Source: Sulfuritalea sp. (GTDB taxonomy: Bacteria; Pseudomonadota; Gammaproteobacteria; Burkholderiales; Rhodocyclaceae). From it: 47,804 bases of DNA. The position numbers and the translations under genes are program-made. Within the stretch, counting starts at the first letter, position 1; each line of letters begins with the position of its first letter. The DNA lies in NCBI GenBank assembly GCA_030696505.1, contig JAUYSD010000168.1, positions 1-47,804 of the forward strand, read 5' to 3'. Below the pieces are notes generated by a model, which saw only the letters and a list, made by a program, of their open reading frames with translations, had not been told where the DNA came from and made no database searches. This document shows positions 1 through 47,804 of the stretch, in pieces.

Positions 1-61
1 TTTCGCGAAGCACTGCTTCGCGCCGCCGGAGCCGGCCGGCTGTGCAAAGCCGGCCGTGGGC
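1..61. repeat. REP-like double-hairpin repeat, copy 1
   Basis: This copy has two adjacent palindromes. The first has arms CGCGAAGCA/TGCTTCGCG. The second has CGGCCGGCT and AGCCGGCCG around a 6-nt loop. Similar double hairpins lie at 131-190 and 22595-22653. Their stems differ by compensatory changes, so the structure rather than the sequence appears conserved. Confidence 0.7.
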
Positions 62-130
62 CGCCAGCCATCCCGCGGAGCTGCGCAGCAGCGAACCACC
101 GTAACCCCCTGCCTTGGGGCGCAGGCAGGG

Positions 131-190
131 TTTCGCGGAGCACTGCTCCGCGCTGCCGCAGCCGGCCGGCTATGCAGAGCCGGCCGTGGG
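131..190. repeat. REP-like double-hairpin repeat, copy 2
   Basis: First stem is CGCGGAGCA/TGCTCCGCG and second is CGGCCGGCT/AGCCGGCCG. It ends just before the Shine-Dalgarno-like G-rich stretch (201-209) that serves the diguanylate cyclase/phosphodiesterase gene starting at 217. The GGGAGGG-like tail is also found after copy 3, so this gene may use a repeat-derived ribosome binding site. Confidence 0.7.
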
Positions 191-216
191 GTCGGGGCTG
201 GGGGGAGGGTAGTCCA

Positions 217-3200
217 GTGAGCATTCGCTGGACCGGCCTGCAGCACATCCGCATCGGCACCCGCATCGGACTTGCCCTGGCCCTGCCCATACTCGGCGTG
301 CTGATCCTGTCGGTCTGGATCCTTACGTTGTATTTCCGCACCGCCAACGACATGCGGGATTTGCGCAGCATCGCGGAACTGGCGCCGAAGCTGGGCGATC
401 TGGTGCACGCCATACAGAAGGAACGCGGCATCGGCGCCAGCACGATCGGTGCCGGCGGCGCCGATCTGGCGGCGGCGCTGCCGGCGCGGCAGGCCGAGAC
501 GAACCAAAAGCGCGCAGCACTCGCCGCCGCCCTGGTGTATTCCGATGCCTCGCGTGTTCACGCGCCGCTGGCCGCGCGGATTGCCGATGCGATGCGCACG
601 GTGGATCAGGTCGACACCTGGCGTCGCGCGCTGGCCGAGCGCCGCATGCCGGCCCCCGAGCTGGCCCGGCTGTACGGTGACGCGGTGATCCGCCTGATCG
701 GCATCGTCGAGGAAATCCTGGTGCTCAGCACGCAGGCGGAACTGACGCGTTCGATCTACGCCTACCTGCAACTGCTGCAGGCCAAGGAAAGTGCCGGGCT
801 GGAACGGGCGATCGGCGCCGCCGGGCTGGCGGCAGGCCAGTTCGATATTGCCAGCCAGACGCGCCTGGCCGAACTGATCGATCGCCAGCGCCTGTATCTC
901 GACCAGTTCCGCTTCTACGCCACGCCAGGGCAGATCGCGCTGCTCGACCATTCGCTCGAAGGCATCGGTGCCATGGGCCTTGGGCGCATGCGGCTGAGCA
1001 TCGGCCACAGCGGCAGCCAGCGCCTGGGCGGCGAGATCCGCGTTGCGGACTGGCTGGACACGACCACGCGGCGCATCGATCAGATGAAACTGGTCGAGGA
1101 CAGTCTGGCCGCCGACCTGATTGCACAGGCCAGGCGCGCCGAGGAGGATGCCTGGCGCACCGCGAAGCTGCTGACCCTGCTCGCCGCGATCCTGCTGGCG
1201 CTCGCCGCCGCGGTCGCCACGGCGCTGGCGCGCGGCATCATACGGCCCATGGTGAGGATGAGCGGTGCCATGACCAAGCTCGCGGCGCGCGACGAAACCG
1301 TCGAAATCACCGCCCGCGAAGGCCGGCGCGGCGACGAGATCGGCGACATGGCGCGCGCCATGATGGTGTTCCGCGAAAACCTGGTGCGCGTGGCGCAGGC
1401 CGAAGAGCGGCTGAAGAACGAGGCCATCCTGCGCCTGCACCATCAGGCGCTGGCCTCGATCTCCCAGGGCGTCATCATCACCGATGCCGAGCGCCGCATC
1501 ACCTATGCCAACGCGGCCTTCCAGCGCATCACGGGTTATTCGGAGGCCGAGATACTCGGCCTCACCCCGGCCTTCCTGCACAACCTGAAAGCCGATGAGG
1601 ACATCCTCGGCCAGCTGGCCACCGCACTCGCGGCCGGCAGTTGCTTCAGCGGCCACCTGATGAACTTCAGGAAGGACGGCACGCCGTTCTGGAGCGACCT
1701 CTCGGTGACCCCGGTGGTGGACAAGGAGGGCCGCACCACGCACTTCGTCGGCATCACCCGCGACATCACCGAAAGCCGCCAGATGCAGCAGGAGCTGAGG
1801 ATCGCGGCGACCGCCTTCGAATCGCTGCACGGCATCATCGTCACCGACGCCAACGGCATCATCCTGAGGGTCAACCAGGCTTTCACCGAGCTGACCGGCT
1901 ACAGCCCCGAGGAGGTGGTGGGGCACACGCCTGCCATGCTCAAGTCGGGCCGCCACGACGCCGAGTTCTACGCCGGCATGTGGCGCCAGCTCAAAGCCAC
2001 CGGCGCCTGGTTCGGCGAGATCTGGGACAGGCGCAAGAACGGCGAGGTGTTTCCCAAGTGGCAGACCATTTCCGCCGTGCGGGGCCTCGACGGCCAGATC
2101 AGCCATTATGTCGCGGCCTTCTCCGACATCAGCGAGAGCAAGGCGGCGGAAGACGAAATCCGCAACCTGGCTTTCTTCGATCCGCTGACCCGGCTGCCCA
2201 ACCGCCGGCTGCTGCTCGACCGCCTGCAGCATGCGCTGGCGACCAGCGCGCGCAACCGGCGCCGCGGCGTGCTGCTGTTCATCGACCTGGACAATTTCAA
2301 GCACCTCAACGACAGCCTCGGCCATGACAAGGGCGACCTGCTGCTGCAGCAGGTGGCGGCGCGCCTTTCCGAATGCGTCAGGGAAGGCGACACGGTGGCG
2401 CGCCTCGGCGGCGACGAATTCGTGCTGATGCTGGAAGACCTCAGCGAAAGCGCCGCCGAAGCGGCGACCCAGGCCGAAATCGTCGGCGAGAAAATCGTCG
2501 AGGCGCTCAACCGGCCCTATCTGCTGGGCGCCCGCGAATATCACTGCACGCCGAGCATTGGCCTGACGCTCTATTCCGGCCATGATGCGAGCATCGACGA
2601 GCTGTTGCAGCAGGCCGACCTGGCGATGTACCGGGCCAAGGCCGCGGGCCGCAATACGCTACGCTTTTTCGAGCCGGACATGCAAGTCGCGGTCACCGCG
2701 CGCTCGACGCTGGAGGCGGATTTGCGCAAAGGTTTGCAGGAGCGCCAATTCATGCTTTTCTATCAGCCCCAGGTCGGCGGGCAGGGCCAGTTGACCGGCG
2801 TCGAGGCCCTGGTGCGCTGGAACCATCCGCAGCACGGCATGATCGCTCCCAACGAATTCATTCCGCTGGCCGAGGAAACCGGGCTGATCCTGCCGCTCGG
2901 CCAATGGGTGCTCGAAACCGCCTGCGCCCACCTCGCGGCTTGGCGCCACGACCCGGCGCGCGCACACCTGACCATGGCCGTCAATGTCAGTGCGCGCCAG
3001 TTCCGCCATCAGGGCTTCGTCGATCAGGTGCTGGCGATACTCGTCCAGTCCGGCGCCAACCCCGACCGGCTGAAGCTGGAATTGACCGAGAGCCTGTTCC
3101 TCGACGACGTCGAGGACACCATCGTCAAGATGACCGCCCTCAAGGATGCGGGCGTGCGCTTCTCGCTCGACGATTTCGGCACCGGCTATTCCTCGCTGTC

Positions 3201-3453
3201 CTACCTGAAGCGCCTGCCGCTGGACCAGCTGAAGATCGACCGCTCCTTCATCCGCGACGTGCTGTCCGACGCCAACGATGCCGCGATCGCCCGCACCATC
3301 GTCACGCTGGCCCACAGCATGGGCCTGACGGTGATCGCCGAAGGGGTGGAGACCGAAGCCCAGCGCGAGTTCCTGACCAGCAACAACTGCCACGCCTTCC
3401 AGGGCTTCCTGTTCGGCAAGGCCGTGCCGCCCGACGAGATACCTTATTCCTGA
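217..3453 (+). CDS. NIT-HAMP-PAS-PAS-GGDEF-EAL c-di-GMP signalling protein
   Basis: Predicted membrane-bound diguanylate cyclase/phosphodiesterase of 1078 aa. I start it at GTG 217, after GGGGGAGGG. The ATG at 172 lies in the REP-like repeat and would add 15 repeat-derived residues. A transmembrane helix near residues 15-40 is followed by a periplasmic region resembling the nitrate/nitrite-sensing NIT domain (HAIQKERGIGAS, then a second ERA-containing helix). A second transmembrane helix (about 325-345), HAMP and two PAS domains follow. GGDEF is intact (RLGGDEF), and EAL is present as VEALVRW with the DDFGTGYSSL motif. Both catalytic activities look possible. NIT ligand binding is known for the family; that this protein senses nitrate or nitrite is inference. 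It stands alone, 77 bp before pepN. Confidence 0.85.
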   Translation: MSIRWTGLQHIRIGTRIGLALALPILGVLILSVWILTLYFRTANDMRDLRSIAELAPKLGDLVHAIQKERGIGASTIGAGGADLAAALPARQAETNQKRAALAAALVYSDASRVHAPLAARIADAMRTVDQVDTWRRALAERRMPAPELARLYGDAVIRLIGIVEEILVLSTQAELTRSIYAYLQLLQAKESAGLERAIGAAGLAAGQFDIASQTRLAELIDRQRLYLDQFRFYATPGQIALLDHSLEGIGAMGLGRMRLSIGHSGSQRLGGEIRVADWLDTTTRRIDQMKLVEDSLAADLIAQARRAEEDAWRTAKLLTLLAAILLALAAAVATALARGIIRPMVRMSGAMTKLAARDETVEITAREGRRGDEIGDMARAMMVFRENLVRVAQAEERLKNEAILRLHHQALASISQGVIITDAERRITYANAAFQRITGYSEAEILGLTPAFLHNLKADEDILGQLATALAAGSCFSGHLMNFRKDGTPFWSDLSVTPVVDKEGRTTHFVGITRDITESRQMQQELRIAATAFESLHGIIVTDANGIILRVNQAFTELTGYSPEEVVGHTPAMLKSGRHDAEFYAGMWRQLKATGAWFGEIWDRRKNGEVFPKWQTISAVRGLDGQISHYVAAFSDISESKAAEDEIRNLAFFDPLTRLPNRRLLLDRLQHALATSARNRRRGVLLFIDLDNFKHLNDSLGHDKGDLLLQQVAARLSECVREGDTVARLGGDEFVLMLEDLSESAAEAATQAEIVGEKIVEALNRPYLLGAREYHCTPSIGLTLYSGHDASIDELLQQADLAMYRAKAAGRNTLRFFEPDMQVAVTARSTLEADLRKGLQERQFMLFYQPQVGGQGQLTGVEALVRWNHPQHGMIAPNEFIPLAEETGLILPLGQWVLETACAHLAAWRHDPARAHLTMAVNVSARQFRHQGFVDQVLAILVQSGANPDRLKLELTESLFLDDVEDTIVKMTALKDAGVRFSLDDFGTGYSSLSYLKRLPLDQLKIDRSFIRDVLSDANDAAIARTIVTLAHSMGLTVIAEGVETEAQREFLTSNNCHAFQGFLFGKAVPPDEIPYS

Positions 3454-3530
3454 AGCGCGCCAGACGCCGGATTTGGTGATATTTTCCGCCGCGCCCCGGA
3501 ACCCTCATCCCGAAACAGGAACAAACCCCC

Positions 3531-6278
3531 ATGCGCACCGAAACTCCCCACGCCATCTACCTCAAGGACTATGCCGCGCCGGCCTGGCTGATCGACCGCG
3601 TCGACCTGCATGTCGCGATCCGCGACGGCCATGCCGAAGTGCGCAGCAAGCTGGCGTGCCGGCGCAATCCCGCCGCAGTCGATGCGGGCGCCGATCTGGT
3701 GCTCGACGGCGAGGAACTGGCGCTGCAGGAAGTCGGCATCGGCTCGCCTGGCGTACCTGGCACTCCGCTGCGCGGGCAGGTAACGGCGCTGGCGCCCTCG
3801 CGCTACAGCCTAGACGATGACCGCCTGACCATTCACGGCGTCGAGGGGGCTGCGCTGCCCGACAGCTTTACGCTGGAAACCCTGGTGCGCATCGAACCCG
3901 ACAACAATACCCAGCTCTCCGGCCTTTACCGCTCGAAGGACGGCTACTTCACGCAGTGCGAGGCACAGGGCTTTCGCCGCATCACTTTCTTTCCCGACCG
4001 GCCCGACGTGATGGCGCGCTTCACCTGCACCATCGAGGCCGACCGCGAGCGCTTCCCGCAGCTTCTGTCCAACGGCAACCTGGTCGCCAGCGGCAACGCT
4101 GTGGGCGACGGCAAGCGCCACTGGGCGCGCTGGGAAGATCCCTACGCCAAGCCGGCCTATCTGTTCGCCCTGGTCGCCGCCCGGCTCGATGTGCGCGAGG
4201 ATCTGTTCCTCACCAAATCCGGCCGCGCGGTGCGCCTTGCGGTGTATGTCGAACCCGGCAAGCTCGACCAGTGTGGCCACGCCATGGCCGCGCTGAAGCA
4301 AGCCATGGCCTGGGACGAACGGCGCTTCGGCCTGGAGATGGATCTCGACCACTACATGATCGTCGCGGTGGGCGACTTCAACATGGGGGCGATGGAGAAC
4401 AAGGGCCTCAATATATTCAATACCAAGTACGTGTTGGCGCGCCCGGACACGGCCACCGACAGCGATTACCAGGGTATCGACCGCGTCGTCGCCCACGAAT
4501 ATTTCCACAACTGGACCGGCAACCGCGTCACCTGCCGCGACTGGTTCCAGCTCTCGCTGAAGGAAGGCCTCACGGTTTTCCGCGACCAGGAATTCGGCGC
4601 CGACGTGCATTCGCGCGCCGTGACCCGCATCCAGGAAGTGCGCACTTTGCGCGTCGCCCAGTTTCCCGAGGATGCCGGCCCCATGGCGCATCCGATCCGT
4701 CCGGCGTCCTATGCCGAGATCAACAATTTCTACACCGCCACGGTCTATGAAAAAGGCGCCGAGGTGGTGCGCATGATCCACACCCTGATCGGCCGCGAGG
4801 CCTTCCGCCGCGGCATGGATCTCTACTTCCAGCGCCACGACGGCCAGGCCGTGACCTGCGAGGACTTCGTCGCCGCGATGCAGGATGCATCGCAGCTCGA
4901 CCTCGGCCAGTTCCGCCGCTGGTACGCGCGCGCCGGCACGCCGCGGCTGCAGGCTTGCGGCACTTACGATGCAGCGGCCAAACGCTACACGCTGACGCTG
5001 ACGCAAAGCCTGGCGCCCACCGCCTACGAGCAGAAACTGCAGGAGGCCGGTCTCGCCGTCGAGGACGGCCCGCTGCACATTCCGGTCGCCGTCGGCCTGG
5101 TGCTGCCCGACGGCCGCGATGCGCTGGCCGACACTACCCGTGTGCTGTCATTGACCGAGACCACGCAAAGCTTCGTCTTCGAGGACATTCCCGATCTGCC
5201 CGTGGCATCGCTGCTGCGCGACTACTCGGCGCCGGTGCATCTCGACTTCGAGCAGAGCGACGCCGAACTGGCCCACCTGATGGCGCACGACTCCGATGCC
5301 TTCAACCGCTGGGAAGCCGGCCAGCGCCTTGCCACGCGCGTGCTGCTGGCCGGCATCGCCGCAGGCGGCCGCGGCACGGCGTGGATACCCGAGGCCTTCG
5401 TCGCCGCCGTGGACCGCGTGCTCGACGCGGGCCTTGGTCTGGGTAAACACCAGGATGCCGCGCTCGCCGCCGAGGCCCTGGTGCTGCCCGCCGAACAAGT
5501 GCTGGCCGAGGAAGTTGCCGGCCGCGGTCAGCTCATCGACCCCGACGCCATCCACCTCGCCCGCCTTGAATTGCGCCGCCATCTCGCGACGCGGCTGCGC
5601 GACAAGTTCGAGGCCGTGTGGCAGGCGCTGGCGAAATTGCTGGCCGAGGCCGCCTACGCCCCGGACGGCGTCCAGGCCGGCCGCCGCGCGCTGCGCAACC
5701 TGGTCCTCGGCTATCTCGCCGAAAGCCCGCAGGCCTACCTCAGGGCCGCGGTGGTGCCGCGGCTGGTGGCGCAGTGCGCCGGCGCCGGCAACATGACCGA
5801 CGTGATCGCCGCGCTGGGCACCCTGGCCAACCTCGACCTGCCTGAGCGCGACGCGGCGTTGGCGGCCTTCCACGACAAATGGAAGGGTGAGGCCCTGGTG
5901 GTCGACAAGTGGCTGCAGGTGCAATCCACCTCGCGCCTGCCCGGCACCGCGGCGCGCGTGCGCGAACTGATGCAGCACCCGGCCTTCGACATCAGGAATC
6001 CGAACAAGGTGTATGCGCTGCTGCGCGCCTTCTGTGCCGCCAATCCGCGCCAGTTCCATGCCGCCGACGGTTCCGGCTATCGGCTGGCGGCCGATGCGAT
6101 CGTCGAGTTGCAGGCCATCAACCCGCAGGTCGCCGCGCGCATCGCCCGCGCCTTCGATCGCTGGCGCCAGTTCGACGCCGAGCGGCAGGCCCATGCGCGT
6201 GCGGCGCTGGAACGCATCCAGGCCTGCGCCGACCTGGCGCGCGACGTCGCCGAGGTGGTCGGCAACGCGCTGAAGTAA
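3531..6278 (+). CDS. pepN: Aminopeptidase N (M1 family)
   Basis: Zinc metallopeptidase that removes N-terminal amino acids from peptides in the cytoplasm. The substrate-amine recognition motif GAMEN is at residues 286-290. The zinc site HEYFH starts at H322, and the third ligand Glu lies in LKEGLTVF about 19 residues on, in the spacing of E. coli PepN. At 915 aa it is about 45 residues longer than the E. coli protein, which is normal for proteobacterial forms. AGGA precedes ATG 3531. The gene is convergent with the small minus-strand gene at 6294, only 15 bp away, with no obvious terminator between. A housekeeping gene, probably unrelated to the respiratory island. Confidence 0.95.
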   Translation: MRTETPHAIYLKDYAAPAWLIDRVDLHVAIRDGHAEVRSKLACRRNPAAVDAGADLVLDGEELALQEVGIGSPGVPGTPLRGQVTALAPSRYSLDDDRLTIHGVEGAALPDSFTLETLVRIEPDNNTQLSGLYRSKDGYFTQCEAQGFRRITFFPDRPDVMARFTCTIEADRERFPQLLSNGNLVASGNAVGDGKRHWARWEDPYAKPAYLFALVAARLDVREDLFLTKSGRAVRLAVYVEPGKLDQCGHAMAALKQAMAWDERRFGLEMDLDHYMIVAVGDFNMGAMENKGLNIFNTKYVLARPDTATDSDYQGIDRVVAHEYFHNWTGNRVTCRDWFQLSLKEGLTVFRDQEFGADVHSRAVTRIQEVRTLRVAQFPEDAGPMAHPIRPASYAEINNFYTATVYEKGAEVVRMIHTLIGREAFRRGMDLYFQRHDGQAVTCEDFVAAMQDASQLDLGQFRRWYARAGTPRLQACGTYDAAAKRYTLTLTQSLAPTAYEQKLQEAGLAVEDGPLHIPVAVGLVLPDGRDALADTTRVLSLTETTQSFVFEDIPDLPVASLLRDYSAPVHLDFEQSDAELAHLMAHDSDAFNRWEAGQRLATRVLLAGIAAGGRGTAWIPEAFVAAVDRVLDAGLGLGKHQDAALAAEALVLPAEQVLAEEVAGRGQLIDPDAIHLARLELRRHLATRLRDKFEAVWQALAKLLAEAAYAPDGVQAGRRALRNLVLGYLAESPQAYLRAAVVPRLVAQCAGAGNMTDVIAALGTLANLDLPERDAALAAFHDKWKGEALVVDKWLQVQSTSRLPGTAARVRELMQHPAFDIRNPNKVYALLRAFCAANPRQFHAADGSGYRLAADAIVELQAINPQVAARIARAFDRWRQFDAERQAHARAALERIQACADLARDVAEVVGNALK

Positions 6279-6293
6279 GTCCGGCGACCTGCC

Positions 6294-6695
6294 TCAGTGG
6301 GCCAGCGGCGCCTGCTCGGCGACGGCCTGGCGGTGCCAGTCGGCGACCTCGCTGACGGCGCTTTCCAGTGCCATGCCGGCCTCGATGCGATCCATGATCT
6401 GGCGCTGCAGGATCGCGCCGAGCATGTCGACATTGGGGCTCATGACCGGCGCCAGTTCGCGCAGGAACTGCACCGTCGGCGGATCGTAGGCGTAGGCCGT
6501 CAGATGCGCCTCCAGATCCTTGCTGGTGGCCAGCGCGTAGCAGAGGTCGTAGAGCAGGTGGAAGCTGCGGGTGAACACGTCGGCGTCGCCGGCGACGTTT
6601 TGCCGCACCTCCTCGGCCAGGCCCTGGCGAAAGTCGGCGAGGCTGTAGCCGATCTGACCCTTGACAACTTCCTGCGGCGTGAATTCCCATTCCAT
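6294..6695 (-). CDS. Conserved-looking hypothetical protein, last gene of molybdoenzyme operon 1
   Basis: 133 aa, acidic and mostly helical by composition, with no signal peptide, membrane segment or metal motif. Only one Cys is visible (LLYDLCYAL). AGGAGAA precedes the ATG, so the start is well supported. It is the last co-directional gene of the nine-gene operon but is separated from the ferredoxin gene by a 202-bp intergenic repeat (about 6727-6897). It could therefore be co-transcribed or use its own promoter inside the repeat. I do not recognise the family. Position suggests a maturation or accessory role for the first molybdoenzyme, which is inference only. Confidence 0.6.
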   Translation of the reverse strand: MEWEFTPQEVVKGQIGYSLADFRQGLAEEVRQNVAGDADVFTRSFHLLYDLCYALATSKDLEAHLTAYAYDPPTVQFLRELAPVMSPNVDMLGAILQRQIMDRIEAGMALESAVSEVADWHRQAVAEQAPLAH

Positions 6696-6726
6696 GAGCG
6701 GTTCTCCTTGTGTTGCGGATCAGGTG

Positions 6727-6897
6727 TTAACGTGAAATACATCGCTAGGCGCGCTGAGTCAGGTTCGAGCGTAGCGAGCAAATTGATAGCCTCCCCGCGA
6801 GGGGAGGATGGGAGGGGCGGGCCGAGCTTGCCCGCTCATGGCAAGGCAAAGCTGCAAGCGTTTCTTGATGTGAAGGTGGCAGTCGAAGCCATGAGCA
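6727..6897. repeat. Dispersed intergenic element, copy A
   Basis: Starting at TTAA (6727), this stretch aligns with 22504-22758. Both begin TTAAC-N2-GAAAT, share GTCAGGTTCGAGCG and AGCGAGC, then TAGCCTCCCC and GCGAGGGG. Both end with TCGAAG-C/T-CATGAGC directly after the stop codon of an upstream minus-strand gene. Copy B additionally contains the REP-like double hairpin. Confidence 0.65.
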
Positions 6898-7995
6898 CTA
6901 GCCGTAGATCGCGGTGAAGGCATCCTGATCGTCGCTGCAGACCCGGCAGGTTTTTTCCGGGTGCGGCGAGACGAAAAAGCGGTCGCAGCGGTCGCAGCGC
7001 TGCTTGGCCAGGCTGATCAGGGTGCGTGGCGGCTGATCGGGGCTCAGGTCGAAGGCGGCGGCCGCATCGAGCACCCGCGGCTGGCAGACTTCGAGGCAGG
7101 CCGCGCAGCCGACGCAGCGGTCGCGCTGGAACAGCAGCGCCCAGTCGCCGGGGTTTTCGGTAATCGAGATCGCGCCGGTGGGGCAGACGCGGAAGCAGGC
7201 CTCGCAGACCGTGCAGCCGGGGCTGATGGTGATGTCGAGCGCCGGCAGGGCCTCGTGGATGGCGACGCGGAAGGGCTCGCCCTCCTTGCGTCCGGCGACG
7301 ATCTGCAACAGCTCGCGCTGCTCGGTCAGCGCATAGGCGCCGGCGCGGATGGCCTTGTCGGGCACCGGCTGGGCGGCGGGTTTTTGTTCGATGGCGGCGG
7401 CGACTTCATCGACGCCGCGGCCGAGCAGGCGGCGGAACAGGTGACGGCGGGCGGAGGCGAAGCGCGGCTTTCCCGCGGCGATCGCCGGGGCGTCGTCGAC
7501 GACTTCGATCGGCAGCCATTCATCCGGCGCGGCAGCGGCGCGCAACTCGGCGACGGCTTCGAGGTTTGCCGCCAGTTGCGCTGCGCCCTTGACGCCGTGG
7601 GCGCAATCGACGCACAGCGAGGCGCCGAGCAAGGTGGTCGGCAGGCGGCGCTTTTCCAGATAGGCCAGCAGCGAGGCATCGAGCGCGCCCAGGCAAGGCA
7701 CGACGGCATCGGCCGCATGGCCCGAGGGTGCGCAGGCGATGCTGAAGCGCTCGGTCTTGATCGCCTGGCGCAGCATGTCGATGGGCTTGAAGCCGTCCGC
7801 GGCGAAGGCGCCGGTGCGGCAGGCGGAAACGCACAGCGCGCAGTTGCGGCATAGCGTCGCATCGATCGACGCGCCGGTATCCGAGAGGCTGATCGCGTCG
7901 TGCGGACAGGCATCCTGGCAGCGCGCGCATTCGCTGTAGCGATAGCGGAAGCGCACGCAGCGCGCGGCGCGGAATTCGGGGATGCTGACGCTCAT
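6898..7995 (-). CDS. Multi-[4Fe-4S] ferredoxin-type protein of molybdoenzyme operon 1
   Basis: 365 aa, cytoplasmic (no signal peptide). Four iron-sulfur cluster motifs are visible. The first is an odd C-x9-C-x2-C-x3-C-P. The second is CRNCALCVSAC, followed after a long linker by CTVCEACFRVCP and CVGCAACLEVC. The C-terminus carries two CxxC knuckles (CDRCDRFF and CRVCSDD), likely a zinc or rubredoxin-like site. The protein at 28386-30044 has the same plan, including the unusual first cluster, so each molybdoenzyme operon has its own version. ATG 7995 overlaps the stop of the rhodanese-like gene (ATGA), which indicates translational coupling. Likely an electron carrier or redox-dependent maturation factor; the partner is unknown. 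Confidence 0.75.
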   Translation of the reverse strand: MSVSIPEFRAARCVRFRYRYSECARCQDACPHDAISLSDTGASIDATLCRNCALCVSACRTGAFAADGFKPIDMLRQAIKTERFSIACAPSGHAADAVVPCLGALDASLLAYLEKRRLPTTLLGASLCVDCAHGVKGAAQLAANLEAVAELRAAAAPDEWLPIEVVDDAPAIAAGKPRFASARRHLFRRLLGRGVDEVAAAIEQKPAAQPVPDKAIRAGAYALTEQRELLQIVAGRKEGEPFRVAIHEALPALDITISPGCTVCEACFRVCPTGAISITENPGDWALLFQRDRCVGCAACLEVCQPRVLDAAAAFDLSPDQPPRTLISLAKQRCDRCDRFFVSPHPEKTCRVCSDDQDAFTAIYG

Positions 7996-8459
7996 TTCTT
8001 GTCCGGCCGCAGTTCCTGCAGCGGCTTGCCTTGTTCGCAGGTGTTGGCCGGGATCACGAAGTTGACCAGGCCGCCGGCGCCGCCGGTCGCGCTGGCGGCC
8101 AGCAGCGCGAACGAAGCCGACTTCCAGGTGGCGAGGCCGCCCTTGACCGCGAGTATGGGCTTGCCCGGATGCTTGCGCGCGAGCGCCCGGGCGATGCCGA
8201 GCGCATCCTGGTCGCGGTCGGCGACCACCACCACGGTGGCCGTCGGGTCGATCTTCAGGTCGGCGCGCCAGGGCAGGGCGTTGTCCAGCAACTCGCGCTT
8301 GCGGCTGGTGGCGCTGCGGCCATCGATTACGCAGCAAGGCGGCTTGGTGGCAAGCGCGGCGACCAGTTGCGCCTTGTCATTGAGGCTGACCTGCGCCCGT
8401 GCGGCGCCGGCAAGCAGAAGGCAGAATGCCGCGAGCAGCGGCCACGCCACTCGCTTCAT
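7992..8459 (-). CDS. Exported rhodanese-like domain protein
   Basis: 155 aa with a Sec-type signal peptide (residues 1-22, ending AGAARA). The middle resembles a rhodanese fold: VIDGRS near the start, a VVVVAD strand, then a GLATWKS strand-turn typical of the domain end. At the usual active-site loop the Cys is replaced (VADRDQDALGIARAL), so sulfurtransferase activity by the standard mechanism is doubtful. Other Cys residues are a CC pair (PPCCVID) and one in NTCEQGKPL near the C-terminus. It overlaps both neighbours by 4 bp (ATGA). In this operon it may bind a sulfur compound or assist the exported enzyme; that is inference. Confidence 0.6.
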   Translation of the reverse strand: MKRVAWPLLAAFCLLLAGAARAQVSLNDKAQLVAALATKPPCCVIDGRSATSRKRELLDNALPWRADLKIDPTATVVVVADRDQDALGIARALARKHPGKPILAVKGGLATWKSASFALLAASATGGAGGLVNFVIPANTCEQGKPLQELRPDKK

Positions 8460-9193
8460 GCCGGGGCCGGCTGCCCATCCAGCAGGGCGTTGCAATGCGC
8501 ATAGGCGGCGGCACCCAGCGCAAGCTGCCGGCACTGGCCGTAATCGACCCATTCGGCCAGCCGCGGCGCGGGGTCCTGCAGCGGCCCGATCCACAAGGCG
8601 TCGCCGAGGTCCTCGACCAGTCCGGCACAGAGATTGAGGTCGGTGTCGTCGCGGATGTCCACGCGTACCAGGAAGCGCGATGCACCCAGTTCGCGCATCG
8701 CCTTCAGCCACCACGGGGCCAGGGTGCCGGTGCCACTGCCGTCGGCGCGCAGCACCTCCCAGGCCGGTTCGCAATGCGATGGCGTGACGGTCTTGAAATC
8801 GGCATTCGATACCGTCTCGAAGGACCAACTGACGGTCTGCCGCGCGAGCGGCGCGTAGATCCCGATACGTTTGGCGCCGTGCGCCGCCACCAGGCGCTCG
8901 ACCGCTGTGCTGTCCAGCAGTGCCGCCTCGCCGAGGAAAACGCAGTCGGCTCCGGCAGCGAACAGGGTCGCGACACGCTGTTCGTCGCCGTCGGTGAGGA
9001 TCACGCCGGCGCACAGGGCGGCGACGGCCTCGACCCCCGGCCCGTCGCAGACGAAGTCATCGACGCCGACCTCGGCTGCGCCGTCCCACACCAGCCAGCG
9101 CCGTAGCGCCAGCGCCAACTCTTGGGCGTCCGGGGTTAGGGCGGGCTCGTTGGCCGGCTCGGCCAGCGGCAACTCGGCTACGGCAGATTGCAT
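8456..9193 (-). CDS. HisA/HisF-like TIM-barrel protein
   Basis: 245 aa from ATG 9193. The segment GADCVFLGEAALL followed by AHGAKRIGIY resembles the central strands of HisA/HisF phosphate-binding barrels. The N-terminal catalytic Asp region is not typical, so it is not HisA of histidine synthesis. It lies in the middle of a molybdoenzyme operon, between a small hypothetical gene (5-bp gap) and the rhodanese-like gene (4-bp overlap), so it is probably an accessory factor. Its chemistry cannot be read from the sequence. An alternative is a barrel with a purely structural or ligand-binding role. Confidence 0.5.
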   Translation of the reverse strand: MQSAVAELPLAEPANEPALTPDAQELALALRRWLVWDGAAEVGVDDFVCDGPGVEAVAALCAGVILTDGDEQRVATLFAAGADCVFLGEAALLDSTAVERLVAAHGAKRIGIYAPLARQTVSWSFETVSNADFKTVTPSHCEPAWEVLRADGSGTGTLAPWWLKAMRELGASRFLVRVDIRDDTDLNLCAGLVEDLGDALWIGPLQDPAPRLAEWVDYGQCRQLALGAAAYAHCNALLDGQPAPA

Positions 9194-9198
9194 GGGTT

Positions 9199-9642
9199 TC
9201 AGCTCGTGTACTCGAATTTCGGATAGACGAAAGGATACAGCGGGCAGTCGTCGTCCGGCGCCAGGCCGACCAGCACGGGCCGCAGTTCCTGCAGGGCGCC
9301 GAGGATGGGCGCGACATTCACGCCGAGAAAACGCGGGCTGTACTTGGCCAGCGCCATCTGCGCGTCGTCGATCAGCAGCAGCGCGCCTTCCTGGTTCTGG
9401 TTCTGGGTGAAATACAGCGCCAGCGTCGCATAGGCCAGGCCCTGCAGGAACTCGGCCTCCGGGTCTTTGGTGCCGAGCAGGCTGTTGCGGATCAGGCGCG
9501 ACCAGCGTTCGTTGAGCCAGTCGTGCAGCGCGCCCAGGTCGTTGCTGTCCCACATGACCTGAACTTCCTTCCAGTCGAGCTGCGAAAGTACGCTGCGATC
9601 CGGCGGCGGCAGTTCCTTCGGTGTGGCGAGATCGAGAATCAT
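9199..9642 (-). CDS. Hypothetical accessory protein (weak DUF309-like pattern)
   Basis: 147 aa, predicted cytoplasmic and helical, without cysteines. The stretch EFLQGLAYATLALYF, followed by GALLLIDDAQMAL, loosely resembles the helical DUF309 family, but I would not assign it on this alone. It follows the TorD gene by 9 bp on the same strand and precedes the TIM-barrel gene by 5 bp, so it belongs to the molybdoenzyme operon. A helper in enzyme assembly is a reasonable guess from context only. Confidence 0.55.
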   Translation of the reverse strand: MILDLATPKELPPPDRSVLSQLDWKEVQVMWDSNDLGALHDWLNERWSRLIRNSLLGTKDPEAEFLQGLAYATLALYFTQNQNQEGALLLIDDAQMALAKYSPRFLGVNVAPILGALQELRPVLVGLAPDDDCPLYPFVYPKFEYTS

Positions 9643-9651
9643 GATGGACTC

Positions 9652-10530
9652 CTAGCGCAGGTCGTTCAGCTTGTTCGCGTCGCGCATTTCTTCCAGACGC
9701 CGCACGTTGTCCGGGGCCGACAGCGTTGTTGACAACGCGTCCGTCATGCAGCCGTTGCAGACCGGCTCGTTCGGATTGAACTCGACGCGGATGTCGTCCT
9801 TCGGCACTTCCAGGCGCGCCTGGTCCCGGTCTTCGATGCGCAGGCCCATGGCTTCGATTTCCTCGGCGGCGAACCCGCCCAGGAAACGCGCCATCTCGCG
9901 GAAGAAGGAATGCTCCGAGGTGCGTTCGATGAGGCGGCTGTAGCCGCGCACCCAGCGTCCGAGATGCTGGGTCCAGAAGCGCTTGATTTCCTTGTCCAGG
10001 CGCCGCTGCGTCACGGCATCGCCCTGCTCCAGCGCGTTGGCGGCGCGTTCCAGTAGCTCGGCGACGAACATCAGCTCGACGCCGAGCTGGTCGGCAAACA
10101 CCTCGAAGCGGCCGGGATGCAGCACGAAACCCAGGCGCTTGTAGGTCTGCATGGCGTCGAAATTCGGTTGCTGCTTGTAGCGCCCGGTCAGGCGCACCGA
10201 CTCGACCGCGGGGAAGCCGCCGGACGAGGCGAACTGCTGCGTGTATTCGATGGCCAGCGCTTCGATCAGGGCCTCATGCGGGGTGTCGAGGAAATCGGCG
10301 TCGAAGTGCAGGCCGGCCTCGGCCAGTTCGGCCAGCGCCGCCGGAGTGCGCAGCGCCGCAATGAATTCGCTGCCCGGCTCTTCGACGAAGGCGCCGCAGA
10401 GCAGCCGATAGACCTCGGCGCGGGCACGGCATTCGGCGATGGTTTCGGCGGGCGACGCCAGCACGGCCGTGGTTTCGCCGGCAGCGACGTCGTCGTCGTT
10501 GTCATCGAGTGCCAGTACGGTTTTCAGCAT
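9652..10530 (-). CDS. TorD/DmsD-family molybdoenzyme chaperone, long form
   Basis: 292 aa, all-helical. TorD-type chaperones bind the Tat signal peptide and apo-enzyme in the cytoplasm and hold them until the molybdenum cofactor is inserted. Residues about 30-230 carry the family pattern: ARAEVYRLLCGAF, then EYTQQF, then the aromatic region near FEVFADQLGVELMF and HLGRWV. The protein is longer than the usual 190-230 aa. An N-terminal acidic stretch and a C-terminal tail with CNGC are extra. AGGAG precedes ATG 10530. It follows its presumed client (catalytic subunit, stop at 10632) after a terminator-like hairpin. Confidence 0.85.
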   Translation of the reverse strand: MLKTVLALDDNDDDVAAGETTAVLASPAETIAECRARAEVYRLLCGAFVEEPGSEFIAALRTPAALAELAEAGLHFDADFLDTPHEALIEALAIEYTQQFASSGGFPAVESVRLTGRYKQQPNFDAMQTYKRLGFVLHPGRFEVFADQLGVELMFVAELLERAANALEQGDAVTQRRLDKEIKRFWTQHLGRWVRGYSRLIERTSEHSFFREMARFLGGFAAEEIEAMGLRIEDRDQARLEVPKDDIRVEFNPNEPVCNGCMTDALSTTLSAPDNVRRLEEMRDANKLNDLR

Positions 10531-10543
10531 GTCAGCTCCTAAG

Positions 10544-10575
10544 AAAAAAAGCCGGCCCGCCGGGCTTGGCGGGCC
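10544..10575 (-). terminator. Intrinsic terminator or attenuator inside operon 1
   Basis: Read on the minus strand, an 8-bp GC stem (GGCCCGCC/GGCGGGCC, arms 10568-10575 and 10554-10561) with a 6-nt loop is followed by GGC and seven T. It sits between the catalytic subunit gene and the torD-like gene. It probably lowers expression of the accessory genes relative to the enzyme subunits. Confidence 0.75.
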
Positions 10576-10631
10576 GAAATTACCCGGCCGCAAGCGGGAG
10601 CTGCGGCCGGTCGTCCCTCCTCAGGGAGTGC

Positions 10632-13271
10632 TCAATGGCCGCCGCCTTCCTTGTGCTTGACGCTGTCCGGGCCGGCCCAGGAGGCCATCTCCGGGTGCAT
10701 CTTGCGGTGCAGGTCGCCGTTGTAGGCGTAGCGCATGGTTTCCTTGTAGGCCGCGTAGTGCTTGTCCCAGTCGCCTTGCGAATCGCCGTACTTGTCGTTG
10801 GGGCCGGCCTTGGTCACCTTGACCACGGTGTCGTACCAGCCCTGCGAACCGCCGATCGGATCGGCCACCACCGGGATGATGTTGTTGGGATGGACACCCT
10901 TGTCTTCCCACCAGACGTTGTTGAGGTCCGGATCATCCTGGCCGTGGCTGGCCTCGCTCTTCTTGTCCTTGAGCTTGAGCGTGGCCAGGCGGCCGTATTC
11001 CCAGTGGCCGAAGCCGGTCGGAATCGCCACCGTCTTCGGGTGGATGCCTTCCGTGACGTAGGCCTTGGTCACGAGGTGGCCGACGCGGCTTTCGACGCGC
11101 ACCAGGTCGCCGGTCTTGACGCCGATCTTGTCCGCCGTTGCCTGGTTGATCCACATCGGGTTGCTGTGGGCGATCTCGGCCAGCCATTTCACCGCCGCCG
11201 TGCGCGACTGCTTCATCACGTTGAGCTTGAAGGTGACCATGACCAGTTCGTCGTCCTTCATCGTCTCGTGCCACGGAATGCGCTTGAAGGTCGGCATCGG
11301 GTTGAAGCCGTATTCCGCCCACTGATCGACGCGCACGTTGATGATGCGGTTGCCGGTGGGGAAGCCGACGTAGTTCTTGCCGTTCCTCTTGACGCCGATG
11401 GCCTTGCCGTTCTTGCTGATCGTGCCGTCCTTGTCGGTGGTGGCACCGGTCATGTCGGCCGCCGACAACTCCTTCTTGAACAGGCCGTATTCGGCCTGGA
11501 TCTCGCGGCCGGTCTTGTCGGTGACCTTGCCGGACTTCGGATCGAGCTTGCCGTAGATCGGCCAGACGCCGTGCTTCTTGAGGAAATCGAGGCCGCCGGC
11601 TTCCTTGAGGCCCGGCACGTTGTCGAAGTGCTGGCGCATGTAGTCCTCGCCATCCTTGAAGTTCCAGAACTGCTTCATGCCGCGTTTGCCGTCCGGATCG
11701 AGCTTCCAGATGATGTCGCGCATCATGATGCGGTTCTCGCGCGATTCGCCGAGCGACTTGTGCACCGGCTGGCGGATGCCGAGCCAGGGCCACAGCGAGT
11801 TGGGCATCGACTCCGGCTCCCAGCGCTCCAGGTAGGGGCAGTCGGGCAGTATCAGGTCGACCAGCGCCGTCTCCTCGCCCATGAAGGGGCTCATCGAGAC
11901 CAGGTAGGGAATCAGTTTCTCGTCCTTGAACAGCTTGCCCCATACCGCCTGGGAACCCGGATTGGTGTAGACCGGGTTGTCCTGGTAGGTGATGTAGACA
12001 TTGATCTTCTGCTTGCCGTCGGCGATCCAGAAGGGCACCAGGTGGCTGACCTTGTGGCCGGCCAGCGGGTACTCGGAGGGATGCGAAAGATAGGAAGCCT
12101 TCTTCGGCTTGCCCGGTGCCGGGCTCGGCTGCGGCCAGCCCATGCCGCGCGGCAGACAGTAGCCGCCTTTCTTCTCGACGTTGCCGGTCATGATCGGCAG
12201 CATCATGCAGGCCTTCTCGTTGTAGGAGCCGTAGAGGTGCTTGGCCGGGCCGCGATAGGTGAATAGCGTGGCCGGCTTGGTGGTGGCGAACTCGCGCGCG
12301 ATGCGCTCGATGGTCTCGACCGGCACGCCGGAAATCTTCGACGCCCACTCCGGGGTGTATTGCTTGTAATGCTCCTTGAGGTCCTTGACCGATACGTTGG
12401 TCCAGGTGTCGATGAACTCCGAATCCTGCAAGTCCTCACGCAGGATCACGTGACCCATGGCCAGCGCCACCGCGCCGTCGGTGCCGGGATGCACCGGAAC
12501 CCATTCGTCGGAGAAACCGGCGGTATTGGACAGGCGCACGTCGAAGGTGACGATCTTCATGTGGTTGTCGACGCGGCCTTCCGTCACGCGCTGCGACAGC
12601 GGATTGTGGAAGTAGGCGGCTTCGAGGATGTTGGAACCGAAATTGAGCACGTACTTCGCGTTGGCGAAGTCCGGCGTTTCGATGTCCGGTCCCCATGTGG
12701 GTTCCATGCCGATTTTCTTCGACGATTCGCACACCGAGGTGTGGTTCACCACGGTGGCCGAGCCCAGCGTCTGCATGAAGCGGTCGATCACGCCGCCGGA
12801 GCGGTTGCGGCCGTACTTGAGCATGATGGTATTGGGATCTTCCTTGATCGCGGCGTCAAGCTTGCCCGCGAGTTCGGTCAGGGCCTCGTCCCAGGTGATG
12901 CGCTTCCACTTGCCTTCGCCGCGGGCGCCGACGCGCTTCAGCGGATACAGGATGCGATCCGGGTCGTAGCTGTACCACATGCCGGCGTTGCCCTTGGCGC
13001 AGAGGCGGCCGCGGGTCGAGACATGCTCCGGATTGCCTTCCAGCTTGACCACGCGGTCATTCTCGACATAGGCGATGGCGCCGTCCTGGATGTTGCAGAC
13101 GTGGCAGTTGATCGGGATCGCCTTGCGCTCGGCGCCGGTGACCGGGCCGAAATCCTTGCCGCCCAGCTGGGTTTCCATGGCGTTGAGCAGACGGGGCGCG
13201 GCGGCCGCGGCAGCACCGGTGGTGGCGCTGACCTTGAGGAAGGTGCGACGCGTGACTTTTGGCATTTCCAT
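10632..13271 (-). CDS. Tat-exported molybdopterin oxidoreductase 1, catalytic subunit (PsrA/PhsA/TtrA/ArrA-type)
   Basis: 879 aa. Periplasmic Mo-bis-MGD enzyme of the DMSO reductase superfamily. The Tat signal is RRTFLK (R8R9). The expected proximal [4Fe-4S] motif C-x2-C-x3-C-x27-C reads C56-x2-C59-x3-D63-x27-C91: the third Cys is Asp (codon GAC at 13083-13085). C181 in HTSVCESSK is in the position of the molybdenum Cys ligand, which argues for the PsrA/ArrA/TtrA side of the family rather than NarG-type Asp ligation. The order Fe-S subunit, NrfD, catalytic subunit matches ttrBCA and srdBCA operons. GAGGAG precedes the ATG. Likely reduces or oxidises a sulfur or metalloid oxyanion with quinone coupling. 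The substrate is not determinable here. Confidence 0.85.
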   Translation of the reverse strand: MEMPKVTRRTFLKVSATTGAAAAAAPRLLNAMETQLGGKDFGPVTGAERKAIPINCHVCNIQDGAIAYVENDRVVKLEGNPEHVSTRGRLCAKGNAGMWYSYDPDRILYPLKRVGARGEGKWKRITWDEALTELAGKLDAAIKEDPNTIMLKYGRNRSGGVIDRFMQTLGSATVVNHTSVCESSKKIGMEPTWGPDIETPDFANAKYVLNFGSNILEAAYFHNPLSQRVTEGRVDNHMKIVTFDVRLSNTAGFSDEWVPVHPGTDGAVALAMGHVILREDLQDSEFIDTWTNVSVKDLKEHYKQYTPEWASKISGVPVETIERIAREFATTKPATLFTYRGPAKHLYGSYNEKACMMLPIMTGNVEKKGGYCLPRGMGWPQPSPAPGKPKKASYLSHPSEYPLAGHKVSHLVPFWIADGKQKINVYITYQDNPVYTNPGSQAVWGKLFKDEKLIPYLVSMSPFMGEETALVDLILPDCPYLERWEPESMPNSLWPWLGIRQPVHKSLGESRENRIMMRDIIWKLDPDGKRGMKQFWNFKDGEDYMRQHFDNVPGLKEAGGLDFLKKHGVWPIYGKLDPKSGKVTDKTGREIQAEYGLFKKELSAADMTGATTDKDGTISKNGKAIGVKRNGKNYVGFPTGNRIINVRVDQWAEYGFNPMPTFKRIPWHETMKDDELVMVTFKLNVMKQSRTAAVKWLAEIAHSNPMWINQATADKIGVKTGDLVRVESRVGHLVTKAYVTEGIHPKTVAIPTGFGHWEYGRLATLKLKDKKSEASHGQDDPDLNNVWWEDKGVHPNNIIPVVADPIGGSQGWYDTVVKVTKAGPNDKYGDSQGDWDKHYAAYKETMRYAYNGDLHRKMHPEMASWAGPDSVKHKEGGGH

Positions 13272-13294
13272 TTTCTATATCTCCTCGGGGTCGG

Positions 13295-14152
13295 TCAGAA
13301 CAGGGTCTGCAATTGTTGCGGGGCCATCAGCAGCACGTAGCGCAAGGCTGCGCCGCCGACCAGGATCAGCAGGGCGGAAACCATCAGCACGGCCTGGCTC
13401 TTGCCCATCGGCGCGAACAGCAGGACGGCCGGCGCAACACTGCCGGCCAGGAAGCCGACGCCGATGAAGAGCAGGCCCATGGTGCCGGTGGTCATGATCA
13501 TGAAGGTCAGTTCCGCCGCGGAGCCGCCGTAGTTGGTGGTGCCCATGACCGAAACCAGCATCACGGCCACCGCACCGGCCGACCAGAGCATGTACTGGCG
13601 CAGGACTTTCTGCGCCTCCTCGTTGCCCATCGCCAGCAGCGAGCCGACCGCGGAACCCGAGGCGATCGCCATGGCGACGAACAGCACCGGAATGATCGGC
13701 GAGTTCCACACCGGGCGTGACTGGTGCACCGTCAGGTCGAAGCCGGTATAGACCGGCAGGCCCAGTGCCAGCAGCGCCGTCACCAGCGCCAGCAGCTTGC
13801 CCCTGGACTCGTCGCCCTTCCTCAGCGCCAGGATGTAGAACACCGAGGCGACAGCGAAGGCGACGATGTTGAGCGCTCCCCAGGCCAGCGGCGAACTGAA
13901 GTTCAGGTAGCCGGGGTTGAGGATGTTGAGGAAGCGCAGCGGTTGCGACAGGTCGGCGATCAGCAGCACGCCGCCCAGCGCCAAGAGCGCGATCGAGCCG
14001 TAAGCGGCCTTCTCGCGCAAGGGGCACAGCGCCGGCGTGATCCAGGAGCCGTAGGACATGAACGACAAACCGGCGAGGATGCCGATGACGAAGAAATAGA
14101 CGGCGTAGCTTGCGTGCCACGACACATCGTGAAACCAGACGTAATCACCCAT
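13295..14152 (-). CDS. NrfD/PsrC-family membrane anchor and quinone-interacting subunit
   Basis: 285 aa with eight or so hydrophobic helices and no heme or cofactor motif, typical of NrfD/PsrC proteins that exchange electrons with the quinone pool through an attached Fe-S subunit. The family-type N-terminus (WHASYAVYFFVIGILAGL) and DLSQPLRFLN after the third helix are visible. It lies 11 bp from the Fe-S subunit gene and 23 bp from the catalytic gene. Together these form a three-subunit periplasm-facing enzyme. The second molybdoenzyme in the window has no such anchor. Confidence 0.88.
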   Translation of the reverse strand: MGDYVWFHDVSWHASYAVYFFVIGILAGLSFMSYGSWITPALCPLREKAAYGSIALLALGGVLLIADLSQPLRFLNILNPGYLNFSSPLAWGALNIVAFAVASVFYILALRKGDESRGKLLALVTALLALGLPVYTGFDLTVHQSRPVWNSPIIPVLFVAMAIASGSAVGSLLAMGNEEAQKVLRQYMLWSAGAVAVMLVSVMGTTNYGGSAAELTFMIMTTGTMGLLFIGVGFLAGSVAPAVLLFAPMGKSQAVLMVSALLILVGGAALRYVLLMAPQQLQTLF

Positions 14153-14163
14153 GATGTCCCCTC

Positions 14164-14874
14164 TCAGATCTTGAAGTTGCGCTTGAAGGCGGAACGCTCG
14201 AGTTCCATCACTTCAGGCTGGCGGTAGGCGTCGCGGCCGAACTCGGTCGCATTGCGATCGGCGCCGATGTAGAAGACGTGCGGCTTGGTGCCTTCTTCGG
14301 GACGCAGCACCTGGGTCGCGTTGGTCGCCACCAGGTAGGACACCTCGCTCTTCGGATCGTTGATGTCGCCGAACACGCGCGAGCGGCCGATGCAGGTCTG
14401 CACGCAGGCCGGGACCAGGTTCTGGGTCACGCGGTGGAAGCAGAAGGTGCACTTGTCGACCACGTTGGTGATCGGCGTGTAGCTGCGGTGCGAAGGCAGC
14501 ATGAAGCGCGCGTTGTAGGGGCAGGCGGCCATGCAGCTGCGGCAGCCGATGCAGCGCTCGTAGCGCTGCAATATGAATCCGCCGTCCTCGACCTTGAAGG
14601 TCGCATCGACCGGGCAGTTGCGCACGCACGGGGCATCGTCGCAGTGGTTGCACAGCCGCGGCAGGAACTGCTTCTTGACGGTGGGATATTTGCCCACTAC
14701 CTTGTACGGCACCCATGTCCGATTGACGCCCAGCGGCGTGTCGTATTCGGCCTTGCACGCGACCTGACAGGCCATGCAGCCGATGCAACGACGCGTATCG
14801 ACCACCATGGCAAAACGCCTCTTGCCGGTGACGCCGCGCGTCTCGATGGGGGAGACCCTCAATTCTTCACTCAT
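14164..14874 (-). CDS. Four-cluster [4Fe-4S] electron-transfer subunit of molybdoenzyme 1
   Basis: 236 aa, DmsB/PsrB-type. The Cys groups CIGCMACQVAC, CNHCDDAPCVRNCP, CIGCRSCMAACP and CTFCFHR plus CVQTC give four [4Fe-4S] sites that carry electrons between the NrfD subunit and the catalytic subunit. No signal peptide is present, so it is presumably co-exported with the Tat-tagged catalytic subunit. I place the start at ATG 14874, after a strong GAGGAGG. Longer upstream in-frame starts run through the promoter region and are unlikely. First gene of operon 1, about 100 bp downstream of a sigma-54-like promoter. Confidence 0.9.
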   Translation of the reverse strand: MSEELRVSPIETRGVTGKRRFAMVVDTRRCIGCMACQVACKAEYDTPLGVNRTWVPYKVVGKYPTVKKQFLPRLCNHCDDAPCVRNCPVDATFKVEDGGFILQRYERCIGCRSCMAACPYNARFMLPSHRSYTPITNVVDKCTFCFHRVTQNLVPACVQTCIGRSRVFGDINDPKSEVSYLVATNATQVLRPEEGTKPHVFYIGADRNATEFGRDAYRQPEVMELERSAFKRNFKI

Positions 14875-14970
14875 CTGTCTTGCCTCCTCTGAATACAGTG
14901 ATTCGGTTTTTGTTCTGGTTTGGTTCGGCGCAAATCTGCGTCCGATGGACCAGCCTGCCGTTTTCTTTAC

Positions 14971-14985
14971 GCAACATCCAGGCCA
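14971..14985 (-). promoter_or_regulatory. Sigma-54-type promoter for molybdoenzyme operon 1
   Basis: On the minus strand the site reads TGGCCTGGATGTTGC, close to the consensus TGGCACG-N4-TTGC, with the required GG and GC 10 bp apart. It lies about 97 bp upstream of the first operon gene. Two GTTAC-type palindromes are centred about 87 and 131 bp upstream, the usual place for NtrC-type activator sites. A weaker GG-N10-GC match lies at about 14930-14945. Confidence 0.7.
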
Positions 14986-15063
14986 CGCCGCCCATTCGGG
15001 CGCCAATCCCTTGTCAGCATTGGGGATTAAGCCGGGGCTGGCCGGCGCGCTCGTCCGCTCGGC

Positions 15064-15079
15064 GTTACGCTGGCGTAAC
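15064..15079. promoter_or_regulatory. Activator palindrome, region 1, site 1
   Basis: GTTACGCTGGCGTAAC: perfect 7-bp arms around TG. The GTTAC-N6-GTAAC core recurs at 23614, 23666 and 23966, and nearly so at 15108. I infer binding by the NtrC-type regulators encoded nearby. Confidence 0.7.
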
Positions 15080-15107
15080 ACTTCGCTTCGATGCTGCGCT
15101 GCAACCT

Positions 15108-15123
15108 GCTACGCCCGCGTAAC
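15108..15123. promoter_or_regulatory. Activator palindrome, region 1, site 2 (one mismatch)
   Basis: GCTACGCCCGCGTAAC differs from the palindrome by one base in the left arm. It is 44 bp from site 1 centre to centre, about four helical turns, and about 50 bp before the binding-protein gene start at 15176. It could therefore also affect transcription of that gene. Confidence 0.55.
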
Positions 15124-15175
15124 GCTCATGGATATCAAGCATGAAGCACCGGCTTTCGCGCTTATCATCGCCACC

Positions 15176-16054
15176 ATGAGCAAGGGTGATCACCTATTGG
15201 CGGCAACACGCAGGCGGGTTTTTCTGCGCTCGGCGCTGGCCGTCGCCGCCATGCCCCTGCTGCCCGTACGCGCCGAGACAAGCGTCCTGCGCATCGGCCT
15301 GACGCCGGTCTTCCTCGACGACCAGTTGAGCTTCCTGACGCGCTGGCGCGCGTGGCTGGAGCGGCGGCTGAAGCGGCCGGTGGCCTTCGTGCAGCGCGGC
15401 AACTACCGCGAGGTGCTGGACCTGGTCCGCGGCGGCAAGATCGATTTCGCCTGGGTTTGCGGCTATCCCTATGTACGCTACCGGCATGAACTGCGCCTGG
15501 TCGCGGTGCCGCTGTGGCGAGGCCGGCCGTATTACCAGTCCTATATCATCGTGCCGGCCGACGACGCCAAGTCGAACAGCCTGACCGATCTGCGCGGCAA
15601 GGTATTTTCGTACTCGGACCCCGACTCGAATTCGGGCTACCTCTACCCCCAGTACCGGCTCACCACCCTGGGCGAGAATCCGACGACCTTCTTTTCCCGC
15701 AACTTCTTCACATGGGGCCACCGCAAGGTGGTCGAGGCGGTCGGCGTCGGATTGGCGGATGGCGGCGCGGTAGACGGCTATGTCTGGGAAACCCTGGCCG
15801 AGACCCATCCCGCGCTGACCCGCGGCACGCGCGTGATCGAGCGCTCGCCGGAGTTCGGGCACCCGCCCTTCGTCGCGCGCCCGGACATGTCCGCCATTGA
15901 ACTGCAGCGCTTCCGCGCCGTCCTGCTGGAGATGTCGTCCGATGCCGAGGGTGCCGAACTGCTGCACCTGTTGCGCCTGGATGGTTTTGTCGCCGGCCAG
16001 CCATCGCTGTTCGATGAAATCAGGCGCATGGCGGCGCGGGTGCGCCAGATATGA
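15176..16054 (+). CDS. PhnD-like periplasmic substrate-binding protein (X1)
   Basis: 292 aa. A twin-arginine-like leader (TRRRVFLRSA, residues 11-20) is followed by a PhnD/TtrS-type periplasmic binding fold beginning at VLRIGLTPVF. C95 in FAWVCGYPYV is kept in the paralogue X2. The block FFTWGHRKVVEAVGVGLA is also nearly identical in X2. ATG 15128 in frame is an alternative start; I prefer 15176 because it places the leader correctly. The stop overlaps the kinase start (ATGA). By analogy with AioX and ArxX, known PhnD-like proteins that present arsenite to a partner kinase, it probably binds the inducer and signals to S1. The ligand is unknown. Confidence 0.8.
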   Translation: MSKGDHLLAATRRRVFLRSALAVAAMPLLPVRAETSVLRIGLTPVFLDDQLSFLTRWRAWLERRLKRPVAFVQRGNYREVLDLVRGGKIDFAWVCGYPYVRYRHELRLVAVPLWRGRPYYQSYIIVPADDAKSNSLTDLRGKVFSYSDPDSNSGYLYPQYRLTTLGENPTTFFSRNFFTWGHRKVVEAVGVGLADGGAVDGYVWETLAETHPALTRGTRVIERSPEFGHPPFVARPDMSAIELQRFRAVLLEMSSDAEGAELLHLLRLDGFVAGQPSLFDEIRRMAARVRQI

Positions 16055-17499
16055 TCGCCCTGGCCGACCTTTCGCTGCGCTGGAAAATTCCGCTGCGCGT
16101 GATGGGGGCGGTGCTCGGCACCGCCCTGGCGGTCACCGCGGCCCTGGTGACGCGCGAGTACGACGAGATGCGGCAGAACCTCGATGCCCACGGCAAGAGT
16201 CTGGCGCGGGTGCTGGCCAACACGCTGGTGACGCCGGTGCTGCACGACGACATCTGGCGCGCCTACGAAATCCTGCAGTCGGCCCGCGATCCCACGGCGA
16301 TTGCGCCTGAACTGCAGGCCGATGTGGTGCTGGTGACCGACGCGGACTTCAATGTCTTCGTTTCCACCCGACCGAAAGAATTTCCGATCGGCAGCAGTCC
16401 GGCCAGTCGCGGCGGCGTCTACGGGCGTCTGCGCGCCGCACTGGTGAAGACCAAGGCGACGGAACAGCAGGTCATCGAACCGGCCGATTCGGTCCATTAC
16501 TTCGTCATGTCGCCGCTGGTGGCCGACGGCGTCGCGCTCGGCCATGTCATCCTCGGCTATTCGAAAATATCGTTCGTGCCGCGCTTCATCGGTCTGGTGG
16601 GACAGGCGGCATTCGTCACCCTGCTGGTGCTGGTGCTGATCCTGCCGTTCTCATGGTTCTGGGCGCGGCGCACGGGCGAGCCGCTGGTGGCCCTGGCCGA
16701 CGCCATGCGCCGGGTGCCGGGAGATCTGGAAGTGGCGCGCCTGGCCGATTTGCCCAAGAGCGGCGACGAGATCGGGCAACTGGGCAATGCCTTTCGCCGC
16801 ATGGTCGGCGAGTTGAAGCACAAGCAGGAACTCGAAGACCAGATGCTCGTCACCGAGCGTCTGGCCGCCGTCGGCCGCATGACGGCCGGCATCGCGCACG
16901 AGATCAACAATCCCCTGGGCGGCATGCTGACCGCGATCAAGACCTACCAGCGGCACGGCGCCGGCGACCCGCTGGCGAACCAGACCCTGTCGCTGCTGGA
17001 GCGCGGGCTCACGCAGATCCGCCATACCGTGGCCGCCTTGCTGGTCGAAACCAAGTTGCAGGACCGCCCGTTCGAACCGGCGGACATCGATGATCTGCTG
17101 ATCCTGGTCGAGGCCGAGGCGCGCGCCCGCTCCGTCACCATCGTCATCGAATCCCCGCTGGAGCGGGCGCTGCCCCTGCCGGCGACGCTGCTGCGGCAGA
17201 TCCTGCTCAACTTGCTGCTGAATGCCATCGCCGCGGCCGACGAGGGCGGCCGCGTGCGCCTCGGCCTCGGCAGCGGCGACGGAATGCTCAGGTTCTCGGT
17301 GTGCAACGACGGCAAGCACATTCCCGACGAGCAGATGGCCTATCTCTTCGAACCCTTCGCCAGCGGCCGCGAAAAGGGCTACGGCCTGGGTCTCTGGGTG
17401 GTTTACCAGATCGTGCAGCAGTTGAACGGCGGGCTGTCGGTGGATAGCGAGCCCGGCTGCACCACCTTCAGCGCCGAGATTCCCTATGTCGAAAACTGA
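16051..17499 (+). CDS. Sensor histidine kinase (S1)
   Basis: 482 aa. Two transmembrane helices (about 15-32 and 185-210) enclose a periplasmic region of some 150 residues. HAMP, a dimerisation helix with phospho-acceptor H283 in GIAHEINNPL, and an ATPase domain (NLLLNAI, a DG-containing G1 box, GYGLGLWV) follow. It overlaps X1 by 4 bp and the regulator R1 by 14 bp, so the three are translationally coupled. Predicted to autophosphorylate when X1 carries ligand and to phosphorylate R1. S2 (21020-22501) is a paralogue with the same architecture. Confidence 0.88.
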   Translation: MIALADLSLRWKIPLRVMGAVLGTALAVTAALVTREYDEMRQNLDAHGKSLARVLANTLVTPVLHDDIWRAYEILQSARDPTAIAPELQADVVLVTDADFNVFVSTRPKEFPIGSSPASRGGVYGRLRAALVKTKATEQQVIEPADSVHYFVMSPLVADGVALGHVILGYSKISFVPRFIGLVGQAAFVTLLVLVLILPFSWFWARRTGEPLVALADAMRRVPGDLEVARLADLPKSGDEIGQLGNAFRRMVGELKHKQELEDQMLVTERLAAVGRMTAGIAHEINNPLGGMLTAIKTYQRHGAGDPLANQTLSLLERGLTQIRHTVAALLVETKLQDRPFEPADIDDLLILVEAEARARSVTIVIESPLERALPLPATLLRQILLNLLLNAIAAADEGGRVRLGLGSGDGMLRFSVCNDGKHIPDEQMAYLFEPFASGREKGYGLGLWVVYQIVQQLNGGLSVDSEPGCTTFSAEIPYVEN

Positions 17500-18832
17500 A
17501 TCCGCGCTGCGCCTGTGCCTGATCGAGGACGACGAGATCATGGGCGAATCCCTGATCCAGTTGTTCCGCCTGGAAGGCTTTGCCGTGGACTGGTGCCGCA
17601 CGGCGGCCGCGGGCGCCGTGGCGATCGGCGCCCACCGCTACAGCCTCGTGGTGAGCGACATCCGGCTGCCGGACCGCAACGGCGGCGACCTGTTCCTCGA
17701 ACTCAAGGAAACACAGCCGTGGCTGCCACCCTTCCTGTTCATGACCGCCTTCGGCACCATCGACCGCGCCGTGGAACTGCTCAAGGCCGGTGCCGCGGAC
17801 TACGTCACCAAGCCCTTCGACGTCGACGTCCTGGTGCAGAAAGTGCGCGGCCTGGCCGAGGGCTACGGCGCAGTCCGCGATGGCGGCGACGATACGCTCG
17901 GCGTATCGCCGGCGATGCGGCGCATCGCCGAGTCGATCCCGCGCCTGGCACGCCACGCCACCGCGCTGCTGATCACCGGCGAGTCGGGTGCCGGCAAGGA
18001 GCACGTGGCGAAATTATTCCATCGTCACGCGATCGGCGAGGCGGGCGAGTTCATCGCCGTGAATTGCGCCTCGATTCCCGAGTCGCTGATGGAAGCGGAA
18101 CTCTTCGGCTTTGAGCGCGGCGCCTTCACCGGTGCGGTCAAGGCCAAGCGCGGCTACTTCGAGCAGGCGCACCAGGGCACGCTGTTCCTCGACGAAATCG
18201 GCGAAATGCCGCTGTCGATGCAGGCCAAGATGCTGCGCGTGCTGCAGGATCAGCGCCTGACCCGCTTGGGCGGAGAGAAAGCCATCACCTCGGACTTCCG
18301 TCTGGTCTGCGCGACCCATCGCGACCTGCGTGCGATGGTCGACGCCGGCCAGTTCCGCGAGGATCTGTATTACCGGATTCACGTGATTCAGCTGCGCATT
18401 CCGCCGCTGCGGGAACGGCCGGAAGACATCCGCTGGTTCGTGCGCCATTTCGTCGAGGAATTCAACCGCGCCCACGCCGGCGAGCAGCGCCGTCTCGACC
18501 CGCGCACCGAGCAAGCTCTGCTGCACTACGCCTGGCCCGGCAACGTGAGGGAGCTGCGGCACGCGGTGGAGCGTGCCTGCATCCTTTCCAGCGGGCCCCT
18601 GCTCGGCGCCGAAGCCTTCTTTGGCGGCGGCATCGACGGCGAGGTGGCGCAGCCGCTGGAATCCGAATCCCTGAGCGAATACCTGATGGGCTGCGAACGC
18701 GACTATCTGTCGCTGATCCTGGAACGGCACGGCGGCCACATGACCCATGCCGCCGAGGCTCTGGGCATTACGCGCAAGACTCTCTGGGAAAAGCTTCGAC
18801 GCCTTGGAATCAAGGCAAAAGGCGAGCCGTAG
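17486..18832 (+). CDS. NtrC-type sigma-54-dependent response regulator (R1)
   Basis: 448 aa. Receiver domain with phospho-acceptor D58 (VVSDIRLPD), AAA+ domain with Walker A GESGAGKE, the sigma-54 contact loop GAFTGA at 212-217, and a Fis-type helix-turn-helix at the C-terminus (THAAEALGITRKTLWEK). Activators of this type bind palindromes upstream and remodel sigma-54 polymerase. The GTTAC-N6-GTAAC sites and -24/-12 promoters in both flanking intergenic regions are the obvious targets (inference). Ends 103 bp before the methyltransferase gene. Confidence 0.92.
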   Translation: MSKTESALRLCLIEDDEIMGESLIQLFRLEGFAVDWCRTAAAGAVAIGAHRYSLVVSDIRLPDRNGGDLFLELKETQPWLPPFLFMTAFGTIDRAVELLKAGAADYVTKPFDVDVLVQKVRGLAEGYGAVRDGGDDTLGVSPAMRRIAESIPRLARHATALLITGESGAGKEHVAKLFHRHAIGEAGEFIAVNCASIPESLMEAELFGFERGAFTGAVKAKRGYFEQAHQGTLFLDEIGEMPLSMQAKMLRVLQDQRLTRLGGEKAITSDFRLVCATHRDLRAMVDAGQFREDLYYRIHVIQLRIPPLRERPEDIRWFVRHFVEEFNRAHAGEQRRLDPRTEQALLHYAWPGNVRELRHAVERACILSSGPLLGAEAFFGGGIDGEVAQPLESESLSEYLMGCERDYLSLILERHGGHMTHAAEALGITRKTLWEKLRRLGIKAKGEP

Positions 18833-18857
18833 CGACGTCGGCAAGGCGTTCCCCAAC

Positions 18858-18886
18858 TTGACAGCCTGTCGCCACGAAGGCTAAAT
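18858..18886 (+). promoter_or_regulatory. Possible sigma-70 promoter for the UbiE-like gene
   Basis: A perfect -35 TTGACA (18858-18863) and a 17-bp spacer precede a weak -10 CTAAAT. The gene could equally be read through from the X1-S1-R1 operon. Confidence 0.35.
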
Positions 18887-18935
18887 CCGGGCCTCAGTCA
18901 GCACCGACACAAACCAATTGCAGGAGAAAACAACA

Positions 18936-19700
18936 ATGGCACCCCCCCCACTGGCCACGCGCGAGGCAGTACGCGAAGAACGCTTCAACGATGTCTGGAC
19001 CAACGAACTCAACGACGCGTTTGCCGACATCGCGCGCTATTACGACCGTGCCAACGAAATCGCCGCGCTCGGTCTGTGGAGCACTTTCCTCAAGCGCTTC
19101 ATGCAGACCGTGGACATCAGGCCGCAGCAGAAGGTGCTCGACGTCTGCGCCGGCACCAACGCCATCGGCATCGCCCTGCTCAAGCGCGAACCGACGCTGG
19201 ACGTGCATGCCATGGATCGCAGCGCCGAAATGCAGACCGTGGGCGCGCAAAACGCCGCCGCGCTGGGCTTCCAGATCAAGAGCACGATCGGCGACGTGCA
19301 CAAGCTGCCCTTCCCCGACAATCATTTCGACGTCGTCACGCTGCAGTTCGCCTCGCGCCACCTGCGGGTGCGCGAGGTGTTCACCGAGATTCTGCGCGTG
19401 CTCAAGCCCGGCGGCCACTTTCACCATTCCGACATGCTGCGGCCGCGCAACGTGATCGTGAAGAACCTGTATTTCACCTACCTCAAGGCCTGCCTGAATT
19501 TCACCAGCCTGATCGTCGGCAGCAGTCCCGCGGCGACCAAGTTCAAGCAGTATTTCATCGATGCGCTGGACCTGTTCTACACCGCCGAAGAGCTGTCGAT
19601 CGTGCTGCGCGAACTGGGCTACGTCGAGGTGAGCGTGGACACGGTGTTCTACGGCATGATCGGTTTCCACCGCGCCGTGAAGCCGGCCGACAAGGGCTGA
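18936..19700 (+). CDS. UbiE/MenG-like SAM-dependent methyltransferase
   Basis: 254 aa. N-terminal FADIARYYDRANEIAALG and motif I VLDVCAGTNAIGIAL mark a class I SAM methyltransferase of the UbiE/MenG (demethylmenaquinone methyltransferase) type. LRVLKPGGHF is the post-III motif, and the end YGMIGFHRAVKP resembles the UbiE C-terminus. Start is ATG 18936, with GGAG nine bases upstream. Codons 2-5 contain eight consecutive C (18942-18949), a possible slippage site. It lies between the two sensor cassettes, so it may modify the quinone used by this respiratory system. A general duplicate of ubiE elsewhere in the genome, or another small-molecule methyltransferase, is also possible. Confidence 0.7.
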   Translation: MAPPPLATREAVREERFNDVWTNELNDAFADIARYYDRANEIAALGLWSTFLKRFMQTVDIRPQQKVLDVCAGTNAIGIALLKREPTLDVHAMDRSAEMQTVGAQNAAALGFQIKSTIGDVHKLPFPDNHFDVVTLQFASRHLRVREVFTEILRVLKPGGHFHHSDMLRPRNVIVKNLYFTYLKACLNFTSLIVGSSPAATKFKQYFIDALDLFYTAEELSIVLRELGYVEVSVDTVFYGMIGFHRAVKPADKG

Positions 19701-19721
19701 TTCAATTTCGGCCGGAGGCGT

Positions 19722-21041
19722 TCAGCCTTCGGCCATGTCCAGCTTGCGCATTTTTTCCCAGAGGTTCTTGCGGCTGATGCCGAGCAGGGCGGCGGTGTCG
19801 GCGATGCGCCCGCCGCATTCGGCGAGCGCCCGGCGGATGTAGGCGCGCTCGCAGTCCTGCAGGTGCTCGCTGAGCGGTTGCCGCAAGGTGTCGGCGTCTG
19901 CCGCGCCGCCGCCGTCGGCGCCGAACAGGCTTTCGGCGCTCAGCGCCGGGGTCAGGCAGAGCACGCTGGCGCGCTCCAGGCAATGCTGCAATTCGCGCAC
20001 GTTGCCCGGCCATGGATAGCGGGTCAGGGCGCGTTCGGCCTCGGGCGTCAGCGTGCGGCGGGTTTCGCCGCGGCTTGCGCGTGCATCCAGCAGGCGCGTG
20101 GCCAGCCAGAGGATGTCTTCCTGCCGTTCGCGCAGGGGCGGCACCTGCAAATGGATGACGTGGATGCGGTAGTACAGATCCTCGCGGAAGCGGCCCTGTT
20201 CCACCATGGACTTGAGGTCGTTGTGCGTGGCGCAGATCAGCCGGATATCCACCTGATGCGGCGTGGCGCCGCCGACGTGTACCACCGCCCGGTCCTGGAT
20301 CGCACGCAGCAACTTGACCTGCATGGAAGGCGGCATTTCACCGATCTCGTCAAGGAACAGGGTACCGCCATCGGCCTGCTCGAAGACGCCGCGCCGGTCG
20401 CGGTCGGCACCGGTGAAGGCGCCCTTGTCGTGGCCGAACAATTCCGACTCGACCAGGTTTTCGGGGATCGCACCGCAGTTCACTGCGATGAAGGGGGTCT
20501 TGCCCTCCGGATCGCCGGCTCGGTGCAGAGCCCGCGCGACCTCCTCCTTGCCGGCGCCCGACTCGCCGGAAATCAGCACCGCGCTGCGGCTCGCCGCCAG
20601 GCGCGGCAGCAGTCCCTCGATATGCCGCATGCTGGTGGAAATTCCCAGTCGGGCGTCGCTGCTCGCGGCTTGTTGCTGATGCTCGCAAAGGCCGCGGATC
20701 TTGGCGATCAGTTCACCGACGTTGAAGGGCTTGGTCACGTAATCCTGGGCACCCAGCTTGAGCAGGCGCACGGCCTGGTCGATGGCGCCGTAGCCGGTGA
20801 TGAAGATCATCGGGGCGATGGCCCGGTTGCCGGCGAGCAGCTCGCGGAACAGCTGTTCGCCGCTGATGTCGGGCAGGTTGATGTCGCTGACGATCACGCT
20901 GTAGCGGCGCTGACCGAGACCGCGCCGGGCCGATTTGCCGTCGCGGAACCAGTCGCAGTTGAAGCCTTCGAAGTCGAGCCGTTCCGACAGCGCTTCACCG
21001 ATGATGGGGTCGTCCTCGATCAGGGCGATGCGGTGCTGCAT
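19722..21041 (-). CDS. NtrC-type sigma-54-dependent response regulator (R2)
   Basis: 439 aa from ATG 21041 (GGAG upstream). Receiver with D53 (VIVSDINLPD), AAA+ domain with GESGAGKE, GAFTGA at 207-212, and a C-terminal Fis-type HTH (TAALLGISRKNLWEK). Clearly a paralogue of R1, including the recognition-helix region (GISRKNLWEK against GITRKTLWEK), which fits both using similar DNA sites. It overlaps the kinase S2 by 22 bp. Convergent with the UbiE-like gene, with a 21-bp gap. Confidence 0.92.
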   Translation of the reverse strand: MQHRIALIEDDPIIGEALSERLDFEGFNCDWFRDGKSARRGLGQRRYSVIVSDINLPDISGEQLFRELLAGNRAIAPMIFITGYGAIDQAVRLLKLGAQDYVTKPFNVGELIAKIRGLCEHQQQAASSDARLGISTSMRHIEGLLPRLAASRSAVLISGESGAGKEEVARALHRAGDPEGKTPFIAVNCGAIPENLVESELFGHDKGAFTGADRDRRGVFEQADGGTLFLDEIGEMPPSMQVKLLRAIQDRAVVHVGGATPHQVDIRLICATHNDLKSMVEQGRFREDLYYRIHVIHLQVPPLRERQEDILWLATRLLDARASRGETRRTLTPEAERALTRYPWPGNVRELQHCLERASVLCLTPALSAESLFGADGGGAADADTLRQPLSEHLQDCERAYIRRALAECGGRIADTAALLGISRKNLWEKMRKLDMAEG

Positions 21042-22501
21042 GGGGTGTCTCCAAGAGGTAGGTTGACCACGAACTCGACCTGGCCGTCGACATTCCTGGC
21101 GGCAATGCGGCCGTCGAGTTGCGTCACGATCTGGTAGGTCACCCACAGGCCGAGGCCGTGGCCGCCGGGTCGCGTCGAGGCGAAGGGTTCGAACAAGTGC
21201 TCAAGTTGTTCGTCGCCGAGCAGGACGCCGTCGTTGCGCACCTCGATCGACAGACAGGAGGCCGATTCGGCTTTGCGGCCCAGCCACAGGCTGACGTGGC
21301 CTCCTTCAGCCGCCGCTTGCACGGCATTGAGCAACAGGTTGATCAGGATCTGGCGCACCAGGCTGGCCGGCGCCGGCAATTCGGCCGGCATGGCCGCCGA
21401 CCAGTCGAGGCGGATGTGGCGTTTGCTCACCTGGGGCTGAATCAGGGTGTGCACATCTTCAAGGTCGTGCGGACTCAGTGGCCGAGCCTGCACCTTGGTC
21501 TGCACCAGCAAGGCCGCCACGGTGTCGCGAATCTGCATCAGGCCGCGATCGATCAATTCGAGCTGGCGCAAGGCGCGCGGATCGAGATTGCGCTGCAGCT
21601 TGAGGGTGTCGACGGTCGTCATCAGGCCGGCCAGCGGATTGTTGATTTCGTGGGCAATGCCGGCGGTGAGTTGGCCGATCGCCGCGAGGCGCTCCGACTT
21701 GACCATCTGGCCTTCCAGCGCCGCCTTGTCGCGCAGCGCCAGCACCATGCGGTCGTAGGCCTGGAACAACTGGCCGAGCTCGTCGTGATAGGGGTAGAGA
21801 TCGGGCGGCAGGGGATCGGGAACCGAGTTCAGCATCATGCCCATGCGTTGCGCCAGGTCGACCAGTGGCGTCGCCATGCGGCTGCCCCAGTACCAGTTGA
21901 TCGGAATCAGCACGGCCAGCACCAGCAGGCCGATGCCCAGACCCTGCCAGATGGTGTCGATGAACCAGGGATGGAACACCGACTTTGCATAGCGCAGCAC
22001 CAGGTGCCCCAGTTGCGCGTCCTTGTCGGCGATGGGCAGGATCAGGTAGAGGTAGCCGGAATCCTGCGGCTCCAGCACCAGGGGCCATGCCTCCTCGCTC
22101 GGGGTGCCCAGTCGTTCGCTTAGCTGCAGCCAGTCAGGACCCAGCGTCGCGGCATCGGCCAGCATCGGCAGCGTATCGGGATCGCTGGAGACAAAGATTC
22201 GCTGGTCGCGTCCGAGCACCACCACGGCATCGACCGCGACCGGGGTTTTTGCGGATTCGGCACGAATCGGCGAACGCGCGATCTCGAAGGCACGCCATAC
22301 GTTGTCGTGCAGCAGCGCCGGCGCCAGGGTGTTGGCGAGGGTATGCGCGAGATTGCCGGCGCTGATTACCACCGCGGTCTTCATATCCTGATAGGCGCGC
22401 GTCATCAGCGCGGCACCGACGACGAAAATCGAGACGCTGATCAGGAATGAGGTCCACAGCGGGATCTTGTGGCGGAAGGACAGATTGAACAGCCAGCGCA
22501 C
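21020..22501 (-). CDS. Sensor histidine kinase (S2)
   Basis: 493 aa if started at GTG 22501, immediately before the first transmembrane segment. Longer in-frame starts up to 22684 would translate the intergenic repeat and are unlikely; GAG at -10 is only a weak ribosome site, so the start is uncertain. Two membrane helices flank a periplasmic domain. Then come HAMP, H284 in GIAHEINNPLAG, and the ATPase domain with GHGLGLWV. Same design as S1, and it starts about 257 bp after the stop of its presumed partner X2. This gap holds the repeat element with the REP-like hairpin, unlike the tightly coupled X1-S1 junction. Confidence 0.85.
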   Translation of the reverse strand: MRWLFNLSFRHKIPLWTSFLISVSIFVVGAALMTRAYQDMKTAVVISAGNLAHTLANTLAPALLHDNVWRAFEIARSPIRAESAKTPVAVDAVVVLGRDQRIFVSSDPDTLPMLADAATLGPDWLQLSERLGTPSEEAWPLVLEPQDSGYLYLILPIADKDAQLGHLVLRYAKSVFHPWFIDTIWQGLGIGLLVLAVLIPINWYWGSRMATPLVDLAQRMGMMLNSVPDPLPPDLYPYHDELGQLFQAYDRMVLALRDKAALEGQMVKSERLAAIGQLTAGIAHEINNPLAGLMTTVDTLKLQRNLDPRALRQLELIDRGLMQIRDTVAALLVQTKVQARPLSPHDLEDVHTLIQPQVSKRHIRLDWSAAMPAELPAPASLVRQILINLLLNAVQAAAEGGHVSLWLGRKAESASCLSIEVRNDGVLLGDEQLEHLFEPFASTRPGGHGLGLWVTYQIVTQLDGRIAARNVDGQVEFVVNLPLGDTPCSTASP

Positions 22502-22503
22502 GG

Positions 22504-22758
22504 TTAACTCGAAATGCTTTGCCAAGCGAGCTGTGTCAGGTTCGAGCGCAGCGAGCCGATTGGTAGCCTCCCCCGCGAGGGGGGCGAGGCGGGAATTCGC
22601 GACGCATGCGTCGCGCCGCCGCAGCCGGCTGGCTGTGCAAAGCCAGCCGTGGGCCGCGCAGCGGACGGGAGGGGGAGGGCCCACTTGCCAGCTTGACGGA
22701 TTGCGACGTTAAAGAATTTCATGATGCGCGGTTGTTCATCGAAGTCATGAGCGTTGGC
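22504..22758. repeat. Dispersed intergenic element, copy B
   Basis: Homologous to 6727-6897 along its length, with the same orientation relative to flanking minus-strand genes and the same abutment on an upstream stop codon. It contains the REP-like hairpin at 22595-22653. It separates X2 from S2, so it appears to have been inserted into a formerly tighter operon. Confidence 0.65.
22595..22653. repeat. REP-like double-hairpin repeat, copy 3
   Basis: First stem is CGCGACGCA/TGCGTCGCG and second is CTGGCT/AGCCAG. Compared with copies at 1-61 and 131-190, both stems carry paired changes (AAG/CTT, GAG/CTC, ACG/CGT; CCGGCT/AGCCGG to CTGGCT/AGCCAG). Confidence 0.7.
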
Positions 22759-23652
22759 TCAGGCTTCGCCAAAGCTGCGCATCATGCGTGCCACGCCTTC
22801 GTACAGCGCCGGACTGCCGATGGTGAACCCGTCCAGGTGCAGCAGGCCGAGCAGGCGCCGTCCGGCTTCGCTGCGCGCAGTGTCGAGCAGATGGCGCTGC
22901 ATGAGCTGAAAGTCGGCGCTGGCCACCGAGCGATGGGCGACAAAGGGTGGGAAACCATACTCCGGCGAACGCCAGACCACGCGCGTTCGTGCCGTCAATG
23001 TCGGCTCGACGTGAGCCAGGGTGTCCCAGATGTAGCTGTCCACCGCGCCGCCCTGTGCCAATCCACTGGCCACCGCCTCGACCACCTTGCGATGCGACCA
23101 GGTAAAGAAGGTCTTGCGGAAGAAGCCCGCGGGGTCGCGTCCCAACTGGCGGATTTCATAGCGGGGTGCCAGGTAGCCTGTATTCGAATAGGGGTCGGCA
23201 TAGGCGAACACGGCGTCCGACAGGTCGGCTATCGAACGGGTCTGTGTATCGCCCTTGCGTACGATCAGGTAGGAACGGTAATGCGGACGCCCCTGATAGA
23301 GCGGCACCGCCAACAGGCGCACGGCGTCCTTGAGATGCAGGTAGGGATAGTCGCAGATCCAGGCGAATTCGAGCTTTTCCAGCCGCAGCAAGTCCATGGT
23401 TTCGCGATAGCTGTCGCGCTGCACGAATTCCACGGGTCTTTGCAGGGAAGCTGCCATGAACGCGCGCCATTCGCCGAGCATGCTGTGCTGGTCATGGAGA
23501 AAGGCCGGAGTCATGCCGACTCGCAGCTTGCCGCCAGCGGCCTGCGATTTGCGCGTGAGGCCGATCAGTCCCGCGGCGGCAAGGCATCCGCTGCCGAGCA
23601 GCCAGCGGCGTCGGTTACGGTTAGGTAACGAACTTTCGATTATCCGACTCAT
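22759..23652 (-). CDS. PhnD-like periplasmic substrate-binding protein (X2)
   Basis: 297 aa from ATG 23652 (GAGG upstream). A basic, twin-arginine-like leader (NRRRWLLGSG) precedes a PhnD-type binding fold starting at KLRVGMTPAF. C100 in FAWICDYPYL aligns with C95 of X1, and FFTWSHRKVVEAVASGLA is shared. Presumed ligand-presenting component for kinase S2. Two of the GTTAC palindromes (23614, 23666) lie over its first codons and its likely transcription start, so the cognate regulator may repress or tune it. The ligand is unknown. Confidence 0.8.
   Translation of the reverse strand: MSRIIESSLPNRNRRRWLLGSGCLAAAGLIGLTRKSQAAGGKLRVGMTPAFLHDQHSMLGEWRAFMAASLQRPVEFVQRDSYRETMDLLRLEKLEFAWICDYPYLHLKDAVRLLAVPLYQGRPHYRSYLIVRKGDTQTRSIADLSDAVFAYADPYSNTGYLAPRYEIRQLGRDPAGFFRKTFFTWSHRKVVEAVASGLAQGGAVDSYIWDTLAHVEPTLTARTRVVWRSPEYGFPPFVAHRSVASADFQLMQRHLLDTARSEAGRRLLGLLHLDGFTIGSPALYEGVARMMRSFGEA
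23614..23629. promoter_or_regulatory. Activator palindrome, region 2, site A (inside X2 coding start)
   Basis: GTTACGGTTAGGTAAC. Perfect GTTAC-N6-GTAAC core, about 147 bp upstream of the sigma-54-like promoter at 23767. It overlaps codons 8-13 of X2. Confidence 0.65.
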
Positions 23653-23665
23653 GGAGTCCTCGCTG

Positions 23666-23681
23666 GTTACGATACGGTAAC
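23666..23681. promoter_or_regulatory. Activator palindrome, region 2, site B
   Basis: GTTACGATACGGTAAC, centred about 95 bp upstream of the promoter at 23767 and 52 bp from site A. It sits between a TAAAAT -10-like element (minus strand, about 23682-23687) and the X2 start. Confidence 0.7.
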
Positions 23682-23710
23682 TATTTTAACTCCTATTACC
23701 ACTACATAAA

Positions 23711-23760
23711 TTATGGTTTTCCGAGGCCCGAATTCAATCCCATGAAATTGTTATGGTTTT
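23711..23760. repeat. Direct repeat of TTATGGTTTT, 40 bp apart
   Basis: The exact 10-mer occurs at 23711-23720 and 23751-23760, directly upstream of the sigma-54-like promoter, in an AT-rich stretch between activator sites and promoter. It may be a protein-binding or DNA-bending region. Confidence 0.5.
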
Positions 23761-23766
23761 TCCTCG

Positions 23767-23781
23767 TGGCATGTTTCTCGC
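23767..23781 (+). promoter_or_regulatory. Sigma-54-type promoter for molybdoenzyme operon 2
   Basis: TGGCATGTTTCTCGC. GG and GC are 10 bp apart, with two deviations from TGGCACG-N4-TTGC. It lies about 95 and 147 bp downstream of the paired palindromes, mirroring operon 1. It implies a leader of about 280 nt before ATG 24077. The 425-bp interval 23653-24076 otherwise holds the 40-bp direct repeat, palindrome C and no convincing gene. Confidence 0.6.
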
Positions 23782-23895
23782 GAATAGAGGGGCAAACATG
23801 ATGATCGGGTCCCTGCCGTGAATACTCCATCCAAGCTTTCAACCGGGCATCGCCTGCGTGGCGGGGACGCTGTCGGCCTTGCGGCATGCGGCGCC

Positions 23896-23917
23896 GTGTC
23901 GCCAGCGCCAACTCTTG
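23896..23917. repeat. Short dispersed motif (GCCAGCGCCAACT type)
   Basis: GTGTCGCCAGCGCCAACTCT in the operon 2 leader. Close copies are at 9103, 33206 (reverse), 41521 and 46685. Confidence 0.45.
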
Positions 23918-23965
23918 CCGGCCAGTCATGCGGTGGGGCGAGCGCGATGGCTGCACGGAATTCAT

Positions 23966-23981
23966 GTTACCGCACGGTAAC
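23966..23981. promoter_or_regulatory. Activator palindrome, region 2, site C (in leader)
   Basis: GTTACCGCACGGTAAC, perfect 7-bp arms around CA. It lies downstream of the inferred transcription start of operon 2, so it may act as a roadblock or as a distal enhancer rather than a classic upstream site. Confidence 0.65.
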
Positions 23982-24076
23982 CGGCTTGGCGGCCGGAGGG
24001 CGCGGACAGTTTCAGGCAAGTCTCACCATGCGACGTCCATTCGAAGCAATGGCAACAACATCTAGGAGTCAATGAT

Positions 24077-26671
24077 ATGGAAATCGGAAGAAGAGGTTTC
24101 ATCAAGGGCATGGGCGCCCTCGGCGGCGCGGCGGCTTCCGGCGTCGGTTTCGATGCCCTCGCTGCGGCGGCGAAAGCCAAACCCGCGGCGGCGGCCAAGT
24201 CGATGGAAGTCAAGACCTACAAGTCCGGCTGCTCGATTTGCCCGAACTTCTGCGGCATCCAAGGCAACGTGGTGAATGGCATCGTCAAGTCCATCTATCC
24301 CGATGCTGCGCGCGCCGAGGTTTACAACCATGGCATCTGCCCCAAGGGTGCTTCGGGCATGTACAACACTTACGACCCTTATCGGCTGAAGAAGCCGCTG
24401 AAGCGCACCAACCCGAAGAAGGGACCGAATGAGAACCCCGGCTTTGTCGAGATCAGCTGGGAAGAAGCTTTCTCGCTGGTGGCGGAACGGCTCAAGAAGA
24501 TCAAGGCCGACAATCCGTCGAAGCTGGTTTTCCAGTGGGGCCAGGGCAAGTACCTTATCGGCGACACCAACCTGAAAGCCTGGTGCGGCGCCTTCGGCAC
24601 GCCGAACGCGATACACCGCACGACGCTGTGCGAGGCGGCGCGGCACGTCGCGGATGAACTGACCTGGGGCTATCACGGCCATCTGCCGGACCTGAAATAC
24701 ACCAATCTGCTGCTCAATTTCGGCGCCAACTATCACGAAGGCGAGCAGACCTCGCGCTGGCTCGACTGGGCGACAGCCCAGGGCCGCGAACGCGGCTTGA
24801 AGACGGTTGTCATGGATCCGCGCCTGTCCGGTTGTGCCGCCAAGGCTGACGAATGGGTTCCGGTGCGACCGGGCAAGGACGTGGCGATGATCCTTGCCAT
24901 GTGCAAGGTGTTGATCGACGCCGGCACGATCGACGAGGAATTTCTCACCACCTACACCAACTCGCCGCAACTGGTGGGCGCCGACGGCAAGATCGTCACG
25001 GACAAGGACGGCAAGACACCGCTGGTCTGGGATACGGTGAGCAACACCGCCTCGGCTTACACGGCCAACGTCAAGCCGGCGCTCAAGGGCAGCTACACGG
25101 TCGACGGCAAGCCGGTACGCACCGCGTTCACGGTGTTCGCCGAAAGCCTGAAGGACGTCACGCCACAATATGCCGAAGAAGTGGCCGGCGTACCTGCCGC
25201 CACCATCACGCGCCTTGCCGCAACTTTCGCCAAGGAAGCGCATATCGGCGAGTTCAAGGAAATCGACGGCGTCAAACTGCGTTATCGCCCGGTTGCGGCC
25301 TACACCTTCCGCGGACTTGCCGCCAAGGAGTTCGGCGTGCAGAACTCGCGTTCCCTGCTGATCCTAAATTCGCTGGTGGGAGCGATCGACGCCGTCGGCG
25401 GCTTCCTGCTCCACCACCCGAACAACCACCCCGAGTACCTGGAACCCGCGAAGTGCGACTATCCGCCGAAACGCACGGACATGCAGCAAACCGTGTTCCA
25501 TCCGAACTCCCATCACAACATCGGCCAGCAGACCAACATCACGCTGCTCGACCCGAAGTCCTGGGGGCTGGGCTACGTGCCCGAGATGCAGATGTTCTAC
25601 GGTACCAACCGCGCGGTTTCGACATCGAACGCCTGGCAGCAATTCGAGGGCATGGCCAAGACCTTCAACGTGGTGATCGATATTGTGATGACCGAAACCG
25701 CATGGTATGGGGATGTCGTCCTGCCCGACAAGACCTATCTCGAATCGTGGCACAACGCGCCGGCCAAGACTCACCCCGAGATGACCGGCATCGTTGCGAT
25801 CCGCCAGCCGATGACCAATCCCTACAACCTCGAACACAATGCCTCCTCGATAATCTTCGAGCTGGCCAAGCGCGTCGGCTTCCGCGACAAATATCTTGAA
25901 AACCTGAACAAGGGCTGGAAGCTCAAGGAGGTCCAGTTCAAGCCGGGCCGCGACTACACGACCGAAGAACAGGTCGAGGTGATCTGGACCGACAAGACCA
26001 AGAAGGATTTCGCCTATGCCAAGGAACATGGTTTCGTCGCCAAGAAGCTGGACGTCAAGGGCAAGTATCTGCACGGGGTCGATCCGGTGTTCAAGGGGCC
26101 TGGCAAGCCGAAGTTCAAGCTATATGCCGATCACTTCGTCGGTACCTATGAAACAGTCGAGAAGGTCGTCAAGGCCAACAACATCACCCGGATCGACCTG
26201 GCCAAATACAAGCTGGCCTACTCGCCGATCCCGACCAAGGAGCATGCTTTCCCGACGCCGCATCGCGAAGCCAAGGACTTCCCCTTCTACCTGATAACGC
26301 ACAAATCAATGCATCGCTACCAGTCCGGCAACACGGTCAACAACGTGATCACCAATCAGGCGCTGGGATCGGATCTCGAAACCAACTACGTCGCGATCAA
26401 TGCCGCAACGGCCAAGCAGATGGGCATCAAGGACGGCGATACGGTGCAGATCGAAACCCGCGTCGGCAAGGTCAAGGGCACGGCCAAACTTACCCAGGGC
26501 GTGCGTCCCGATACCCTGGCGGTGTCCTATCACTACGGGCAGTGGAGCCCCGGCTATGCCCCGGCCGCCAAGCAAGGAACCTGGATCAACCAAGTGCTGG
26601 AGTTGCACCCGGACGTTCCGTCGGGCATGAACTCCTTCAACGATACCAAGTGCAAGCTGACCAAGGCATAA
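24077..26671 (+). CDS. Tat-exported molybdopterin oxidoreductase 2, catalytic subunit (ArrA/PsrA-type)
   Basis: 864 aa. The Tat leader is RRGFIKG (R5R6). The complete proximal [4Fe-4S] motif is C52-x2-C55-x3-C59-x28-C88. C185 in TTLCEAARH is at the molybdenum-ligand position. LKRTNPKKG followed by FVEISWEEA recalls the ArrA/ArxA branch as I remember it, but that needs a tree. AGGAG precedes ATG 24077. An Fe-S subunit, a diheme cytochrome c, a TorD chaperone and a ferredoxin follow with gaps of 14 bp or less, and there is no membrane anchor. Electrons therefore probably pass through periplasmic cytochromes rather than directly to quinone. Substrate unknown; oxyanion reduction or oxidation are both possible. 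Confidence 0.85.
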   Translation: MEIGRRGFIKGMGALGGAAASGVGFDALAAAAKAKPAAAAKSMEVKTYKSGCSICPNFCGIQGNVVNGIVKSIYPDAARAEVYNHGICPKGASGMYNTYDPYRLKKPLKRTNPKKGPNENPGFVEISWEEAFSLVAERLKKIKADNPSKLVFQWGQGKYLIGDTNLKAWCGAFGTPNAIHRTTLCEAARHVADELTWGYHGHLPDLKYTNLLLNFGANYHEGEQTSRWLDWATAQGRERGLKTVVMDPRLSGCAAKADEWVPVRPGKDVAMILAMCKVLIDAGTIDEEFLTTYTNSPQLVGADGKIVTDKDGKTPLVWDTVSNTASAYTANVKPALKGSYTVDGKPVRTAFTVFAESLKDVTPQYAEEVAGVPAATITRLAATFAKEAHIGEFKEIDGVKLRYRPVAAYTFRGLAAKEFGVQNSRSLLILNSLVGAIDAVGGFLLHHPNNHPEYLEPAKCDYPPKRTDMQQTVFHPNSHHNIGQQTNITLLDPKSWGLGYVPEMQMFYGTNRAVSTSNAWQQFEGMAKTFNVVIDIVMTETAWYGDVVLPDKTYLESWHNAPAKTHPEMTGIVAIRQPMTNPYNLEHNASSIIFELAKRVGFRDKYLENLNKGWKLKEVQFKPGRDYTTEEQVEVIWTDKTKKDFAYAKEHGFVAKKLDVKGKYLHGVDPVFKGPGKPKFKLYADHFVGTYETVEKVVKANNITRIDLAKYKLAYSPIPTKEHAFPTPHREAKDFPFYLITHKSMHRYQSGNTVNNVITNQALGSDLETNYVAINAATAKQMGIKDGDTVQIETRVGKVKGTAKLTQGVRPDTLAVSYHYGQWSPGYAPAAKQGTWINQVLELHPDVPSGMNSFNDTKCKLTKA

Positions 26672-26685
26672 GGGAGTAAACCATC

Positions 26686-27378
26686 ATGGCAAAATTTGGA
26701 CGACTCATAGACACCAAGCGCTGCATCGGCTGCCGCTCCTGCGTGGCCGCCTGCGCGGTGGAAAATCACTTCACTCCCGATGCGCAGTGGAACGCGATGA
26801 TCGAGTACGAGGTGGGCACCTACCCCGAAGTACACAAGATCTACCAGACGATGAACTGCATGCACTGCGAAAAGCCGTCATGCAAGGCCATCTGCGACAA
26901 GATCGGGGTCAAGGCGATCAGCAAGAACGAATATGGCGTGGTGCTGTTCGATTACAAGAAATGCATCGGCTGCGGCTACTGCGCATCCGTCTGCCCGTAT
27001 GGCGTGCCGCAGATGAATACCGAGCTGAAGCCCCTGAATCCCGGCAAGGGCGCGCAGGGCATGGAGACCATCGCCCAGGCCGATCGGCACCCGACGCATC
27101 AGAAGAAGGCCAAGTCTGCCGAGAAGTGCACCTTCTGCTGGCACAAGATCGAAAAGGCGATCAAGGACGGCAAGCAGGATCGCATCGGCAAGGATCAGGA
27201 TTACACGCCGGCCTGCGATCTGGTCTGCCCGACGCAGGCCCGCTGGTTCGGCGACCTCGATGATCCGAAGTCGGAAATTTCGATGCGCATCAAGGCGACC
27301 AATGCCGTACAACTGAAGACGCATTTCGGCAACAAGCCGCAGGTGTATTACACGCTGGACAAAGGAGCCAAGTCATGA
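26686..27378 (+). CDS. Four-cluster [4Fe-4S] electron-transfer subunit of molybdoenzyme 2
   Basis: 230 aa, DmsB/ArrB/PsrB-type. Cys groups CIGCRSCVAAC, CMHCEKPSCKAIC, CIGCGYCASVCP, and CTFCWHK with CDLVCP give four [4Fe-4S] clusters. No signal peptide, so export with the catalytic subunit is expected. A Lys-rich insert of about 40 residues lies between the third and fourth Cys groups. AGGGAG precedes ATG 26686. It overlaps the cytochrome gene downstream by 4 bp (ATGA). It relays electrons between the Mo subunit and, by position, the diheme cytochrome. Confidence 0.9.
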   Translation: MAKFGRLIDTKRCIGCRSCVAACAVENHFTPDAQWNAMIEYEVGTYPEVHKIYQTMNCMHCEKPSCKAICDKIGVKAISKNEYGVVLFDYKKCIGCGYCASVCPYGVPQMNTELKPLNPGKGAQGMETIAQADRHPTHQKKAKSAEKCTFCWHKIEKAIKDGKQDRIGKDQDYTPACDLVCPTQARWFGDLDDPKSEISMRIKATNAVQLKTHFGNKPQVYYTLDKGAKS

Positions 27379-27707
27379 GACTACTGTTTGCATCAATGGC
27401 GCTGGGTTTGAGCCTGGCCATGGCACCGGCTTTCAGTGCCGACGCACCGGTCAAGAAAAAGATGGTGTTTTCCGGCAAACCGTCGATGGCCGTCGAAGGA
27501 CGTTTCCACAAACTGCACGAGAAGCAGGAAAAGCTCGACTGCGCCGATTGCCACGAGAAGGTGCAGGAAGACATCCTCTACCTGCGCAAGGACGACCGCA
27601 TGTCGAAGGCACTGGCAGATGAGGGCCAGTCCGACCGCAAGGGCTGTCTGACTTGCCACAAGCCCGGTTACAAGCCGAACGGGCCGCACTCGTTCTGGGG
27701 AGTTTGA
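27375..27707 (+). CDS. Small periplasmic diheme cytochrome c
   Basis: 110 aa with a Sec signal peptide (residues 1-22, ending AFSA). Two heme c attachment sites, CADCH and CLTCH, and several His residues (FHKLH, HEK, PHSF) that could be second axial ligands. It overlaps the Fe-S subunit gene by 4 bp, so it is very likely a subunit or dedicated partner of molybdoenzyme 2. It replaces the NrfD membrane anchor present in operon 1. I do not recognise a named family. Confidence 0.8.
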   Translation: MRLLFASMALGLSLAMAPAFSADAPVKKKMVFSGKPSMAVEGRFHKLHEKQEKLDCADCHEKVQEDILYLRKDDRMSKALADEGQSDRKGCLTCHKPGYKPNGPHSFWGV

Positions 27708-27709
27708 GC

Positions 27710-28393
27710 ATGAGCTCGACCGCGACACTGGCGGATGTTGCCGGGCGCCGCGGCCGCACCTATTGGCTGCTGGCCCGGGGCTTTGCCGAGGCGCCGGGAA
27801 GCGTGCTTCTCGGCGAACTCATCACGGCGCTTGGTCCGGTGAATCCCGCCGAACCCCTGGCGGCAGAGACCGCCGCCTTCGCCGATGCCCTGCACTCGGC
27901 CCTCAGCGCGGACGCTGCGTCGGATGCTTTAGCCATAGAGTTCACCCGCTTGTTCGGCGGCATCTCCGAGTCCTACGGCGGACCGCCGCCGTTCGAATCG
28001 GTGGTGCGCAGCGGCAACTGGGGCGGTGATATTGCGCTGGCCGTGGTGGCCGCCTACGCCGATGCCGAAATCGTGCCGCCGCTGCCCGATGCCAGCCCGC
28101 CCGATCACCTTGCGGCTGAATTACGTTTCCTCGCCATCGCCTGCCATCGCGAAGGCCAGGCGTGGCAGGCGGATGACACCCAGGCGGCGATGGACTGGGT
28201 AGGTCGCGAACGAGACTTCCTTGATCAGCATGTCTTGCGCTGGGTTCCCGAGTATTGCCGGCAGGCCGCCGGAATGGCGGAAACTCCGTTCTACCGTGCC
28301 CTGCTGGCGCTGACGCCGCGTGCCTGTGAGCTCGATCGCGAAGACATCGATGCCATTTTTGAATCCGTGCCATCCTTCGCCGAGAATGTCTGA
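27710..28393 (+). CDS. TorD-family molybdoenzyme chaperone
   Basis: 227 aa from ATG 27710, two bases after the cytochrome stop. The TorD pattern is visible: RGRTYWLLARGFAEAP, then AIEFTRLFGG and GGPPPFESV, and a helical C-terminal half with FLDQHVLRWV. Presumed cytoplasmic chaperone for the catalytic subunit at 24077. Normal family length, unlike the extended paralogue of operon 1. Overlaps the ferredoxin gene by 8 bp. Confidence 0.87.
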   Translation: MSSTATLADVAGRRGRTYWLLARGFAEAPGSVLLGELITALGPVNPAEPLAAETAAFADALHSALSADAASDALAIEFTRLFGGISESYGGPPPFESVVRSGNWGGDIALAVVAAYADAEIVPPLPDASPPDHLAAELRFLAIACHREGQAWQADDTQAAMDWVGRERDFLDQHVLRWVPEYCRQAAGMAETPFYRALLALTPRACELDREDIDAIFESVPSFAENV

Positions 28394-30044
28394 TCCCTTC
28401 GTACCGCCGTTTTTTTTCAGTCCTCCTGCTCAAGCTGGCGGTATGTCCGGATTGAGATTCATGGCGCCGGGTACCCCGGTCCCGCACGATGGAGTGGTCT
28501 ATCGGTCGCGCGGTTCGGTGCTGATTGCGGGCGACACAGCGTCCGCCGCAGAAGCGGCGCGCGAACTGGTTCGGCGCGCGCCGAACTTGCGCATAGCCCT
28601 GTTTGCGCCTGGGGTGGCGGCGCTCGGCGATCTGCCGACGACGGTCAAGGCGGTCGGCGGGCGCATCGTTTCGCTGCGAGGTCATCTCGGGCGATTTTCC
28701 GCGTCTGTTCGCGTCGCCGTCGATAAGGCCGAAGACGCCGGAATATTCAGCGGCAACGCGGACCGGCACTTCGATCTGGTGCTCGACCTTTGTCGCGAGC
28801 CGTTGCTGCAGCAAAGCGTGCTGCCCCATGGCTACTATGCGCCGGGCGACGATGCAACGGCTCTGGCCCGGGCACTGGACAGCCTGCCGCAACTGACGGG
28901 TGATTTCCACAAGCCGAAGTATGTGAACTACCGTCCGCAACTCTGCGCCCATGGAGCGATGGGGGTTGCCGGCTGCGGGCGTTGCCTCGATGTCTGCGCC
29001 ACCCAGGCGATTCGTTCGAGCGGCGAAAAGATCGAGGTGGACCCCTACCTCTGCCAGGGCTGCGCCGGCTGCACCTTGGTTTGCCCGAGCGGGGCACTCG
29101 AATTTCAGCATCCGGCCCCGGGAACCCTGCAGGCGTTGTTGGATGAACGTCTCGAAAAATCGGGCGAAATTTCGCCAAGGTCGATTCTGGTGGTGCACGA
29201 CGCCGCGGCGCGCCATCTATTGCCCGTCACCGAGGCGTCCGGGGCGCTTTTCCTGGAGGTGAATCCCCTGCCCGCATTCTCGGACCTGATGTGGCTCAAG
29301 ACCCTGGTGGATGGCGTCGGCGGTCTGGTCCTGGTACTGGCGCCGACGACCCCGCCGCAGAGCCGCCAGTTGATCGAGTTCAAGCTGGAGGAACTGCGCA
29401 GCATACTGGCCGAGCTGGGTTGCGATCCCGAGGTACTGCAAATCGCCGCTCCTCAGGATGTTGCCATGGCGATCGAACAAATCAGGAACACTGCCTGCCC
29501 GCCTGCCATGACTGCGCCGGCCGCAGGCTCCGCCGTGAATGGAAAACGGGAAAGCCTGCTGGCGCTGATCGACGCGCTCGGTGCAAGCAGAAAAACGGAT
29601 GGGCGAGCCAACGCGCCCCGCGCGCTCGCGACCGGGGCAGGATTTGGCACGGTATTGGTGGATGCCGGGAAATGTAGCCTCTGTCTGGCATGCACGCATT
29701 TGTGCCCGACCGGGGCGCTTGGTGGTCAGCTCGATCCGGCGCCGTTGCTGTTGTTCAAGGAAAGTCTTTGCATTCAGTGCGATCTGTGCCGCGCCGGATG
29801 TCCGGAACAGGCGATTGCGCTGCAGCCGCGCTTTTTGCCTAGCCCGGCAGCACGCAATGCGGCGCGCGAACTGGCCAGCGATCAGCTGGCGGCATGCAGC
29901 AGTTGCGGAACACCGTTTATCGGCCGGCGCAAGCTGGCCCTGAGTCTGGCGCTGATGCGGGAACACGCGAAGGACATGCCGGGCGGCATCGACAGCCTGC
30001 GGATGTGTCCCGCCTGTCGGCAACGGAAAACAATGCTGGGCTAA
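28386..30044 (+). CDS. Multi-[4Fe-4S] ferredoxin-type protein of molybdoenzyme operon 2
   Basis: 552 aa from ATG 28386, no signal peptide. An N-terminal domain of about 180 residues without Cys clusters is followed by C-x9-C-x2-C-x3-C (CAHGAMGVAGCGRCLDVC) and CQGCAGCTLVCP. A linker of about 200 residues then leads to CSLCLACTHLCP and CIQCDLCRAGCP, and a C-terminal pair of CxxC knuckles (CSSCG, CPACR). The iron-sulfur layout matches the shorter protein at 6898-7995 of operon 1. The repeated association with a TorD gene suggests a redox role in enzyme maturation or a cytoplasmic electron input. The exact function is not known to me. Confidence 0.78.
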   Translation: MSDPFVPPFFFSPPAQAGGMSGLRFMAPGTPVPHDGVVYRSRGSVLIAGDTASAAEAARELVRRAPNLRIALFAPGVAALGDLPTTVKAVGGRIVSLRGHLGRFSASVRVAVDKAEDAGIFSGNADRHFDLVLDLCREPLLQQSVLPHGYYAPGDDATALARALDSLPQLTGDFHKPKYVNYRPQLCAHGAMGVAGCGRCLDVCATQAIRSSGEKIEVDPYLCQGCAGCTLVCPSGALEFQHPAPGTLQALLDERLEKSGEISPRSILVVHDAAARHLLPVTEASGALFLEVNPLPAFSDLMWLKTLVDGVGGLVLVLAPTTPPQSRQLIEFKLEELRSILAELGCDPEVLQIAAPQDVAMAIEQIRNTACPPAMTAPAAGSAVNGKRESLLALIDALGASRKTDGRANAPRALATGAGFGTVLVDAGKCSLCLACTHLCPTGALGGQLDPAPLLLFKESLCIQCDLCRAGCPEQAIALQPRFLPSPAARNAARELASDQLAACSSCGTPFIGRRKLALSLALMREHAKDMPGGIDSLRMCPACRQRKTMLG

Positions 30045-30051
30045 TGGAACA

Positions 30052-30069
30052 TGTCACTGTTAAGGGACA
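30052..30069. promoter_or_regulatory. Dyad upstream of the sigma-54 promoter of the cytochrome operon
   Basis: TGTCACTGTTAAGGGACA, an imperfect palindrome (TGTCnCT/AGnGACA), centred about 84 bp upstream of the -24 element. It differs from the GTTAC sites, so another activator may act here. Confidence 0.4.
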
Positions 30070-30142
30070 GGCGTCTTGATTTCGCGACAAATCCAAGGCA
30101 ATCTCCAGCACGCGTTGGCCGGCTGCGGGCAGGAATGCATGG

Positions 30143-30158
30143 TGGCACGCGGATTGCA
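30143..30158 (+). promoter_or_regulatory. Perfect-consensus sigma-54 promoter of the CbcL-like operon
   Basis: TGGCACGCGGATTGCA matches TGGCACG-N4-TTGCA at every fixed position. It lies 132 bp upstream of the first cytochrome start and is the best sigma-54 site in the window. Confidence 0.85.
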
Positions 30159-30289
30159 GCTTTACTAGGAGTTGGAAATTTCATCAAGCCGAAGCCGCTG
30201 GCCCGTCCGGCGTTTTCCAGTCATTCGTTGAGGCGTTTCTGCGGCAGCTCAAGCGTTCAATTTTTCTGTAACCTTTTCGGAGCCGAACC

Positions 30290-30634
30290 ATGAAAATCAA
30301 AACTTCCCTATTGCTGACGGGATCACTGTTCGTCGTCCTGGCCGGGCTGGCGCCCGTGCATGCGGCGTTCGATGAAGCTGCGGCCAAGGCGCTCGCAAAG
30401 AAGAATGATTGCTTCAAATGCCATGCCGTCGACAAGACCAAGAAGGGGCCGTCGTACAAGAAGATTTCCGCCAAGTACAAGGAAAAGAAACTCGGCGAAA
30501 AAGAGGCCATCAAGCAGATGACTGAAGGCAAGAAGGTCAAGCTCGAGGACGGCACCGAAGAGGATCACAAGATCATCGAAACCAAGGATCCGAAAGAGTT
30601 GAGCAATCTGGCTCAGTGGATTTTGTCGCACTGA
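30290..30634 (+). CDS. Small monoheme cytochrome c (class I-like)
   Basis: 114 aa with a signal peptide (cleavage after about residue 24, PVHA). One heme site, CFKCH, is followed by KTKKGPSY as in small class I cytochromes. The usual C-terminal axial Met-Pro segment is not seen; a conserved DHKII sits there, and the paralogue at 32842 has KHPII. His may thus be the sixth ligand, giving a low potential (inference). GGAGC precedes the ATG. First gene of the operon driven by the perfect sigma-54 promoter. Probably shuttles electrons to or from the membrane cytochrome encoded next. Confidence 0.85.
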   Translation: MKIKTSLLLTGSLFVVLAGLAPVHAAFDEAAAKALAKKNDCFKCHAVDKTKKGPSYKKISAKYKEKKLGEKEAIKQMTEGKKVKLEDGTEEDHKIIETKDPKELSNLAQWILSH

Positions 30635-30743
30635 TCCGATACAACCCGCCGGGGCCTTCGCACAAGGTCCCGGCTGCGTTTCCTGGTACCGTCGTTCGCG
30701 TGTGACCAGGCAGAAGAACAACGAGTAGCGGGGAAAGTGAATC

Positions 30744-32786
30744 ATGCGTACCAGCCAGTTTGCAGCGTGGGTAGTGGCAGCAACGGTCTATGTGGCCGGA
30801 TTTCTCGGCAGCGGACCATCGCTTGCGGCCCCAACCAAGGAAGCGGCCCCCGCGGCAGCGGCCAAGCTCGACAATGCCGGCTGCCAGAGCTGCCATGACG
30901 GCAAGAAGGGCAAGCTGGAAATGCTCGCCAGCAATGGCGAAAAGCGCGCGGTGCAGGCAGTCGTGCCGGACAAATATGCGACCAGCGTGCACGCCAAGAT
31001 GGATTGCGTTGCCTGCCACCTGGAAATCACCGACAACGTCGCGCCCCACCAGAAAGCTGCCGGGGTCAAGAAAGCCGAGTGCGCCCAGTGCCACCTCGAC
31101 CTCTGGGAAGCAACCAAGAAGCAGGGCAAGACCGCCGAGAAGCCCCGCCTCGGCATCGTTGCGGAAAACGTCGCCGCCTATAAGCAGTCCTTCCACGCCA
31201 AGCCGGACAAGGACGATCCGACCAAGTTGATGGCCATCTGCAGCGATTGTCACAATGTGCATACCTTTGACGTGCCGCCGCGCGGCACGGCCGAGCGCAA
31301 GGAGTGGCACCTCACCGTGCCCGATATCTGCGGCAGATGCCATGAGGATCACCTGGAGGAATGGAGCGAATCCATTCACGGCAAGGAAGCGGTCGACAAG
31401 AAGAACCTGAAGACGGCCGTCTGTTCGGACTGCCACACCACCCACGACATCATCGGCAGTTCCACCGACAAGGCCAAGTTGTCGATCACCGCCAGTTGCG
31501 GCGACTGCCACCAGGATGCCTTCAAGTCCTACAAGAATTCCTATCACGGTCAGGTCAATACCCTGGGCTACGCCTACACGGCGAAATGCTTCGACTGCCA
31601 CGGCAGCCACGCCATCCAGCCGTCGAAGGATCCGAAGTCGCGGATGAATGAAAAGAACCGGCTCAAGGCCTGCCAGAAGTGCCACAGCGGCAAGAAGGAT
31701 CTGCCGCTCGCCACCGCCGGCTTCCTGACTTTCAGCCCCCATGGCACCAGCGACAATTTCGACAAGTATCCGGAAATCTGGCTTACCACCAAGCTCATGG
31801 TGGCGCTGCTGATCGGCGTCTTCGTGTTCTTCTGGGCGCATTCCATACTCTGGTGGTATCGCGAGTACATGGACCGCAAGCAGGGCGTGCATCATTGGCA
31901 TATCCGTACCGGTGCGATACCCGAAGAGAAGCTGCCGTTTGACGAGCGGCGCGACGAACTGGGCAAGAAGCACGTGAGGCGTTTCGGACCGATGTGGCGC
32001 TTGGCGCACCTGCTGTTCGCGATCAGTGTGATGACTCTGGTTTTGACCGGGATGGCAGCGTTTTATGCCGAAACCGGCTGGGCCAAGGCGGTCATGGCAG
32101 CGTTCAACGGCCCGAGGACGGCTGGCCTGGTGCATCGCGTCGCGGCATTCACCATGCTCGGCATCTTCTTCATCCACCTGATTGCCGTGTCGATCAACAT
32201 CGGGCGCAAATGGAAGGACTTCAAGATATTCGGCCCCGATTCCTTCGTGCCGAACTGGAAGGACATGTACGACATGATCGGCATGTTCAAGTGGTTCGTC
32301 GGCAAGGGCCCGCGCCCGGCCATCGAGCGCTGGTCCTACTGGGAGAAGTTCGATTACTGGGCGGTGTTCTGGGGTATGGCGATCATCGGTGGCAGCGGCA
32401 TGATGCTGGCCTTCCCGCATATCGTCGCCTCGGTGCTGCCCGGCTGGGTGTTCAACGTGGCCATGGTGGTCCACGGCGAGGAAGCCTTCCTCGCGGCGGT
32501 GTTCCTGTTCACGGTGCATTTCTTCAACAACCACTTCCGCCCCGACAAGCTGCCGCCGCCGGATGTGGTGATGTTCACCGGCACCCAGTCGCTCGACGAG
32601 TTCAAGCATGAGCATGCGGCGCAGTACCAGCGCCTGGTCGACTCCGGCGAGCTGGAGAAGTATCTGGTGGATGCGCCGTCCAAGCCCTTCACGATCGGCT
32701 CGAAGATTCTCGGCCTGGTCCTGATCTTCTTCGGCCTGTCCCTGCTGGTGATGATCGCGATCGGTTTCTTCGGCGGCGGTCATTGA
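30744..32786 (+). CDS. CbcL-like nonaheme cytochrome c/cytochrome b fusion
   Basis: 680 aa. After a signal peptide or anchor (residues 1-28) come nine CxxCH heme sites (CQSCH, CVACH, CAQCH, CSDCH, CGRCH, CSDCH, CGDCH, CFDCH, CQKCH) in the first 320 residues. The C-terminal half has four to five transmembrane helices with His residues of a di-heme b-type HydC/FdnI domain. This nine-heme c plus b-type fusion is the plan of Geobacter CbcL, an inner-membrane quinol oxidoreductase feeding extracellular electron transfer. Here the quinol-side b hemes would exchange electrons with the flanking small cytochromes. Direction of flow is not certain. Confidence 0.85.
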   Translation: MRTSQFAAWVVAATVYVAGFLGSGPSLAAPTKEAAPAAAAKLDNAGCQSCHDGKKGKLEMLASNGEKRAVQAVVPDKYATSVHAKMDCVACHLEITDNVAPHQKAAGVKKAECAQCHLDLWEATKKQGKTAEKPRLGIVAENVAAYKQSFHAKPDKDDPTKLMAICSDCHNVHTFDVPPRGTAERKEWHLTVPDICGRCHEDHLEEWSESIHGKEAVDKKNLKTAVCSDCHTTHDIIGSSTDKAKLSITASCGDCHQDAFKSYKNSYHGQVNTLGYAYTAKCFDCHGSHAIQPSKDPKSRMNEKNRLKACQKCHSGKKDLPLATAGFLTFSPHGTSDNFDKYPEIWLTTKLMVALLIGVFVFFWAHSILWWYREYMDRKQGVHHWHIRTGAIPEEKLPFDERRDELGKKHVRRFGPMWRLAHLLFAISVMTLVLTGMAAFYAETGWAKAVMAAFNGPRTAGLVHRVAAFTMLGIFFIHLIAVSINIGRKWKDFKIFGPDSFVPNWKDMYDMIGMFKWFVGKGPRPAIERWSYWEKFDYWAVFWGMAIIGGSGMMLAFPHIVASVLPGWVFNVAMVVHGEEAFLAAVFLFTVHFFNNHFRPDKLPPPDVVMFTGTQSLDEFKHEHAAQYQRLVDSGELEKYLVDAPSKPFTIGSKILGLVLIFFGLSLLVMIAIGFFGGGH

Positions 32787-32841
32787 GCGATTGCCGCTTC
32801 AGGGCATGGGCCTTGAAGCGGGGCCGGCGGCGAAGGGCGTC

Positions 32842-33186
32842 ATGACGACTCGATCTGCGGTTTCCATTGCGGGAGCGCTGCTGTTTGCGATGGCCGGCGT
32901 TGTTCCGGTGCAGGCGCAGGTTGACGCCGAGGCCGCCAGGGCGCTGGCAAAAAGGAACGACTGCTTCAAGTGTCACGCCATCGACAAGACCAAGAAGGGT
33001 CCTGCCTACAACAGAGTGGCCGCCCGACTGAGAACCAAGCCCGACGGTGTGGAGGTGATAGTCGAGCACATCACCAGCGGACGCATGGTCCAGTTGCAAG
33101 ACGGCTCCGACGAGAAGCACCCGATCATCGACACCCGGGATCCGGACGAACTGGGCAACCTGGCACGCTGGATCCTGTCGCTGTGA
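32842..33186 (+). CDS. Small monoheme cytochrome c, paralogue
   Basis: 114 aa from ATG 32842, the same length as the cytochrome at 30290 and clearly paralogous (DCFKCHAIDKTKKGP). One heme site, and the Met region is again replaced by KHPII. A signal peptide ends near VQAQ. In-frame codons from about 32791 exist upstream but would displace the signal peptide. Together the two copies bracket the CbcL-like gene, suggesting duplication after operon formation. Convergent with the response regulator gene at 33239. Confidence 0.83.
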   Translation: MTTRSAVSIAGALLFAMAGVVPVQAQVDAEAARALAKRNDCFKCHAIDKTKKGPAYNRVAARLRTKPDGVEVIVEHITSGRMVQLQDGSDEKHPIIDTRDPDELGNLARWILSL

Positions 33187-33205
33187 TCGCTGCTGCCCGA
33201 CGTTG

Positions 33206-33223
33206 AAAGTTGGCGCTGGCGAC
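33206..33223 (-). repeat. Short dispersed motif (GCCAGCGCCAACT type), reverse copy
   Basis: Reads GTCGCCAGCGCCAACTTT on the minus strand, between convergent genes. See 9103, 23896, 41521 and 46685. Confidence 0.45.
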
Positions 33224-33238
33224 CCGCCGGCGCCGGGC

Positions 33239-33934
33239 TTACTTCCGCAGCAACTGATAGCCGGCGCCACGCACCGTCAGTATCGGCGAGCGGCCGTCGG
33301 CAAGCTTGCCGAGCTTTTTGCGCAAGTTGCTGATGTGCATGTCGAGGCTGCGCTCATAGTGCTGGATCTCGCGCCCCAGCACCGTCTTGGCAAGCTCTGC
33401 CTTGCGTACCGCGCGACCCGGACGGCGGAACAAGGCTTCCAGCACATCGAATTCAGTACTGGTCAGTGGCAATGGCTCGCCGCGCCAGATCGCGGTGCGC
33501 TGGGACGGCACGAGAGTCAGGCTTTCAATACCGCTACCGCGCATCCTCTCCGCGGCCAGGGCAAGCCGCGTGCGACGCAGGATGGAGTTCAGGCGTGCGA
33601 CCAGTTCCCGCAGGTTGCAAGACTTCGACAAGTAATCATCGGCGCCCAACTCCAGGCCGACAATGCGCTCGATGTCGTCGTTTCCGGCGCTCAGTATCAC
33701 CACCGGCAGTTCGCCCTGACGGCGAATGCGCCGCAGCACTTCGATGCCGCCCAGGCGCGGCAGCCGGTCATCGACAATGGCCAAGTCATAGATGCCCTGC
33801 GAGACCTGTAATAAGCCCGTTTCGCCGTCGTGGGCGACGGTCACACCGAACCCCTGCCCCTGAAGATAGTCGGTAAGTACCTGGCAAAGCACGGCATCGC
33901 CGCCCATCAGCAATAGTCGCGGTGCCTGTTCCAC
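33239..33934 (-). CDS. OmpR/PhoB-family response regulator, no adjacent kinase
   Basis: 231 aa from GTG 33934, with GAGGAT upstream. Receiver domain with likely phospho-acceptor D55 in LAIVDDRLPR and the conserved Lys in DDYLSKS. The winged-helix DNA-binding domain follows (LTSTEFDVLEALFRRPGR, then SLDMHISNLRKKLG). No kinase gene is beside it, so it is an orphan here. It diverges from the mtrA-like gene across a 526-bp AT-rich interval containing several TGTAA boxes, its probable targets. Confidence 0.9.
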   Translation of the reverse strand: MEQAPRLLLMGGDAVLCQVLTDYLQGQGFGVTVAHDGETGLLQVSQGIYDLAIVDDRLPRLGGIEVLRRIRRQGELPVVILSAGNDDIERIVGLELGADDYLSKSCNLRELVARLNSILRRTRLALAAERMRGSGIESLTLVPSQRTAIWRGEPLPLTSTEFDVLEALFRRPGRAVRKAELAKTVLGREIQHYERSLDMHISNLRKKLGKLADGRSPILTVRGAGYQLLRK

Positions 33935-33949
33935 TCAATCATCCTCAAG

Positions 33950-33986
33950 TTGGTCTGGCGCGGCCGGCATCGCCGGCGCCAGACCA
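33950..33986. other. Strong hairpin in the leader of the response regulator gene
   Basis: Arms TTGGTCTGGCGC and GCGCCAGACCAA enclose a further GC stem. On the minus strand it ends just before the GAGG ribosome site of the regulator. It may control translation or stability, or be a protein site; there is no T-tract. Confidence 0.55.
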
Positions 33987-34031
33987 AAACTGGCATGGCG
34001 GACAATGAGTGCGGCGCGGCGCAATGTTGTA

Positions 34032-34314
34032 TTGTAACAATTTTCAAAAACTTACATTTTCCGGCATGGGCAAAGGCAGAGTGTTTTCGTTGGTTTCTCA
34101 ACCGTGGGACTTTTCCCGATGGGGATTCTTACGATTGGGAATGTTATGTAAATAATGTAACGTATTCAATAGTATAAATACACATAATGATTTAATGGGA
34201 TTTCGCATTGGAGCATCAAAAAATACCAGAGACGAGTGTGCCAGAAACAATTTCACACTGCCGGCCCACAAAAAATACGGATCGAAATGTAAGCATATGT
34301 AAGTGATAGTTACA
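34032..34314. promoter_or_regulatory. AT-rich intergenic region with TGTAA boxes (probable OmpR-type regulator sites)
   Basis: TGTAA-type elements occur at 34032-34040 (TTGTAACAA), 34051-34057 (reverse), 34146-34151 and 34155-34160 (ATGTAA pair, 9 bp apart), 34287-34293 and 34297-34303 (ATGTAAG pair, 10 bp apart), and 34310-34314 (reverse). Direct repeats with about 10-bp phasing suit OmpR-family regulators. The last pair is framed by the inverted repeat ATACGGATC/GATCCGTAT (34275-34283, 34334-34342). TATAAA near 34173 is a -10 candidate. The 526-bp interval 33935-34460 holds no convincing gene. Confidence 0.5.
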
Positions 34315-34460
34315 AAGCCGCTTCCGGGGGCTTGATCCGTATCAGGCCGTCAAGCATCCTCTCGCGCTGATTGGGGTTGCGCGCAGCAATGGGCAGCGGG
34401 AATTCGAGGCAATGACTCCCGCTACGGCGCTCCAGACGCGATGGCATAAAGGGAACTCAC

Positions 34461-35459
34461 ATGCAATTAGCTCGACACGTACTCGCTTTTTGTGCCGTCA
34501 TCGGCACTTTGGCGGCCGCCACGCCACTGCTGGCGGCGGATGCGGCGAAGCCGGCTTCGAAGGCCAATTTGGCGGCAGATCCGAACGCCAAGGACCTGAT
34601 CCTCAAAGGCGACGCCAAATGCACCGGCTGCCACGACGAGGCCGACGAGCCCACGGGCGCCGGCACCATGCTGGAACTGAATCCCGGCGTCCTCGCGATT
34701 GGCAAGACTAGGCACGGCGTTACCGCGGACAAACGCACGCCAACCTGCGTCGACTGCCACGGCGAGAGCCTTGATCACCGCACCCACAAGGGCAGCGACA
34801 AGCCGCCGAAGGTCGATCGCAGCTTCCGTCCGAAAACGACGACACCGGCCGACGTGCGGGATGCGGCCTGCATGAGCTGTCACAAAGGCGGCAATCGGAT
34901 GAACTGGCCAGGCAGTCAGCATGCAAACGGCGATGTTTCCTGCAACGCCTGCCACAAGGTGCACAGCAAGAAGGATCTGGTGCGCGACAAGTATGCCCAG
35001 GCAGAGGTCTGCTATACCTGCCACAAGGATCAGCGCGTCGAGATGCGCAAACCTTCCCATCACCCAGTCAACGAGGGCAAGGTAGTCTGCTCGGCCTGTC
35101 ATAACCTGCACGGCTCCACTGGACCAAAGCTGCTGATCAAGAACACGCTGAACGAAACCTGTTACAGCTGCCATATGGAGAAGCGCGGCCCCTTCCTCTG
35201 GGAGCATCCGCCGGCCGCCGACAACTGCGCCAATTGCCACGTGCCGCATGGTTCAAACAACACGGCTTTGTTGAAAACGCGGCAGCCCTATCTGTGCGAG
35301 CAGTGCCATGACTACACCAACCATCCGGGCAACGTCTATAGCGGTTCCGGCTTGCCGCCCAATGGCGCGGCTCAGCAGATGGTGCTGCGGGCGTGTGCCA
35401 ACTGTCATACGCAGGTCCACGGGTCGAATCACCCGTCCGGCCCGCGCTTCACACGCTGA
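34461..35459 (+). CDS. MtrA/DmsE-like periplasmic decaheme cytochrome c
   Basis: 332 aa, close to the 333 aa of Shewanella MtrA. A signal peptide (residues 1-26) is followed by ten CxxCH sites (CTGCH, CVDCH, CMSCH, CNACH, CYTCH, CSACH, CYSCH, CANCH, CEQCH, CANCH). MtrA-type proteins form a heme wire inside an outer-membrane porin and carry electrons between periplasm and cell surface. The next gene encodes that porin type, 17 bp away. GGGAAC precedes the ATG. No extracellular cytochrome (MtrC/OmcA-like) is encoded in the window. The gene symbol is withheld because the DmsE/PioA branches look alike. Confidence 0.9.
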   Translation: MQLARHVLAFCAVIGTLAAATPLLAADAAKPASKANLAADPNAKDLILKGDAKCTGCHDEADEPTGAGTMLELNPGVLAIGKTRHGVTADKRTPTCVDCHGESLDHRTHKGSDKPPKVDRSFRPKTTTPADVRDAACMSCHKGGNRMNWPGSQHANGDVSCNACHKVHSKKDLVRDKYAQAEVCYTCHKDQRVEMRKPSHHPVNEGKVVCSACHNLHGSTGPKLLIKNTLNETCYSCHMEKRGPFLWEHPPAADNCANCHVPHGSNNTALLKTRQPYLCEQCHDYTNHPGNVYSGSGLPPNGAAQQMVLRACANCHTQVHGSNHPSGPRFTR

Positions 35460-35476
35460 TTGCAAGGGAGAATGGC

Positions 35477-37717
35477 ATGAAAACAAGACTTAATCGGCAC
35501 CCGGTACGCAAGATTCTGGCGGTCTCGATCTCCGCCATCGGGCTCATGGCCGCGGCACCCAATCTGATGGCGCAAACCGACGGCCCCAGCGAGGAAGTTC
35601 TCAACCTGATCCGGCCCGATAGCGAAATCAGCTTCGGCGTGCTCGACGTGTCGAAAAGCAGCTACAAGTTCGGCGATTACACGGGCATGCACAAGAAGGG
35701 GGCGCACCTGAACGGCGACGTCCGGGTAAACATGCGCGGCGAAGGCAATGCGAATTATCTCGAAATTGACGCCACCAATCTCGGCCTCGACTCACGCAAC
35801 TTCAAAATCAAGGGCGGCGAGCAGGGCAACTACGGGCTGAGCCTGGAATACGACGAAATCAGCAAGCTCTGGTATGACAGCTATCAGACGCCCTACGTCA
35901 ATCCGGGCTCGACCCGGCTCGACCTGCCGGCTGGCTGGGTTGCCAGTGCCACTACGCCGGGAATGACGCAGCTTACCGGCAACATGAAGTCGTTCAACAT
36001 TGAAACCCAGCGCAAGTCCGTCGCGCTCGGTCTGACCAAACTGCTTGGCGGGGACTGGGATGTCGCCGTCGATTTCAAGCACGAGACCAAGCAAGGCAAT
36101 CGTCTGCTCGGCGCCGTTTTCGGCAATAGCGGCGGTAACCCGCGCGCCGCGGTGCTTCCGGAACCGGTCGATTACGTCACGCGCCAGTTCAATCTCAGTG
36201 CCCGCTACACCACGGACAAGCTTCAATTTCAGGCGGGATATTCCGCTTCGCTGTTCGACAACAAGAAGCCGTTCTTGCAGTTCCAGAATGCTTACACGAC
36301 CATCGCGGGCTGGACAGCCGGCACAGGCTTTCCGGCCTACGGCCAGATCGGCCTGCCGCCGGACAACCAGGCGCACCAGCTCAGCGCTTCGCTGGGCTAT
36401 CAGCTTTCCAAGGCGACCCGGCTGGCCGGCACGTTCAGCTATTCCCGCCTGACCCAGAACGATTCCTTCCTGCCGTACACCTCGAACCCGGTGCTTGTCA
36501 TTACCAATCCGATGCCGCGCTCCTCGCTCGAGGGCAAGGTGAATAACACCCACCTGGACATGAAACTGACGTCGAAACTGAGCAGCGACTGGAACCTGGT
36601 GGCCGCCTACCGTTACGACGACAAGGCCAACAAGACGCCGCAGTCGCTCTATGACTACATCGGCGGCGATTCAACCAATCAGAACGTGGTGGCCAATTCA
36701 GACCGCTGGCGGACCAACCTGCCAGGCAGCAGCACCAAGCAACTGATTGAAGTCGAAGCGATCTACAGACTGTCTGCGCATACCAAGCTGAAATTCGGCG
36801 GGGAATATGAGTGGGCCAAGAAAACCTTCGAAGCCGTAAGCAACGAAAAGGAGCACACGCTCAAGGCCGAAGTGCATCATCATTTCAGCGACACGACCGC
36901 CGGCGGCCTGAGCTACGCTTGGTCCGACCGCCAGACATCGGACTACCTCTTTGCGGCGCCTTTTGCCGCGTCGTTTGCCCCGGCCTATGTCGCCGCTCAA
37001 AGCTGGGACAACAACCCGTTCCAAAAAAAGTTCTTCATGGCGCCGCGCACGCGCGACAAGATCCATGCCTTCGTGAACTTCGAGCCGATGGAAAAAGTCG
37101 ACGTGCACCTCGGCTTCGACTTCAAGGATGACAATTACACCAAGTCCTACTACGGGCTTCAGGATGCAAGGGGCTACGGTGCAAATGTCGATGTCAATAT
37201 CGCGGCGACGGATGCACTGACCGCCCATGTCTATGCAGCGGCGGATCGGTACACAAACTTCGAGCGGTCGAACCGCCTGGCTGCCGGTTGCGGCGGTGGC
37301 AAAGCCAATCCGACGGCTCCGGGTTGCGACTGGACCGCCAACCTGTCCGATCACAACTACCTGACCGGACTGGGTTTGCGCTATCGTCCCGGCGAGAAGT
37401 ATGAGATCGGTGCCGATTACACTTACTCGAAATCGATCGGCAAGACCGACATGTGGGCGGCGGCGGGAACGACAGGGCTGTTGCCCTTGCCGGAAAACAC
37501 CAATACGCTCAATCGCATCGACCTGTTTGGCCGATATGCCTTGCAGAAAAACCTGAGCCTCAACGTGAAATACATCTATGAGCGTTTCCAGGCCACCGAC
37601 TGGGCATTGGAAGGGCTGACACCGGCCTCGATGGCCAACGTGATCGGCACCAATCAGGTCGCGCCGAACTACAGCGTGCACGCTCTGGGAGTATCCTTGA
37701 GCTACCAGTTCAAATAG
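35477..37717 (+). CDS. MtrB/PioB-family outer-membrane beta-barrel porin
   Basis: 746 aa from ATG 35477 (GGGAG upstream). An earlier in-frame start at 35393 lies inside the decaheme gene and is rejected. A signal peptide ends near MAQ (about residue 32). The remainder is a long series of alternating amphipathic strands with aromatic ends, finishing SLSYQFK, as in decaheme-associated barrels. MtrB of Shewanella carries an N-terminal CxxC; none is seen here. It forms the sheath for the decaheme cytochrome. A double hairpin including an intrinsic terminator follows, so the operon ends here. Confidence 0.87.
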   Translation: MKTRLNRHPVRKILAVSISAIGLMAAAPNLMAQTDGPSEEVLNLIRPDSEISFGVLDVSKSSYKFGDYTGMHKKGAHLNGDVRVNMRGEGNANYLEIDATNLGLDSRNFKIKGGEQGNYGLSLEYDEISKLWYDSYQTPYVNPGSTRLDLPAGWVASATTPGMTQLTGNMKSFNIETQRKSVALGLTKLLGGDWDVAVDFKHETKQGNRLLGAVFGNSGGNPRAAVLPEPVDYVTRQFNLSARYTTDKLQFQAGYSASLFDNKKPFLQFQNAYTTIAGWTAGTGFPAYGQIGLPPDNQAHQLSASLGYQLSKATRLAGTFSYSRLTQNDSFLPYTSNPVLVITNPMPRSSLEGKVNNTHLDMKLTSKLSSDWNLVAAYRYDDKANKTPQSLYDYIGGDSTNQNVVANSDRWRTNLPGSSTKQLIEVEAIYRLSAHTKLKFGGEYEWAKKTFEAVSNEKEHTLKAEVHHHFSDTTAGGLSYAWSDRQTSDYLFAAPFAASFAPAYVAAQSWDNNPFQKKFFMAPRTRDKIHAFVNFEPMEKVDVHLGFDFKDDNYTKSYYGLQDARGYGANVDVNIAATDALTAHVYAAADRYTNFERSNRLAAGCGGGKANPTAPGCDWTANLSDHNYLTGLGLRYRPGEKYEIGADYTYSKSIGKTDMWAAAGTTGLLPLPENTNTLNRIDLFGRYALQKNLSLNVKYIYERFQATDWALEGLTPASMANVIGTNQVAPNYSVHALGVSLSYQFK

Positions 37718-37733
37718 TAGACCGCACGGCCGC

Positions 37734-37756
37734 GACCGGCAGCCGTCCTGCCGGTC
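37734..37756. other. Hairpin after the porin gene
   Basis: Perfect 9-bp stem GACCGGCAG/CTGCCGGTC with a 5-nt loop, just upstream of the intrinsic terminator. Likely a 3'-end stabiliser. Confidence 0.5.
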
Positions 37757-37768
37757 GTCAAGACAATG

Positions 37769-37800
37769 GAGGAACCCTGTTATTCGGGTTCCTCTTTTTT
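37769..37800 (+). terminator. Intrinsic terminator of the MtrAB-like operon
   Basis: Perfect 9-bp stem GAGGAACCC/GGGTTCCTC with an 8-nt loop, followed by six T. Confidence 0.9.
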
Positions 37801-37841
37801 CTGGCAGACGTCCAGAAGTTATCGTCAAAACGCTCCGATTT

Positions 37842-38030
37842 TCAGTTCGCGTCGTAGTAGTAGGCCTTGCTCGGCACTGCCGCCGCCGCATCGTCCTTCA
37901 TCGTTTCCAGCGGCCGCGGCGGCTTGTCCCACCACAGGGCGCGGCCCTTTTGCTGTTCCAGCACTTCCTCGGGATGCTTTTCCATCCACTCGCGCATGAA
38001 TTTGGTGTGTTCGGATTCGTAGAGGGCCAT
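37842..38030 (-). CDS. DUF3460 family protein
   Basis: 62 aa, small and soluble. Y-x-S-x3-T-x-FM-x-EW near the N-terminus and RALWWDKPP in the middle fit my memory of DUF3460, a short family common in betaproteobacteria and of unknown function. It ends with an aromatic tail (AYYYDAN). Located 21 bp after the spoT stop on the same strand, so possibly co-transcribed. Confidence 0.7.
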   Translation of the reverse strand: MALYESEHTKFMREWMEKHPEEVLEQQKGRALWWDKPPRPLETMKDDAAAAVPSKAYYYDAN

Positions 38031-38051
38031 GGGATTTCCTTTGTGGTTTGT

Positions 38052-40301
38052 TCAGTGTTTGCTGTTGACGTAACGCGTGATGCGCACCACTTCCGGGATG
38101 CGCCGCAGCGCGCGCAGGATGCGGGCGAGATGAATCCGGTCGGAGACTTGCAGCGTGAAGAACAGGGTGGTGGCTTCGCCGCTGTCGTCGTCCATGCTGA
38201 TATTGACGATGTTGGAATCGGTCTCGGCGATGCCGGCGGCGATCCGCGCCAAGACACCGCGCACGTTCTTGGCGACGACCCGGATGCTGGCTTCGAACAT
38301 GCCGCTGATGCCGGATTCCCATTCGACATCGACCCAGTTGCCGCGCTCGCTGCGTAACTTGGCGATGGCCGGGCAATCGTGGGTATGCACCACGAGCCCC
38401 TGACCCTTGCGGATCAGGCCGACAATCGGGTCGCCGGGAATCGGTCGGCAGCAGTTGCCGAGCTTCACCGCGACGCCGTCCGGGCCATGGATCAGGATCG
38501 CCTGATGGCTGCGGCCCTCCGCCGCGACGCCGGCGGCATCGGCTTCGACGCCTTCCGCCAGGCGCCGTGCGACGATGGCCGGCAGGCGCTTGCCAAGGCC
38601 GATGTCGGCCAGCACGGCGCGCTGCGAACGCGCTCCGGAGGCGCGCTTGAAGCGGTCCCAGGCCTGCGCCGGCAGCTTGGCCAGGGCCAGGCCGAGGTCG
38701 CGCAGGGCGTGCGACAGCAGGCGTTCGCCGAGCGCCGCGGACTCTTCATTCTGCTTGGTGTTGAGGAAGTGGCGGATCTTCGAGCGCGCCCTTGTGCTCT
38801 TGACGTAGCCGAGCCAGGCCGGATTGGGTGCGGCGTTCGGCGCGGTGATGATCTCGACGCGATCGCCGTTGCGCAACTCGGTGCGCAGCGGCATGGTCTC
38901 GAAATTGATGCGGCAGGCGACGCAGCGGTCGCCGATGTCGGTATGCACGGCGTAGGCCAGATCGACCGGCGTCGAGCCGCGCGGCAGGGCGAAAATCTTG
39001 CCCTTGGGGCTGAAGACATAGACCTCGCTGGGAAACAGATCGATTTTGACGTGTTCAAGAAATTCCGAGGAGTCGCCGCTGGCGGACTGCAGTTCGACCA
39101 GCGATTGCAGCCACTTGTGGGTCTTCTTCTGCAGTTGATCCAGCGTGGACTCGTCCTTGTACAGCCAATGCGAGGCGACGCCGGATTCGGCGACATGGTG
39201 CATGTTGGCGTCGCGGATCTGGATCTCCGCCGGCGTGCCGAAAGGCCCGATCAGGGTGGTGTGCAGCGACTGATAGCCGTTCGCCTTGGGGATGGCGATA
39301 TAGTCCTTGAACTTGCCCGGCACCGGCTGGTACAGCGCATGCAACGCGCCCAGTGCCAGGTAGCAGGTGGGCCGGTCCTTGACGATGATGCGAAAGCCGT
39401 AGATGTCCAGCACCTGCGAAAAGGAGAGGTGCTTTTCGCGCATCTTGCGATAGATGCCGTAAAGATGTTTTTCCCGGCCCATGACTTCCGCATCGATGCC
39501 GGCGGCCGGCAGGGTCTCGCGAATGGCCTCGAGGATACGGCTGACCACCTCGCGCCGGTTGCCGCGCGCGCCTTTCACGGCTTTCGCGAGCACGCGATAG
39601 CGCAGCGGGTGGGCATGGCGGAAAGCCAGTTCCTGCAACTCGCGGTAGAGCGCGTTGAGTCCCAGCCGGTTGGCGATCGGCGCATAGATGTCGAGCGTCT
39701 CGCGGGCGATCCGCCGCCGCTTTTCGGGTCGCATGGCGTCCAGCGTCTGCATGTTGTGCAGGCGATCGGCCAGCTTGATCAGGATCACGCGGACGTCGCG
39801 CGCCATGGCCAGCAGCATCTTGCGGAAATTTTCGGCCTGGGCTTCCTCGAAACTTTGATGCTCGATGCGGTCGAGCTTGGAGACGCCATCGACCAGTTCG
39901 GCGGCGACCTTGCCGAAGCGCTCGGCGATCTGTTCCTTGGTGATCGCCGTGTCTTCCATCACGTCGTGCAGCAGCGCGGCGATCAGGGCGTGGGCATCGA
40001 GATGCCAGCCCACCAGGGTTTCCGCCACCGCCAGAGGATGCGCGATGTAGGGCCCGCCGCTGATGCGCATCTGGCCGCGGTGCGCGGCGTCGGCGAAAAC
40101 GTAGGCCGCGCCGACGCGGGTGATGTCCTCAGGCTGGAGATAGGTGGCGAGTTTGCCGTTGAAGCGTTCCAGATCTTCGGCGAGATCGACCGGCGGGTGC
40201 ATGTCCGCCGATATCAGCGGCGGCTCGTCCAGCGCGCCCGGCACCACGCCGGGGTCCAGGCTGGAAACCGGCGGGGCAGCCGGGGAGGGTGGGGGTGACA
40301 T
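38052..40301 (-). CDS. spoT: Bifunctional (p)ppGpp synthetase/hydrolase (SpoT/Rel type)
   Basis: About 749 aa. HD hydrolase domain with HPLAVAETL and LLHDVMEDT; synthetase domain with YGIYRKMREKH, QVLDIYGFRIIV and NGYQSLHT; then TGS (DLFPSEVYVFSPKGKIFAL) and a C-terminal ACT domain. The intact HD motif shows a hydrolase-competent SpoT-type protein. The start is uncertain: ATG 40301 is used, GTG 40319 and ATG 40200 are alternatives, and none has a clear ribosome site. It follows rpoZ and gmk in the usual proteobacterial order. Confidence 0.92.
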   Translation of the reverse strand: MSPPPSPAAPPVSSLDPGVVPGALDEPPLISADMHPPVDLAEDLERFNGKLATYLQPEDITRVGAAYVFADAAHRGQMRISGGPYIAHPLAVAETLVGWHLDAHALIAALLHDVMEDTAITKEQIAERFGKVAAELVDGVSKLDRIEHQSFEEAQAENFRKMLLAMARDVRVILIKLADRLHNMQTLDAMRPEKRRRIARETLDIYAPIANRLGLNALYRELQELAFRHAHPLRYRVLAKAVKGARGNRREVVSRILEAIRETLPAAGIDAEVMGREKHLYGIYRKMREKHLSFSQVLDIYGFRIIVKDRPTCYLALGALHALYQPVPGKFKDYIAIPKANGYQSLHTTLIGPFGTPAEIQIRDANMHHVAESGVASHWLYKDESTLDQLQKKTHKWLQSLVELQSASGDSSEFLEHVKIDLFPSEVYVFSPKGKIFALPRGSTPVDLAYAVHTDIGDRCVACRINFETMPLRTELRNGDRVEIITAPNAAPNPAWLGYVKSTRARSKIRHFLNTKQNEESAALGERLLSHALRDLGLALAKLPAQAWDRFKRASGARSQRAVLADIGLGKRLPAIVARRLAEGVEADAAGVAAEGRSHQAILIHGPDGVAVKLGNCCRPIPGDPIVGLIRKGQGLVVHTHDCPAIAKLRSERGNWVDVEWESGISGMFEASIRVVAKNVRGVLARIAAGIAETDSNIVNISMDDDSGEATTLFFTLQVSDRIHLARILRALRRIPEVVRITRYVNSKH

Positions 40302-40342
40302 AAACCGTGGCGCCGGCACGTTTCACCCCGTTCGCATGATGC

Positions 40343-40549
40343 CTAGGACTGGCCGCGAGTGAGGATTTCGAGGCCGACCTTGCCGGCGGCGATTTCGCGC
40401 AAGGCAACCACGGTGGGCTTGTCGCGTCCGGGGTCGACTTGCGGCGTGCTGCCCAGCGTGAGCTGGCGGGCACGATAGGTTGCCGCCAGGGTGAGCTGAA
40501 AGCGATTGGGAATGAGCTTGATGCAATCGTCGATGGTGACACGGGCCAT
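40343..40549 (-). CDS. rpoZ: RNA polymerase omega subunit
   Basis: 68 aa, the usual small omega length for betaproteobacteria. MARVTIDDC at the start, then [15 protein letters not shown], and [11 protein letters not shown] near the end are diagnostic. Omega assists assembly of RNA polymerase beta' and is linked to ppGpp binding, which fits its place between gmk and spoT. It starts 5 bp after the gmk stop. Confidence 0.95.
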
Positions 40550-40554
40550 GGTGT

Positions 40555-41172
40555 TCAGTCCTGATCTAGAAAACGGAAAACAGCGGGATGGCGTGCGCGC
40601 TGACGCGCGAAACGCAGACGCGAAGCACACACGGCGGCTTTGAGCTCGCCGAGCGCCACATCCAAGTCATTGTTGATTATAACAAAATCGAACTCGCCTA
40701 CGTGACGCATTTCGCCCAGTGCGCCGGCCACGCGGCGCGCGATGACATCTTCGCTATCGGCGCCGCGCCGGCGCAGCCTGTGCTCCAGTTCGGCGATCGA
40801 CGGCGGCAGGATGAATATGCTGACGGCTTCGGGAAACTGCCGGCGCATCTGCTGTGCCCCCTGCCAGTCGATCTCCAGCACCATGTCGCAACCTTCCTCC
40901 ATGCGCTGGTCGAGCCATATGCGCGAAGTGCCGTAGAAGTTGTCATGCACTTCCGCCCATTCGGCGAACTCGCCGCGCTCGCGCATGCCCAGAAAGCGCT
41001 GCACGTCGATGAAATGATATTCGCGACCGTCCTCTTCGCCCGGGCGCGGTGCGCGGGTGGTGAAGGAAACAGAGTGCTTCACCTGCGGGTCCTCGGCCAG
41101 CAGGCGGCCCACCAGCGTGGTCTTGCCGGCGCCGGAAGGCGCCGCGACGATAAACAGGGTTCCGGAGATCAT
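40555..41172 (-). CDS. gmk: Guanylate kinase
   Basis: 205 aa. Phosphorylates GMP to GDP. P-loop [10 protein letters not shown] (residues 10-19), guanine-site region [11 protein letters not shown] and GREYHFI, and [11 protein letters not shown] all match the family. First gene of the gmk-rpoZ-spoT block. A TATACT -10-like element lies at 41222-41227 on the minus strand, upstream of its start and shared with the divergent DUF2946 gene region. Confidence 0.95.
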
Positions 41173-41235
41173 GGTCGGCTGCGTTGAGTTGGGTCAATGT
41201 TTTGCGGCGAAAGACCATATTAGTATACGCGGACC

Positions 41236-41631
41236 GTGCGCCGATCCATTCACCTGTTGCCGTTTCACCGCCGTCCCGCCTGGCTGCTGACCCTTGGTCT
41301 GCTGGCCATGGTCCTGCATCTGCTGGCGGGCAGCGGAGCGGTGCGGGCCTCGACGGGCGGCGGCGGCTTTGTTGCCGAGCTGTGCACCAGTCATGGCGTG
41401 GTCCAGGCCGGCGCCGCGCAGCTTCCCGACGGCGGTTCCGCGCCGGTCGGCGGAGTTCACGACTGCTGCAAGTTGTGCGCCGCCGGTGGGCCGCTGCTGG
41501 CGGCCACGGCCGCCGTCGCCGTGGCGCCAGCGCCAACTTTCATCGCCCTGCAGACATCCACGGCTTGCGCGCGGCCGACGCCGGCCCAATGGACCGCGCA
41601 CAGCCCGCGCGGTCCACCGGCACTGGCCTGA
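41236..41631 (+). CDS. DUF2946-like secreted or membrane protein
   Basis: 131 aa from GTG 41236. A basic N-terminus and a hydrophobic segment (LLTLGLLAMVLHLLAGSG) suggest a signal or anchor. HDCCKLCAAG is the Cys/His motif of DUF2946, a small family often found beside copper-related genes. Followed after 98 bp by a PCuAC copper chaperone, which fits a copper-handling pair. The start codon has no strong ribosome site. Its DNA contains one copy of a short dispersed motif (41521-41541). Confidence 0.65.
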   Translation: MRRSIHLLPFHRRPAWLLTLGLLAMVLHLLAGSGAVRASTGGGGFVAELCTSHGVVQAGAAQLPDGGSAPVGGVHDCCKLCAAGGPLLAATAAVAVAPAPTFIALQTSTACARPTPAQWTAHSPRGPPALA

Positions 41632-41642
41632 TCAGGTTGCAG

Positions 41643-41713
41643 CCCGGGCGCGCCGCTTCGATGCGGCGCCCGGGAGCTGGATCAGTTTCCCGCCTTGGGG
41701 CGGGCCCATTTTT
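41643..41713 (+). terminator. Double hairpin, the second terminator-like, between DUF2946 and PCuAC genes
   Basis: The first stem (41643-41674) pairs CCCGGGC and GCCGC with GCGGC and GCCCGGG. The second pairs CCCGCC/GGCGGG (41689-41704), with five T shortly after (41709-41713). Possibly partial termination between the genes. Confidence 0.6.
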
Positions 41714-41729
41714 ATCGCCAGGAGCCATC

Positions 41730-42203
41730 ATGAATCGCATCGTTCGCGCCAGCCTATTGTCAACGCTTGTTTCCGCCGTCTTCATTCTTCCCGCCCATGC
41801 CCAGGTCACGGTCAAGGATCCCTGGGTGCGCGCCACCGTATCGGCCCAAATGGCCACCGGAGCCTTCATGCATATCACTTCCGCCCAGGATGCGCGCCTG
41901 GTCGAGGCCAGGTCGCCGGTTGCCGGCGTGGTCGAGGTGCACGAAATGTCCATGGACAAGGACGTCATGAAAATGCGCGCCGTCAAGGCGCTCGATCTGC
42001 CCGCCGGCAAGAGTGTCGAACTCAAGCCGGGCGGCTATCACATCATGCTGATGGATTTGAAGCAGCAGATGAAGGAAGGCGACACCGTTCCGGTAACCCT
42101 CGTTGTGGAAGGCAAGGACAAGAAGCGCAGCACCATCGAGGTCAAGGCGCCGGTAAGGCCGCTGGCGGCACCCGCCGTCATGGGCCACGACATGAAGCAT
42201 TGA
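41730..42203 (+). CDS. PCu(A)C periplasmic copper chaperone
   Basis: 157 aa with a signal peptide (residues 1-24, PAHA). The copper motif is complete: H71-x10-M82-x21-H104-x-M106. These proteins deliver Cu(I) in the periplasm, usually to the CuA site of cytochrome oxidase. GGAG precedes ATG 41730. A Met/His-rich tail (MGHDMKH) may add a weak copper site. Convergent with the large GGDEF-EAL gene. Confidence 0.93.
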   Translation: MNRIVRASLLSTLVSAVFILPAHAQVTVKDPWVRATVSAQMATGAFMHITSAQDARLVEARSPVAGVVEVHEMSMDKDVMKMRAVKALDLPAGKSVELKPGGYHIMLMDLKQQMKEGDTVPVTLVVEGKDKKRSTIEVKAPVRPLAAPAVMGHDMKH

Positions 42204-42250
42204 TCGTTGCGCCAGCCGCAAGCGCTTGCTGTCGGTGGCGGTGGCCGGCG

Positions 42251-45200
42251 TCAGGCCTGCCGCGCGAAGTGCTCGAATTCCTCCAGCGGCAGCGGCTGGC
42301 TGAAGAAGAAGCCCTGGTAGGCGTGGCAGCCTGAATCCGCCAGAAAATCGCGTTGCAAGGCGGATTCGACGCCTTCGGCGATGACTCCCAGGCCCAGGCT
42401 GTGGGCCAGCGCGACCACCGTGCGGGCGATTGCCGCATCGTTGCTGTCCAACAGCACGTCGCGCACGAAGGACTGGTCGATCTTCAACTGGTCCAGCGGC
42501 ATGCGCTTGAGGTAGGCGAGCGAGGAATAACCGGTGCCGAAGTCGTCGAGCGAAAAGCCCACGCCGACGGCCTTCAGCAGCAACATCTTGTCGATGATTT
42601 CCTGCACGTTGTGCACCAACTGGCTCTCGGTCAGTTCGAGCTTCAGTCGTTGCGGATTCGCGCCGGTGCTGCGTATGGTTTCCAGGACTTCCTCGACGAA
42701 GTCCTTGCGCCGAAACTCCTGGGCGCTGACATTGACCGCCAGGGTCAGGTGTCGGGTTTCCGGCCGCGCGGCCCAGGCCGCCAGTTGACGGCAGGCGGTT
42801 TCCAGTACCCAGTGGCCCAGGGTCTGAATCAGCCCGGTGTCCTCCGCCAGGGGTATGAACTCGGTGGGATGCACCAGGCCGCGCAGCGGATGCTGCCAGC
42901 GCACCAGGGCTTCGGCACCGATCACCTGGCCCGAGAAATCGACCTGTGCTTGGTAGTGCACCAGAAACTGCCGCTCCGCAATGGCCTTGCGCAGGTCGTT
43001 TTCCAGGGCGGCGTGCGCCGTGACGGCCGCCTGCATGGCCGGATCGAAAAAGCGCAAGGTGTTGCGGCCCAGGGCCTTGGCCTGGTACATCGCCGTGTCG
43101 GCGCGCTTCATCAGCTCATCGACCGACAACGAATGATCGCGAAACAGCGTGATGCCGATGCTCGACGTGCAGTGGTAGCTGCGCGTATTGTGTTCGCCGC
43201 CGCTGAGGCTCAGGTCCAGCAGGTAGGGTTCGTTGAGCATGGCCTGGATCTTCACCGCCACGCTTTCCGCCTGCATGGCGGCCAGCGCCTCGGCGTCGAG
43301 ATCTTCGAGAATGATCACGAACTCGTCGCCGCCCAGCCGCGCCACGGTGTCGCACTCGCGGATGCTGGATGCCAGGCGCGAGGCGACTTCGATCAGGAAC
43401 TGGTCGCCGATATCGTGCCCCAGGGTATCGTTGAGGGTCTTGAAATCGTCCAGATCGAACAGCATCAGTGCGCCGTGGCGGCCGTGCCGGGCGCTGCTGG
43501 TCAGGGCCTGCCGCAGGCGCTCGAGCATCAGGCGACGGTTGGGCAGCCCGGTCAGCGGATCGTAGAAAGCCAGATGCCGGATCTCGTCCTCCGCCGCCTT
43601 GCGCAAGGTGATGTCCGCAAGGGTGGCGACATAGTGGGTAACCGTACCGCGCCCCCCCTTCACCGCCGTGATGTTGATCCACCCCGGATAGATTTCGCCA
43701 CTCTTGCGGCGGTTCCATATTTCGCCGCGCCAGGTGCCGCGTTGTTCGAGACCTTCCCACATCGCGGCGAAAAAAGCCGCATCGTGCCGCCCCGAGTGCA
43801 GCAGGCGCGGCGTCTTGCCGACGGCATCGGCACTCGAATACCCGGTGACCTCGGTGAAGGCGCGATTGACGCGCAGGATCACCGTCGCAGCATCGGTGAT
43901 GATCACGCCCTCCTGGGACTCGAAGGTGATAGCGGCGACGCGCAGATCGGCCTCGGCGCGCTTGCGCTCGGTGATGTCGATGAAGCTGCCGCGGATCAGC
44001 CGATGGCCGATCGCCGGCAAGCGGACCAGGCGGATTTCGCAGCGCACCAGTTGTCCCTGGCCGTTGCGGATGGTACGGTCGAACACCACCTGGTCGCCGG
44101 CCATCGCCCGCTCCAGCATTTCCTGGACGACTTGTGCTGCGGTCTTTCCACCGTGCAGGCCCGGTGCATAGAATCTTTCCACACCTCCGGCCAGCAGTTC
44201 CTCGCGGCTGCAGCCGAAGAGTTTTTCGGCCTGCGCGTTGGCGTCCACGAAGTGGCCCAGATCGACGTCGTACACCACGATGGCGTCGGGCGCCTGCTCC
44301 ACCAGGACCCGGAAGCGGTCTTCGCTTTCACGCAGCGAGCGGGTCATGTCGCGCGCCAGGCTCAGGGCGCGATCGCGCGTGGTGGCCAGCGACCAGGCGA
44401 TGGTGAACAGCAGCAGGCTGGTCAGCACGCCACCCGCCAGAACCTGCGTCGAGCGCGTCATGTAGCCTGATCCTTCGAGTGCCGGCAGGCTCGCGTAGTT
44501 CAGTGTCCAGGGCCGGCCACCGACCACCAGGGTTTCACTGTGTACGAACTTTGCCGACGCCGCACGGTCTGCCTCGGCGCTGCTGTAGAAAAGATTTTCC
44601 GGACGCTGATCGGTGCCGTCGTGGATGCTCAGCGACACCGCTCGCGGGTTACGCTGCAGCAGTTGGGCCATCAGGTGCGGCATGCGAAACGGGCTCAACA
44701 CGTAGCCGTAAACCTCGGCGCCCGACTTCGACATCACCGGCAGGTACATGATGAAGGCCGGCACCGGATTCGCCTGCTCGTCGATTTTAAGCGTGAGCTT
44801 GCGCGTGATCATCGGCTCGCCGGCATCACGGGCGCGCTGCATGGTTTCCCGCCGCCCGGCATCCTGCCACATGTCATAACCCAGCGCCGGGTGGTTGTGC
44901 CCGTCGTCGGGTTCCGTATAGACGTTCACCGCATAGCGCTCGCGTATTCCCGGCGGACGCACGGCAAAATCCGGCAAGCCGCTGCGGCGCATTTCGGCCA
45001 CCAGCGCCGGCAGGTCGGCGGCACCGACGGAGCGCGCGAAAGCCAGGGCCTGAATCGCCGGATAATCGCGCTCCACCTTGAGCCCGGTGACAAAGTCGTG
45101 CCAATCCTTGCGCGTCACGGCATCGTTGGCGCTGAACAGCGCGGCAGCAGCGCGCAAGGTCTGGGTATAGCCGGTGAGGCTGGCCTTGAGGTCGGCCCGC

Positions 45201-45379
45201 AACTGGCTGACCTCGGCATCGAACTCGCGGCGCTGCTGAGCCTGAAGGTCCTGCTCGGTATAGCGCCAGGCAAGCAGCGTCAGGCCCAGCGCACAGGCAA
45301 GCGCGATCCAGGCAGGCCACAGGCCTGCCCGGAAGCGCGCCGCGCGCGTATTCGGGTCGAAAAGCTGATCTCGCTGCAT
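42251..45379 (-). CDS. CHASE-PAS-PAS-GGDEF-EAL c-di-GMP signalling protein
   Basis: 1042 aa. One N-terminal helix (about 20-42), then a periplasmic CHASE-type domain (ALAFARSVGAADL, YAVNVYTEPDDG), a second transmembrane helix near 310-330 and two PAS domains. The GGDEF is intact (RLGGDEFVIILED) and EAL is intact (GAEALVRW, DDFGTGYSSLAYL). Both synthesis and breakdown of c-di-GMP are possible. The GGDEF-EAL half strongly resembles the protein at 217-3453, so the two are paralogues with different input domains. The ligand of the CHASE domain is unknown. Confidence 0.9.
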   Translation of the reverse strand: MQRDQLFDPNTRAARFRAGLWPAWIALACALGLTLLAWRYTEQDLQAQQRREFDAEVSQLRADLKASLTGYTQTLRAAAALFSANDAVTRKDWHDFVTGLKVERDYPAIQALAFARSVGAADLPALVAEMRRSGLPDFAVRPPGIRERYAVNVYTEPDDGHNHPALGYDMWQDAGRRETMQRARDAGEPMITRKLTLKIDEQANPVPAFIMYLPVMSKSGAEVYGYVLSPFRMPHLMAQLLQRNPRAVSLSIHDGTDQRPENLFYSSAEADRAASAKFVHSETLVVGGRPWTLNYASLPALEGSGYMTRSTQVLAGGVLTSLLLFTIAWSLATTRDRALSLARDMTRSLRESEDRFRVLVEQAPDAIVVYDVDLGHFVDANAQAEKLFGCSREELLAGGVERFYAPGLHGGKTAAQVVQEMLERAMAGDQVVFDRTIRNGQGQLVRCEIRLVRLPAIGHRLIRGSFIDITERKRAEADLRVAAITFESQEGVIITDAATVILRVNRAFTEVTGYSSADAVGKTPRLLHSGRHDAAFFAAMWEGLEQRGTWRGEIWNRRKSGEIYPGWINITAVKGGRGTVTHYVATLADITLRKAAEDEIRHLAFYDPLTGLPNRRLMLERLRQALTSSARHGRHGALMLFDLDDFKTLNDTLGHDIGDQFLIEVASRLASSIRECDTVARLGGDEFVIILEDLDAEALAAMQAESVAVKIQAMLNEPYLLDLSLSGGEHNTRSYHCTSSIGITLFRDHSLSVDELMKRADTAMYQAKALGRNTLRFFDPAMQAAVTAHAALENDLRKAIAERQFLVHYQAQVDFSGQVIGAEALVRWQHPLRGLVHPTEFIPLAEDTGLIQTLGHWVLETACRQLAAWAARPETRHLTLAVNVSAQEFRRKDFVEEVLETIRSTGANPQRLKLELTESQLVHNVQEIIDKMLLLKAVGVGFSLDDFGTGYSSLAYLKRMPLDQLKIDQSFVRDVLLDSNDAAIARTVVALAHSLGLGVIAEGVESALQRDFLADSGCHAYQGFFFSQPLPLEEFEHFARQA

Positions 45380-45583
45380 TGATTGGTATCTTGCGGGACA
45401 AGGGCAAAGCAGATGTTACACCGCCACTTCAATGGCATGGACGACAACATGGTTGATAGCTGTGGAATGGATTGGCAGGCGGCGCCACCAATCTTCGCTG
45501 CGTTAGCCCGCTACTACCCACCGCCTTACGGCTGCTGAAAGAATGCGCCGACGGGCGTGGCCCGCAACAACCAGGAGAGAGAC

Positions 45584-46165
45584 ATGGCAGCCAAAAAGAT
45601 ACTGATGCTGGTCGGCGATTACGTCGAGGACTATGAGGTGATGGTGCCGTTCCAGGCTTTGCTGGCGGTTGGACACAGCGTGCACGCGGTTTGTCCGGAC
45701 AAGCAGGCAGGCGCCAGCGTGGCCACGGCGATCCACGATTTCGAAGGGCAGCAGACCTATTCCGAAAAGCGCGGCCACAACTTCGCGCTGAACGCCGATT
45801 TCGCCCAGATCAAGGCCGAAGACTACGACGCACTGGTGATTCCCGGCGGCCGTGCACCGGAATACCTGCGCCTGAACCCGCGGGTGCTCGACATGGTTCG
45901 CCACTTCTTCAGCGCCAACAAGCCAGTGGCCGCGATCTGCCACGGTGCGCAGATACTGGCCGCCGCCGGCGTGCTCAAGGGCCGGCACTGCTCGGCCTAC
46001 CCGGCCTGCAGCGCCGAGGTGGTACTGGCCGAAGGCAAGTTCGCCGAGATCGCCATCGACGCCGCGGTCACCGACGGCAACCTGGTCACGGCGCCCGCCT
46101 GGCCCGCGCATCCGGCCTGGATCAGCCAGTTCCTCAAGTTGCTCGGCACCCGCATCGAGCTTTGA
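45584..46165 (+). CDS. DJ-1/PfpI family protein
   Basis: 193 aa from ATG 45584 (CAGGAGAGAGAC upstream). The nucleophile elbow is [10 protein letters not shown] with the catalytic Cys, and the conserved Glu lies near DYVEDYEV. Members act as glyoxalases, deglycase-like enzymes or proteases; the precise activity cannot be assigned. The stretch 45380-45583 upstream shows nothing identifiable. Confidence 0.85.
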
Positions 46166-46202
46166 TGCTTTCGCCGATCGCGGCAGCGGTGCTACATTGC
46201 GC

Positions 46203-46228
46203 AAGGGGGATGTATCCGCATCCCCCTT
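46203..46228. other. Perfect 10-bp hairpin before the RHH gene
   Basis: AAGGGGGATG/CATCCCCCTT with a 6-nt loop, 24 bp before GTG 46252. There is no T-tract. It may be a terminator for the DJ-1 gene or an operator for the RHH protein. Confidence 0.55.
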
Positions 46229-46251
46229 GATCTTGCCGAGGAGATAACGCA

Positions 46252-46662
46252 GTGTGCAAGATTTTCATTACCGCCGACCCGCAGCTGTATCGCTGTCGCT
46301 CCCGTTCCCTGCGGCTCTCCGGCGTTGCCACCAGCATCCGTCTGGAAAACCTGTTCTGGCAGGTGCTTGAAGAAATCGGCGCGCGCGATGGGCTCAGCGT
46401 GGGACAACTGATCACCCGCCTCTACGACGAACTCGCCGAGGCCGGCGGCCCGGGTGGCAACGACAGCGCGAATTTCAGTTCCTTCCTGCGCGTCAGTTGC
46501 GGCCGCTATCTGGCCTTGCAGCTATCCGGGCGCATTCCTGCCGATACCTCGGTGCCGATCCGCTCGCTGGACGCCGACTGGGTGCTGGCCGGCGAAAAGG
46601 CCCGCCCCGGGGTTTTCACCGCGCCGACGCAACGCAGCGGGATGGCGCAGGCGACGCGCTGA
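46252..46662 (+). CDS. Ribbon-helix-helix domain protein
   Basis: 136 aa from GTG 46252, with GAGGAGATAACGC upstream. The segment RSLRLSGVATSIRLENLFW, then LEEIGARDGLSVGQLITRLY, fits the RHH_4-type domain in which a short strand and two helices form a DNA-binding dimer. Helical continuation to about residue 95 and a variable tail follow. Probably a transcription factor; the hairpin just upstream could be its own operator (inference). Confidence 0.75.
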   Translation: MCKIFITADPQLYRCRSRSLRLSGVATSIRLENLFWQVLEEIGARDGLSVGQLITRLYDELAEAGGPGGNDSANFSSFLRVSCGRYLALQLSGRIPADTSVPIRSLDADWVLAGEKARPGVFTAPTQRSGMAQATR

Positions 46663-46684
46663 CGCAACGGCGAGGCGCATCGCC

Positions 46685-46705
46685 GTAGCGCCAACGCCAA
46701 CTCTC
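46685..46705. repeat. Short dispersed motif (GCCAACGCCAACT type)
   Basis: GTAGCGCCAACGCCAACTCT in the prfC promoter region. One of five copies in the window. Confidence 0.4.
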
Positions 46706-46733
46706 TGCGCCACTTGGGGAACTCCCGGCGCCG

Positions 46734-46739
46734 TATAAT
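46734..46739 (+). promoter_or_regulatory. Perfect -10 box (TATAAT) upstream of prfC
   Basis: TATAAT lies 31 bp before GTG 46771. No good -35 at 16-18 bp is visible (TTGGGG is only 14 bp away). Confidence 0.5.
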
Positions 46740-46770
46740 CGCGGCCCTTCGCCCCGATATCCCTGCCGCC

Positions 46771-47804
<1,034 letters not shown>

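Follow-up and report, generated by a model that had tools for sequence, protein, structure and literature searches.

We consider it likely that the DNA studied here encodes two AioXSR-type, arsenic-responsive units, each of which would drive its own uncharacterised periplasmic respiratory molybdoenzyme operon. Judged from sequence, the catalytic subunits Cat1 and Cat2 are two different, never-studied molybdoenzymes paired with arsenic-type sensor switches. This reading draws on the sensor subfamily and its pocket residues, on a shared operator of the AioR type, on sigma-54 activators with promoter-like sites, and on Tat signals, operon conservation and, in many relatives, linked arsenic genes. 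A search of the open-licence literature (titles and beginnings of abstracts) gave no description of these modules among the matches listed. In our model, X1 or X2 would bind an arsenic species in the periplasm and activate kinase S1 or S2, which would phosphorylate R1 or R2; the regulator would then bind GTTAC-N6-GTAAC and turn on a sigma-54 promoter. The electron partner of enzyme 1 (Cat1-Fes1-NrfD) is probably the quinone pool; for enzyme 2 (Cat2-Fes2-di-haem cytochrome, no membrane anchor), periplasmic cytochromes are the probable partners.

Two facing modules around a methyltransferase gene

The window, that is, the whole analysed stretch of 47,804 nucleotides of Sulfuritalea sp., contains the following genes:

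6294..6695, − strand: conserved 133-aa protein closing module 1 at its 3' end; related loci and Azoarcus sp. KH32C have an orthologue in this position; no Pfam match
6898..7995 (start approximate), −: fdx1, multi-cluster ferredoxin of module 1 (Fer4 families; kept in the operon)
7992..8456 (coordinates approximate), −: periplasmic rhodanese-like protein with the vicinal Cys pair PCCVIDGR (from sequence)
8456..9163 (start approximate), −: HisA/HisF-like protein (KH32C orthologue PF00977, 23.8 bits against a cut-off of 23.6; no Pfam match for the window's own ORF)
9199..9642, −: TPR/DUF309-like small protein (PF03745 below cut-off)
9652..10593, −: torD1, molybdoenzyme chaperone (PF02613)
10632..13271, −: cat1, Tat-exported molybdoenzyme catalytic subunit, 879 aa; Fe-S ligands Cys-Cys-Asp-Cys, Mo-ligand Cys181
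13295..14152, −: nrfD1, NrfD/PsrC-type membrane subunit (TtrC/NrfD models below cut-off; KH32C orthologue annotated as NrfD/PsrC family)
14164..14874, −: fes1, electron-transfer subunit with [4Fe-4S] clusters
15176..16054, +: X1, AioX-subfamily periplasmic binding protein
16051..17499, +: S1, sensor histidine kinase
17486..18832, +: R1, sigma-54 activator with receiver domain (GAFTGA)
18918..19700, +: UbiE/MenG-like methyltransferase between the modules
19722..21041 (one end approximate), −: R2, sigma-54 activator with receiver domain (GAFTGA)
21020..22534 (start approximate), −: S2, sensor histidine kinase
22759..23652, −: X2, AioX-subfamily binding protein
24077..26671, +: cat2, Tat-exported molybdoenzyme catalytic subunit, 864 aa; Cys-ligated Fe-S and Mo
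26686..27378, +: fes2, [4Fe-4S] electron-transfer subunit
27375..27707, +: periplasmic di-haem cytochrome c (two CXXCH)
27653..28393, +: torD2, chaperone (PF02613)
about 28383..30044, +: fdx2, multi-cluster ferredoxin

Read gene by gene, the window confirms the arrangement given in the preliminary description, in which two inverted sensor-plus-molybdoenzyme modules face each other across a UbiE-like gene. In module 1, X1-S1-R1 (+) is divergent from an enzyme operon running from fes1 to the gene of the 133-aa protein (−); in module 2, X2-S2-R2 (−) is divergent from cat2-fes2-cytochrome-torD2-fdx2 (+). The range 14164-30044 omits most of module 1, which extends down to about 6294, and leaves out cat1, its NrfD anchor, TorD and ferredoxin. 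The two-module layout recurs in other loci, in L047 into cat2 and in L037 and L039 up to the end of the locus, and is therefore not a chance assembly. The UbiE/MenG-like gene is also found in loci with arx or arr (L050, L062, L114). The vicinal Cys pair of the rhodanese-like protein is present in 22 of the 31 cat1 loci scanned, and its KH32C orthologue matches PF00581 weakly (E 0.006, below cut-off).

The modules had been described as a duplicated and diverged inducible respiration system made up of paralogous pairs. The sequence supports an inducible, respiration-type system as well, and the regulators are clear paralogues (X 50%, S 42%, R 52% pairwise identity). The Fes and TorD proteins share 34% and 30% identity, respectively; the ferredoxins, also counted among the pairs, are only weakly alike (25%, E 1e-7). 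Duplication of a whole module is rejected because Cat1 and Cat2 are 24% identical and fall into separate clades; "duplicated and diverged" applies to the regulators only, not to the enzymes. The iron-sulfur difference claimed between the enzymes is real: the Fe-S motif is C-x2-C-x3-Asp in Cat1 (and in 46 of 49 orthologues, the other three being fragments without the N-terminus) and C-x2-C-x3-C in Cat2. In addition, the cat1 operon has an NrfD gene whereas the cat2 operon has a di-haem cytochrome and no anchor gene.

Sensors, operators and promoters

The best solved relatives of X1 and X2 are AioX and then ArrX, well ahead of PtxB/PhnD types: X1 matches AioX (6ESV) with E 7.5e-66 compared to 4.4e-14 for the best other type (7s6g), and X2 with 9.8e-57 compared to 8.7e-9. 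In the alignment to AioX, all seven pocket residues compared (Tyr88, Cys106, Tyr131, Ser161, Ser163, His192 and Asp210, AioX numbering) are present in X1 and six in X2, in which Thr replaces Ser163; the pocket Cys, kept in both, is missing in PhnD. By these comparisons, X1 and X2 belong to the AioX/ArxX/ArrX subfamily that senses arsenic oxyanions, in line with the earlier naming of AioXSR/ArxXSR as the precedent for the sensor plan. In the X tree, in which four genomes appear twice, sensors linked to cat1 and those linked to arx are intermingled (6 label changes for cat1 and 9 for arx once 20 rows without a scored neighbour are dropped), and X2 of the window pairs as sister with the X from an ArrA locus. 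The window's XSR2 is 83-86% identical to the XSR adjoining an ArrA-clade enzyme in L114.

Alternatively, the modules may handle an oxyanion of some other metalloid, such as antimonite or selenite, with a re-tuned AioX-type sensor. That a single genome has two or three sensor-enzyme pairs in parallel points to different ligands, the pocket is substituted in X2 and in X3 of a third module in the same genome (where Asp210 is also missing), and X1 has a weak similarity to a putative selenate-binding model (95.9 of 250 bits). We nevertheless regard this explanation as improbable, with gene linkage that is to arsenic genes (see below) and with AioX and ArxX having bound arsenite but no other oxyanion tested, antimonite and selenate included, according to the accessible text of an ITC study, whose list there does not name selenite. 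Also, the published Sb(III) oxidase NaoA clusters with NapA, as far as the accessible part of its description goes; NaoABC was set aside as a candidate.

The predicted regulatory sites are as follows:

14971..14985, −: sigma-54 -24/-12 type promoter of module 1, TGGCCTGGATGTTGC, 2 mismatches to TGGCACG-N4-TTGC
15064..15079, no strand: AioR-type operator GTTACGCTGGCGTAAC in the module 1 gap
15108..15123, no strand: second operator of module 1, one mismatch
23614..23629, no strand: AioR-type operator GTTACGGTTAGGTAAC, overlapping the first X2 codons as annotated
23666..23681, no strand: AioR-type operator GTTACGATACGGTAAC
23767..23781, +: sigma-54 type promoter of module 2, TGGCATGTTTCTCGC, 2 mismatches
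23966..23981, no strand: AioR-type operator GTTACCGCACGGTAAC

GTTAC-N6-GTAAC is thus present in both X|enzyme gaps of the window, and it agrees both with the AioR consensus in the literature, GTT-N10-AAC, and with the footprinted GTTCGGATTTCCGAAC, as given in the accessible part of that report. Four exact operators, or five with one mismatch allowed, lie in the window (0.14 expected). The whole genome (4.45 Mb) has six exact copies, four of which are those of the window and one of which lies in a third X|molybdoenzyme gap. In related X|enzyme gaps, the operator was found in 48 of 62 (arx, 20/21; cat1, 27/38; arr, 1/1), leaving 11 of the 38 cat1 gaps without an exact copy, as is the X|cat2 gap of G494; outside those gaps, 1,088 kb held 10 operators, 3 of them in the X2|cat2 gap of L047. 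Four other palindromes and three other spacings had no occurrence in the related gaps. Sigma-54 type sites (≤2 mismatches) point toward the enzyme in 57 of the 62 gaps and toward X in 6 (shuffled mean, 2.9), and TGGCATGTTTCTCGC is identical upstream of the ArrA-clade operon in L114. With operators upstream of the enzyme operons and R1 and R2 predicted to be sigma-54 activators, the window has the features of an AioR-type regulon. Because their operators are the same, co-regulation of the two modules is likely; such shared regulation shows that the inducing signals are of a common type but does not reveal the substrate.

Catalytic subunits and known enzymes

In a tree of 50 rows (ArxA, ArrA, TtrA-like, PhsA and DmsA, with no PsrA, SrdA, SrrA or AnrA references), Cat1 and Cat2 form separate clades, both outside ArxA and ArrA; for the families covered, the tree does not refute the earlier description. 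The ArrA and TtrA rows are below-cut-off homologues, because no sampled sequence passed the curated models (ArrA, 0/274; TtrA, 0/143); RGRY is present in all three ArrA rows aligned, of four. Neither Cat1 nor Cat2 reached any NCBIfam cut-off.

The arx system is alike in its divergent XSR, Tat-exported molybdoenzyme, Fe-S subunit, NrfD-type anchor, TorD and multi-cluster ferredoxin (arxB2), as well as in operator and sensors. However, Cat1 and Cat2 lack GRGWG (three ArxA rows in the motif alignment), Cat1 has the Asp ligand and its operon extra genes, and module 2 has the cytochrome in place of an anchor gene. Module 2 resembles arr in XSR and promoter, but the full-length identity of Cat2 to the four ArrA-clade enzymes is 25-27%, and neither (R/K)GRY nor an adequate score with the ArrA model NF041714 (Cat1, 184; Cat2, 199 of 1600 bits) was found for either enzyme. 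The aioBA system shares the sensor subfamily and the operator consensus, but the AioA model TIGR02693 gave 32.9 (Cat1) and 24.7 bits (Cat2) against a cut-off of 359, and no Rieske subunit gene was seen in either module. The TtrA model NF011567 gave 145 and 68 of 1750 bits, and both enzymes lie outside that clade. An SoeABC-like candidate of Thioalkalivibrio, which lacks a Tat signal, was set aside.

PsrABC/PhsABC enzymes consist of a molybdoenzyme, an Fe-S subunit and an NrfD-type anchor, which is also the subunit plan of module 1. The enzymes could be reductases or oxidases of sulfur compounds (of the polysulfide, thiosulfate or tetrathionate type), with recruited AioX-type sensors that now sense sulfur oxyanions. 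The nearest solved structure to Cat1 is 2vpw, a thiosulfate/polysulfide-type reductase named thiosulfate reductase, and the best curated model for both enzymes is PhsA. A predicted Cat1 structure was set aside; its mean pLDDT is 63.7, and values fall below 50 in the Fe-S region and in some of the active site. Furthermore, module 1 has the rhodanese-like gene, a flavocytochrome c gene adjoins cat2 in 5 of 11 loci (G020, G150, G201 [by eye], G494 and G678; two of the 11 end too early to tell), and the hosts of X loci include Thiobacillus, Sulfuricella and Sulfuritalea. The PhsA scores (NF012032; 351 for Cat1 and 280 for Cat2 of 694 bits) are far below the cut-off, however, and the retained AioX Cys, the operator common to arx and arr loci and the clustering of acr3 with cat1 make a sulfur function unlikely in our view. 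Another sulfur-type neighbour, a TusA-like ORF, was seen by eye in G182.

Linkage to arsenic genes and possible function

That no arsenic genes lie here, as noted before, holds literally for aio, arx, arr and ars genes in the window; the sensors, however, belong to the arsenic type, and orthologous modules adjoin such genes in many relatives. Cat1 orthologues are 77-99% identical and mostly in Proteobacteria. Of 33 genomes, 15 have acr3 no more than 40 kb from cat1, against an expectation of 0.84, although related genomes do not count as independent. Efflux genes of this kind, acr3 included, can serve for antimonite as well. In Azoarcus KH32C, an ars operon adjoins cat1; cat2 adjoins arx in G020 and G150, aioBA and an ArrA homologue in G494, and acr3/arsC in G088, G442 and G678. 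The Sulfuritalea genome itself (90% complete) has acr3 matches on contigs other than the window's, and no ArxA or ArrA orthologue was found in it. Three distant Cat1 relatives (39-42%) had no X-S-R in the stretch fetched. Among 79 X loci, two of which (L064 and L103) overlap on one contig, 19 lacked a scored enzyme divergent from X, in some cases owing to the end of the contig; the loci come from the 80 matches most similar to a query alignment of X headed by X1, and the sample therefore favours cat1-type loci.

Efflux and arsenate-reductase genes located together with the modules would also agree with a response to arsenic that serves detoxification or redox balance rather than respiration. 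The electron-transfer subunits, the NrfD-type membrane subunit and the di-haem cytochrome are as in respiratory molybdoenzymes, and we hold this alternative to be very unlikely. Returning to respiratory arsenic metabolism, Cat1 and Cat2 probably carry out arsenic reactions nobody has described, because the same switch sites serve known arsenic-respiration genes in relatives. Our first guess would be oxidation of arsenite or thio-arsenic species, since two cultured carriers (M52 and J5B, if rightly identified) grow on thiosulfate with nitrate. More tentatively, and with rather more doubt than confidence, we imagine that Cat1 and Cat2 each stand for an arsenic oxidoreductase family that has gone unrecognised next to Aio, Arx and Arr. 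Cat1 might then be a third type of oxidase for arsenite (or thioarsenite), linked to quinones and widespread among Proteobacteria that denitrify or oxidise sulfur or iron. Cat2, which often occurs together with flavocytochrome c, might process thioarsenate, and a single AioR-type switch would govern an entire As-S respiratory network.

Genomes are usually judged for arsenic respiration by three marker enzymes, those encoded by aioA, arxA and arrA. Should Cat1 and Cat2 act on arsenic too, this capacity may have been missed in many genomes, and if G150 is M52, this studied arsenite oxidiser would carry two further operons that are absent from the account in the accessible part of its genome paper. 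The arsenic question can be tested at once, because cultured carriers exist. The operator offers a simple, enzyme-independent way to find such genes and gave the third module in the Sulfuritalea genome. Carriers of cat1 are relatives of Aromatoleum, Thauera, Azoarcus, Accumulibacter, Sulfuritalea, Thiobacillus and Gallionellaceae; one cat1 locus (L065) comes from a draft genome assigned to Phycisphaerae, which may reflect a binning error.

Module layout and sensors

The preliminary description had placed two sensor-plus-molybdoenzyme modules in the window (contig C1 of a 4.45-Mb draft genome with 398 contigs, 90% complete), and both are present as described. Each pairs genes for a binding protein (X), a sensor kinase (S) and a sigma-54 activator (R) with those for a Tat-exported molybdoenzyme, whose catalytic subunits are here called cat1 and cat2; below position 14164, module 1 comprises cat1, an NrfD-type anchor, TorD, three small genes, a ferredoxin and a conserved 133-aa gene. 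The claimed paralogy holds clearly for the regulators (identity of 50% for X, 42% for S and 52% for R), but the ferredoxins share just 25%; cat1 and cat2 are 24% identical. Another product of module 1 is a periplasmic rhodanese-like protein. Its cysteine pair, present in 22 of the 31 loci scanned, might speculatively be linked to As(III) binding.

As judged by sequence, X1 and X2 are sensors of the arsenic type. Among solved structures, the best match of X1 (E = 7.5e-66) and of X2 (E = 9.8e-57) was AioX of the arsenite oxidase system, followed by ArrX of the arsenate reductase system, and the best match outside this type reached 4.4e-14 and 8.7e-9, respectively. The passages of Badilla et al. 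2018 (PMC5908839) on the binding site give Tyr88, Cys106, Tyr131, Ser161, Ser163, His192 and Asp210 as the AioX pocket and describe PhnD as lacking its cysteine; in an alignment judged by eye, X1 keeps 7/7 of these residues and X2 6/7, with Thr for Ser163. According to the binding results recounted there, AioX and ArxX (anaerobic arsenite oxidase system) bind arsenite, ArrX binds arsenate and phosphate, and none of the three bound any of the remaining oxyanions tested.

The nearest relatives of X1 are X proteins of drafts labelled Sulfuritalea sp. and Rhodocyclaceae. A tree was built of 95 X proteins, with SH-aLRT as the only support measure and some branches poorly supported; in it X2 is sister to the X of an ArrA locus (99), within a clade of 10 (100) that also holds X from loci with arx and from further cat2 loci. 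Once the 20 rows without a scored neighbour are left out, the label changes 6 times for cat1 and 9 times for arx. The sensors thus appear to move between known arsenic enzymes and cat1/cat2.

Operators and promoters

The switch of both modules is predicted to be of the AioR type. The palindrome GTTAC-N6-GTAAC lies in both gaps between X and the divergent enzyme operon (module 1, one exact copy plus one near copy; module 2, three exact copies); at up to one mismatch, the window has 5 sites vs 0.14 expected, a number reached in 0/100 shuffles. The AioR account in PMC5335332 gives the consensus GTT-N10-AAC and a footprint on GTTCGGATTTCCGAAC, and the window operators therefore have the same architecture. 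Among 79 named X loci, 62 had a readable divergent neighbour, and 48 of these 62 gaps hold an exact operator (cat1 27/38, arx 20/21, arr 1/1, others 0/2). The gaps contain 62 sites in 35.7 kb vs 10 in 1,088.5 kb elsewhere, 3 of the latter being in the X2|cat2 gap of locus L047; within the gaps, 0 sites matched four alternative palindromes of equal spacing or three alternative spacings. For X|cat2 gaps, exact operators are present in the window, L047 and the genomes G088, G668 and G764 and absent in G494. One also lies upstream of cat2 in genome G020, and none in G150.

The whole draft has 6 exact operators vs 3 for a reversed control pattern: four in the window gaps, one on contig C194, where no gene of the X or molybdoenzyme type was seen, and one in an X|molybdoenzyme gap on contig C46. 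The latter belongs to a third module (positions 421-7843), whose S3 is cut by the contig end:

C46, 421-7843: X3; in divergent orientation, a TtrA-clade molybdoenzyme of 976 aa, accompanied by an Fe-S subunit, a ferredoxin, TorD and a cytochrome
C46, 5950: operator

Sequences of the -24/-12 sigma-54 type lie upstream of cat2 and of fes1, the [4Fe-4S] subunit gene of module 1, with two mismatches each, and R1 and R2 contain GAFTGA. Across the 62 gaps, such sites (up to two mismatches) point toward the enzyme in 57 cases and toward X in 6 (shuffled-gap mean, 2.9). The promoter sequence of module 2 recurs unchanged in front of an ArrA-clade operon in L114; the X, S and R of that locus share 83 to 86% identity with those of module 2. 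Regulation of the modules is of an ordinary kind; the enzymes under its control are, as far as these searches show, uncharacterised.

Enzymes and their neighbourhoods

cat1 and cat2 are neither ArxA nor ArrA. No NCBIfam model scored above its cut-off for either among the matches listed. Among 50 catalytic subunits placed in a tree, the 15 rows of cat1 and the 6 rows of cat2 each form one clade (100), and ArxA and ArrA form a further clade (100) that includes neither; with few reference rows and several long branches, the deeper branching order is unsure. Among the rows aligned, GRGWG occurs in ArxA (3 rows) and RGRY in ArrA (3 rows); cat1 has YGRxR (37/49, the rest including WGR forms and fragments) and cat2 has [WH]G[QH]GKY. 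The Mo-ligand cysteine is retained in cat1 and cat2 alike, and the third Fe-S cysteine of cat1 is Asp in 46/46 sequences reaching that position. Across X loci cat1 is strikingly conserved (77 to 99% identity). A cat1-like clade (~40% identity, all four Fe-S cysteines) lies near X genes in Sedimenticola and another Gammaproteobacteria draft (L107, L115), with two copies on one strand in L115.

Searched without X as query, cat1 was found in 7 other genomes of 250 of the order (81 to 88% identity), and X-S-R is divergent from it in 7/7; three further matches (39 to 42%) had no X-S-R in the fetched stretch. In 35 chosen genomes (10 from the first searches, 25 from named X loci), cat1 was mapped together with an ACR3 probe and was present in 33. 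The cat1 contig carries an acr3 gene within 40 kb of cat1 in 15/33 vs 0.84 expected (Poisson, 3e-14) and within 20 kb in 10/33 vs 0.44 (5e-11), with expectations from copy number and genome size and Poisson values that ignore relatedness; the own genome counts as a miss, with no acr3 within 40 kb on the contig of cat1. In Azoarcus sp. KH32C, module 1 (cat1 88%) lies on plasmid pAZKH and adjoins genes for a helix-turn-helix protein, arsC, arsD, arsA and acr3.

cat2 was found in 5/250 genomes of the order, 3/369 of the class and 6/199 of the family (own genome counted each time). Besides the own genome, cat2 alone identified nine genomes, and X-S-R is directly divergent from it in four (G088, G494, G764 and G668); the contig of G201 ends in an R fragment, cat2 lies next to arx with its X-S-R in G020 and G150, and the stretches fetched for G442 and G678 show no X-S-R but acr3 and arsC within ~6 kb. 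G668, taken as Candidatus Accumulibacter sp. 66-26, has cat1 and cat2 9 kb apart. One 40-kb island of G494 (L151-L152) holds cat2 and flavocytochrome c with X-S-R, a second X-S-R near aioBA (AioA, 1254 bits vs cut-off 359) and an ArrA homologue with RGRY (1155 bits vs cut-off 1600). Flavocytochrome c sulfide dehydrogenase genes adjoin cat2 in G020, G150, G201, G494 and G678, and none was seen beside cat2 in the window.

We infer that G150 is strain M52, reported to oxidise arsenite with nitrate and to carry arx and ars genes (PMC6549141), and that G020 is strain J5B, reported to carry arxAB (PMC6397845). Both genomes have two further operons within ~35 kb, of which the portions of these accounts describing the strains make no mention. 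Some Sulfuritalea genomes are reported to carry arr (PMC11283718).

Proposed mechanism and adjacent genes

On the combined evidence of sensors, operators and gene neighbourhoods, both modules are likely to have an arsenic role, with cat1 and cat2 as putative arsenic enzymes. X would bind an arsenic species and activate S, and R would then open the sigma-54 promoter; since the operators are common to both modules and the third, R1 and R2 may each act on all these operons. Judged from subunit make-up, for electron partners and reaction direction alike, electrons from cat1 may pass via fes1 and NrfD to quinone, and those from cat2 via fes2 and a di-haem cytochrome to periplasmic cytochromes, perhaps continuing to the products of downstream genes of the multi-haem and MtrAB types.

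The UbiE-like gene between the modules (18918-19700) recurs at 87 to 92% identity in arx or arr loci (L050, L062 and L114), and it may thus be part of an arsenic island. Positions 30290-37717 hold an extracellular electron-transfer set: two small c-type cytochromes, a nine-CXXCH cytochrome with a b561-like domain (under the Pfam cut-off), a response regulator, a ten-CXXCH MtrA/DmsE-like cytochrome and an MtrB-type porin. This gene order is repeated after the arx-XSR-UbiE locus in L050.
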